Shown: piece by piece, positions 1 through 64,000 of the stretch | Numbering within the stretch: the stretch's first letter is position 1 | How the letters are laid out: each line of letters begins with the position of its first letter | Origin: Amphirosellinia nigrospora | Taxonomy: Eukaryota > Ascomycota > Sordariomycetes > Xylariales > Xylariaceae | Length of the DNA stretch: 64,000 nt | Assembly: GCA_004123355.1 (NCBI GenBank) | Contig: SCHM01000001.1 | Span: forward strand, 6,068,001 to 6,132,000 | Reading direction: 5' to 3' | The notes under the pieces: model-generated | Databases searched by the model: none | The model's input: only the letters and a program-made list of their open reading frames with translations | Told to the model about the DNA's origin: nothing | Translations under genes and position numbers: made by a program

Positions 1-1696
1 CACACTTACGTCCTGGCGCCGAAGTTCTCGCCTGCCGACCCTCATGCGGCGCCAGAGCCTCAAAAAGTGACAGTGACATCCCTCTATATGTTCATGGACG
101 GAACTTGGAGTCTCTAACCTCGGTGCCTGCGGGCGTTGTGTTTGGCATCGGTGGCCTTGAGGGACATATACTAAAATCAGGTACGTTATGTAGCCAGCTA
201 GAGGATCCGTAAATCTAGCTGGGGTACACACGTTGGGCAAGCCGATTGTTCGCGTTGCCCTCGAACCTGTGAATCCCGCAGATTTGGATAAGATGATCGA
301 GGGCTTGAAGCTTCTCGTGCAGAGCGACCCATGTGCAGAGTACGAGCAATTTCAAAGCGGCGAGCACGTCCTATTAACAGCCGGTGAGCTGCATCTTGAG
401 CGATGCTTGACAGATCTGAAAGAACGATTTGCGAGGTGCGATATCCAAGCAGGCGCACCGATTGTGCCATACCGAGAAACTATAGTACGAGCAGAAGAGA
501 TGCGTCCCCCAGCCAATAAAGACTTGGGAAAGGGGCCGTTATTGGCGTCACAACCTCGAAGCAAGTAAACATCACATTGCGGGTTAGGCCTCTACCTCAA
601 AATGTTACCGAGTTCCTTTTGAAGAATGCGGCGTCGATAAAGCGTGTCTATTCCGAGCAACATAGTATAGAGGAAGATGAAACCAGCAAGGAAGAATTCC
701 AAGATCAACATACTGTCGAGATTGACGAGAGCGTCGTTGGGAGTAAAGCTTTGTCTATTGAGGAACTAAAGGGGCAGCTCAAAGAGGTACTAGAAAGCGG
801 CAAAGGTCGCGAAGCATGGAAAGACATCATCGACAATATCGTCGCGTTCGGACCTCAACGCACTGGCCCGAATCTCCTCATCGATGCCACGAAAGACGGA
901 CTGTTCCCCAAGGCCTTCTCCGGAGACAAGATCGAGGGTGATGCGCCACAGGCCGACGAGGCTCTCCAGGCAGCACATTTATGTGACAAGATCACATATG
1001 CATTTCAACTCGCTACTAACCAGGGCCATTGTGCAATGAACCTGTGCAGGGAGTTGGTATCATTATCGAAGATCTTGCAATCACGGCCACAGAAGAAGAC
1101 ACCTCGGCTCGTGATCGACTGGGCAGACTGACTGGAGAGGTTATCAAAACAGTGCAGCAGTCAATTAGACAGGCTTTTTGGATTGGTCTCCACGGCTCAT
1201 GCTCGCCATGTACTCTTGCGAGATCCAAGCCAGCAGTATGTAGCTCCACTTTCTCTCTCTTCATTGACCAAACCTCAAAGTACGTCCGCAAACTAATCAA
1301 ACGCCTCCGAACAGCCGAAGTCCTAGGCCGCGTCTACGACGTTTTAACCCGTCGCCGAGGGCGTGTATTATCCGAGCAGATGAAGGAAGGCACGCCCTTC
1401 TTCACGATCCAGTCCCTACTGCCCGTCGCCGAGTCCTTCGGTTTCTCAGACGATATGCGGAAGCGGACTTCCGGCGCCGCGCAACCCCAGCTTATTTCGC
1501 CGGCTTTGAGGTACTAGACGAAGATCCGTTCTGGGTGCCCTTCACCGAAGATGATCTCGAGGACCTAGGAGAGCTAGCGGACAAGGAGAACGTGGCCAAG
1601 CGATACATGGATGGCGTGCGTCGCAAGAAGGGTCTACTCGTAGAGGGACGGCAACAGCGTGTGGCCGCCGAGAAACAGAAGACATTGAAGAGGTAA
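1..1696 (+). CDS. EFL1: EFL1/RIA1 ribosome-assembly GTPase, C-terminal part (5' end outside window)
   Basis: EF-2-like GTPase that, with Sdo1/SBDS, releases Tif6/eIF6 from the late cytoplasmic 60S subunit. Only the C-terminal half is present; the G domain lies left of the window. Visible landmarks are PIVRVALEPVNPADLDKM, then GEHVLLTAGELHLERCLTDL (the EF-2 domain III signature region), APIVPYRETI, and a C-terminus ending in QQRVAAEKQKTLKR before the TAA at 1694-1696. The acidic insert after about 640 is usual for Efl1. One intron is supported, 1236-1314 (GTATGT donor, ACTAATC branch, CAG acceptor), joining to EVLGRVYDVL. The frame changes near 94, 211, 533, 1024, 1174 and 1493; each is explained by one base missing from a run (for example four G instead of five in AAGGGGCC). 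It converges on IBA57 with 370 bp between the stops. Family assignment is secure; the frame changes are probably sequence errors. Confidence 0.9.
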
Positions 1697-2066
1697 TGGG
1701 TGTAAGGCGTCTAAGTCCGAATTTTGGGCATACCATGATGGGTGAAAAGGGACAATCTCGCAGGCAAATCTCAAGCTTAGAGAAAGATAGAGCTAGAAGT
1801 AATCACGCGGATTACAGCAGGCAGAATAGAACTAATGGCCCGGGAAGCGAACCATATTATCTAGACATACGACGAGACATTTAATACCAAACCGGATCAG
1901 AAGTCGGCTATACGTAGATTGTAAGTTATGAGATGTGAGTGGTGCGGCCAATCGCTGGTATTTGGTAACCGAGTATCCCCTACACCTCCGCCTCTTATCT
2001 AAGGAGACGGACGAATAGTCACACAAAGATGTTACAAGCTAAGGATTACATGGCAACTGTCAGGTT
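1697..2066. other. Convergent 3' intergenic region
   Basis: About 370 bases between the stop codons of EFL1 (+) and IBA57 (-). Nothing protein-like was seen. It must carry both transcription ends. Confidence 0.6.
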
Positions 2067-3422
2067 CTAATGCTGAAGCTTCATAGCCTCCTCATCCAGC
2101 CGCCGACGAAGCCAATCAGGCACGAAGGCTTTCACCTTGATAACCTCCCTATCACCAGTCTCGGCCGTGCCATTGCCATCTTCATCTTTCGTAGGCTGGA
2201 TGACAAATTCAGCCGCCGGGTCGAATTCCAGCGTCGCCGTGTCGTTGGGCACCACGAGATCCGTCATGAGCTGGACACGGCACAGCGCGAGCCCTATGTT
2301 GCCCGTCCCGGCGAGGAACGTGCCCGTGCTGCGCCCCTTCCTGCCGAATCGTCCGATGGTGAGGCCGTGAAGATCCCCTCCGTCTCTGACTACGGAGGGA
2401 GCGCGTCGGGTTGTACTCAAGCGATGCCGGCACAGCCTCGTCCTGGCCGTAGAGCACGCACGGCAGGACACGCTTCCGCACGACCCCGCGATGGCGCGTG
2501 CGGATCGTCAATTCTTGCCCCACGTAGCAGCCTTTCCGGAAGTCGACACCCCCCATGAGATCTATGTTAGACTCCTGCGGCACCGACTGCGCTGGGATGA
2601 TCTCGGCGCTGCCCTCCGGCCCCGCGCAAGTACCGGCGCACGCGTACGCCGTCTCCTCCGTCTTCCCGTCGATGGCGGGCTGTAGCTCCAAGGGCAGGTC
2701 TAGACCCTGTACGTCCAGATCCGCACCGACGGTGAGGACCCGGTAGCCCATGCCGGGGCCCGGAAGTCGGGTATCATGACGGATCGCCCGTCGTTCCGCG
2801 CGAGACCCCCCGCTTCTTGCGCGAGACGACGGAGTCGCCGGTGGCGGCGTCGTTCCAGAGCTGCCACACGCTCTCTCGTCCTCCTCGATCGCGCGGATGT
2901 AAGATCTTGCTGCGCAGCTTGTAGCGCTTCAGGTGTTTCAGCAGAGTCGTCAGCTGGGCGGCGTCGACCTCGATCATGAAGTGCGGCTCGCCCGAGCCCG
3001 GGGGGACCGGGTATACGAAGACATCGTGCAGCACCTTCCCCAGCGCGTTGAGGAAGCCGCAGTAGAACCAAGGAGTCTCCCCGTCGGTTGACCCATTTGG
3101 ACGGGCGTTGGTATTTCCCTCGTCGACGTCGTGATGAGACCCTGCAGGAAATGTGGCGCATCGACCCCGGATATCGATATCAGCCGTCGTGTTCTGAGAC
3201 GGGCGTGTCCCGAGGTCGATGGTGTCGAAGAGCTGGTCTGCTTATTCTCACGGAGGGCGGCGCCGGATGTAAAGCTTCGCCGCTGTCGTCGGGCGTGGCA
3301 TTCGCTTGTTGGTGTTGTAGGGACCGACATGATGCGCAAACAAAGGTAGCTCGGGAGCTAAGAGGCGCTGATGATAGGCCTCGTAATGACCATCTTGAGG
3401 CGCTGCGCGGGAGCGCCTGCAT
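2067..3422 (-). CDS. IBA57: IBA57/CAF17 mitochondrial iron-sulfur assembly factor
   Basis: GcvT-like (aminomethyltransferase fold) protein of the Iba57/CAF17 family. With Isa1/Isa2 it assembles 4Fe-4S clusters in the mitochondrial matrix. The family signature KGCYVGQE is present around 2515-2540 (complement), followed by [14 protein letters not shown]. Upstream, [19 protein letters not shown] is the usual N-terminal folate-binding entry. I chose the ATG at 3422 because its first 40 residues ([18 protein letters not shown] onward) are rich in R, S and A with no acidic residue, as in a mitochondrial presequence; the ATG at 3330 lies in another frame. The C-terminus is [19 protein letters not shown]. 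The reading frame changes about five times, although family-typical residues continue on both sides of each change, so errors are likelier than decay. No intron is obvious. It is divergent from the ECM33-like gene. Confidence 0.85.
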
Positions 3423-4680
3423 TTTGATACACTCTTGATACAAATTCGATCAGAGAAGCTGTAAAAGCTGGTCGGTGGGACAATTCGGCTTCGAAAACTA
3501 CTTGGATGAGTGAGTAAATGGTTGAGGTCGATGGTTGCTTTGGCTTTGGTGTGGGTAGAAGCTACCTAGGTATTTGGCCCACTTTTATCCAGTTAAATAA
3601 CTAGGTACATGGCTACTTGGGTAGGTACTTATAGACGATATACAGAATATCGCACGGCTGGATCTTTTGACGAAGCCACTCTCTAATATGACAATACGAC
3701 GGGGTGTTGTTTGTAGCTGAGAATGCCATTATTATTGTTGTTATTATTATCATTACTGTGTATGGCCTGAGCCCACGAAGAAAGAGGGAGCGAGTAACGC
3801 CAACCCGCCTATCAGACCCAGAGCCGGCCATAGCTCCGGACGGGCTTGTTCAACATGTTTCCAATCAAGTTTGCTTTATTTATTTGCCACTGCACCGCGA
3901 CTGCGGCCTATGAGATAGGCTAAACATTGAGTCTCGGAAGTGGGGCCGCTCCGAAGGCACGGGTCGGCCTTCAATCTTCGGGCGCGGGCTCGGAAGAAAT
4001 ACAAGATGAAGCAAAAGAGGGCATAACTTCTGAGAGATCTAACCTCGGAATACTACTTGTCATCCCACGGAGTTTTCAGCGCGAATGACTTCCGAAGCAG
4101 CATGGGTGTCGCTCAGCCGCAATCATATGCGACCAATCACCTAGATATCCGTCGAATACTGTCTTGGCGTCGTGACCTCTATCAACCCTGGAAGGTTCTC
4201 TCATTTCCTCAAGATCACAATATTAAAGCGAGTAGATGCCGACCTTTTAATACATTTAATGTAAATATTGTTAATACTGATCGTTCCAAGTAGAACATCG
4301 AGGTGGGAAACGAGGTAGCTCTAAATAGGCCGACTTCATTGATTGTGTTATTTCTTGGCATGTACCGATGCCAAGATAGCATTCAGAGGTATACGGCGTA
4401 TCTCGTGAGTCGGACCTATTGAACAACTAGAACAGATAGGCAGGCCAGGCTGCAGCGCAGGGTTCCATAATGCTTGAATTTTAAATGAAGCAATTGCCAT
4501 GCCTCAGCCCAAATGGAAAACCGAGCATTTCAACTTTTCCCTCTCATAGGAACCAACGCGCCAATTTCTGAAAAGTTGAAGAAAGTGTCAGCCCGATATG
4601 AGTGTGTCCCCCATGAAAACAATAATGAAACTCTAATGCTGATCTGCGATGGGTAATGTAGATTCATTCTCGTGTCCCAG
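3423..4680. other. Intergenic/5' region between IBA57 and the ECM33-like gene
   Basis: Holds the divergent upstream regions of both neighbours. There is an (ATT/GTT)n stretch at 3728-3755 and one CTACCTAGGTA word at 3562-3572. The missing first exon of the ECM33-like gene should lie between about 4300 and 4680, but I could not identify it. Confidence 0.5.
3728..3755. repeat. ATT/GTT trinucleotide microsatellite
   Basis: Imperfect ATT/GTT/ATC repeats of about 28 bases in non-coding DNA. Confidence 0.8.
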
Positions 4681-6025
4681 AGCTTCAACATCTCGAGCCA
4701 GCAAGACATCGATGCCAGCAGCACTGGCTTGGGGCAATGCAGAAGCATTGATGTTTCTATCAACATCATCTCGCCTACCACCGATCTGGTTTTCCCACCT
4801 AGACTCTTGGTGAACAACATTTCAGTCGTCGATCCCCCTGAATCGCTAAATTTGGATCTTAACGCAACCGACATCGTACAGGATCTGTTCGTCAACGATT
4901 TGAACAATGGATCCTTGGTTTTACCCATCCAAGTCGACTGGCGCAATGGCACTATACAATCCGTTGCTTTGATAAATAGTATCCGAAGTCAACGTACAGG
5001 TGATCAAATGAATGTGTACGGTAATGGGACCCTTTACTGGACTCAGGTTAGTCGCTGATGTCTTTTTGCGCCCCCATGGAATATGTCTCAGAGACGTGAA
5101 TTACCTTAATGGGCATCCTCTGCCCCTCAAGCTCCCAAAACCCCAAGTAATTCTAAGTACAAGTGAAAATCGTTGACCCCAGTGTTGTTATATCTAGGTC
5201 AATGGCTCAAAAACCACATTGCATAATATGACGTACCTGAGCGTAATGCAACTTCAAAACACTCAACTGATTTCGTCGACTTTGAGATCAGTCACGGACT
5301 TGGAAATCGACGGTGGACTCGTAGACACTGATCAATTATCCTTCATCAATAATAACGCAACATTCAGAAATTTCGTCTTGCCTTTCTGGTCCGCTCAATC
5401 ACTCCAGGTCGAAGGTAACCTCACGGTTCAGCACAAGATCAACCTCGACAGCGACGAGGATCCTACCGGAGGTACCTCAGACTTCGACTGGGATGTCGAA
5501 TTTGTCCATGGCAATTTTGCCGTACAAGACTGGTCTAATGCGACTCTGAGACTGCCGACATTGACGGAGGTGCGCAGGGAATTGTCGATACGCGACAGTA
5601 ACAATAGCACTTTCGTATTCTCAGCACTGACTAGTGTTGGAACTCTAACAATGGAGAACAACGGCGAGAGTATCTTACCTGGTGATTTTCGAAACCTTCA
5701 GTTTGCGGATTCCATTCAGCTCAAAGGCAAAATTGACACGTAACTACCCCTCATTCAACCGAAAAGGAATTCAGTGCTAACGGCTCCCAGTTCTTCATTC
5801 GGTAATTTGTTCCCATCTCTGAAACATGTGAAGAAAACGATCACCATTGAGGCATCGAATAGCGACTTCAACTGCTCGTTCTTGGCTTCCCAGCAAAGCC
5901 AGGGACTGATCGGCAAGCTTAATTGCAACGGACTTGATAGCGCAGCTACGAAGAGTGGTGTATCACGGAGTATTTGGATTGGCATTAGTGTTGCTGTTGC
6001 AATCGCTGTGTTATCAAATTCATGA
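4681..6025 (+). CDS. ECM33/SPS2-like GPI-anchored cell-surface protein (5' exon not found)
   Basis: Resembles fungal Ecm33/Sps2 cell-wall proteins built from receptor L-domain-like leucine-rich beta-helix repeats. The segments QDIDASSTGLGQCRSIDVSI, LRSVTDLEIDGG and TLTEVRRELSIRDSNNSTF alternate hydrophobic strands with many N-glycosylation sequons (NIS, NAT, NGT, NNS). The last about 25 residues form a hydrophobic tail after a Ser-rich stretch, as expected of a GPI-attachment signal (SIWIGISVAVAIAVLSNS). Two introns are well supported in phase: 5047-5197 (GTTAGT...CTAG) and 5740-5790 (GTAACT, GCTAAC branch, CCCAG). An AG at 4679-4680 probably ends a further intron, since no signal peptide is visible in the open frame starting at 4672. 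Unlike most genes here, the 4681-6025 portion needs no frame change. The role in cell-wall integrity is inferred from the family. Confidence 0.7.
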
Positions 6026-8226
6026 CCCTGTCAAGCCTGGCCATGATCACCACCACTACTTAGAAGAAATATAATCAAGAAATCCATTTAACTTGCTAGC
6101 TAGTTCAATCGTAATCATGCTTGATAATATGCTTCTCGATGTTCTCCGTGTCCTCCGCAGTTAACATGGATCCCTCAGTTCTCTCCCTCTTCTCATGGTA
6201 CCGGTCAGCCTTGATAGATGAGCAAAGAGCTGCGTATTATCTATTACACTATCACCGATTAAGACCATCGTAGTCATAGAAACCGCGGCGTAACCTTGAT
6301 ATTAACATCAGATAGAGTATGATACCGAAATTTCGATATAGTTAATTGGAATTTAATTACTATCTTAGAAACTGTTCATACTTTTTACCTTTTATGAGGG
6401 TTATGATGAGGCGACAGTCAGAGGTCAGTGGTTACACCTCAAGTAATGATGGTGTTTTAGACAGAACTCACTTTACTTAGCTTTTATGACATACGTCTCT
6501 GTTCTGCAAATTCCGCATCTTCTATTACGCGGGCTATATTAGCATGCAGGCTTAAGGCAGATCGCATGAAGTGTAGTAGGCCAACTGCGTTGAAAAATAC
6601 TCGTGCAAATTCCTGGCACCAGAGCTACACGACCACGCAGAAGTATACGACGACCCCTTCCATCTACGTCAGATATTGATCATGCCTATACCCGATATCT
6701 CTAGCAAGTAGGCGAAAATCCTGAAGTACGGATTGCTCCGTTATCCTGAAGAGGGCCTGTTACGGTACGTGTATAGTCAACTGCAGACTGTCAGCTACTC
6801 AACTCGACTACATTCTATCCTATGCCAGTGTTGCGGTATAGCGCCGCAGTTCCGTGCCCTGATAGAACCCCAGTATACGCTGTTTAATTGAAAGGGGTAA
6901 ATAAGAGTCATATAATCTAGTCTTAATATCAAGTATGTCGTTATATAACTATACAACTTAGTCTTTATTACCAATAACCTATAATTTGCTTCTAAGTAGG
7001 ATCATTTATTCGCCTGGTATGAAGAACTGGAAGTCCGCGATACACCCGTTGCTTTCCAGGTATGACAGCCAGTCGTGATCCCATATCAAAATCAAATATA
7101 ATTGTAAACTGCAAGCCTTCGACTTTATTGATACAAACAACTTCAAATACGGTTTCGCTGCTCCCCCATGATACGTTGATGAGCAAACACAGATGAAACG
7201 ATTAAAGTTTCCAGAGCAACTACAACAATATACCACAGATATTATACTGAACCCAAACACTCGACAACACTCTAATGCTGTCGCACTTCGGATGAACTTC
7301 ATGTAAAGCTTCGCGTGACCTAGATTCAATAGAATACCGCCCAACAATGCTGGATGGCGAGACTCGAGCCCTACTCCCGCCGACACTTTGAGAGGCCGGA
7401 CATATATCCCCGAGACCGAAGAAATAAATTCCGCGTCAATCGAGTGCCATAGGACCGAGCGGCAAGTGCTACAGTAATCAAGCATGACATTTACTCATAC
7501 AATTACTCTACCGGAGACCGACACGTCGATTCATCCGACCGCCTCCGATTTACCCGCGTCAACACCATCGGCCATTCTTGAGGTCTCAACTTCTAGCTTT
7601 ATCGGAAGTTGGCGGGTTTACTGTGCACATGCACGGCACGGGCTTAGACTAACATGAATATTGCTCTAGGATGGCGCTCGCGTCTTTATTACACTAATGT
7701 TCTCACTCCCCGACACATCCGTTACTCATGCGATCCAGAGGTCCGCACCCAATGTAAGCTCCGGTCCGCAGCGGAGGAAATTTGTACGATATAGCGATAG
7801 TAAATGTCCTCCATGCTGGTCCCTGTTTATCGACATAATCTATCGATTCGAGATATACATCCCGGTAGCAGTTATTCCGACGGAATACCTTTCTACCCTT
7901 CCGGATGCAAGGGCCCCATGTCCTAAACATGTCATCACGATTGATCCATCGAGAGGGCAGACAAAGTACCTTGCATGACTACGGGGGATTTCCGTGCCTT
8001 GTTCCGTTACGGCACCGTTCCGTTGGTGATTTTGCTCCTGGGAAAAGAGGCTTTTGGTGATTACAAGTAGACTAGCTTCAATGCTTTAAACATGCTAACG
8101 TCTAGATAGGAGAGATGATGTAGCATATCATGCGCCGAGGCGTTGGCCCCCTTGAGCCGAGCCTCCATCCGCCATTTCGTCGAAAATACTCAGTCCTTTA
8201 ACAAGTGACGTCAGAGCATTATCAGA
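6026..8226. other. Gene-free stretch
   Basis: About 2.2 kb of rather AT-rich sequence with no recognisable gene. The longest ATG frame is 7485 to 7006 on the minus strand (159 codons). It has no recognisable motif, and a frame of that length is expected by chance in a window this size. Confidence 0.5.
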
Positions 8227-8555
8227 AGGGGGAGCGAGAATATGATGAAGACGATGGCTGACCATCAATTATGAGAAGGCCGCGAAGATAGTCCAGCACT
8301 TCCCGAAAAGCCATGCAGGGAAGACGCAATCGTAGATACCGGCTACAGACACGAGTTCCTCGAGCAGATCAAAGAGAAATTCCTCGGTATGTCGCACCCC
8401 CCAGACACCGCTGGCATCTCCAAATTGAACCCCCCAAACAATGGAAAGAGAATATGACCGAGGTGGAAGTCGATCACACGGAATGGGAATTTCCGGAGGA
8501 CTTCGGCCGGGGCCCAATTTACACTATTGACGAGGCTGAGGAGGAAACACGGTGA
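8227..8555 (+). CDS. Orphan coding fragment, unknown function (broken frame)
   Basis: A short region with protein-like composition in three successive frames. Near 8260-8310 it reads LTINYEKAAKIVQHFPKSH, near 8335-8440 HEFLEQIKEKFLGMSHPPDT, and near 8454-8555 EVDHTEWEFPEDFGRG, then an acidic tail (DEAEEETR) and TGA at 8553-8555. Frame changes near 8315 and 8450 would be of the kind seen in the recognised genes nearby. I do not recognise the family. It may be the last exon of a gene whose upstream exons I cannot see, or the remnant of one. The start given is only a lower limit. The gene-like evidence is its amino-acid composition alone. Confidence 0.35.
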
Positions 8556-11500
8556 CGAATCCCCGAAGAACGACTTCTGGTGATAACATAAACAACATAC
8601 ATACCTAGCTTTTCCTTTTCCTTGTCGTCGCGAGGACGCGAGAGCCTCGACAGGAGGGGGGTTATAGCGTTACGTGACCACGGGTATCTATGGTGGGATA
8701 CTGCCTGCGAGCAGTCCCTATATTCCTCTTTATTCAGCTTCATACAACACACACTTCAGGTAGGTCTGTGTACTAAAACACACAGTTGTTCAAGGCTCAT
8801 TTTTGTCTTGTTTGATCTTGTTGAGTTCCCTTATGAGTCATATGCTACAAGACTTGGCAAGGAACGGATGAAGAACACCCTCATAAGCAATTCAACTGAT
8901 ATCTCAGATATATCGCCATTGGAAAAGTATATGTAATAGGCAGAAAGCTAGCTGCAATAGTAACAGCACTACTTAATAACAACAGTAAAATATTAAGCAA
9001 GCAAGATTGTAATAATAACCATTCATGCGTATAACCCACTATCTCAGAGAGTCCATCTCTACTACCTCACTAAGTACCTAGTTATGATCCAAGGCCTACA
9101 TGCTGCGTGGAGCGAGGCTCTCTCGATATTAAGGGGTAACTCAACCCACCTCATAAACTGATATGTAACCCTACTAAACTGGCATCACAGAAACCGTAAA
9201 AGTATTTCCCCAAGGCATTCTATTACCTACCGCTTCCTAGAAACTCACGATACACTGTAGCACAGCTTCGTGTCGCGGTGGTATATAATTAGCCGTCAAA
9301 AGTCCATCTATCTCACAGGATCTCGGCCATAGAACTCGAAACGGATCGCGGTAGTGATGTATTCATTCAAATCTGACGTGCAAAACACATGCATTGCTAA
9401 TTTGCCTACGGTATCCCTTCCGAAATGATGAGGGGATGGTATCACAGTCTTCAGATCCTCTATTCCTCAGGCTTAGACATACACGCGTACTCGCAACGTT
9501 TGACGACGTAGTCACACATTTACACACACATACATATATATACACAAAAGACATTTAATTCCCCGAGCCGCCGTATTCACGTGAACCGGCAGCCCTTCCT
9601 ATTCCGTGACCGATTCTGCGATTCGGTAACACAACCAGAGAGGAGGCCCGTGTTTCGGACTGGACACGTTGAACAAACGGAGACACAAATAACGTGCTAC
9701 AGAGCAACTTATCCAGGGCCAGCCTCATCTCATGCATGTCTAGATAGTTGGCTGTGCGTACCCGCCATCGTATCCACGCATATCACAAGAGGTCTCGTGA
9801 GATTAGGTACACTCCTCGGTTCCGTGCGACGTCGATGCAACGTCTCTTTCCGGTAACTAGATGACGCTCTGCCACTTGCCCACGAATCTATGCTGCGCTA
9901 CTCAATAGCAGTCGTACAGAGCGCGTGAGGATGCCTACTTGGCTGGCAAGTGAGCAGTGGATGTCCTTAGGCAGGCTATTAGGTAGGCAACCCACGTTTA
10001 GTAGCCCCTACACAATCTCCAACGCGGCTGCACCATGCCGGCTATGCAGCAGCATGCAGATAATCCTTCGTTTGGGTTCCAAATCGCCGTTTGCGATTTT
10101 TATCAAGCATTGATTACATTCCGCCTTGTTAGTTGTGTGTGCGTATGCCACAGGTATTGACAAATACTGTCGAGTAGCACCTGCATGTAACAAGCAAGCA
10201 CTGTTATACGCACGACCGAGATAAGCGTGTTTGAGCCGCAGACTGGAGCCAAAGGAATGTTTCGTTTATGTTGATATAGTTTTAGGGGAGTAATTGAATG
10301 CGAGGCTCCTACCTATCGCATAACCTGGGTGCCCTTATCGGGATATGTAGGTATTTGATGTGTGTATATCAGGCGTTTGAATACGCACAATTGGAGTCGA
10401 TTAAGCAAATTATTCCCTCTGTGACGGTTTATCGTGCAGGCGGGAGCGATGAAACCTCAACATGATAGGCTGGGTGGCGATGAAGCGGCATTTGCAAACG
10501 TCGAGATTCCTACAGACTGCGGATCGAATGCTAGTCATACAATGAAGCGTAATAGTCGCTGTTGGAAGCAACATCCCCATTCGATGTATTATCGCGTTCT
10601 CTCTCACAAATGGTGCCAGCTTGGGCCGGGCTGGGGGCATCACATGCCAAATCCGGCAATGTTACTGTTACCTCCATCGATGCGAGTGAGATTCCACAGT
10701 CCCATCATCCCACTGCTCGCCAAACACTGAACAGATACGTGCATATAGTCAGGGCACCTACCTCCGCTGTTTCGGGATTTGAAACAATTATTGGCCTGTG
10801 GCTTCATGTCTGCCCACCAACCTCGCGGACACGCACCGCAGTAGAATGTATGGTGGTAGTAGAATGGGTACGGACAAACGACAAAACGCAATCCTGCATC
10901 AGAGAAAGGTGGTGGTGGCCTGTGGATCTACAGCAGAGCCAGAACGCCACGAAGGCGGGGAAAGCTTTGGTTCAACCTTCATTCTGAATCATCCGACATA
11001 GTCATTCGGTGAGCCAGCCATGGGCCTGGAAGGGCTGCGATCGCACAAATCATTTTATACTACTGCGGCCTGTTGGCGGGGACGTGTCTAGTGAGAAGGG
11101 GAACGAGCCTTGGCGGGCGTGTCATTAGGCGGTAATCATTTCGTGCATTACTTCATCTTCTTAGGTCGGCATCGCCAGGCGGTGACAGAATGGTTGGCAG
11201 GCTGACCGCATATGATGTGCGGTTGAGTTAAACCTAGGGCGTGTAGTGTATCGTGTTGAGTGTGCTAGAATGATAGAGGATGATAGGCTATCCGGGGGGA
11301 CGGGTATGTGCTGGCCGGTACCCGTGATGATGTGTGGTGACACGACAACACCACTCTGTCGGGTCGGTGTGGATTTTGGTGAACCATCTCAACACGCAAT
11401 CGGCCAAGAAAAGTGAAAGTGAGGGCGAGGGACATTTCTCCGTACCATGTAGTAGTAGCGCGAGTGGCTGCTGTAACCAGCCTTGCAACCCTACAAACCC

Positions 11501-14500
11501 TACACAATAGAATAATTGCGCGAAGGATTCAGAGTTAGGGTTGATACCTGCTTCCTACCTGCGCTGGCAAGGCAATCGCATAAGGTCCATGCATGCATGC
11601 ATTCCCACCCAATTCATCGCCTTAGGTAAAACGGCGGATGGTGGATGGCGGATGTAGGTACCCATCTCCCTTCCATATCTTTAATGGCGCCAGGGCTAGG
11701 TATCCCTATCGATGTAGCACGAGCTGGTCACAGGACTGCCTTCGTAGAGAGAACATCGCGAATAATATCGTTGTGCCTATGCGCGGGCATTGTTTGCTCA
11801 GAGGGACTGTGAGCTTCTGCTATTGGTTACCCCGAGTTTCACTCACTCACCGACGCTATGATCCCAAGGCATGTGACCAGGTGAAGAATTGTCTACAGTA
11901 TACCTATGTGTAGGTTGTTAAGAGTATACCATAATGGCCAAGGGCGACAGCTTGGCAAGGCTGCCCCGCAAATGAGGGACGAAGCTCGTACACGAACCAG
12001 TCGGCGATCGTGAAGCGATACCGGCCTGTTGGTACGGTCATAATGTGAAACCAATGGCGCCAAGTCCTCCACTGTGTTGGCGTCACTGTAGAGGAACAAC
12101 ACCTAAATAAATGAATGAAGAAAAAAAACCGAGACGAATGGTTTAAATGGGAAATGAGTATGAGGCACGATCAGATAAGCAAGACATGCCCCAGCTGACC
12201 CTGGCCCAAGAGTCCCTGGTCCCCTAATGATCACTACCACATGGCGGAGAGGATCCACCTGAGGGGACAAAAGCCTGAAAAGTGGAGGCCGAAGTCCAGG
12301 TCGGCGGCTCATCCTAGCGATGTCATTGGATAGATGGGATAATTCCGGCAAGCCAGCGGCACCCGGTGTGAATCATTCAGAAGCTCCCCCTGTACAGCAT
12401 GCTTCAGAAGCTTGTTGAGGAACCTGTCATTTGATGTGCTTTTGCATTCGCAAAAGGGCCGACGGGAGAGACGGAGTGACCAGTCGCACTACCTATACTG
12501 CGTATTGTAGATACCTATATGAGAGTGGCAAGCTTCCCAAAGCTCGTGTCTCAGCTGCAGGTTGTGCACTCCCACCGAGCACCGAGTTACCTATCAACCA
12601 TTAGGCAGCTCTAATCTGATAACTCATGTGTGTAGCAAGGATGCCAATCCTGTTGGGATTGGTGTCGGACCGGATGACATTATTCAAGAAAGCCGAACTA
12701 GGGAACTCTAACACCGACTGTCTAGCAAGGAGTTAAGAGGTGCCTTGTGGGGATGAGTGCACTAGGCAGCACTATAACACACCTATAGTACCTAGCAGGT
12801 ATCTAGCAAATTCAAGAACGTCACAGGGAGAGTCAAAAAGAAACTAAGACTTCGGGTGGAGCGGCTTTCCGTTAAAAGGATTCCGCGGATACTCGAAGTG
12901 CCGGGGAACCTGATCTTGGGGCAGAGCGAAAGTGAAGCTGGTTTAATTGCAGTATTTAACTTTAGAGCATGTAATGTTAAGGCCGTATCGCCCTTGACAG
13001 GGCACAGAAGAACCAACACATACAAGCACAGGTGTTTGACGCACGTCACAATAACCTACTAACTTAAGCCTTGCGTCGAATGCGATGATCAACCAGATAC
13101 TACTGGGTATATACTTGTGAAATAAACATCTGGATAATGATGTACGCTATATACGTAACGCAGAGGCCACACCTTGTCTGTGACGCTGTATTTTGAGCAT
13201 TATGTCCTCGCGTTCCTGCACCTCGGACATGACATGCGCATACAGCGACGGGGAGAGATAATCTTATCTCCGATCTACAGGGGCCGGATGAACATGATGG
13301 GGATTAAGTCCACCACGTAAATTGCCACGCAAGATGCCTCAAGTGCAGGTAGCAATATTAGTGGTGTTAGTGGTATTATTAATCCCCGCGATGCCATACT
13401 GAATCAGATATTTCCAGGTACCAACAGCCTCAAGACAGGTCAGGCGACACCTTTCAATCAATCGATGCGGCAGATAGTTGCGCTCTGCCTCACCGTGACA
13501 CTAACCAACAAGCCAAGGATACGGATGACATGGGCATGTGCGCACGGCCAATCGCGATGCTGACGTCAACGGGAGACGCGTGCATAACGACGACAACAGA
13601 GGGACGATACGAAACACGATAGTTTCTCTTTAATTGACGAATGATTCAGGAATATACCTACAGTAATAAATGTGACGATAGGTACTCCAATCCTCGGCAT
13701 TACGGAGGATCGGGCGATCGCTATTCCTGACTTTTGGGATAGGAGTCATGGAAGGAGCACGCACCCGCCCCGACCTGCTCGGAGACAGCGGGACGGGGGG
13801 GGGGGGGGGGGGATTTAAACGAACCCGAAAGCCGAAAGCGGCTATTATTGGATCTACTTAATCAAACAAAAAAAAAATTGTGTTTTTTAAAGATGCGCAC
13901 CTGATTGTGGGGAAATGAAATAAGTTCACATGGGACCACCTTTTCTTGTTGGAATCAGAGATCGCGGAAACTTTTGGGTGGCCGAATGACTAAGTCAGCG
14001 AGTAGTATGAACCATTTGTGAGTCTCGGGTGATGACAATGATGATATTGGTAAATAGGACGGTTGGTTGCATCGCGATCAATCTCCTGGAAAACCCCATC
14101 GCAATTAGTTTAACTGCCTTGATTCTTTTTTCTTTCCTCTTTGTGACAAGCGCGCTCATTATATCGGGTGCCGGATTGTTAGTAGCACGTGTGCTAAGTC
14201 GTCGGATATTGAAAAAAGGTTGTGTTTTGGTTTCGTGGAACAGGGTTTGTCAGCGATTGTCCCAGGCACAAAGGAAGTTTTTTAGACCGCCGGTCCAAAA
14301 CGATGCCGACGGCAACGGGGGGTTAAAGGGCTTTTGTTTCGTTTCTGTTACTAGTCCGAGTCTGGATAGCTTGCTTGTATCCATAGAATCCGGCTTTCAA
14401 TAATCCATGCCCGGTTGCGGATAGCATCTGCCAACCACCGGTGAACAGGACAGATAGGTCACGCTCAACTGACTACAAGTTTTAATGAATGGATGATACT

Positions 14501-15448
14501 ATTAGGCGGGCCAAGGAGGCCAAGATGTGTTGTTGGGTGGGATCTGAATCAATGAAGCAGATAAATAAGACGCAATACGTAATCCATTAATTGATCAAGT
14601 GGTTGATCGCGAATGCTGACTCGAATGGGGTGATTACTGAATGAACGTGCGAACACCATGTTTGGCCCGAACTTTACTACTCCGCTAGTTAGTAAACGGC
14701 CGATGTCGCGAAGAGCGAACAGCAAATACCGTTATTCCCTACATCTTACTATTAGGTAGCTTTTCACGTGCAATTCGTGCTGTGCTTTTTGGGCCAATGA
14801 TGCGACTCAGCAGAGCTCGTGGGTCAATCATTTGACCTGTCCACCACAAATTCGTAACAAAAAATAATGGCTAGGTATCACAATGTGCTGCAATGCATTG
14901 AGGCAATTGAAAATTGAGTAATTACTTGTTTTGAATTTTGTATCAACTATCTGATGGGTTTCTGGTCACCTTCTATATTGAGGTAATCGAATTTCAATCC
15001 AGAACCCTTTAATTCCACTCGACCTTTGAACCTCCGCAGTGTGCGGAGCGTTAGGGAGCGGAACCAACCCGCCAAACAGGGTGTAAGTGGTTGCCCGATA
15101 CAGTAATCTTCCCCCAATCCTGATACTCGCTGAGTGGTGACCTTTCGAATTCCCTTATATCCCAGCCAATGGTACAAAGAACCTGGCACGTGTCCATGAA
15201 CATCATTAGGTTCCTGTTCCTAATTGCTCACTCCTAGTGAAGCTCCCCATCGTGGTGGGATGGTGATGAATGCGTGATAAACAAATGAGATAAATAAATT
15301 CCATGTCGCTTGTAAGTTGTAGAATGCCAATGCCGCTATTTGGTATTTTTTGAAACGCCGCCCAGATGCAGATGATGAATGCACTTTTTTGTAGTGACCA
15401 GACCCATGTATTATGTTGTAACAAGTAGAAAGAGAGAAAGAGGATTGT
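8556..15448. other. Large gene-free stretch
   Basis: Nearly 6.9 kb with no gene I can support. It contains a (TGCA)n run at about 11588-11602, a perfect 7-bp inverted repeat CCAATCC/GGATTGG at 12644-12662, and an 18-base G run at 13795-13812. The ATG frame at 14029-14403 has a hydrophobic N-terminal half but no family resemblance. Confidence 0.5.
13795..13812. repeat. Poly-G tract (18 G)
   Basis: Eighteen consecutive G residues in non-coding DNA, with a run of A's and T's about 55 bases downstream. Unusual length for a fungal genome. Confidence 0.95.
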
Positions 15449-16152
15449 CTAGTAGACTGATATTGTCGAGATTAACCGATTGGAATTCCGTGGCGGTAAA
15501 TAGAATCCTTCGCTGTAGAAATCTGACTTGTCCTCTTCTTCATCTTCTTGTATTGAGTCGTAGTACTTGGTTGTTATTGTGCTTTCACTCTGCTTCTCGG
15601 AGAATGTGGGTATGCTCGCAGTGGGCGGCGAAGAGGGCATCGACTCGTCCTCAGAAATTCGGAGTCGTGCTCGAGCTCGGGTGGTGATGCTGAATGTGAT
15701 TGTGACCTTGTAAGGCCTAGGTGTGCAAAGTCCTCGTCATCGTCCTCGAAATCCTCATCTTCTACCTCCAGTGCGTGTAGCTTGGGCGAAGGTGGAGTCA
15801 CAAGGGTGGATGGTATCCGGGAGAGAGGAGCGGCGTCGAACATCTCAATGTCCTCGTCATCGTCCATATCGCTGTCGTCATCTGAGTCTGAAGAGTCGGC
15901 TTCCCAGTCCTCTTCCTCAGCAACTGAATCCGCCCATTGTACGTGTCGTTCTGTGTCTTGGGTGCGGCACCCCGGACGGATTGGTTGAACCAGCTCTCTT
16001 GTTCCGCTCGGCATCGGCAAGGTCGAGCATCAGGGAGTCGAGGAGGTTGGCGTGGCGACGAGTAGGCGGAGGTTGTGGTCGGGACGGGCAGCCTCGGAGG
16101 AGAGCTTAGCCCGTGCCTTGTGGGCAAGGAAGTAGGTCTGTGTGATAGACAT
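15449..16152 (-). CDS. Conserved Pezizomycotina protein of unknown function
   Basis: The N-terminus (MSITQTYFLAHKARAKLSSE, then AARPDHNLRLLV and, in the next frame, HANLLDSLMLDLADAER) is one I associate with a conserved fungal protein without an assigned function. An ESWFNQSVRG segment follows. The middle is strongly acidic (runs of D/E/S such as DSSDSDDDSDMDDDEDIEMF), with SP-rich stretches typical of disordered, phosphorylated regions. The C-terminus is NSNRLISTISVY with TAG at 15449-15451. Length is about 230 residues; no membrane segment or catalytic motif was seen. The frame changes near 16056 (one G missing from GGCC), 16003 (one G missing from a G run), about 15945 and about 15655. A patch rich in GGTAC lies about 310-470 bases upstream of the ATG. 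Existence of the gene is well supported; its function is unknown. Confidence 0.75.
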
Positions 16153-16460
16153 CTTCTGCTGTCTGCTGCTGCTGTGTGTTGTTGATATGGTGTGGGTGAG
16201 TGGAAGGGTGACGGCGAGAAGGCTGTGGAAACCATTTTGTATATGTTGATATCCACACGGACTATTGTTATAGTGTATGTGTGTTTGTGTTATTATGTCG
16301 TGTTTTGTTGTAATTCTTGTGTGAGTCAGGCACCGATGTCCGGTCAAGGCAGCAAAGGCAGAGAGGAGCTTGATCCCTTTTGTATTAAGTTCTGTGATGG
16401 CTCAACTCGTGCAGGGATCTCGGGTCCGTCCAAGGTTGTGCGGTGTGCGGGATGTTGTCG

Positions 16461-16617
16461 GGTACTTTGGTACTTGGTGACCTGGGTACTTCGGTACTGG
16501 ATCAGGCACGACGGATCCGACTGCTGGGCAGGCGTTTTGTTGGCGCTGCTGGCTGGGATCTCGACTGGGGACCCCGGTATGGTACGGGGATACAAAGGTA
16601 CGGGGGTACAGCTGTAC
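16461..16617. promoter_or_regulatory. GGTAC-rich upstream patch
   Basis: Seven GGTAC words (16461, 16469, 16485, 16493, 16581, 16597, 16605) and a TGTAC (16613) lie in 157 bases, about 310-470 bases upstream of the minus-strand ATG at 16152. It could be a regulator-binding array or only a low-complexity bias; no factor can be named. Confidence 0.35.
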
Positions 16618-19600
16618 GAGGGATCGGGATGTATGGCTGTTTTTGCGCTGCGATACGCACTATTGCCGTATCGGGTAATAAGGTGTCTCTGGGGTGTTGA
16701 TCTGGGCTCTGCCGCGAAGCTGTAGCTATTGCACTGTGACGATTGCTTGTTTTCGTCTGGGAATAATACTATACGGGTTGTTTATTGTTGTTGTTATTGC
16801 TGTAAGGGGAGTCCGAGATGTCTGTTGTGTTGGCTGTGTAAAGGGAGAAACAAGAGACGGGGCTGGACTCGATGGGGGAATGGGAATTATGATTCTTTTG
16901 TAATGGGGCAGTCAATGGACAACGGATGGATTAAAAATGTGTCTGCTGACTATTACAGCTGCGAGCTGTACCTAGTGGGATGGATTATGTTATGGACTTT
17001 ATCGGAAGCCCGCGCTGTTGGTACATAGTAGTGTGTATAGCTGTTGCTCGGTTTTAACGGACGTGTTGTCGGGTTCGCTCACTAATTCGTAATCGGCTCG
17101 CTCGCGTTCTGCTGGCAATTCGCAATCCTGTAGCACACTGGCGGTCGATCTACAGCGGTGCTACCTACTGATCGCAACCGGCGGGAATATTATGGGCCTT
17201 ATGGGCCTGACACAGACCTTACAGTTATGGGCCTCGCTGCAGGCTGTATAATAATGCGCCCGACAATGCGAGCTTGGAGCGAGACTCTCACCGCCGTCAT
17301 ACCCCCCCGTCCATTGCCAACTGGTAACATGCTTAAGTCATAAGGCGGTCGGTCGCAACTCCGCGCCCAGAAAGTGGATGGTCATCGGAGCTAGCTAATA
17401 ACCGTCAGTCGCTCTAAGTCGCTGTCATCCCCGAACAATAAGAGTGTCGGATTTTTCCTGCTGACCGTCACAGTCACGGTGGCTTCGTCAATCCCGCTAC
17501 TGCAGCTACTGCCCATCTTTTGATGACGGCCGATGTACCTACGTAGCTAGAGTAGGCGTACTTGGACAACCTGCGCATTTGGACCAACGGTATTGCGTCT
17601 CGTCTCTCTCTGTTGCCGGCCGAGCGAGTGGCTTAGCTGCTACCCACCTCAGTACGCATAGTAGTATACATACACTACAGGCTACCGCGGAAAATACCTA
17701 CCTAACCTAATCTTGCGCTACATACTACTCCAACAGCAAAGCAAAGGCCGCTATCGTGTTGTCTCTCTTTCGGGCCTTGTCAACAGTTTGCGAATGCAAA
17801 ATTCACTATACTCCCAAATTGGAGTATCATCTGCGTGGTGCCAAGTAATCACTATTTTTTTTTTCAATCGCCGACCGGAGACACTAACATGAAAAGTCGC
17901 CATTTACTACTGTTCGACTAGTTTCTATCAATCCAACACGACATGCTGGCAGATTGGCGTCATGGATGCATCGAATTGACGATAACCTAGTCTCATTGGT
18001 TTAAATTATCATGCTTCTCTGGCTTGGTGGTGACTCTTCAGTGCTGATGAATCATAAGTGGGATTGCTCAGCACAGCATTCAAAGTCGAGGATTAATTTC
18101 GACCCACTCCGCAAGTCCCCGGCCTCAGTCAAGTTATCTCCTACAAGGCGCAACTTAGCTCCGAGGCCCAAAGACTAAGTGATTCTACGACATTCGCGTT
18201 GATCTTCAATTGACAATGTTACTTGTCTATACTGTATGACTCTCCCGCCCTTAACTTGACAACAACAAATGCCAATACCTGAATTAGTATATTCGGCTGA
18301 GCAGCTGGCTGATCAGCCACACCAAAAGTCATACCAGTAAGTTCTCCAAATGAAACAGTACCGGATTGGGATTGGTCTCCAGAGCAGCAATTGTCGAATT
18401 GTGAATTGTGTGCCGACGACTGAATTAAGGCACAAATATACCCAAGTGGTAAGCCAAACCTTTGAATCAACATCAGATAACCATATCATTTATGCAAATT
18501 ATGCGAGTAGTATACTCCTAACTACACTACAGTAGTGTGCAGCATATTGACGGGGGTATCCAGATTCGGTGAAAGGCTCTCATCTCGGGTCCGTCAATTA
18601 ACAGATCGTGTGACTCGGCAGCCTGGATTCTCAGTTTGAGCGAAAAGTCCGCGAACCCCGCCCGTCACCCGTGCCGCGCCTTTTTAACGCAAACACGTAT
18701 ACATTACGCCTACACAATAGGCAACGAAATTAACCACGGTTATTCTGTAGTCACTCAATCCTATCAATACCACCTTGTCTGCGCCTTTATTCGTAGACTA
18801 TGGAATCAATGTGAGCGCAACCAACACCGTCGCCTACCGGATCTAGCGAAAGCAAGCGAGCACGAGGCCCAGGCCTGCATAGCTGGTATACTTTTTGCGA
18901 AAACATGTCATTATCCCTCACAAATGAATAAAATAGTGCGCAGTGCGGTACAATAGCCTATGGGGTTTCTACTAGTGGAAACACAGGCGAGGCCTAGCCA
19001 AATATACCGACACGCTGAACCCAGCTGAATAGGCATTATCGAGATTAATCAACACATACGATGCATATTAGCGACATAATAACCCCTAATCCAATGAATG
19101 AATTAGTCTTACTGACGCATAGCTAGAACACCAGGCTGGATGGAGACGCGATGGGCAGCTTGGCTCTCGTTTCGGCAATCGGGTTGGTTCGTGTTCGCCG
19201 GTTCACGATGGCTATAAAGCCCGCTGATTCGTCGCATTAAGCGAGCGAGGAGAAATAGGCAAAGCTCGAGGGATAGAGAGAGAGAGATAAAACAAGCATA
19301 AAAAAACGGCCAAGTGTCTGTCGGGCTCTTGGCTGGAGAAGTACCCTAGCCGCCTATCTAAGCAGACAAGGTACATGCCCGAACGTAGGGCTGAGGTGGG
19401 CGGGTTTATCTGGTCTTATTCTCACAGCAACGAACCCCGTAAACATCTCCCCTGGAAGCATTCTCGCTTTCAGCACCAAACTGCATCAGGCAAGAATCGG
19501 AAACTGTGCCTGGGACTTTAGCTGGCTCAGCCACAGACACGGGCCCATTGCTGCGATAAATCTCCATGATTCATGCGGATAGCACAGTACTAGTGTCTGG

Positions 19601-22185
19601 GTAGTATGTCGCGGCACCGTGTTTCACGATCTCCAGCTCCGGGGCCCGTGTCCGTGTTGAAGCCAAGCAGTTAGTGAGTATACGACAGCAAGGGCCCTTT
19701 GCACGTCGGTCATCTCCTTTACCAGTGCGGTACCAAGATGCTGCGGGAACGCCCCATCTGCCTATAACCGCCTTATCGACTAATAATCGACGGTAGTTGG
19801 AGGCGATCTGGCGGTGACAGCCATCTGCCCATAAGCTGGTAACGTAGCAACGGTAATAGCAGCACCGCCTCAACGTCGAACTGCATCCAATCGCCTTTCT
19901 TACGTGCACAGGGGAGGAAATTATAATGGAACAGCACCTTCATCGTCGGAAGAGCCCCATATCGTCATCACCATGATTCATTTGATCGCCCAATTGTGTG
20001 TGACTACGTTATGCATAGTACCTTTTTGTAGGTCACCATTGAATGAGTTCACAACGCAAAATGATGCCTCGTTTCTCGGAGAAAGTATGCATTGGAACCA
20101 AATGTGCCTTAATCTTTCTCGATCGTCTTGTTTTCGCGTTTGCTCTGACGGTCGAGCAAAGCGTCTTTGCGTGATGTTATCGGCCTCTTCGCGTCCGAAT
20201 TTCCTCCGACGCTTACAAGAGCACTCCGCAATTTCTCCGTCAATGATGCTTTTGATAATGAAAACTTGCCGATATATCCAGACCATAACGTCTGCCCCTG
20301 TTTAACACGATTCCAGTATTATCATTATACTTAGTAGACTACACAAGTCCTATTCGAATTCGAAACGACGACGAGAATGCTTTGGCATTAGACGACCCCC
20401 TACACCAATTCTTTTTTACCAGCTGCTGCTGCTTGCTGCTTCGTATCGCTTTCCGGCCAGGGGTCGCCGGGGTACGTTGCAATGACGGAGAAGCTGACGG
20501 CTTTCCAGAAGCTTTCGCTGCATGGACCATACGTTTTGCGTATGCATGTCTTCGCTGACCATGCATATTTCAGCTCACCCTCAATGCAACCATTATGTAT
20601 ACGCGAAAAGTGGCCTCCGCTGAATGTGGCACTGAGAGAAAACCGCCCAGCAATCTCAAGCGCATTGTTGCGAATGCGACAAGCCCGATTAGTGACGTGA
20701 TATTTTGAGTATTGAAAACCCGATGCGATCAAATCAAATGCTTTTTCCCTCGCGGTTTTAGTTCAGATCACGCTACAAGCCCCTTTCCTTCATATGTATC
20801 ATAGATAACGTACAACCACATAACATTTATGCCGTGTGGCATTCATAAGGTATTATTACATCGAAGGATCTGGGGATGTGCAGTGCTAGTGATGGCATTG
20901 GTGACAAGTGTCAATCTCTAACTCGAGCTCGTGCAATCATATCGTAGAATTGGGATCTCCTGTCATCAACTTCAAACCTCGAAGCTCACATCACCCTTCC
21001 CCCTACTGTATTTGACATCAAAGTGAGAACTATATCTGTGCTATTGATAGATAGGTAGGTTGCCGCTTGCCGAGTCCATCGGGCTCGTGTTCGGGAGGCA
21101 GTAGGCTATCTGGATAAACCCGCGCACAGCTCGTTGATTTCAGTTACGAATTGAAGATAAATTTAATCTACTCGTGCATCATGGTCAATTGCGCTCTCGA
21201 TTTAACTTCTTAGTAGCCCCCGTAAGGCACAATGTACCTACTTGGTTGGCATTGCCCAGGCATGTACTGTACTTAAGTTACCTACTTAGAACCGGCTAAT
21301 GCAATGCAAATGCAGCCTCGTCTTTCAGCAGCCATCGAAATATCAACACAGGTCGTAAACTACACGCATGAAGAAAAATCCCCGAACGCCTCCCCCGGCC
21401 AATATCTCAGCTAGTTCAAATATCAGTTCATTTTTCACATTTTAGTATAGAACTAAACAGCACTAAATCAACCGTGTTGAATACAGGCCGGGCTAGATGG
21501 GGACAATCAGTTGTAGGGCGCCACGGCAGCCGTTTGGCCCAGACTGCTGGGTCGCCGTCTAGTAACAGTTTTAATCCCGTAGTGTACCTTGACCGGCGCG
21601 ACATGCAGATTATAGTACGGCCTTTTTTTATTTTAACGATTTTGTGAGCTGATTGAAGTTTAGAGAGATAAAGTAACATTCAAAGTGCCTAGGTCGCCGT
21701 CTCATTTCGCATAGCGTATCTCATTTCTAATAATGTACCCGGTATACGTGTGTGCTCTATGATGAAATGCAGGAACAAGTCGTGAAGCCCTACGACCCTT
21801 GGTACCCGTCAATCTCACGCCACGTTGATCAATCCCAAGCAGTCGGATACACGAGCTCAAGGATTCGTTCAGCCTAGGTGTGGGGGAGTCTGCTCTATTT
21901 GGACACTGGAAGATTGGTGATGGGGCCCAAACTGGGAGGAACTTTCCATCTCGTTCGGCAAAGGACCAGTCAGAACGACTCCTGACCATGACCCTTGGCC
22001 GCCGGCCTCGTGGATGGGTGATATTATCTCACGCACCGAAATCTGATTTCTGGGGCAAGCTCCCACCCCCACTCTTAATGAAACATGGCTGGGTAGATGG
22101 GCTAGGGGTAAGGTAGGTATTGACGTTATGATTGTTGTCGTGGTGATATCAGTTGCTCTCGTGAGACTTCGCCTATCCCAATATG

Positions 22186-22202
22186 CCCCCCCCCCCCCCC
22201 CC
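22186..22202. repeat. Poly-C tract (17 C)
   Basis: Seventeen consecutive C residues in non-coding DNA, the complement-sense counterpart of the G run at 13795-13812. Confidence 0.95.
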
Positions 22203-22699
22203 TTTCTGACACTATGTCACCACCGCTAGTACAATAATCCGGGCACTACGATGATCACTGGAACTTTAACGATTCCCGTATCCGATACGTAGCCCACAAA
22301 AACAAGAGTGTGTGGAACTTTCTTTTGATCTGCCCAAGCATTGCTGTTCTCCCTGTCAGCAAGCCGCCTAATCTCGTCTACTGTGTGATGATTCCATCTC
22401 GTTAATTCCCAGGACTCAAGATATATGCTAGACGAGCCGTCCCTAGGGTGAAGAAATTAGAATTAGCTAGTCCTACTTTACTGTGGGTTCCTAGGGCTGA
22501 TGGATGCTTCATCCATCATCAATCATCATGAGGGATTCCAAACAACGCATGGGCCATCTCTCTCAGGTACAACAACGCGACTGAACGTGCGACTGACGTG
22601 TTGTGTTGGTGCTACCTCCTTTAACTTTACCCCCTCCCCCCCTTGTCCCCTTTCCCTTCCGTAAGCCCCAAGATTCCGTTGTCAGCTGATGGCGTGGCT

Positions 22700-24600
22700 A
22701 GACTCCCTTGCCCGCCCTTGGCCCAGGGTCCTAACAACTCGCGTTCCGACCCCGTGGATTGGGTTTTTGCCAAGAGACCTTAGACCGTTTTGGGTCTGCT
22801 ATCCCCAGTTCCTCGGTCATACCCGCTGCGAGACATTGGTACTCTCTGGCTGCTTTGGGAATATATGAATTCGGGGACCTTACCATTTAGTCTCGACTTG
22901 GTCTTGGCCCTCTCTCATCGCAAGAGCCGGCTCTCTCTCTCTACTAGGTATAGTAGGTCTCGGGAGACCTGTCTTACACTTCTGATCCATTGGAAGCGTT
23001 CCCGGGGTGATGGATTGAACTATTTAGCAATTACGACGGATGTGTAAGTTACGGGTCTCATATCCTACCTTAGGGGAGGGAACCCAAGGATCCCGGAAAC
23101 AATGGCAACTGACATGGCCCAGGAAGTGACGGCTCAAAAGTTAAATGAGACTCGTCACTATAACTGCTGGACCCAGCGTTCATGAATCCCGTGCGCACGG
23201 ATTCCCTAGCCCGCAAACCCGGCGGAACACCAAGTCTACCCCGATCCCCGATAGAATGTGTGGTATCAGTCTAAGGCTGCATGGGTAAAGGCATTAGGGA
23301 ACGTAATCTGTGGTATCTCTGGGATTCTAGTCTGTGCAACAAGGCATTAATCAGCTGTTCATTTCATACCTATCCCCAAGCTCCTCCCACGGAGTCATAG
23401 TTATCTACACTGTAAACTAGCGCTTAATTCTGGTGTTATTGTGTGGAATCAAATATCTGCTACTGTATTCCACCCAATATTATTATTAAGCAAGGGGACT
23501 CGGTTACTCTCCGGTTCCCGCAAAATGACCTTGTCATCATCACCCATAGGGCTATCGGTACTTTCGAGAGTACGTGTACCGTGCACACCAACAGCAAACA
23601 TCAGAAAAGGGTAACTACTCCTGGACTAGTCGATGAGGTGTCCATCAACCCTGGCGAGAAAAAATCTCGGGTCTGCTCGGGTACGTCTCATGATCATTTC
23701 CCAAAAACAGTATGACGGCTTACCTACCGTACGTACCTCGCGCGCTATCATTTCTCGCACTTACCAGGCTAGGCACAAAATTTTTCTTAGGTAATATATT
23801 TTTTCTTCTTCTTCATCTTCATCTCCTCTCCCGTCTTTCTTTTTCTCACATAGGAAAGGCGAGGCGGGGCTCGACCCGGACTATTGGGAACAATGGCGTG
23901 ATAGGGGAGACCCTGCTTGTTCATATGCCGGGTTGGACCCCCTAGTGTACACTAGTCGAAAGCCGTAAACGTTGGGTTGGGACTGGATGTCTTAACGACC
24001 AGCGTGAACTTAATGGAGAAAGCTAGGTTGGTTACCGAATGCTCGGGTAGGCCTCCCACCGGCTTGACGCCTAACCATCCCCTCGGGCTGGTGGCTTGCT
24101 GGAGATCGTTGCTTCTGATTCTAGCTATTGCTGCCCGAGTATAGTTGGCACCACTATATACCAGTAAACCCTTTATCACTCTTAGCGTGGCTTTCCTCGC
24201 TCTGGGTTAATGGCTGGATATCACCTGATCTCACTTCGGATACCTTTCTCCTCGTCAAGAGTAAAGCCAGAGAGAGTGGCGTAGGAGGTGATCTCAAGGT
24301 GATGACTCGTATCGAGCGTATCTCGGGACGACCCCGAAACTAACTATCCCGTATACGCACTATATGCCGTCACGAGGCGGCTTGGTAAGTTGAGGAAACC
24401 TTAATTTCTGGTGAATCATTGGCGGATAACCTAGCTTGCCAACACACCGTTGTGCATTTCGTTTCTTGGTATCTAGTTAAACCCTCGCGTCCTATACTAG
24501 TGTGCCAAGATACCAACAATATTCGAACAATAAATCGTCCACTAAATAGAGTTAAAGTCTGGGCCGATATTGATTTTGAAACATCCGGGAGAGGCGCTTA
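22700..24600 (+). other. Protein-like but unassigned block (possibly a decayed gene or element)
   Basis: Several stretches on the + strand have protein-like composition in different frames. Examples are 22790-23047, 23443-23715 (includes GDSVTLRFPQNDLVIITHRA) and 23855-23968 (includes LDPDYWEQWRDRGDPAC). Just before the last one there is a pyrimidine-rich tract at about 23800-23850 ending in CACATAG, which looks like a 3' splice site; GTACGT at 23731 could be the donor. I do not recognise any family, and no terminal repeats were found. It may be a decayed host gene, a decayed mobile element, or chance. Confidence 0.2.
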
Positions 24601-24854
24601 GAGCCTGGAACTTCAAGTTCGGACCCGAGACCCAAGAGCTACCTGACGCCTTGTGGCGTGGCGTGCGCATATGGCTGCGTTCTAGCCCATTGGCGCCAGT
24701 AGATATCACATTTCCAGTCTCACGCATAGAATGAAGTCAGGCGAGGCTCATCATGCTATTGAGGGTGATAGAAGCGTTGTATTAGGCGTAAGGAATAAAG
24801 CGCATTATGCCTGAATGCATTCAGGATACCATCTCGTAGGCGAGGAGTAGGCTA

Positions 24855-26714
24855 TTACTGTAACCGTAGCTTCGTCTTCTTCCTCTTGCCACTAACCTCC
24901 CTATGCTCCTCGATATTCAGCAGCGCCTCCCGTTTCTTCTCGCTGACTACCTTCATGTGGTCCCGGATGAACCGTGTTTCCAAGTTCACGCCCTCTTCCT
25001 TCCATTCTTCCATCTGCTTGCCGCGACCCTTTCTTCTATATTGTGAATCCGCTCCACATCTCGTTGCCCGACAAACGAAACACAGTCACCTTTACGACCA
25101 GCTCGTGCTGTTCGACCAACCCGGTGAATGTAGTCGACTGCTTCTTGTGGAATGTCATAATTGACAACCAATGACACTTCAGGTATATCTAAACCACGAC
25201 TGGCCACATCCGTAGCCACTAGTACGCGGGCCGCCTTGGCTCTAAATCGCTCTAGATTTGACGTCCTTTCCCGTTGGGGTAGCTTTGAGTGAAGAGAAGT
25301 AACGCGATGATCCAAGAGCCGTAGTAAGTGGTGAAGATCTAGAGGAAGATGGTTAGTCTGGAGTTTGTTTTGAGAAAATAGTTTTTTTGGTGAGTATTGG
25401 GCAATTAGAGTAAGCACAGTTGAGAGTACACGTACACTGGGCTGTTGACGCTCGGTTGCAGAATATTATGAGTGACTTGTCTACATTTGCGTCGGTAAGA
25501 AGGAATGCGTGAAGATAGTATTCCTTGTGTGTGACGTTGACTTGCAAATACAACTGCCGTAGTGTATCTGGGACTGCTAGTGCTTCTATGTCTACTTCAC
25601 ACACATAAGCCCCTTTCTTGCCGGGCTTAGCCGGCATGTCCTTTAAAGCTCTAACCTCGGGGGTTATAGTGGCCGTGTAGAGTAGTGTTTCTATTAGATA
25701 TTAGAAGACGTTGTCCACAGTTTTAGATGTGTACTCATCGGCGCTCGAGCCTTGTGGCGTGACCAGAATGCTGAGTAGCGGGAAGTGAAGGGAATATCAG
25801 CATCACTTACGCCTTTGGGCCGAAGGGGGGAGTACTCCAAGAACTACCTCTAAGTCTGGTAGCATACTCCCAGGTCCATTTGCAGCAAGTATCCGGTCTG
25901 CTTCATCGAGAACAACAAACTTTGTTCGCTTTAGGCCAGCAATCGTATCTTCTCCGGATGATTTAATATGATCAGCCAGGCGGCCAGGCGTCGCTATTAC
26001 GATATGTGGACGCTGGGCCAGTTCTATTGCTTGCTGACGCATGTCTGCTCCCCCAGTGATAAGTAGTGTCTTTAGGGATCTAACTGAGCCTATGGCTTTG
26101 ACTTGTTGTTGAATTTGTAGAGCAAGTTCTCTCGTAGCAGTAAGAACGACAGCATATATCGAGCTTGGGTCTTGAGACCACAGCTGAAGAATTGGAGCCA
26201 TAAAAGCCACTGCATTTATGTCAGACAGAGTTGCGATTACGGTTATTCGGGGGCGATATCTAGACGCACCTGTTTTACCAGAACCTGTCCTGGACGAGCC
26301 AATTACATCACGACCTTCTAGGATAGCAGGTATAGTGAGCTGTTGAATACGAGTAGGCCGGTGTATGGCCATATTTTTTAGGCTCTGGGATAGCCATTGC
26401 TTCAGATTCAAATCTTGAAAAGACAAAGATGCGCGTCCACTCTCAACGATTCGAGTCTCGGCGACAGTCACGGGTGTAGGGACAGCCTCTGGAGCCTGAG
26501 CCGCAACCGTCCTCGGCTTCACTCTTGATGGCACATTCACCGAAAATGAAAGAACGTCCTCCTTGGATGTGGAGTCACTAGACAGCTTACGCCGCTTGCG
26601 AGAAGTAACATTGTCAAGGGAGTCAGACTCGGGATCGGAATCGGACTCAGAACCGGGTTGGCTTAAGATGGCATGTTCCGTATCACTTTCGGGAGTTGTA
26701 ACTGACGATGACAT
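24855..26714 (-). CDS. DBP8: ATP-dependent DEAD-box RNA helicase Dbp8
   Basis: DEAD-box helicase of 18S rRNA/small-subunit processing in the nucleolus. In order: an acidic/serine-rich N-terminus; Q-motif ([11 protein letters not shown]...PTRIQQ); motif [20 protein letters not shown] (Ia); ATPGRLADH (Ib); DEAD in [17 protein letters not shown] (the SAT position is TAT, as in other Dbp8); [19 protein letters not shown] (V); [15 protein letters not shown] (VI); and a basic C-terminus [11 protein letters not shown] before TAA at 24855-24857. [19 protein letters not shown] after DEAD is Dbp8-specific. Three introns fit in phase: 26210-26269 (GTGCGT), 25691-25810 (GTAAGT) and 25339-25435 (GTACGT). 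Only one frame change is needed, near 25023, explained by one missing C. It is divergent from the MKK gene, 3.4 kb away. An assignment to another Dbp is unlikely. Confidence 0.93.
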
Positions 26715-27920
26715 TGCAGGGTTCTTATTGATGCAAGATGGAATATCTGAGACAAGCTAGGCCTAGTCAGATGATTGCGATGAAATGCGGTTGTGGGTGT
26801 AGATCAGATACACTGCATGCATTCGTGGTCGTGAAGCAACCGGCTCTGTTGAAAAAGATAATTTTTGATAATGATGTTAGCGCTTTTTGCAGGGGATGAG
26901 CTTTGCTTGGTGGGTGTCTTGGAGGGTGGGTATCGAAGTTAAAATCTGGGCCAATGGAAGATGGAGTTGCAGACCCACTTGGTTCTTTAAGCGCGCGTCT
27001 CCTTCATATTGTTCCTCATGCAGCAACGATTGACTCTGTGACATATAGACATCTGCAATGAATTTGTTGCACCATTTTACAAAATTGTTTACGCAACGTG
27101 ACACTCATGCAAAAGGGGAGAATAGGTATACGGCTAATGTAGTGGTCCTGTTGAGGCCAGCCCGTTGAGTACTACTGCAGCCAGTCGCTGTCCGCCCGAG
27201 TAATAGGCAGTACAGCCAAGACTTTGCTCCTTAAATGTGGTACTGCGACAGGCAAAAGCTTGTTACTTGAGCACGAACGGGATCACGAGAACTTCCGACG
27301 ACTGCTTCTTGATGCGTCATACCTTGGTCAAGCAGCGGTAACCAAGATATGGCAGTGTCAGGCAGCTTTCATCCCGTCTCTATCAATCATGTGGGAGATA
27401 ACCTGACCGTCATGACCCTCCATCTTTTACATCTTCTTGTATGGTGCCATATATTGCAAGGCGCATAATTCTAAATCATCGCTCCCCTATAAGCGCAAGA
27501 TAACACACAACACTCCCCGTTGCTCTTCAAAAGGTGGTCATATCTTTCCCTCGCATGGACATGCACATGCACATCCCGTGGACCCCAAAGCTGAGGTCAG
27601 CCTCCAAATCCTCCAAGTCAACACTCCTATATTAATCATTACAACACGGCTTTTTGGGGCCTTTCGTTTGCATCACGTCTTAGCATTCGAGGATCGCCCT
27701 GCTTTTGATAGGGTGGTGGTGTAGCGTATCTCCTTGCCTCTCATCTCTTGGTAGTGAAGAGGGCACGCGACATAACGCCGTTTCATTTGCGGGCATGCAG
27801 ATGCATTGCATGGCCACTAGCAGCAGAACAATCCCTAACATATATCATAGAACGACTCCTCCGCTTACCAAGGCATTATTATTAACTAACCAACTATGCG
27901 CGAAAAAGGAGGAATGATGT

Positions 27921-27944
27921 TTGTTGTTATTATTGTTATTATTA
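27921..27944. repeat. TTG/TTA trinucleotide microsatellite
   Basis: Imperfect TTG/TTA repeats in non-coding DNA. Confidence 0.75.
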
Positions 27945-28028
27945 GTATGATCTTGGTCGCGATGTTAGTCCGTGTTGGCACTGGCATCGCCGACGCCGAC
28001 GCATGGTGAAATATCTTGTTGCAAGTAG

Positions 28029-28043
28029 GTAAGTAAGTAAGTA
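28029..28043. repeat. (GTAA)n short tandem repeat
   Basis: Tandem GTAA units, directly downstream of the short minus-strand frame that ends at 28045. Confidence 0.7.
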
Positions 28044-30161
28044 TTTATTCACTGTTTATATCGAATATCTCGACGGGCAGTTGGTCCCACATGAAGTCCA
28101 ATAGCTCTTCGCGGCCTGGCACGTAAGGGGAATGATTACAGGGGCTGGTTCGGCCACGTCGGGACATTGTCTTGTGATAAGTCTTGGAACATCCCGAGTC
28201 AATGGGCGAATCTGGTATCTCTCTAAACCTTATATCAATTGTGAACCAGGCCAACAACGTTCCCTCTAGCGCGAATCTATTCGTCGCCGCGGTGCTTGAT
28301 ATGTGTGTCTGATGTAGTGTGTATGTAATAGCACGGCGATCCTTGCGGGTCTTGGGACATTGAAGCCAGGCAAGATTGGACGTATCAGAATGGTTGTTGA
28401 TGGTTGATGTTACCTTGCTTAAGATTGCTGGCTTCGCTGCTGCAGCGCTCGGTACCTCTTAGGAGACAGCAACCATTCTTTCGGAATTTACAGCCATGTC
28501 AGGCGCTTGGAGCCATTATGCTTTGTTTTGTTTGTTAGCCATAGTACTAATGACCAGGCGTGGTGCGTCGCGGTCAGCTTATGAGAGTAATCGTTAGCCG
28601 CCGGGGACTGTCTCATCTTGTCATCCGAAACAGAGAGGCGGGATTCCACATGCACACAGATCGCCGTCTTTCCTATATCGCCTACCTATTACGCGATGAG
28701 TATACGGAGTAAACTGGGTATCCATCGGTGCGGCCGAGGTGTCACCACACGGCTGTGGGATTAGGATTGGGATGATTGGGATTGGGATTGGTGTTGAGCA
28801 GGTAGCCCAGGGTACAGACGCCACCATGATGCTCTACCTGCCCATTAGCTACACTACGACACACACCCGCATATCCATCCAACAGGTACCTATCAACAGC
28901 TACGGTATGTAGCCCGAGAACGCAACGCTACCTACAGTAGCTGGATTACCTACCGAGGCAGACACATTGCAGCTGTTGTGGTACCTGGTCAAGCTACTTG
29001 TAAGATACGGGCTGCGTCACTTACCAGACCGTGTGCAAGTGAGACCATCCGCCTCTCATAGAACTAACGATATTTGTGAATAAGTAATGAGTACTGGATG
29101 GAGATGGATCATAGATTCGACTTCCAAGTCTCTGGGGACTGACTGGCTAACTATCCGCCGCTCTACCTCCACCCGCACTGCTCCGTGACTGCTAGTAGCG
29201 TAGATAGGTACATGTCTAGTATCGCTTGGCTAGCCCAGCCTGCAGACTGCAGAACGAGCCGTCGCCAAACGCCCACCGATCCATCTTGGAGGCAAGGGGC
29301 CCCTGTCGCCGCCCCCCCAGTGAGAGCAACATACCTACCGCCGCCCCCGACCTACGGGGTATCTTAGGTGGACTAAACCACCTAACCACCTAACCCTTAA
29401 CAGCCAGGAGGGGAACCTCGTCACCATCGAGAACAATCACACGAACACCAACGTTCGTTCTTATTTCCTCTCATTTCTACTACAACACCACAACACCACA
29501 CCACATTTCATACCTAGTTCGTGCATCTGCCTCAACCCGCCTACTATCTGTTATCTTTTAGCTTCTCTACGTAGCTACCAACCGCTCTGAAGATTGTACA
29601 AGTTGCTTGAGCCTGCCAAATCCCCCTCTCTAGCTATAGATCGAGATTCGTCCGCTCCCTCCCATCGTCGTGTGCTGCCGTGACACCAGTCCGGGCTTTC
29701 CTGCTGTGAATAACTTTTGACATCACAAGCTCTGGCTCGGCCCGTTTTTCTTACTTTGCGTTTAACTTTGCATTCGACCCGCCCGACCGCGCCTTGGGCC
29801 GTCAATACCTGCCTGCATACCCGCTTGTGAAAGGAAGGTTGCGCTCCCTGTGGCTGCAGAGAGACAGACGTGCGTACAGCTAGCTGTGCAGCCGCCAGCA
29901 TCAATGTCTGAGCACAGCACTACCGCCCAGGCTCCCGAGCCCGTGGCGCACAATGTAATAGGCCTTGTCTCTTTTTTTTTTTCATTTGCCTGCGCCAGCT
30001 TCTTCCCTTTCTCTCCTTTGTATTGTGAAACTCATAGCTCTCCCGAGGAGGCAAGAGGGCAGGGCCGAGAAAGAAGGATCCCTCGCATTGTCGCACAATG
30101 CTAACCTCGTACTCCGTTCAAGGCCTCGAAACCTACCACCACACCGATTGCTACTCCGCCA

Positions 30162-31775
30162 ATGTCGACTCCCATACCCATGATGTCGTCTTCTCCTGCA
30201 CCGCTTCGGCCAGCTCTCGGCGGCCGCCCTGGTGGTGCCCGAACCCCAAGATTAGGCTTGGCCATCCCCCCGTCACCCAACGTTAAGCCAGTTGGCACGG
30301 CTATGGCTGGTGGCCCAGCCCGGCCTCAACTTACTGTCCACGTCGCAACCCCCATGGGTAGCACTGTAGCTCCGTATGAGCAAACTCGGACATCTGTCCA
30401 GCCGGGGCAGTCGGCGAGTGGTGGCAGCGAGAGTAGTGCTGCCCATTCACGGTCTGGCAGTTTTGGGCCACTTGATGGAAGAGCAAGTAATCCTACCTCG
30501 GCGGGTTCTCAGTTCTCAGCACTCTCTTTTGCGTCGCAATATGGCATTGGATCACGGCCGCAGGGTACCCCCGACCCAAATATCTGCGGTCGGATCTATC
30601 TATTCAGAGAGAAGCGAAGGAGGCGTTGGGATGGAGCGAGACGGAAGCATGCACGGTCTAGAGAGTAGTTTCGACAAACTGGCGTTAGACAAAGCTAGAA
30701 ATGCTGATGTTGATGATTTGGATGACGATGAATGTTGGAGGATCGCCAGTATGGAAGGCCGTATCATCGAGCTCGGTGGTCTCGGTGAAGGCGCTGGAGG
30801 CGCAGTCACGCGATGTCAACTCAAAGGGGGGAGAGACAATATTTGCCTTAAAAGTCCGTTCTCTTCCCCGCCCTTGCCTTTTTGAGGACTGATGCTGACA
30901 TGCATGCAGGTGATCACCACCAACCCTAATCCAGATGTAAAGAAGCAAATCGAGAGATTAACTTCAACAAGGAGTGTGCATCGGAGCATATCTGCCGCTA
31001 TTACGGAGCTTTTGTCGACAACTGCTACCATCTCCATTGCTATGGAGTTTTGCGAGGGCGGATCTCTCGACAGCATCTATAAAGAGGTCAAGAAACTCGG
31101 CGGACGGACAGGAGAGAAAGTTCTCGGCAAGATCGCAGAGGGTGTGCTAGGCGGTCTCACCTATTTACACGGAAAGAAAATCATACACCGTGACATTAAG
31201 CCCTCAAATTCTACTATGTCGTAGCGGCGAGGTAAAGCTTTGCGACTTTGGTGTGTCTGGCGATTTCGGAACCAAGGGTGAGGCCAATACATTTATTGGC
31301 ACCAGCTACTACATGGCACCAGAACGGATCACAGGTCAAAGCTATACTATCACATCCGATGTCTGGTCGACTGGAGTTACACTCCTTGAGGTGGCACAGC
31401 ACCGATTCCCATTCCCCGCTGATGGAACAGAAATGCAGCCTAAAGCCGGCCTCATAGATCTTTTAACATATATTGTTCGGCAATCAATACCGAAATTGAA
31501 GGATGAGCCGGAAGCAAACATCTTTTGGAGCGATGGCTTCAAGTACTTTATAGAGTGCTGGTAAGTCATGAATAACCTGATTTGTTCCTATGAAGGGAAC
31601 TACAGAATAAAGAGCTCACAAATATAATAGTCTCGAGAAAGAGCCACTTCGCCGAGCCTCTCCATGGCGAATGCTTGAGCATCCCTGGATGGTTGAAATG
31701 CGCAGCAAACGAGTCAACATGCAGAAGTACTTGTCGCAAGTATGGGGATGGGACGAAACAGAACCAAAATCATAA
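30162..31775 (+). CDS. MKK2: MAP kinase kinase of the cell-wall-integrity pathway (Mkk1/2, MkkA-like)
   Basis: Dual-specificity kinase between Bck1-type MAPKKK and Slt2-type MAPK. The N-terminal about 200 residues are disordered and rich in P, G and S ([20 protein letters not shown] is typical of fungal Mkk1/2). Kinase landmarks are [11 protein letters not shown] (glycine loop), FALKV (lysine), [23 protein letters not shown] (catalytic loop), [11 protein letters not shown] (DFG), and an activation segment [16 protein letters not shown] with the expected S/T sites. The C-terminus is [18 protein letters not shown]...QVWGWDE. Two introns fit: 30854-30909 (GTCCGT donor, GCTGAC branch) and 31561-31630 (GTAAGT). 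The frame changes near 30570, 30830, 30960, 31015 and 31210. It converges with CWF23. The SGDFG...[10 protein letters not shown] segment separates it from Pbs2 and Ste7 types. Confidence 0.92.
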
Positions 31776-32618
31776 ACTACCCTCCCCAAACAAGGTTTCT
31801 GAATATACCAGAAACTTCTTTACCCAGAAATTCTGGATTAGGGAAGATGGTGGATAATATGACTTTCAGGATGATGATATCCTACCAGTTGACATGATTC
31901 CACTAAGCAGGCATTGATTACTTTGGCGCAACATAGATATACCCTCACATCAATAACCCACAGTATAGCAACGGGTACAACATGGCACAATCAGCACGGC
32001 TTGGATATGAAAATTAACACGGGAAATTGGTGCTTCACAACCACAAAAGGACTCAAACCATTATAGAGTCATTTTATCACTCTCGTCATATATATGCATT
32101 CAATTACAAATATCATATTACAGCGTACGAATCCAAATGAACTTCAAGAGGAAAGGGTAGTATGTGGAACCGAGAGAATGGAAACCAGTAATGTGCTCAG
32201 CCTAGAAGTGCTAGGTGAACAGAAAGACGTATAATTTGGACAAGAGAAACAATCCCAGATACCGGACAGTTATACACCAATTTACTATAACGCCTTCTTT
32301 GTCTTGACCCTGGGCTTACTGATGTTTGGATTGCGTGTGTTACGAAATAGTTTATATATACTGATCTGTATGTAAATGACGACGACACCGAGAGATCACG
32401 ACAAGACTATCATATGAAACAAAGTTGATCAGATTAATCAATCTAATGAGCCACTAAGTGGCGTCTGGGTATCATTTTGTGTGTCTATCGTGGGTATCAT
32501 AAAATAATCGTCCCGTCTATGCGAATCCGAGTCTGGCCTCATCAAACCAGATTCTTAAACATGTATCTCTCCATTCTAATTATTCTCCCGCTGCTACCTT
32601 TTTCTCTTGATGCGCTCG
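31776..32618. other. Convergent 3' intergenic region (MKK2/CWF23)
   Basis: AT-rich, 843 bases between two convergent stop codons. No gene-like content seen; it carries the 3' ends of both transcripts. Confidence 0.6.
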
Positions 32619-33623
32619 TTATATGCCATCGGACGCCATCGCCGTACTCGCCGCAGCAGCGGCTTCGGCTTCGGCTCTCTTGCGCTCCTTTTCCCGCTGC
32701 GCGGCGCGCAGCTTGGCCATCGTCGAAGAGAAATCCCCAGGCGCCGCATTTGATGTAGGAGGTTGGGTTGTATTAATCTTAAATCTCGGCACGGACGCGG
32801 GTTTTTCGGGAGCTGCTGCTGGTATCGCGGTAGGTTTGCCATCTTTGGACGTCTCGTCTTTTTGGGGTCTGCCGCCGTTCTTTTTCTTGTCTGCTTTCCG
32901 CGCCGCCTTGTCTGCCTTGCGCTCCCGCAGCCTACGTTCGATATCGGCTATCCGCTCATCATATCCATCCGCCGCCGCCGCCGCCGGCGGTGGTGGTTGC
33001 GCATCTGCGTCCTCCATCCTGATATCCGCAGACGTAGCCGTCGTATCCGGCTCCGGCTCCGGCTTCGCTTCCTTTCGCGCAGCATCTCCACCTCTCTCCA
33101 TCGGCGCATGTTCGCGTTCCTTCGCCTCGCGCGCGCGCTCCCTCGCCTCCGCCTCCTCCTTCAGGCGCCGGCGTTTCTCGAGGTGTTCCCTCCCCTTCTC
33201 CATAAGCGCCCTCTTCTCCGCCTGCGTCATCATATTCTTCTTCCCCTCCTCCTCATCCCATCCACCTTGCGCTTGACGCCGCGCTCCCTGGCCTCCAAAT
33301 CATCGATCATGGCCCTCCGCTTAGCATCGAGCGCGGCCCGCGCCCTCTGCGCCTGCAGAGCGGCGGCACGGGCGGAGTCGTACGCGGCGCGCGCCTCGGG
33401 CGACGACAGCACGCACGTCGCGCGCGCGCTCGAACAGCTGCCATATCTCCGGGTCGAAGTTCTTCGCCTTGTCCGGGTGATGCTTCAGCGACGCCTTGCG
33501 CCAGGCGCGGTGCACCTCGGGTTGCGCGGCGTCGGCCGACACGGACAGGAGTTCGTACAGATCTTTCCCTGCCGTCGCGTACTCGCGCGCGTATTGCAGG
33601 AGTTCAGATTTCTTGTCGTCCAT
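32619..33623 (-). CDS. CWF23: DnaJ-domain pre-mRNA splicing factor Cwf23 (DNAJC17-like)
   Basis: J-domain protein of the Cwf23/DNAJC17 family, which works with the spliceosome in the nucleus. The ATG at 33623 is followed by KDLYELLSVSADAAQPEVHR and AWRKASLKHHPDKAKNFD, which carries the HPD tripeptide needed for Hsp70 stimulation. WQLFERARDV and SSPEARAAYDSARAA follow. The remainder is a long charged, Ala/Arg/Glu-rich coiled-coil-like region (GREHLEKRRRLKEEAEARER), a Pro-rich linker and a C-terminal segment PGDFSSTMAKLRAAQREKER, also conserved in this family. It ends ASDGI with TAA at 32619-32621. The frame changes near 33413 and 33258 (three G where four are needed). No intron seen. A (GT)n repeat begins 54 bases upstream of the ATG. 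The gene is GC-rich, so long antisense frames occur here; they are shadows. Confidence 0.82.
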
Positions 33624-33673
33624 CTTCGCTCTTTCGTTTCCTCTAACCCAGAGCCGAAAAAGATTCTGTGTTG

Positions 33674-33711
<38 letters not shown>

Positions 33712-34556
33712 AGTGATAGGTTGCGATGACGTCCAGGACTGATCCTTTGACGTAGTGTAGACTCGTGTGTGTGAGGACCGGTGCGAAACCTGGGGTATCA
33801 GATCGGGATGTGTGTTTACATCCAGTCGGACGTCGGAGGCCGCAAAGAATGCAGGCTTAATTGTTCGAAAAACATGAAAAATAATATGTTAGGTAAACAA
33901 GTTAAAATGATGACAACAAAGGTATAGCCTTTGCCTCCCTACAGCTGCCAGCCAGTGTCGGGCCGACCTGTATACCAGCATCAATCTGATGCACCTCTTA
34001 CCTACTGTAAAGCTGAACTAATCGGTATCACTTTTGATTGCTGTACTACAGAGGAATAGGTAGTCACAGAAATCGTATTTTCTAAGTTGTGTGTAAATGG
34101 CTGGGTATCTAGCTTGTGACTTTAAAAGATACCCTCGTGAAGGTTGTAAATAAACTATCTCCAACGACTGGTGTCCTAATCACCCCCATATAACACGCTG
34201 TCCACCTGAGTAGTTATACATGCTTCCATTATCTACTATATCTGGTGAGCTCCCCCACCATATTCTATTGAAAAGCCATCCCCACAGTATGCATGATCCT
34301 ATCCGTCAATAGTTTACATGTGTAAAGAGCACCCAGGCCAGAAGCAGAACACCATGTTAAATACGCCAAGAACGCCGCCCAGGTAAAGCGCTTATGCAGT
34401 GTGAGTGAAACAAACCGACCGGGGGTATTTCAATGCCCAATAGTGGACATAGTGGGGACCGAATTGGAGGTATCCAGCCACCGCAATCGTAGAACGCCAC
34501 GAAATGCTCAGTTCAAGAACGCGCCATTCCCATGCTTCATACAAAAAGTAGTGACA
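33624..34556. other. Region upstream of CWF23 and downstream of the PHRF1-like gene
   Basis: 933 bases, with the (GT)n tract close to CWF23. No gene-like content found in the rest. Confidence 0.55.
33677..33707. repeat. (GT)n microsatellite in the CWF23 5' region
   Basis: About 15 GT units. On the coding strand of CWF23 it is a CA repeat 54 bases before the ATG, so probably inside the 5' UTR or core promoter. Confidence 0.95.
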
Positions 34557-36602
34557 TTACGCCTTGATATCTGCAACGGCTTGTGCAACCTCCTTGGTGG
34601 CAATCTTCTCAAACCGATGTCGAGCTTGGTCGTCAAGCTCTACTTCCGAGACTTCTTTATAGAGTTTATGACTTAGATCACGATTAATGCTGGCGTACTG
34701 ATCTGCTGTGAGGTGTCCGGATTTCCAATGCGGCTTAAGCGCGTCCTTAACGATGCCGCTAATGCTCTCCTTCATCTCAAAAGGCAGACCAGTGCGTGTC
34801 GGCGAGGCATCAGGCGAGTGTACGAGATTGCTACTAATATCCATAGACCTATGTCGCCGTGGCCTTGGCTGTCGTATCTCCAGAGTGATGATCGTCCCGT
34901 TGCCTTGTGGATGTTGCTGCTGACGTGAGCGCGACTCTGAATCGCTGTGCTCCCCATCTCGAGAAGCCATATAATTCGCTCGTGGGTAGACCGGTTCTAT
35001 CCGTGAACTAAGCGACAAAGGTGACCGGGCCGGTCATTGATCCCCCGGGGTGGCGGTGTCATGGAAAGCGCTCGTGGACTACTATAGCCTGATGGCGAAG
35101 GCGATGCTGCAGGCGAGTGCGGGTCTGTACTGGACTTGGTCGTAGCAAAAAGTGCACGAATGTTCTCATCGTCTGACGATGGGCTCATCTCAACTTCCTT
35201 CAACAAAGAAGAGAGAAACGATGGTCCTTCCGGTGAGCGTACTGGTGAATGTGCTCTACCATTTGCTGACGACCCAACCGGTGCAGGTTCCGCATTTTGC
35301 GCGGTGTCTGATTAGATGAAGACCCTTCAGATTGAGTGGGAACTCGTCTCGTTCTTGGACGTTTGAGCTTTCGCTCCGGCGGCGGAGGTTCAATGGGAGA
35401 TGCCGTCATGGACCGGGATTTACGTTTTCGATGATTTGGACTGGACGAAATTGGTGTCTCAACTTCCATAGCTTTGTCCAACGCGCCCCACGCTTGCCTC
35501 TCCTCACGAGTCTCCCGAGGAGGCGGTGGTTGTGGCAGAGGCTGCCTCACCACTTGCTGGGGAAGGGTGATGGGAAGATTCTCAACGAAGACGTCGCGGG
35601 CGCCAAGACGACTTGCGATATTGAGACGTTGTTGCCATCTCTGATACTCTCGTCGCTCTCTCTCACTGCGCTGTTGTGATCGACGGTAATCATGCAAAGC
35701 CTCGTCGTCCTCATGGTTGTCAAGGTCAATGTTCAAGGCATCCCACACACGTCCTGTGATTTGACCCCATGCCCCTTGCCATTCATCCGAGCGAGCCCGT
35801 TGCCTGGCCCGTCGCATAGTCGCTTGAGTACGTGGCAAGTAATCGGAACGACGATCAGAAAGGCCGGCGAGACCGGCGGCTGCTATATCCGAATCATCCA
35901 GCTCGGCCGCGAGTAGTTCGGCAGCCGCCCCTGAACATTCTAGGCAAAACCAGTGACCGCGAGGAACAGAATCCAAGCCAACACAGTATGTATGGTATGG
36001 TGCATCGCAGTTGTCGCAAAGAAGGAGGACGTCTTCGTGGTCGGCGCTATCACAGATGGGGCACGGTCGCACTCCTCTTCTTCTGGGTTCTCATCCAGCC
36101 ATGCCTGCGGGTCGAACTCGGCAACTTGCTTCTTGTCCTCTACCTTGTATGAAGAGAGTAGGGTACCTGTGTATTCGAATTAGCTTCGTTCCCTAAATTG
36201 CACACAATTAAAGCGACTTACCCCCAACTTTATCGTAGACATGCACCAAATGAAAAGCTTGGCGACATATAGGACAGCTATTGGCTTTCCCCGTCCATTC
36301 CCTCAAACAAGAATCGTGAAGGACATGGCCGCAGACTTGAATAACGGCAATTTTATTGTCGTCGTTGGTCCTAGGCGACCTGGTGGTAGAGGCAATAGCG
36401 TTGTTGCTGCTAATACCGTCATCGGTGTGACTTGGGATGGTGACACAGCTACATCACAAGTAGCGGCGGGAGTGGGATGGGACGGCGAAGCCCGCAAAAT
36501 GTCATGACTATGATGGGGAGTTTCAGGAGGTGGTGTTTGTGGAGGTGGCGACGAATGTGCCACGTCTAGATTATCTAGACAGACGATACATTGATCAGCC
36601 AT
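34557..36602 (-). CDS. PHRF1/Asr1-like RING and PHD finger protein with SRI-like C-terminus
   Basis: Probable E3 ubiquitin ligase of the RNA polymerase II apparatus. It starts MADQCIVCLDNL (first RING Cys pair). After an S/T/P-rich insert of about 60 residues come CGHVLHDSC and CPICRQAF (rest of the RING). Exon 2 (from 36166) carries a PHD finger: CPICDSADHEDVLLLCDNCD, APYHTYCVGL, GHWFCLEC. A charged region with KRKSRS and KRPRTRR (nuclear-localisation-like) and SP repeats follows. The last about 70 residues (ISGIVKDALKPHWKSGHLT...INRDLSHKLYKEV) resemble the Set2-Rpb1-interaction type domain at the end of human PHRF1. One intron, 36167-36221 (GTAAGT). The frame changes near 36360, 36070, 35215 and 35030. 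Family membership is confident; polymerase binding is inferred from PHRF1 and yeast Asr1. Confidence 0.82.
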
Positions 36603-39600
36603 CAGGGCAGAATTTCATGCGAGGGTGAATCTGGAATTTCGACATATAAAAGACTCTACAAAGTCTTTTATAAATGATTGCTAGTAGGCAGCAAGGCGCA
36701 ACACACAGTTAGAGCAATGGTTGTACCAGATAAGAAGGATAAGGCGATTCTCGGTAGCGGGAACGGCGAAGGATGATGTGCGGTGGCCAATAGTATGCCG
36801 AGGAGCAGTTCCGTGGTGGCTGGCCGTGCAAGTGTTTGTGTGCAGACGATTGAATGCGTGGATGATCCGTATCAGTCTCCAGACGTACAGCTATTGTTTG
36901 ACTGAATGCAAACAAAAAGACTACTTGCTAGTAGCCTTTTGAATGAGCAATGATGAAGAAAAGGCTACTAGGAGTGGCCAAACTTATTTGCATATGCAGT
37001 GCAGATGGCTAGCGGGTTGACTATGAATCAGAGAGTTATGAGAGTTATGAGAGAAAAGTAGGTAAGTGAGGTAGGTAGGTGGTGTTTTGGATTCGGTGGC
37101 TTTTGATTTTGAATTGGGTCTGAGCGTCAGCTGTTGAAGAACAAGTGGAGGTTGACGGTTAATGATGGGCAGATGGGATGGCACGGAACCTGATCAAAGA
37201 AAGGCCAGGTGCAGGTGCAGGGTGTGCGGTTGGGGGAGAATATATGGGAAACTGTAATTGGGATCAATAAGAACGTATACGACTCTGGTTCAGTACAGTA
37301 CAGTATGTACCAGTGCCAGGACCGCCCAGGCAAACGAAGACTGGTCCCTGCCCTGCAACTTTGGGACGGCGGACGGCGGGAACTGGAAATAACCTTGGAA
37401 CAGGTATGCGTAAAGAGGAAGGGACAGAAAGAGACTTTTGGCGATTGTTCGCCCCTCCTGAGAAGCAGTAGCTCGACTAATGCGCGCACGGGACCAGCAA
37501 GCCACAGACAACAATAAACCTTGAACTTGGGCAGGTAGTATATGTACAAGGGAACTATGAGTCCATGGGGTTCGCCAACTGCAATTGTGCTACAATAAAA
37601 TTCGATATCGCAGAATGGGGATTTGGGGTTTGAGGTTCAATATGCTTAAAATCTCAAAGTTGCTGGCTGCATGCCAGTGCTTCAAGGTTGTTGTATATGG
37701 GCTTGTATAACGTGTATGGTTAAGAGGGAGGTAAGCAGGCGGCAGGGGAGGCCGGGTGGATGGACCGTGATAGCTCCGAATGGACGAGGCAGGTATAGTA
37801 ATTACCTACCTCAGCTACCCAACCCGGGAGATGTAGGTAAATAAGGGTGGCAGGTGACAGTGATGTTGACGGTAAGATATGCAAGGAACATGTAGGTACC
37901 ACGCAAGTGCCTGGGTACTATAAGGTCGTAGGTATGATGTACCAACGCTGTGTGCGCAGAAAAGACGATGTGCTACACCAATATCTGAGCTGTGGATTCC
38001 GAATGAGTAGAAGATGGATGCAGAGGGTGCGGGTGACGATGAACTGGTGAGAGAGAAAGTTGGGTCTGGCAAGTCAGGTTAGGCAGAGGCAGAGACGGCG
38101 GCCCGTCCTGTCTGTCAGCAGATGACCGTGTTGGTACTTACCTAAGTATCTGCTATTACATATCGGCATAGTCTTGGCGTGCCAGGGCGGGAGTATACCT
38201 ACACTATGTAGTTGCTCACCCACCTCTACTAATTCTGCCCATTTGAAAGACAGTCTGATATGACAAGGAGAGAGGGGAGCAGGCTCTTACCTGGGTATAT
38301 ACTGTAGTGTACGGCCCGTTGGTACATCTTATCAGACACACCAGGTATAAAAGTTGGAAGTCCGATTCAAACCCAGTCTAATCACCTCATAGCACTGCTT
38401 GCCGAGTAAGTATCTATATTTAGTCTCCTTATCATTACCAAGTAACTACATGCCTTACCGCCTTGTGATGCGATTTTAACTACAGAGAAATGCAAGCTTA
38501 ATACGCCATATGTATTAGGAACCATTGTGATCAGGTGAAGAAGCCACGGAGGTCGAACTAAAGGAGGGAATATGATTAAACTACCACTTACCTAACCTAG
38601 GTAGTTTAGCTTGCCCCAAAAAGCAAATTTTGTTACTCCATGAAATTTATTTGTGTGCCTTTTTTTCTCTATCTCCATTGTTTGTCGGTGAGAAATACGC
38701 ATTGACCGGCGACGACGCATACCTAGGTAGTTCCTACTTACTATACCCAAATATGTGCCTATGTAGGTAATCAATAAGCTATCAATAGACGCCTCGTACT
38801 GCTATAAGCCAAATACATAACGCCACTCTACTGAGCTGTGCAAATTCTAATTAATTAATTTGAGTGAGCTTGTTCTTTCAAAGCAAGAGAGAGAAGATCT
38901 GATAACATCTCTTCTGATATCTTGAACACCATTACCTATGGACCTACCCAGGTCCTCAAAAAGTGCGGGTCCAAAACACCAAATATAATTGGCCACATTA
39001 ATCGTGGCATTATTGAAGATATTGATAAGGGTTCAGTAGACCCGAGGTCAAAGTTGTAACAATTTGGTTGCTTGGTGTACTTCAAACGCTACCTTAGGAG
39101 ACGGTATCGAAGGAACTCCTATCAATAATTCACCAATTTATTTGAATATACACTAGAGATAATCAGAAATTCGGTTCTTAGACCTCGTTGCAGAATCAGT
39201 AGAGTACAGTTTCTCTCTAAGCCTAGGAGATTAGATACGCTAGATAATACAGGGGGGATTGTACCTCGACATTTATTCTTTTGATCGTCATTTTGAAATA
39301 TGGCCGTATCGCGGAACTCATAAGTATGATAAACCATATAATACCGACGTACAAGTAGAGCAACCTAAGTTGAAGCGATACATATAAACATCTCTACTTC
39401 TATAGCCTTCAAACAAAGTGAATGTTGTAAGGAAGATAAACATTGGTTATCATCAGGAGTCGAGTAAAAGCATAGATACCAGTTTGCATCATGTGACCGT
39501 CTAGCAACGCGCTCTTGGTACCAGTCTAGGTAGGGCAAGTATATGTACTCTAATAGTTATTTTCCGATCGGGGAGATTCTTAGGATGCGCTAATCAAGTG

Positions 39601-40264
39601 GGTTTATAGGTATCACAGAAATTCTCGGTGATAATTATCGCATATAGGCTACAGCATACGCGGAGGTCGCACGGCGTGGCCGGGGCACTCCATTGGCCTT
39701 CCAAGAGAGGGTTTGGCTGGGTTTCTGGTTTCGGATTGAAAAATGACCAGCAGCGGTGCGCTCGTTCCAGAGTCTCGAGATCATCTCTACGCCACCCCCC
39801 CGGAACCCTGCGCCGCTTCAGTAATCCGGCCGGCACGCTTAACTTCTTTGGTCATGCCACCCGAGATTCGCCAGTATCTAACAAACGCCTTAACCTAACG
39901 TCGGATCTTTTCTTGCTTCTAGAGGCACGCCGAGGCATAAACGGCGATAACTCCTTACATGGCTAAATGCCATACTGGTGAACCCGCAGTTCGTGGTTCC
40001 ACGATGCAGTGCCGAACGGTAGATATATATATGTCAGCCAGGGTAAGGTTTCCTGTATAGGTAGTATAAGAAGGGCCAGAATAAGCTCGACCGTCTTTCC
40101 AGCAAAGCACAGCGGCGACAGCAGAGGAAATAAAATAAAGTTTCGACGTTCTCCCGTATATTCTTATTTATTTACGTCATCAATTTAATGATAGAGTAAT
40201 AGCATCCCTTCTTGTCTGAACTTACAGCTTCATCACCCTTTGAAGACGCCTGCCATTCGTCGTG
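36603..40264. other. Long divergent intergenic region
   Basis: 3.66 kb between the divergent PHRF1-like (-) and oxidoreductase (+) genes. It is rich in TACCTA/CCTAGG-type words (for example about 38152, 38588-38606, 38720-38732) and short tandem repeats (GAGTTATGA at about 37030-37055, AGGTAGGT at about 37068-37080, CAGTA at about 37290). No protein-like content was found. The 140-codon minus frame at 37549-37127 reflects pyrimidine-rich sequence only. Confidence 0.5.
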
Positions 40265-41826
40265 ATGCCCTTCAAGAAACACGCTCGCCAGTACGACGTA
40301 GTGGTCTACGGTGCAACAGGTTTGCTACCCCAAGCTAGTCCCCCATTATAAGTTTATGGCAGACTAATTGATGTTAGGATACACTGGACTACTCACTGCC
40401 GAATTCATTGCCAGCAACTTCCCCACAAACACCAAATGGGCTGTAGCTGGTCGGTCTGCACAGAAGCTAGAAGACGTAGTAAAGACGTGCCAAAACCTGA
40501 GTCCTGATCGCAAACCTCCCCAGGTGGAAGTCTGTGGCCTCAATGATGCGGATCTAGAGGTACTAGCTAAGAAAAGCTTCGCACTCATCGCAACTGTTGG
40601 CCCTTATGCCCAGTATGGTGAGCATGCGTTTAAGGCATGCGCTGAGGCTGGCACCCACTACTTTGATTGCACCGGCGAGGCTGTTTGGCATGCAGCGATG
40701 ATTAAGAAGTATGAAAAGGCTGCCAAGGCCAGTGGCGCATGTAGTAAGTAATTTCTTGTGCCATCGTCGAGAGCACGAGGCCTTCCATTAAGCCATCTAT
40801 GATTCGGTAGCGAATTTCGCCGTTATTGGAACCTCAATGACACCCGTATTAGATACTAACCTCGGCTGTGTCAGTGTTTCCTCAATCTGCAGTAGAATCA
40901 GCACCCTCGGATCTGGTCACATTCCTGCTATCGTCTCTCATCAAGTCGGAACTGGCGGCGCCGGTTGGCGATGTCGTGGTCTCGCTACACGAGATCCGGT
41001 ATGTCTCACTCTAAGGACTTGCACGAAACTCGCCTTAACAATATTTAGGTCTGCACCTTCAGGGGGAACATTAGCTACGCTCATCAGCCTGTTTGAGACA
41101 TTCAGTTTCAAAGAAGTAGCAGCATCTCACAAACCATATGCTTTGTCACCCGTCCCGAACTCAAAGAGTGCGCCAAGGCATCGATACAGTCAAAGCTCAC
41201 AGGAGCTTACCATATACCTGATCTTGGCATCCAGGCAACAAGCCTAACGGCAGGGACGGACACTGCCGTGGTGCACCGCACATGGGGCCTATTCCAACAA
41301 GAGCCACCTTTGCGGGAATATGCTTATGGGCCCAACTTCACTTACCGGGAGTTCTTGAAAACAAGAAACGTAGTGACTGCCATGATCATGCACTACAGCT
41401 TAGTAATTGGCGGTGCGCTTCTGGCTTTCTGCCCCCGTTTCGGACTCTCTTGCGAAGATTCGTCTTCCAACCCGGCGAGGGCCCGAGCCGAGAAGATGCG
41501 GCCAAAGACTACCTTGAATTCCGAGGTGTTGCGACACCGGACGTACAACCCGCCTCGAGAAAGCGAGGTCTTTGCCGCGCCTGGTATCACGGAGGCATGT
41601 ATCAGCGTAAGTGAACCAAAAACTCCAACCAAGTACTTGTCAGTAGGTCTAAACTTATATGGGTACAGTCACGGCTGTATTCTTGTCACACGGAGTTCGG
41701 ACACTGCTCGAAGATGACACCGGACTGAGCGGAGGTATCTATACTCCCGCTTGCCTTGGTCAACGATACATAAACCGCCTGGACGAGGCTGGCTTCAAGA
41801 CAGAGACAAAGATCATCGAGGACTAG
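40265..41826 (+). CDS. Saccharopine-dehydrogenase-like (trans-acting enoyl reductase type) oxidoreductase
   Basis: NAD(P)-binding oxidoreductase of the SCCPDH/trans-acting enoyl reductase family; the substrate cannot be deduced. The N-terminal Rossmann motif reads VVVYGATGYTG across intron 1. WAVAGRSAQKLE, then ATVGPYAQYGEHAFKACAEA and THYFDCTGE are the family landmarks. Later segments are QSAVESAPSDLV, APSGGTLATLISLFE, LGIQATSLTAGTDTAVVHRT and FTYREFLKTRN, with C-terminal RYINRLDEAGFKTE. The hydrophobic stretch MIMHYSLVIGGALLAFCP may be a membrane anchor. Introns that fit in phase: 40320-40377 (GTTTGC), 40744-40874 (GTAAGT), 40999-41048 (GTATGT) and 41607-41668 (GTAAGT). The frame changes near 41140 and 41435. 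The ATG at 40265 is the only one that gives the complete dinucleotide-binding strand. It is in tandem with RMD1. Confidence 0.85.
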
Positions 41827-42575
41827 AAAACCCTATATTTTAGTGCGTGTATTGTCTGCATGACGCCTAGTAACTCCCTTAACATGTGAACTCTATCTGG
41901 GATACTTGTTACTGCGCCTTGGTAGTCTGGAAAGCCTCCTAGGACCCCCTGCCTAGCCACCTTGGGAACGACGTAATCTAGAGTCATGAGCTAGGAGACC
42001 CAACAGAATCGAAACTCTACCTAAAGAAATATGTAAATCAATGTAGACTAGCTCAAATCCAGAAAGTAGATGTGTGAAGAATCGTATATGTGTAGATATC
42101 CACTCATCTTACCTGGTTCAGCACTTTGAAAATAAGGCGTGGCTGGTGTTTCTAGCTGAGCCAACGCCACAGCTGATCAGCCGTTGTGGAGTGGCTGAGG
42201 TAGGGTGCTGCTTTGGGAAGAACTCAACGTCATTACTACCTGCCCAGTGGTAACCTATAGCAGGGTTGGTCCTTAATTGTCGATTAATTTAGTCCAAGGT
42301 AGCAGCTGCCACCACTTACTTACCTACATGTACTTAGGTAGGCATATTATTTTCCATGGCAATTGGTTTTAGTAGGCATTGAACAACAACTACAACCTGC
42401 CTCTAATTTGCGATCACGTTGAAACCAGAGATAATTACCTTCTACACCCCATTATCAGTCGCATTGGAGCATCGCTACGACTGAACGCGCCGCGAAACGG
42501 CGTGCCAGATAGTGGCGTCCCCGTCCCGCTTTGCTACCTAGGTATACATAGCTCTTCTCGCGGCCCTTCATCGCC
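41827..42575. other. Intergenic/5' region of RMD1
   Basis: 749 bases. Contains TACCTA/TAGGTA words, including CTACCTAGGTAT at about 42535-42546 just upstream of the RMD1 ATG. No gene-like content. Confidence 0.5.
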
Positions 42576-44385
42576 ATGGCTTCCTCCTCGGTAGGCTCTG
42601 GGAGTTTGACCTCAGAGCGGACGCCTCTTATCCGGCAAGACACCGGTCGCCCTCGGACAGCCCGCAGCGTCACATTCAATGCGAACCCCGTCTCAAGGAC
42701 CATCGATCCCGAACCGTCGTCTCTGAGCTCCTCACCAAGTTCTACGTCCGCCCTCAGCCATGCGCGAGCTACGGGTTCCTCACTCGCGGGAAGCTTTCCA
42801 AGTGGACCACCGCCGATGCTTTCAGCCCTCAATAATCGGTTGCGCCGCCGGAACAGCCATGGGTCTATGTTTACTGCGCTCCCCCACGATCTTGCCAAAG
42901 ATGGGCCCGCAGCGGAGCTCTAAAACTGCGCAAAAGCTGAAACTACTTCCAAACCCCGAGCTCGAAGAGGCGGATCAAGATGAGGAGAGTGGCAGAGATG
43001 TTTATTCACAATACACGCGTATCAAAGACCCTATGGCCAGGCGTGATGCCGCCAGGTTGGGCAAAGCTGATCGGAGAGACTCCCACGAGTGACGGCATAC
43101 TGTACGGCGAACAAGTACCAGATGGATAGCTTAATGCGATTTTTGAAAGGCCGGGGCAAGTCAAAGGGTGCGAATCCTAAATTGATCGACGAGTGCATCT
43201 ATACACCATATAACTACGCTGGGGGAGCCCCGCCGACGGGGAGAAGCGTTCAAAGTGCAAAGGGATCGACCTGTGTATACACACGAAAGGCGGCATTCTA
43301 CTGGCCAACTGGAGGCGGAAGAGCACTCTAACACATACCAGCGCGAGTCCCTAATAGACTTCGAGACCGAAGAACAATCGCAACACGGTCAAGACCCGGA
43401 ACATACTTATAACACTGGCCGTGACGCCAATAACAACTTGGCCTACCCCGACGAAAGTGCCTTGGATAATACATCCTCACATACGGCAGATGCCGACTTT
43501 GATACCCAAGTACATACGCCCGAGGTTTTCCTCTTTGATTACGGCGTCGTAGTGATATGGGGAATGTCGCTCGCGCACGAGCAACGCTTTCTGAAAGACA
43601 TTGTCAAGTTCGAGCTCGAGAAGCTAGATCCAGATGATGTCGAGACAGAGTGTTTCAACTTTTATTACACGCGCGATTACCAAGCCCGGATATACAATGA
43701 TTTCATCACACTACGGGATAAAAGGAACTACATGTCTAAACTGGCAATTTCACATGCGCTCGCGCAAAGCGTCAAGGTATGCCTACGTGCTCGGGATGCT
43801 TTCTTGTATAGATTCACTAACGAGAAACACAAAACATAGACCTCGCTCTTCGAGGAGTTGATAGCATCAACAATAGACTCATGCAAGGATATCCCAACGC
43901 AGATAGCCCTGGCAGGCAAAATATCATTGTCGCAGACACAAATCAACATGCAAATAGGCGAGCTCTTCATTTTACGCATCAACATCCACCTAAACGGCAG
44001 TGTATTAGATACACCAGAGTTATTTTGGGTCGAGCCGCACCTTGAGCCCGTCTACCAGGCCGTTCGCAGTTATTTGGAAATGGACCAGCGCGTTGGTCTA
44101 CTGACGGAGCGTCTCGACGTGATCGCTGACCTGCTCACTGTTCTCAAGAACCAGCTGAGTCACGGGCACGGAGAGATGCTTGAGTGGATTGGTAAGTGCT
44201 TTCTTTAACCCCCTTTTGATGCTGTTACTATACATATTATCACGAATGCGGGATTGGAAAATGAACATTCACTACGAGGGGGAATAACTGCTAACCAAGT
44301 ACAACTAGTCATCGTTCTCATTGCCGCCGAGATCCTCGTTGCTGCTATCAACATCATCGTGGATCTCTACGCAGGTGTTGATTAG
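42576..44385 (+). CDS. RMD1: Rmd1/Rmd8-family protein (DUF155)
   Basis: Member of the DUF155 family (yeast Rmd1/Rmd8, S. pombe Sif2/Sif3, mitochondrial RMND1). Family-typical parts: a disordered Ser/Pro-rich N-terminus beginning MASSSVGSGSLTSERTPLIR; VTAYCTANKYQMDSLMRFLK; the hallmark EVFLFDYGVVVIWGMSLAHE; ECFNFYYTRDYQARIYNDFI; KLAISHALAQSVK; GKISLSQTQINMQIGELFIL; and ELFWVEPHLEPVYQAVRSYL. A C-terminal hydrophobic helix (VIVLIAAEILVAAINIIVDL) probably spans a membrane. Introns 43777-43839 (GTATGC) and 44192-44308 (GTAAGT) join in phase. Frame changes occur near 42925, 43090 (one G missing from GAGGTG) and 43225. The stop is TAG at 44383-44385. Loss of Rmd1 blocks sporulation in yeast; the molecular role is not established. 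It converges with the NHP10-like gene. Confidence 0.9.
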
Positions 44386-45060
44386 GACGTCAACATCGAG
44401 TCGTCTGTATCGCATTCTTATCTTGCCTCTGAATTTCTGCTTTTGCGCATTAAACGTCTCATCACGGCCATGGCTGTGTGTCGGTTGGTCATACGGTGCT
44501 ATGGCGCATCATCATATGGGTGGTAATTGCTTGTTTGTGTTTACTTTTTATCATGTATTGGTCGAGTGCATGCCTATCTACTTTAGTAGCCAGCACCTGT
44601 TTTTGTGTAATATGAGGTAGACAGGCAGCGGAAGCTTCACAGCATCACTCAAAGGGGAACAATAAGACAGTGAGTGCGCATTACGTTTAATATATTTCAT
44701 GCCAGCGTACTCCCGAGATACCCGACGTCTACGACGACTGAGCTATTCTCGTTTACGCTGTCTTGCGATGATAGTAATACAAATCTTCCATCCTTCTGCT
44801 GTCGGATACCCGACGAAAAGACAGTCGATTAGTTGGTCCTGATGTTCCTCCTAAACGCCTTTTAACCATGACATGGGTAGTGTGATTATAAGAAAGTAAA
44901 TCGGGCGCCGTTTTCTCTAGCAGATTCAGCTATCGTCTTGAACACTGGAATCATTCATCGTATTTCCAGAAGCACTCTTTTCCATCATCTCGCATATTGC
45001 GTAGAGCACCACTCGCACTATCGAAAAGTATAAAGAAGTGGCAACAAGCCTGGGTTTCGA
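44386..45060. other. Convergent 3' intergenic region (RMD1/NHP10-like)
   Basis: 675 bases between convergent stop codons; no protein-like content. Confidence 0.55.
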
Positions 45061-46087
45061 CTAGTCTGCACCGTCATTCTCATCCACCTCGGTCTCGGGG
45101 TCCGTGTCTTGGTCAGCACCATGCTCGGGATCCGCCTCGCCCATCTCGACGTCTTGATCGTCGTCGGCGTCCTCATCGTCTTGGATCTCATCAAATCGGT
45201 TTCGGCCACCGCGGCTAGTTCGGTTGTCGCGGGCGCGTGACCGCTCTCGTGCGGCAGCGTCCTTGACGTTCTGCTTGAAGCTCTCTCGCGCCTCTTTCCA
45301 CTGGGTCAGCTCTCGCTCGTACCGTGCCTGGAATTCCTCTTTATCCTTCTCGGGGAGGTCCTTCCAGCCCCGCGCCAGCTCCTCCTCGAGCCGAAACTCG
45401 CCAGCCGTGATGGCATCCTTGTGCTGTGCCTGGAGCTGGGGTCGAGTATCGTTACAGTAGATCTCGAACGCGTTGCTCGGCCGCTTGGGGGGTTTGGCCG
45501 TCCCGTTGGTAGCTCGGCCTTGTTCCTTTTGTGATTCTAAGTGCGAGTGTGAGAAACCATCTGAGCTGGGCGACAGGGTTGTGAGGTGTTTGCTGTTGCT
45601 CAACGTTGCACCCAATGTGTTTCCGCCATCGTTGCTGGGTAAGAGAGATGGCTTACGATGACCCCGTTTCGTCCGAAGCGGTTTGTCCTGGGGCTAGATA
45701 ACTTGTTAGTCTGCAACACATTTAACTCTCTTGGAGGTCTGTGTTCTAGTGCCACGTACAGTCGGCGGGGGCTTGGGCTGCCTTCCGAATCCTCAACGTT
45801 GGTGCTGGTACGCTTCGAGATTTGGTCCAAGATAAGAGCTCGTTCGAGGCGCAACTTCTGGATTTGACGCTTGAGTCTGGAGAGTCGTAGCCGGTACGCA
45901 TCGTTCTCGTCTTCGATTTCCTTGGATCGTTCTTTTAGCTGTATACATTTCCGTCGGTAGGCTTCCTCGACCGTCGGAGGTAGTGAAGGAGGGTGTGCTA
46001 CAAGATGGAATAGATTGTTAGCCTCAGTATCAGAGCTGGGAGGGCAAGATTACTGCGGTAGATGATGCTACTAGTTTCGGTGAACAT
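45061..46087 (-). CDS. HMG-box protein, NHP10-like (INO80 complex type)
   Basis: Single HMG-box nuclear protein. The box is PPKRPSNAFEIYCNDTRPQL, then LEEELARGWKDLPEKDKEEF and QARYERELTQWKEARESF, about residues 140-220. Before it there is a predicted coiled coil (CIQLKERSKEIEDENDAYRL, then LKRQIQKLRLERALIL), the usual N-terminus of fungal Nhp10 homologues in the INO80 remodeller. The C-terminus is strongly acidic (DDEDADDDQDVEMGE and more). I propose a mini exon 46054-46087 (MFTETSSIIYR) and an intron 45998-46053 (GTAATC, GCTAAC branch), because the phase then fits the coiled-coil exon. A second intron is 45694-45759 (GTACGT...CTAG); a one-base frame change lies next to it. It is divergent from CCT8, 1.2 kb away. 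HMG box certain; Nhp10 identity likely. Confidence 0.75.
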
Positions 46088-47306
46088 AAGTCCACTTAAC
46101 AGGATCACTACCAAGTTCGAACTGTCAAGCTTCCTCTCATAGTTGCCGTCATTTCTATTCCGCAAGCCTTATCAACAATGGTACCACCGTCACAGTTGTT
46201 TGCAATCCGCGGCGGTTGACGCGCATCAGACCTAGGACAAATAGTCCTTATTGACGCGCCCGACTCAGTGCTACAGATTGAGAATGCGGATGTCCTTGGT
46301 AGAAGTCGCGTAACCATGCGAACTTGGGAATGCATGTGTACAATTACAACTCTGCGCTGAACCTCGGGTATTAAGGATTGTCCCCGAAAGCGCGCTGATG
46401 GCCAGCGCTCATGGCGCGTATGGCGCTGCGCCAAGGCTTCTATCACGACGATATATAGCGGACGGGTGCAGCAGTGGTGTATCGAGGAGATGCGACAGTT
46501 CGGCCAGTCTGCAGATTTGATGTATTCAACTTACAATTTTGCGGCGCCATTTCGGGTTATGCAAGCGCTCACGCCTCAAGAGCAGGCGTGTAGATTAGAC
46601 AGAGGGATAGTCTATCAATCCGATGTGATATTAGGATGTATTGGCGATGGTTATATTCGCCAGTGTTGAAGAAACCCGTGTTGGTGACGACAACAACAAC
46701 GACGACGACAATGATGATGATAGCAGTGGTGGTGTTGGTGCTGGAGGTCAAGATGGCAACAAAGAAGAGGGTGCCAGAAAGGAGACACGCATCGGGGGTT
46801 TAGTCAAGGAGGGAAGAGATAAGATTCGTGAAGACAAGGCTGGATTTTATTGAGTGCTAGTCTACCTAGGTACGGTGGGTGTAGTCGAAGCTTCGCAACA
46901 ACCCGTGTCGGATTGAAGATTCCACGGCAACGCTTGGATCAGTTAGGGTGCTACAGCACAGCAAGCATGCTTGCCTTTGCTCGCTTCATTTACTGACTGA
47001 CGATAAACAGCGTTGTAGGTTAGTTATCTCATATCGATTACGCCCTCATCATACCCAAGGTCCCTTAGCGCAAGCTTAGGTAGCGCGCTACCTGCACTGC
47101 ACAGGCTCTGACGTGGAAGCTCAGGTACAACAACCCCACTGAATTTTTCCAGCACAAGATTCCATATCACCACTGCCCACCTCCATAACCTAGTACTGAC
47201 CTGTCAAGATAGGCAGCCAGAAACACAACACCACACCACAAGCTCAAGCTCGAGATCCAAGACTACAAGCGAGCAGGTCAGCCCCAGGGGGAGGATTTCC
47301 GTCGAC
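46088..47306. other. Divergent promoter region (NHP10-like/CCT8)
   Basis: 1.2 kb. Contains a CAA/CGA/GAT repeat tract at 46687-46722 and CTACCTAGGTACG at about 46862. The frame at 46641-46853 is repeat-derived acidic sequence and I do not consider it a gene. Confidence 0.5.
46687..46722. repeat. CAA/CGA/GAT compound trinucleotide repeat
   Basis: Successive (ACA)n, (CGA)n and (TGA)n units in a divergent intergenic region. Confidence 0.75.
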
Positions 47307-49051
47307 ATGTCTCTCAATATACCAATGCCCCAATGCCGGGCTCTTCAAACAAGGGTACAATAAGTATGTTTACAACCCCACCATCTAGAACCGCATCGAG
47401 GCAGACAGATACCTAACCACCGTCTAGCTACGACTCGGAAGATGGCGCCGTCTTACGGAATATCGATGCTTGCCGAGCTATCTCCTCCACCGTCCAGACC
47501 TCCCTGGGCCCCTATGGCCGGAACAAGATCGTCATCAACCACCTACAGAAGATGATCCTGACCTCCGACGCGCCACTATTCTAAGAGAGCTCGATGTCGT
47601 TCACCCCGCCGCTAAACTGCTGGTCATGGCGAGTCAACAGCAAGAGGCAGAGATGGGCGATGCCACCAACTTGGTCATTGTCCTTGCTGGCGAGCTCCTT
47701 AAGAAAGCAGAGGACCTGCTACGCATGGGCCTGAACACCGCCGATATCGTCACCGGCTACGAACGCGCCCAAGCCTTTGCGCTAGAAGCCTTAGAGGATA
47801 TGGCCGTAGACAAAGTTGAAGATATCCGGAACCATGAAGAATTGAGCAAGGCTATCCGGACAGTCGTGGCAAGCAAGCAAAATGGAAACGAGGAAGCCCT
47901 CGCTAACCTCGTTGCCGGAGGCTGTTTTATCTGTCATGCCCAAAAACCCTGTCAATTTCAACGTCGACAATGTTCGAGTCGTCAAAATCATGGCGGAAGT
48001 CTAGAGCAGAGCCGAGTGGTAAAGGGCATGGTTTTCCCCAAGGAACCTGATGGATCCATCAAGAAGGCAAAGAAGGCTAAAGTCGGTGTCTTCTCTTGCC
48101 CTATCGACACTAGTCAGACTGAGACGAAAGGAACCGTCTTGTTGCACAATGCTAAAGAGATGATGGAATTTTCCAAAGGCGAGAGAAGAGCAACTTGAGA
48201 CGGCTATCAAGGAACTACACGACTCGGGCATAAGAGTAGTCATTGCCGGCTCAACAGTAGGAGAGCTCGCATTGCACTACCTCAACCGTTACGAAATTCT
48301 TGTTATCAAGATTCTTAGTAAATTTGAGCTGCGGAGGGTCTGCCGCGTAGTGGGCGCCACCCTCTAGCAGACTGGGGGCACCTATGCCAGACGAGATGGG
48401 ATCAGTCGACATCGTCGAGACACTGGAGATTGGTGTGATCGTGTTACCGTTTTCAGACAGAAGACGAAGCGACGAGGACAGCTACCCTGGTCCTGAGAGG
48501 CGCCACTCAAAACTTCCTCGACGATGTAGAAGGGCAGTTGACGACGGTGTGAACGTCGTTAAGGCCATAACCCGATTCGCGCCTGGTGCTGGTGCTGGTG
48601 CAACAGAACTGCAATTAGTTGGACGCATACAAGCGTTTGGCGACAAAAACTTCTGGCCTGCCACAATACTCCATTCGAAATACGGAGAAGCATTTGAAGT
48701 TATTCCGCGAACAATAGCAGAGAGTGCAGGTCTTGATGCTACGGAAGTACTAAGCAAACTATACACAGCACATCATAAGAAGGACGACTGGACAACTGGT
48801 GTTGATATCGAAGTGAGTATGATTTTTCGCCCGTTTATGACTTTTTAACTAATCTCTATTAGAATGACGACGGCACAGGCACATTGATGCTAAGAAGAAT
48901 GGTATATTAGATTTATGATCAGCAAGTCGTGGGCAATCAAGCTAGCCACTGAGGCAGCTCGGACTGTACTCTCGGTTGATCAGATTATAGTCGCAAGACA
49001 AGCAGGCGGCCCCAAGCCCCAGGGCCCAACCCCAACTGGGATGAGGATTAA
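47307..49051 (+). CDS. CCT8: T-complex protein 1 subunit theta (CCT8)
   Basis: Theta subunit of the cytosolic chaperonin CCT/TRiC, which folds actin and tubulin. The ATG at 47307 starts MSLNIP. Exon 2 begins YDSEDGAVLRNIDACRAISS and contains QTSLGPYGRNKIVINHLQKM (nucleotide-binding region), AAKLLVMASQQQEAEMGDAT (GDAT where many chaperonins have GDGT), LAGELLKKAEDLLRMGL, GGSLEQSRVVKGMVF, EDGVNVVKAI-like residues in VDDGVNVVKAITR, and AFEVIPRTIAESAGLDATEV. The C-terminus is VDQIIVARQAGGPKPQGPNP before TAA at 49049-49051. Introns 47364-47427 (GTATGT) and 48813-48862 (GTGAGT) fit. This is the most frame-broken gene: changes near 47322, 47331, 47573, 47927, 47997, 48185, 48335-48660 (several) and 48885. 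AATAAATAAA lies about 70 bases past the stop. Confidence 0.92.
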
Positions 49052-51624
49052 AAAATGCATCTTTATTGAGGGACTCGGTTGATCTTCTGGGCAGAAACCT
49101 ACTGTTCTAGAAAGTCTAATAAATAAATACCAATGCTTGACAATTCTCTATGTGTCGCCTCCGTTGCAAACTCTGCGTTGCCAGGCTAAACGCGAAAGGA
49201 GTCAACGGGCAGCCGAACCTTTCACGGAGTCTTTCGATAAAGTTTTCATTGCGGATATTCAGCAAGTCATTACAAAGTTTGCTACAACCATTCCAACCAG
49301 CAACCCGCCTACCTACTACATAAGCTCTGTAACTGCGACTGTTTTGTGTCTTGTTGTAGTATATTTACTGTTTCCATGTGTCAGCAATGAATACAATGCC
49401 CTCTCACTAATCATATTGAGACCCGTTTCCACACGAGGCAAGGCACAGGGTACACAATAAAGAACAGAGGAACTTCTGTATGTAGCCATATATGCCCATG
49501 AGGGTGGTTTTAAGGCCTTCGCATAAGAAAAGAATCGATAGTCCACTCACCTATCACGGGGTTCTGGCACTCGTTAATAACCAATATCCATAGCATCAAC
49601 CTAGCAACTTAATAATACTGATTTTCAACTTTCAAGTCCACAGAAATGATGTCTTCTCATTGGTATATTAGATTCAGCATTCTAGCAAACATGGAATTAA
49701 CAATATCCTAACAAGTAATCGAGTACCGTCTCACTCATTCAAATTCCTGAGCTTATCCTGCCCTTGGATTCTTCTTATTGACTCTGTCCAGCTACTTCCT
49801 CTGCGAAACGCTGCGATGATGCGGCACAGGCTTTTGTTCTTGTTTTAGCTTCCGGGTGGCTTTTATAATGTTTCGAGGTGAGATCCCAATATTCTGGCAC
49901 GAGTGTTGGCTGCCCAGGTATGAAACAAAAAGCAAGCTTGTTAGGTACACTCAGAATACGGCTAAACAGTCAAACGCTCAGTATGTCATGAGTTGCCGAT
50001 TCACTTGTTCACTGACGCATTCTTAGATTTGCCATTCGTCTAAATACCACTATCCTAGAGAGGCAACGATGTAATAAGAACCAATCTAAATTCATATGTC
50101 TCTTACGATGTAGATGTAATATGTGGCGTGCGGCTGTACGCAGCCTCAGATAATCTCCATCTCCGTCTTTGGATCGAACCTGGATGGATTGTCTCGGTAA
50201 AAGTCACCACGTGTACTTGGCCTTAAAATAAATTTAATCATTAAAAAAGACTTCAAATTTCCTACAGCCCGTTCTCCGGTACTCGACCCGGGTTAGATGA
50301 GCTATCCAGAGGCTACAATAAACATGGAACGGGTATGTTCGCAGAAACAATCAGGCTAACCGACTCATTACGCAGAGGCATTGTTTCACGCTCTTGCGGC
50401 AAGGGTGGTAGTGAGGCGTACTAGCCTACTATCTCGCGATCCTACCTTATAACTTCGTTGTAACCACACCTGTAGCATCGACGCTGCTAAATATACGCAC
50501 CCACATACAGCCTGGTCCCTAGGAACGACGAGTTTCGCCAGGCGACCACGCCTACCGGAGATAGCAAAACGGTCCCGAAGATTCGTTCGCATTCCGAATG
50601 AAATATGATCGTCGCTTCCCATCTACGATTCCGCATACATATCTCCAACACCTGATCATCTCGGAGAAGATCTTACTGGTAAGTGGCAGGTATCATTACA
50701 CCTACTAGCGGTGGACCTGCGAGTTGCGCGCAGAGTAACTCTCATCAGACCTTGCTCGATCGAATCGAGAGATCGTCGCCTTGCCTCGAGTCTACATATT
50801 GTGTATACCGTAGAGGAGGAGGAGAGGAGCTGCGCTGCGCGAATGAGGCACACATGCAGTCCAGGGTAGTCGCAAACCATGTGCCGCAGGGTGGTGCGTG
50901 TAGAATGCCCCCCTCATTTATGGGTTCGAGAGCGGGTTTTTACCCCTTGAAGGATGAGAAGGGCCATACATTGTACATTACGCATGTTGACGGGCAGACG
51001 AATAGATAACCAGGTCCCGATGCTGCAAGTTCCTTAGTCTGGGAGAATCCTTCGCGGCAGATACATGATGAGATATCGACGCCTGTGGATCTATGTACGT
51101 ATGTTTGCAAAGAAGGTATATGTGAGTTGGGTCGACCGTACAGCTATTTGGAGTAAGTACATGGATAAGCAGGCTCTCGCGCGCAACATGTGCTGCGCCC
51201 TTATGTTACCTAAGTAAGACGAAGTGTGACATGCAGGCAAATGATAAATATGTATTAAGACTTGTGGCCGTGTCTAACATTTATACAAGGCTCAATGATA
51301 GTAGAGCATTAATCGGAGTCAAACTCGATGATGTGATGCGTCTTGTCTGGCCGGTCTTCATGATTGGTTTGACAGGCGACCATCAATCCAGCCGGCATCA
51401 TTTCATCTACATTTCTGTAAGTGTGGTGGAAATGTTACTCAATGCTTCCTTAAGGATCTCCTCCAAGCTGCACGTCGAATCCCGCAACAGTTGGATACGA
51501 CCGTAACGTACACCCTCGAACCCTTGTGTACATTTCTATTGGTCAGACTACCATATTTCTCCCAACGCCACCATCGGATCAGCGCCATTCGTAATCCGGT
51601 TCTGATCCGGGAAGGCGATTTAAG

Positions 51625-51641
51625 GTGTGTGTGTGTGTGTG
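51625..51641. repeat. (GT)n microsatellite
   Basis: Eight GT units in non-coding DNA. Confidence 0.9.
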
Positions 51642-53749
51642 GTAAGTAGATAGTCAGCTGGCTTAGGAAATTTGGCGGATAGCCGTCGGCGATGGTGTGG
51701 TGGTAGAGGGTTTGATATGCCTTGCTCATCGACGAAGACGTTTATGCACCTACGGCACCTCATTGGATCTCTTGTTAATTCGTCTGTCGTTACGGAATGG
51801 CCATGTAACGACCGGCTTGACTTGGCATTTGGCCCAGCTGAAAGCGGGAGCTCGGAATATGCAGTGTTGGATGCGGCCTACCTCTCGATAGCCAATGACC
51901 ACTCTAAACTAATCGTAATGAGATCATAAAAATCGATTCGAATATGTCCGATGAATAGGCCATTGTGCCTCAACTAACACGTCAATTATGATACATAAGT
52001 AAAAACTTATTCCAGGATAGGTAACATGTTTTCTGGCCGTGTGATCTACTCAATAGTCGCAACCCTAGGCGGACCAGAAGCAGACCGCAGTTTGCCACGT
52101 GCTTAACTAAAGATATGTGAGATGCAAGTCTCCCCAAAAAGGTGTCATATGAGGGTAAATTAAGCAACTACACTACGTGTGTGTAAGTAGGTCCAGAAGC
52201 AAGTGATCGAAAGCGGCATTGAAGGATCGACGACTTATCGCAAGTGCCGAGTGAGAGATGTCCATCTTGAAGCTGGTCTAACCAAATCTCTCAAACCACC
52301 TACTTGAAAGGGATCGAATCCTTCCGTCATACTCCCAGTCTTAGTGTTCACCATAGTGCATGTGTAGTCTGTCCCTTGTTGCGTCTAGTGTGATCGAGAA
52401 AACGGAAAAGATTGACTATGAATTGCCTGCATACAGCACCTTGAAAACCCCTGGATGGCACATCCCACGTGATTCCCATTTCGTTCTAGCTTCCGGTAAT
52501 ACCGACAAATGAACGAAGAGATCCAGCAATGTACTGGCAGGTGTGGCCAAATTTGTGATGATAATGCCTATGCTATCTCAGGTAACTACAGGCGCAGCCG
52601 GAGTCTACGGTAGATGGAGGTCAGCTCCGGAGAACCTGCTGATTCAATCAGATAAGAGGTAATGTAGAGTGAGCGCTTGTCCCTGACCCGACGGACCCAA
52701 GGTTGTCTAGAGTACCTACCCAGCGGATCCCGAACGCAGGAACGAACGATCCGTGTGGTATAGCGACGGCAACTATCGACTACCGTCGCCCAGGCTATGA
52801 TTCTAGTCCGGGTAGTGGCGGTGAGCAACGTCGCAGTGTTATTCAGATGGTCCGCGATTGGCGCGCGCGAGAGAGTCATGGATGTAACAGTATTTTATCT
52901 CTAATCTCTTATGACATAGGTAGTCCAGATAGGTAGGTAGGTATACTGAACGGAAGTAATTTACGGCCAAACGTCAGATACATGCGACCCGCGATCACGG
53001 TGCCCGGATTTCGCGCAGAGCGACGATGAGTGCGGATATATGTAATCTAGGGTTATGGCATCTCTCGGGTTTATGCTATTGTTAACATTCAGTTATATCG
53101 GAATCCTATGTGTCTGGACTTCAAAACAACTGATCCTCAAGATCGGGATGATCAGGGGAAATGGAAAAAGGGAACAGGGTTTATACTTGCACTAGAATGC
53201 TTGGTAGAGGGGCATGAGGGGTTGCATTTTCTCTTTATGGTAACATTTATTTATCTTTGGTACCTGCTATGTATACCATACCCAACCCCCTTGTTGAGCA
53301 GACGGCGTGGGTTCGAAGTTGAGATCACACTGAACCCCGTGTCCTGCCCATATGGAACTCCATATTAGTAGGTAATGTGTAAGCGAAATACCTGCATTCG
53401 CGAATGCGCCTGGAAACGGTCTAGGTTAGCTGCCCGTTACTGTTACTTGAGAGGAAAATTGCCGAGAGCACCTAGTCCACATGCGTTACTAGGGGTCCCC
53501 CACAAACAACTGTCCGAAAGCCGTTGTTACCGTTTTTTTCCCCTACGCGGTACGGTGTTGTACTTGTTAGTGTACCATGAAAGCGGCGGCACACATGGGC
53601 CAATAGCTGACTTGTTGGACCTGAGGTCAGATAACAATGTGACACTCATTAAAATAATTGTAATAAGATGTAGGTTGATGTCACATGGTTGATAGTGGCT
53701 GCGAACGTGAGGCGCGGCTTCGACTAAGGTACGTGTGTCTTTCGCGTCT

Positions 53750-55380
53750 TGGCCTAGGTAGAAATTGCTCTTTCTTTTCGGCCTATGGGGAGGGCCGAGT
53801 CAGTTCGGGATTATTGGCCTCAGGCTGACAAAGCCGAGTTGGCTAGTTCCGTTTGGTTTCGGGCTAATAAGCAGAACCGGTATATTTGTATGTGGTTTTC
53901 TTCATAGCTAAAGCTACTTCTGAAGAAGAAGCTGATCTAATATGTTCATAGGAGTGTATCGTCCTATCAATGAATCATTTCTAAGAATCAGTAATATAGT
54001 AAGATCTAAAATGTTGTCATCGCTTGTAACCAACAAACATATCAGTTTGGGGGAACGAGAACAGGGGGTTCATAGGTACCAAACGTTGGTCAGTACCTCT
54101 ACCGTCTAATTAAGAGGATGGGACAACCGTTTTGAAGTACACGCTCGGTACCACCAAGGAGCAAAAGACAACGTGATAAGGTCTCTTTTCCACGAACTGC
54201 GACCTCGAGAGGTTCCTGCAGTAGCTCACTTGGGCGCACTGACAACCTTAGTTGCCAACGCTCTGTCTTTGACGGGGCACATCTCACTAACAACTTGGCC
54301 AAGTCGAACGATTTCCACCGGCTAGTGGATTAACGCTACTCGACGGAGATAGGCCGGTGCCCCGGGCCAGGGTAATACTGTGTAGACTGGTCTGGTCTAC
54401 GCCCGGTAGACTAGGTTAGAGCATTGACACCCCGCCTACTCATGAAGAATTTGACTAACCTAGATGCATCTTGTCTTGCGTGGTCAAATCCTCCCTTCCA
54501 ATACTATTGGCAACGTGGGTTCAGGGTTAGGCCCGTGGAAGAGGTTACCGTACATCTCGGGAACAAGAGAATTTAAATCCCCGACTACAAGTACAAATGT
54601 GCCGTTCTGCCGAAAGTCATATACTATGTAGAATCCCTCGCACCCATGCTCGCTCGGTGCTCACAATTCTCTCAATTTGAGTAAGAAACAATAGAGGATT
54701 TTTCCACGTCGAAGGCGGGGCGGGAGGTTTTAGATCACCGGGGAGTCTCGGTACGGAACCGTGATCTGGTCGGGTGAAACACTCGTTAGCTCGATACATG
54801 ATAACTGGGAATTCCCATGGAACCCTCTACTGTAGATGCCGTATAGCCTTACTGGAAGAGAGTTAACCGGATTTATCGCGCGCTTATCCACGGCAATTTT
54901 AGCCGGGTACTCTCAATGTCTCCGTTTCCTGTGTCAATGGTGTTAGTCCTGAGCCTAGCGCCACGACGTCGGGGCTCTGTGCCGGCTTGTTCTATCGCTA
55001 CACTAGAGCTTTGACTATGCTTGTTGAGGATCCTGCATGAGCCTATGCATGTGTAATAGGCGCAACTGTGACAGCTTGTAAGATGGGTTTGACCAACATG
55101 GGCTCTATATCATGTTATGTATAGGCACTAGGGTTGGGCTAGTCAAGGTGAAGGGTAGGCCTGGATCCTGAAGCTTCAACGTGGAACCTGCTTTTGACTT
55201 TGTACGTGCGCAGGGGCCGTGGCATGGTGCGTTTCCGAGTGGCCGAAAGAGGTACCGTCTGCCATGTGGTGTTGTAGCATGCCAAGCTTTCGGCGATACC
55301 CAGTCAGGCAGGCGCTTTGCTCTGAAGAAACATGTTTCAGTCAGGTTTTGGCTAGGTCATTTGTGGTCGTGATGTCTATT
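53750..55380 (+). other. Protein-like but unassigned block
   Basis: Several + strand stretches have protein-like composition in different frames. Near 53780-53907 there is RDYWPQADKAELASSVWFRA, near 54108-54327 NRFEVHARYHQGAKDNVIRS onward, and at 55181-55372 EPAFDFVRAQGPWHGAFPSG onward. I recognise no family and found no terminal repeats. It could be a decayed gene or element, or chance. Confidence 0.2.
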
Positions 55381-55818
55381 TTCGAAGAGTACCAATAGCT
55401 CACGTTTGACGGTGCCTATATACTGGAACTCACATATTCGAATTAAAAACGCCACTCATCCTTCCTATTCTTTGAGACTACAAGGCTTGTCGAGTAACAA
55501 CTACTAACCAACTAGGTAACTCCTATCCCGATATCCATAGACGAATTATCGTGAGGCAATGACTACCTTGGTGGGGGGCTGTTGTGAACCACACCACCAG
55601 AGCACGCAATATAGCATAATCAATTGCGATGATTTGGAGAGACCATATATGGAACTGGATTGGTAATTAAAGAATATTACTGCCGGAAATAATGGATCAG
55701 TTGCTATGGCGTGCGGTTAACTTAACAGAGGTTGTGTAGAATATCCATAGAATATACAGTTTCTTACTATGATATATTAGAAGTTCGTGTACCTTTTATT
55801 AATTGCTATATGTTCATG

Positions 55819-57268
55819 ATGAGCCAAAATGGTAGTATCCAAAACCAAACCCCGATCAAAAGGGTCGCTGTGATCGGCGCGGGCATCAGCGGGGTAGTAT
55901 CAGCCGCCCACCTTACCAACGAGGGCTTCGAGGTAGCAGTCTTTGAGAGAACGGGCACGATAGGTGGCGTCTGGTGTTACGATGAGCGAGTCGATCAGGA
56001 TCCGCCGTTTCCGAATACTGCTCCGGGCCAAGATTGGACAGACGTTGAGACGGAAGGCCTGAGCGCCGCGGAAGCCTTGATTTTACATGGGCCTCCGGGA
56101 CCCTGTTACGCCGGCTTGAAAAATAACGTCCCGACGTCGCTCATGAAGAGCAGTCTTCTTGCTTGGCCGGAGGGAACAGAGGAATTCATCGACCAAGGTC
56201 GCATCGTTAGTTATTTGGAGGATATAGCCAGGTTGCACCACGTTACGGAGCATGTACAATTTCATACGCGAGTGGAGAGCGTCACGAAGCCGGTGGGTGA
56301 TGCACGGTGGACGGTTAAAACAAGTACGCTCCGGGTGGAAGAAAACAAGTTCTCAGTCTTGAAAAGAGACGAAAGCTTTGACGCCGTCGTGGTAGCGAGT
56401 GGCCATTACCATTTACCTTTCGTCCCGGATATCCGGGGTTGGCGGCTTGGAAACGCCGCTTTCCGGACCGGGTCATGCACTCCAAAAGCTATCGCACACC
56501 GGAGCCTTTCAGGGGCAAAACCGTTCTACTCGTGGGTGCGGGCGCTTCATCCTTGGACATCGCTCGGGAGGTTGATACCCTCGGAGGCAAAGTCTATCAG
56601 AGTAGACGCGAGTCGAAGTATGATCTTACTGCAAGTCGTCTCCCAGCGACAGTTAGGAGAGTTGCGATGGTTGCCGAGTTCATCATAGATGACATCAATG
56701 TGTCGCAAGCCCAATGCAACTGGGCGAATGCAGGGGCAATCCCGGGGAAGATTGTACTGGAAGATGAAACAACACTGGATAATATAGATTATGTGGTTAT
56801 TGCCACGGGATACATTACATCATACCCATTCCTGGGGGAGTTAGAGCAGCCATCGGTGGCGTGGGAAGACGCGGATGAGACGACAGTGATCACGGCTGAT
56901 GGTTATACGACTCACAACCTACACAAAGACGTCTTTTATATTCCTGATCCTACGTTAGTCTTCATTGGTGTCTCGCAGTTAGTTTCGACCTTTCACTGTT
57001 CGACTTCCAGGCGAGGGTGATGGCAAAGGTGCTCGCCGGCCACGTCCGGCTACCGGCCCAGTCTGTTATGAAGGCGGAGCAGAGAGACCGCAAGGCTCGT
57101 TTCCAGCCCGGAGACAGGTTTCACGCCCTCCTTCTAGGGGAGCAGGCTTACATTGCCGAGGTTCTGACGTGGGTGAATGCCGATCTGACGAGAAATGGTT
57201 TGGCCCCCATGGAAGGTATGGATGCGAAGTGGCTGATGGCCTACGATAAGTTTAGGGCCAACCGTTGA
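55819..57268 (+). CDS. FAD-dependent monooxygenase (FMO/dimethylaniline monooxygenase-like)
   Basis: Flavin-dependent monooxygenase of the FMO group, using FAD and NADPH to oxygenate a small molecule; the substrate is unknown. The first Rossmann motif is RVAVIGAGISGVVSAAHL, about residue 15. FERTGTIGGVW follows, then FDAVVVASGHYHLPFVPDI, FPDRVMHSKSY (FxGxxxHxxxY position, with Asp instead of Gly), the second dinucleotide fold VLLVGAGASSLDIAREV, and YVVIATGYITSYPFLGELE (the ATGY motif). The C-terminus is GMDAKWLMAYDKFRANR. I prefer the ATG at 55819 (MSQNGS); 55810 and 55816 are also in frame. It appears intronless. Two frame changes, near 56436 (four G, five needed) and 56992 (three T, four needed). 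The gene stands alone in a gene-poor area. Confidence 0.88.
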
Positions 57269-57896
57269 CAGAACCATCTTGATCTGAGGTGGCGGAGGAT
57301 CGTTCAGCGTTATTAATAGATTGAGACATCAAATGAGACTAGGTGAGGCTTATCGCTGTAGAGCACTTAGGACGTCGGTATTTAAAATTGTCGATCAGAT
57401 TCTAGTGGCCGATGATGCACACATAGGCGGGTGGACTAGTGGTGCGCCTCCCGCATTGTAGCGTAGTGTAGCTCGGTACCTAGGATCCTCATTCCTACGC
57501 AATTATATGTAAGTGAGAACTGATGCCTGGCTTGCGGGCATCGAGCGGGCTTGGCAGCGCTGTTCAAGTGTTCAAGTCGCGATGTGAATGAAATGGCCAT
57601 TACACGTGTTAGTGGACGTGAGGATCAGATGCATGGTCCTTTTTCTTCTTCTCTCAGTATACCTTCTACCACCGTGCACAGTGAATTTCGAGTTGGCGTA
57701 AATAGAAAAGTCTGACAAAGTTCCACTAGTAGAGAGGCTATGTGAGGCACTTGCATATGCAATGCAAAGCTCAGCTGCCTATGTAGCTGTCATGAAAGGT
57801 AATTTTAAGATTTCTATTCACGGTTGGGTTCGCCCCACTGACAAGAAGCCCTAAGATTATGGTACCGACACTGGATGAGATGGAGATCGTGATAGT

Positions 57897-57923
57897 CCCC
57901 GTTCCCCGTTCCCCGTTCCCGTT
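57897..57923. repeat. (CCCCGTT)n tandem repeat
   Basis: Three perfect 7-base units followed by one contracted 6-base unit (CCCGTT). The contraction is of the same kind as the homopolymer losses in the genes. Confidence 0.85.
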
Positions 57924-59779
57924 GACAAGTCAGCTTACATAAGAGAGAATAATGCCTAATGGATGGCCATACTACTAGTGTTGAACTACACAAAGGGTAT
58001 AAATGCTCAACTTTGTAAAAGGGGGCGCCTTAAGCCACAGAATGACCACACTGTCAAATTGATTTTGAATGCGTGTAGTTTGTATTCAGGGACCTCCTAT
58101 CATATGCGGGGCAGCTTTTGCAAAACAGTGGTAGAGACAACCTGCGTTTAGAGATTGCTCTTTAATTCTAATAGCCCCTGGTCTATAGCCCTGTGTTTTG
58201 TACCGAGCCTGTGGGTTTTCTCCGGTTGGTTGAACTGAACGACTATCTCAACCTCCGCGCTATACAGTATAAGCTACCTTCTAGGTAGTGTTGTGCAACC
58301 GAACTGGTCACAAACCTTTTGAAGCTGGAGGAATACTTATAACTGCTACATGTGGTTTGGCTTCAGGCACTACCTACTCTAAGCTTGGATAGACTATATA
58401 ATTCGAATGTCTGTCTAGCCTCACCTCTTTGTCCCTTCATGCGGCGTCTTCAAGTGACCGAACTTTTAGCTTATTAGAGCGAATATAGGTAGTTTCGTTC
58501 AGTAGAAATACCGAGATTGTATCATGACGGGGTAGCCCAGTAGTGTTTGTGGTAATATGATAATGGCGGGTTGCTCGCTTAGCTGGTTGTAGTAGAAATT
58601 TACAGTGCTCACAAGTAGATACCTACAGAGAGGAGGTACTTACTGTACAAAAGCGTTATTTACGTTTTTTTGACAGAAGAGGACTCTTCTTGATCCCTGC
58701 AACCACGCCATGGACCCTCAAAAAGGGTCTGTGCGAGAGTGCCGGGCGCATGGGCAGGGGTTGCTAACCTCTAGCCCTATCTGTTAATTTCAGTCTGCAA
58801 GTATATATCAAGTATTCTGACTCTCTGTGCCAATACCTCTAACGAAATGAGCGGCTATTAAAATGCTAGATATGTTGTGTAATGCATCTACACAACTCAT
58901 AGTAACCCGCACCAATCAGTAACAGAGTGACTGAGATGAGATAGCAGCTTGACAGTTGTGGCGAAGCGGGTCTCTGGAAATACATATATATAGGTGAAGT
59001 CATATAGGATCCAGGATGCGGTGTGGGGCGTACCAAGTCTAGACTATGCCAATTTTTACCAACTGCTTTCTAGGTACCTGGGTTTGTACCTCCCTAGGTA
59101 GTCTAAACTTGCTAGGTAGTGTATCGATCTTGACAGTTACCTACAAATTATCTGGGAGGTACTAAGGAGTTGCTTAAGTACGTAGCGTAGAAGAGGTAAA
59201 GGTATTATGAAAAGATACCTAGACAAGTATATGATGATATGTAGACAGATCTTTAAGACCTAAACGTCCACGTACATAGCAGATATACATATAGAGAGAG
59301 GGGTTCTATATGTACACTATAGTGATTGGGTTTATACCACGGTACTATGTTGAACCTGGTAGCATTTCGCCTGTCTTCTGTCTCACTGGCATATACAGGT
59401 ACATGAAGTACACTAATGTATTATCTAGTCTAATGTACGACCGGTGATAGGAAGGGGGGCACTTAAACGAGATACATCAAACTACCCACATCAGGTACTT
59501 TCAAGGTTATTTGGTACCTGTGTCTGTGGGACACGGGAATGGACGTATGTCCTTTCCACGTTCCCTCACCTTTAATTAGCTTGGGATCCCTCGGTTCTGT
59601 ACAAGCACGGTACTCCCCGAGTATTCTAACATCGGATATCCAACTTTTCCTCTCAGTCCTTCACTTACCATACACTAGACAGACATAGATCAATTGATTG
59701 TAGGTCATGGATGTCTGTGTCTCGCCTAATTTCTTGTCACTTGTCTTTGTCTTCTTTCCCATTGTCTCGGCTCTTTGAG

Positions 59780-59812
59780 TCAGCAGCAGCAGCAGCAGCA
59801 TCACCATCACCA
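59780..59812. repeat. (AGC)n/(ATC)n compound microsatellite
   Basis: About seven AGC units followed by CATCAC-type units, in non-coding DNA. Confidence 0.85.
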
Positions 59813-60711
59813 TATTCTCACTGGCTTCTCCTACACTACTTGAATATATTGTGACATCGTCAGAGTCTCTGGTAGAATCATTAGCCTGCCTCGTTATAAC
59901 TGGACCTTGCTCCACGTCGAGAAGTCGGTTCCCATTCACACCCTGACGGATCCTACCCAAGCAGGCCAGGCGACAGGGCGGTGCATGTCCAATATATCGC
60001 CGCTGACTGGGGGGTCGGATGAACAAAGACCAGGGCAATCTGCGCCCAGCAGCCGAAGAACCGTACCGTAGTAGAGAAGACGGCCTCTCCCTTTTCTGGG
60101 GTTCTCGACCCGAAATCCATCCCGATTGAAACCTCTCTTCCCTTTCCTGACCAGATACAACGCCTATCAGTATAGACTTGCCTGCATAACCCGAGTCAGA
60201 CGAACTCCAGCTCATTCATCATTTCGCGTGCGCCTATATGCTGCTGGTGCTTCGAGTAAGCCCAAGCCCGAGCCCACTCACTCGCTCATGCGATTCGTCA
60301 CCCAGTACTATCACTACCCCTTGGCTTGAGTGATACCTACCTTAAAGTGTTACCCAGGCGCCGTCACATAGTCGCCATACAGCCGCCACCGTCGACCTGA
60401 CTAACGCGCACCCATATAATCGCACAGACACAGAGAAGAGCATCCTTCCCTTCGAAGCCACACCATCCCTCGACCTGCTGAGCGTCGGGACATGCGCCAT
60501 CGTCCTTCGCCAGTCTTTTTGTTACAGCATTGAGAATACCACCCTTTGAAACAGCCTTCCAGGGGGACGCCCAACGAGGTGTGACACAGTCCCTACCGCG
60601 CATCCTCATATCTATTTGCTGGGACAACCCCACGCATTTTGGTACCTCATTCATCCCTCTTTTCCCTTCTTACTAGTATACACATCATACCTTGTCAACA
60701 CCTATCGCCAC

Positions 60712-63700
60712 ATGTTTGGGAGTCGATCCTCGTCCAAGGAGCACCGGTTTCTTGAGGGACAGGTTTCGGCCCTGCGGGAACTCAACCTGTTTAACCCCTC
60801 CGACTCACGTTCGCTCCGCTCTCTGTCCAAAGAAACAAGAAGACCGAAGCAGTACCAACAGTGGGCCATCTTATACAGAAAAGAGTAAGTGTTGCGCTCT
60901 TCAACGCATTGGACTTTTATTATCGCCACCGGATACCTTGCACCACTTAAAACCTATCGGCGCTTTCGTCTTGTTTTATCTATGGTTGCCGCTGCTGACT
61001 CGCTTTACCCCTCCAGGCCATCTCCTTCAGACACCTTATCGCCACTCACCTAATCGCGCGCCGTCTCATCGATCTTCAGCCTCTCGAGGCTCGGCAGCTT
61101 CCAGGGACACCGTACGCCAGAACCCCACAATGTCGGGCATGATGAACACGGATAGAGGTCGAAACAGGCGAGAAAGAACCTTTGTGGGAAGTGAATGCGC
61201 TGTCTGCGAGGAGCCGCTGGAACATACGCTGCGTGGGGAGCGAATACTCCAGTTTTCTTGCTCGCACGTCTCTCACGAAGCTTGCTTTTATGAGTTTATT
61301 AAAGAGTTCGATTCTCAATATTGCCCGTCATGTAATGCGCCTTTGCATTTGGATACCAGTCGTGGGGGCAATGTGTTGGATATCGGTAAGCTACATGGAT
61401 ACTCTCGATCGCTGATTAGTACATGAGAGTTAACGGTTTCAAAAAGAGAAAATCACGAGCATGGTGCGCTCTACATCTATAAGCGACAACAGATCAATGA
61501 CTGCCCCGGCACCTGGGACTTGGGAGGGTCAGCCTGGACGGCCACCGAGTGGAGAGTCGAATCCGCGGTCTTTGCAAAGCAATGGCCGCGAGAGTGCAGC
61601 ACGAAGCCATACTCGAGAAGGGCGGGATGGATATGCCAGCGGCCGAGGCCACGGTCGTAGCGATAGTGAAGCCACAGGAGTTGCGTCTTCTGGTGGCTAC
61701 CCAGAGACCACACAGAGCGGACCACCTCCCCGCCGTCATGACTACGATTTACAAGCTATGGAAACGACACCAGGCAGCCCAAGGGCTATTACTCGTAACC
61801 CGATCCCGGCACCTTCCGTTGCAGTACGGTCAGAATTCCCAACTATAAATCGCTCGCGACAACAGCAGACTCTTACATGTCTTATAACGGTGGAGGTAGC
61901 GGACAGTAAATGGAGACCGGACCCCGAGGATCTCGGATCGATAAACCCGGCACCGCAGATGCGGGTTGAGGAAGCGTTCAACCCACCGAGACCGCCATCC
62001 CCAGCTCGGCCTACTCAACCACGTTTCTACCCTTATGAGCCACCAGGAGTCTTAGAGGAGATGACTGAAACTCTGCGAAACAAGGTGGATCATTGGCATG
62101 GCCTTGAATTTAATCGGTTAGCTATTGATATATATCTTGCCCCAACGTAGGTATAAGGCTGTGGCTAACGAGAAGTAGGTTTGGCAAGCTTCGGCTCTAC
62201 GGCACTCTACGGGTCGGAAAGGATAAAGTTTCATGGCAGGAACTGGAGTGTTTCTTATTTGCCGAGATGCTCATATGTGTAAAGGAGAAGAAACTCCCGC
62301 CCCACGCCCAACCGTGGGACGAAAATGGAATGCCACGAAAAACAACGCGGTGTACTCTGAAGGGCTCGATTCTTATAAAAAAGCACCTCAATGAAGTGAC
62401 GGAAACTGGCATGGGTAAGAAAGACTCTTTTCACCACTTAAACTGCAACAATATCTGACAATATGGGTAGTTGATGAGAATATTCTGACACTCAGTCTTT
62501 CTGTTGCCGAGCTTCCGCAGTTTCACTTGCGCTTTGATAACCGCAATCAGTTGAAGCTTTGGCACCAAGCTCTGCTCGATTTGAATGCAGTGGAGAGATC
62601 GCCAGTCAGAAGCCCAGGATTTGAACGTGATCGAGCTGAAACATCGGAAACGGATGATGAAGATTGGGCTCGAGGCACTCGTCCTCAGCGAGTTTCTTCA
62701 CTCGCTTCGTCATGGGGCGGTCCTAAGTCCGTCACTACAGCACCAACTGAATACACGACGTTCGCTAGGAACCCGTTATCATCCATTCATGTACCGATTG
62801 ATGTAGTTGTCGTGGTGCCCATCTCATCCTCGATGCAAGGTGTGAAGATCAACCTCGTACGAGATGCATTAAAATTCATGGTCAACACACTCGGCGAACG
62901 TGATCGAATGGGCCTGGTTACTTTCGGGTCAGGCGGAGGCGGTGTCCCTATCGTCGGAATGACGACAAAGGCATGGCAAGGCTGGAACAATGTCCTCAGT
63001 TCAATCAAGCCTGTTGGACAGAAAAGTCACCGTGCAGATGTCGTGGAGGGGGCTAATGTTGCTATGGATCTGCTGATGCAGCGTAAATACAACAATCCAA
63101 TCGCGACGATCATGCTTATTAGCGATGCATCAACCTCTGATGCTGATAGCGTCGACTTTGTTGTCTCACGCGCTGAAGCCGCCAAGTAAGACAATATCTC
63201 TACCGCTGCCAAGTTCTATCGCTAACTAGAAACAGAATTACTATCCACTCATTTGGGTTGGGAATGACGCATAAACCAGACACAATGATTGAGTTATCTA
63301 CTCGAACCAAGGCATCATACACCTATGTTAAAGACTGGATGATGCTACGGGAGTGCCTGGCCGGCTGCCTCGGTTCCATGCAGTCTCTGTCACACCAGAA
63401 TGTGAAGCTTAAGCTCAAGCTACCAGAAGGCTCCCCAGCGAGGTTTCACAAGATCAGTGGTGCACTGCAGATCACCAAACGCGCCACAGGCCGGGATGCA
63501 GAGGCTTCACTAGGTGATTTACGATTCGGCGACAAGAGAGACATTCTGGTGCAACTGGTAATCGTACCCGACACTCATCCCAAGAACAGCTTCCTCAAGA
63601 CCCTTGGGAGACCATTGTGTCTGGACTGGAGGCACTGGGCGGGCCAATGGATCATGACGATCAAAGAGCAATCTCCGTAGAGGAGGTACCTCTAATTCAA

Positions 63701-64000
63701 GCAGATCTAGTCTGGGGTGATATCTTACGAGATGGCACAATGATGCATCTGCCAAGACCATCTTTGCTGGCCATCACAATTCTTCCCGCTGTCCATAATT
63801 CAAAGAAGGCTTCTTGGGCGAACAACCCCCGATTCCTCCACACCCGCACATAGTTCAGCGACGAATGGAATTATTAACGTCAGACATGCTCACTCGAGCT
63901 CTAACCCTTGTCACCAGGGGCCAGCATGAGCGCGCTCACACACTATTGAATGAAACACGCTCGATTCTGAAGGGGCTTGGGAAAGGAGGATTACCACCGG
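60712..64000 (+). CDS. RING-PH-VWA domain protein (Ste5/Far1-like architecture), 3' end outside window
   Basis: Large signalling-type protein. Exon 1 (60712-60884) begins MFGSRSSSKEHRFLEGQVSA. The RING is CAVCEEPLEH, FSCSHVSHEACF, CPSCNAPL (about 61196-61344). A disordered S/P/G-rich linker follows, then a PH-like domain split by an intron (FGKLRLYGTLRVGKDKVSW, ECFLFAEMLICVKEKK, FHLRFDNRNQLKLWHQALLD). A von Willebrand A domain comes next (VPIDVVVVVPISSSMQGVKI, RDRMGLVTFGSGGGG, TIMLISDAST, HSFGLGMTHKPDTMIELS); its metal-site DxSxS reads PxSxS. Introns fitting in phase: 60885-61016, 61386-61446 (GTAAGC), 62117-62178 (GTTAGC), 62415-62470 (GTAAGA) and 63186-63235 (GTAAGA). The frame changes near 61053 and after about 63580. 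RING, PH and VWA in this order are also those of yeast Ste5 and Far1; scaffold function is inferred. Confidence 0.85.

Follow-up and report, generated by a model that had tools for sequence, protein, structure and literature searches.

Frame breaks in conserved genes of Amphirosellinia nigrospora almost certainly reflect residual consensus errors of the genome assembly

The frame breaks found in conserved genes of a 64-kb window of the Amphirosellinia nigrospora genome (bases 6068001-6132000 of contig C1, the whole stretch of DNA that was analysed) are almost certainly residual consensus errors of the assembly, and the genes are predicted from the sequence to be intact in the organism. Short single-base runs would have been written one base short, with an occasional base gained, and intact genes would then appear shifted; the missing bases would be present in the reads, and the most likely source, as we infer the technology, would be a long-read assembly with incomplete polishing. 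Errors of this kind would occur throughout the assembly, with a detectable shift in about every 2 kb of conserved coding sequence. A sequence-only reading of the window had proposed uncorrected, deletion-biased consensus error, and this was borne out by the breakage of the only theta chaperonin subunit, the lack of in-frame stops in the codons matched, net losses across the genome and base losses in 5S rRNA genes. The breaks which that reading had described were confirmed in part, the claim being amended to genome-wide errors that are possibly denser in the window.

The genome to which the window belongs is 48.1 Mb in 11 contigs, and its rDNA spacer resembles those of Xylariales fungi. The window has a G+C content of 45-55%, no tRNA genes were identified in its 64 kb using ARAGORN, and a frame scan of the same 64 kb gave a longest stop-to-stop frame of at most 320 codons; a separate tRNA search listed 58 genes. 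In long ORFs the codon bias amounted to about 0.1 nats per codon, which was too weak for finding frames, and homology was used instead. Mitochondrial COX1, intended as a high-coverage control, had no match in the assembly, and the mitochondrial genome seems to be absent from the 11 contigs. A 10-kb stretch on contig C6 (6000001-6010000; L028) had a G+C content of 13.9%, compared to approximately 50% for the rest of the genome, and a longest frame of at most 69 codons; this is perhaps an AT-rich repeat block or a centromere.

The CCT8 gene (chaperonin theta; 47423-48690, forward strand), identified by profile and structure-search matches, was aligned using a frame-aware aligner to a reference assembled from pieces of theta chain 4v81_H (which we take to be the yeast chain) taken from the structure-search alignments. 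Identity was observed at 254 of 445 matched codons and ten frame switches were placed, of which seven were of loss type (near 47570, 47990, 48359, 48435, 48464, 48529 and 48679) and three were gain-like (near 47914, 48181 and 48642), with net sizes of -1 in six, -2 in one and +1 in three. The set of switches was unchanged at shift penalties of 9, 12 and 15, while eight of the ten persisted at a penalty of 20, and the full model scored 1212 compared to 660 without shifts; the shifts themselves are firm. The score was 1168 when losses only were allowed, in which case each of the three gains was replaced by a double loss and an additional residue, and 1149 when gains only were allowed; as the latter costs just 19 points more, the sign of the shifts is fixed weakly by CCT8 alone. 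The alignment agrees with sites read earlier at 47573, 47927 and 47997, while those at 47322 and 47331 precede the reference and were followed in the three frames by eye only. The insertion near 47927 had been regarded as one of few exceptions, however, and gain-like shifts proved not to be rare in CCT8 (three of ten), each of them possibly a double loss.

CCT8 is an essential gene and encodes a subunit of an obligate complex. Members of the Cpn60/TCP-1 family were found at ten loci in the genome, including that of the window. The best NCBIfam model at nine of the loci was alpha, beta, gamma, delta, epsilon, zeta, eta and GroEL-type HSP60 once each, with theta in the window only, the pieces classified being mostly partial and hence below the whole-protein cut-off, and the tenth locus (C1:9737921, profile positions 156-364) lying outside the classification. 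There was no second DNA match for CCT8 in the genome, and the intact copy elsewhere that is expected of a spare-copy pseudogene was absent in this search, which was carried out for CCT8 only.

These results bear on real decay, in which the window would be degenerating, either as a spare copy or because the strain is a mutator that lacks mismatch repair, and the genes of the window would be pseudogenes with small deletions. The number of neighbouring genes with frame breaks is what decay would produce, and a block of adjacent genes with broken frames is likewise seen in the pseudogenes of a duplicated segment; unlike in such a segment, there is here no second CCT8 and there are no nonsense codons. 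Since theta was found in the window only and CCT8 had no second DNA match, decay of a spare copy is strongly disfavoured. Conserved residues flank both sides of every CCT8 switch, which also argues against decay, as does the finding of no in-frame stops in 872 matched codons of the CCT8 and EFL1 pieces, a count that is not independent, and is supportive only, because the alignment scoring penalises stops. Decay is further opposed by the genome-wide occurrence of breaks, with other essential families hit, and by 5S rRNA copies that lose bases without any substitution (both described below), and it is considered very unlikely.

The 3' part of EFL1 (1-1720, forward strand) was found in all three frames. 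The Pfam EFL1 domain was detected in 520-1131, and PDB matches showed that successive frames map in order along one chain (5anb_K). Losses were placed by alignment at 1018, 1179 and 1494, close to sites that had been read at 1024, 1174 and 1493, and frame changes read near 94, 211 and 533 are consistent with the three frames as followed by eye. A gain/79-nt intron/loss cluster at 1232-1316 and a 48-nt intron call at 715-762 were both ambiguous in the alignment.

Twelve genes of the window had been named as frame-broken, and this was upheld for four of them (CCT8, EFL1, MKK2 and FMO), while the other eight are without a confirmed switch. In the protein kinase gene called MKK2 in that reading (MKK2-like; 30886-31561, forward strand), Pkinase profile positions 56-128 and 129-240 were matched in two frames which meet at 31208-31209, leaving no space for an intron. 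Flavoprotein profile matches in the FMO-type gene (55726-57017, forward strand) occurred in two frames that overlap around 56430-56442, in keeping with the switch proposed at about 56436, while a second proposed site at 56992 is without domain support (no family in 56948-57265). The DEAD and Helicase_C domains of a DEAD-box helicase (named DBP8 in the same reading; 24989-26756, reverse strand) lie in different frames, with an intron possible between the halves, and the two DUF155 halves of an RMD1-type gene (43186-44205, forward strand) share a frame, separated by a gap of intron size. At most a single domain was found in each of IBA57, CWF23, the PHRF1-like gene, the oxidoreductase and the RING-PH-VWA gene.

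Shifts outside the window were called by pairing adjacent profile fragments whose frames differ and between which no intron fits; unclear pairs (one aldehyde dehydrogenase, two kinesin and one HSP70) and intron-like pairs were not counted as shifts, and one of 20 HSP70 rows (C11:146619) and eight of 14 tRNA-synthetase rows were left out of the counts. Six shifts were detected in 12.2 kb of CCT genes (5 of 9 gene groups), six in 11.0 kb of HSP70 genes (4 of 9) and five in 9.8 kb of kinesin genes (3 of 12), giving 17 shifts in 33.1 kb, with 12 of 30 gene groups hit and 18 without a shift. The net length change was exactly -1 at 11 of the 17 shifts and exactly -2 at two, with no clean one-base gain; the remaining four had looser lengths (-31, -4, +5 and +23) with a frame change equal to -1. 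By frame, all 17 shifts outside the window were therefore of loss type, as against seven of ten in CCT8. No shifts were found in 11.7 kb of aldehyde dehydrogenase genes, where only 11 of 62 candidates were scored and intact genes are favoured, or in 3.6 kb of class I tRNA synthetase genes, for which six of 14 rows were entered. Repeated frame changes, some of which may be introns, were also seen in a giant AAA gene, presumably midasin, 24-40 kb to the right of the window (C1:6152001-6172000; L015-L016). The pieces of this gene were worth at least seven frames.

By the same fragment-pair method CCT8 contained three shifts in 1.6 kb, an excess with P = 0.014 compared to four families (CCT, HSP70, aldehyde dehydrogenase and tRNA synthetase) and P = 0.05 compared to CCT, HSP70 and kinesin. 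The finer alignment gave ten shifts in 1.27 kb and a longest shift-free stretch of about 115 codons, while all of the other seven CCT genes except zeta contained open matched pieces that were 276-494 codons long, as measured by a method that differs from the CCT8 alignment. An ORF-length profile over 144 kb did not show the window to be clearly worse than its left flank, and homopolymer length spectra were alike in the window and in 110 kb taken elsewhere. Errors may form a patch that is denser in the window than in the rest of the assembly.

Dispersed 5S rRNA genes were scattered over at least seven contigs (L031-L063), outside the rDNA repeat, and were of several sequence types. A total of 33 were compared, with a length of 120 bases in 11, 119 in 12, 118 in three, 117 in two, 116 in two and 115 in one, as well as one of 127 and one of 132. 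All 33 were aligned, and each of the 22 genes that were not of 120 bases was compared to the best 120-base copy. Seven of the 22 had no substitutions and no insertions but 12 deletion events, of which ten lay in runs of 3-5, although such runs hold just 161 of the 960 bases of the templates (binomial, 8e-7); two of the 12 are five bases apart in one gene (L047) and are possibly one event, and when distinct events were counted once, four of six lay in runs (0.009). The commonest loss, of one C of five, was present in eight of the 22 copies, including three that were identical, and could reflect natural variation. The other 15 genes had 2-22 substitutions, and three of these with insertions (L060, L062 and L063) look like relics. 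Copies L031-L034 and L035-L037 were otherwise identical and differed in whether a loss was present. Two rDNA copies compared over 1.7 kb showed three indels, one of 4 bases and two of a single G in a G run, with no substitutions. The small-subunit rRNA genes on contig C10 (L029:437-1724 and L030:1743-3027) were approximately 1.29 kb long for about 637 model positions, an excess of about 650 bases of the kind expected from rDNA introns.

Base losses in both coding and non-coding genes would also arise if the DNA letters were right and insertional RNA editing restored the missing bases in nuclear mRNAs and 5S rRNAs, at thousands of sites. Such editing is difficult to reconcile with 5S copies that are otherwise identical with and without a loss, with the 18 of 30 comparison gene groups in which no shift was detected or with the gain-like shifts in CCT8. 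We know of no precedent for insertional RNA editing in nuclear fungal genes, and the probability of this explanation is considered to be vanishingly small.

The sequence surrounding 16 protein switch sites, including those near 94, 211 and 533, was searched for homopolymers and shared motifs. A run of at least three was present within 8 nt of 11 of the 16 sites (background 51%), a run of at least four at four sites (background 12%) and a run of at least five at two sites (background 2.6%); the excess is weak partly because the position of a switch is accurate only to some codons. The proposed association of losses with short runs was clear in the 5S genes, where it held for ten of 12 events, and weak at the protein switches, with a modest excess in the expected direction. 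No hexamer was shared by more than two of the 16 sites, while random sites share 3.1 on average, and a slippery heptamer was found near none of them, with about 0.6 expected by chance.

Recoding, in which the ribosome would change frame at many sites and the genes would work as written, is compatible with the resumption of the conserved protein on either side of each switch. Programmed ribosomal frameshifting is pervasive in Euplotes ciliates, where many genes are, as here, readable only by changing frame. Unlike in Euplotes, no motif is shared between the sites of the window, the two shift signs both occur in CCT8 and untranslated genes (the 5S rRNA genes) also carry deletions. The sharing of hexamers, lower than between random sites, argues in the same direction, the missing heptamer being a weak point given the number expected, and recoding is regarded as extremely improbable.

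The breaks are thus best read as consensus errors, an explanation supported as far as the sequence by itself permits. In two reports that deal with long-read-only assemblies, leftover homopolymer indels, mostly of a single base, are described as breaking the frames of intact genes and inflating pseudogene counts (PMC8812927; PMC12007338). Single-base indels and broken frames of intact genes are features shared with the present assembly, while those reports concern bacteria or small genomes and the genome here is a 48-Mb fungal one, with losses in short runs too and some gain-like shifts. The observation is almost certainly an ordinary assembly artefact. Obligate-complex single-copy subunits, together with dispersed 5S rRNA genes compared with one another, can be used to diagnose consensus error without reads. 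Gene counts, as well as calls of pseudogenes and of gene loss, made from this assembly are unreliable, because 12 of 30 CCT, HSP70 and kinesin groups outside the window are shifted without space for an intron, and gene lists for A. nigrospora derived from it are not to be trusted until it is corrected.
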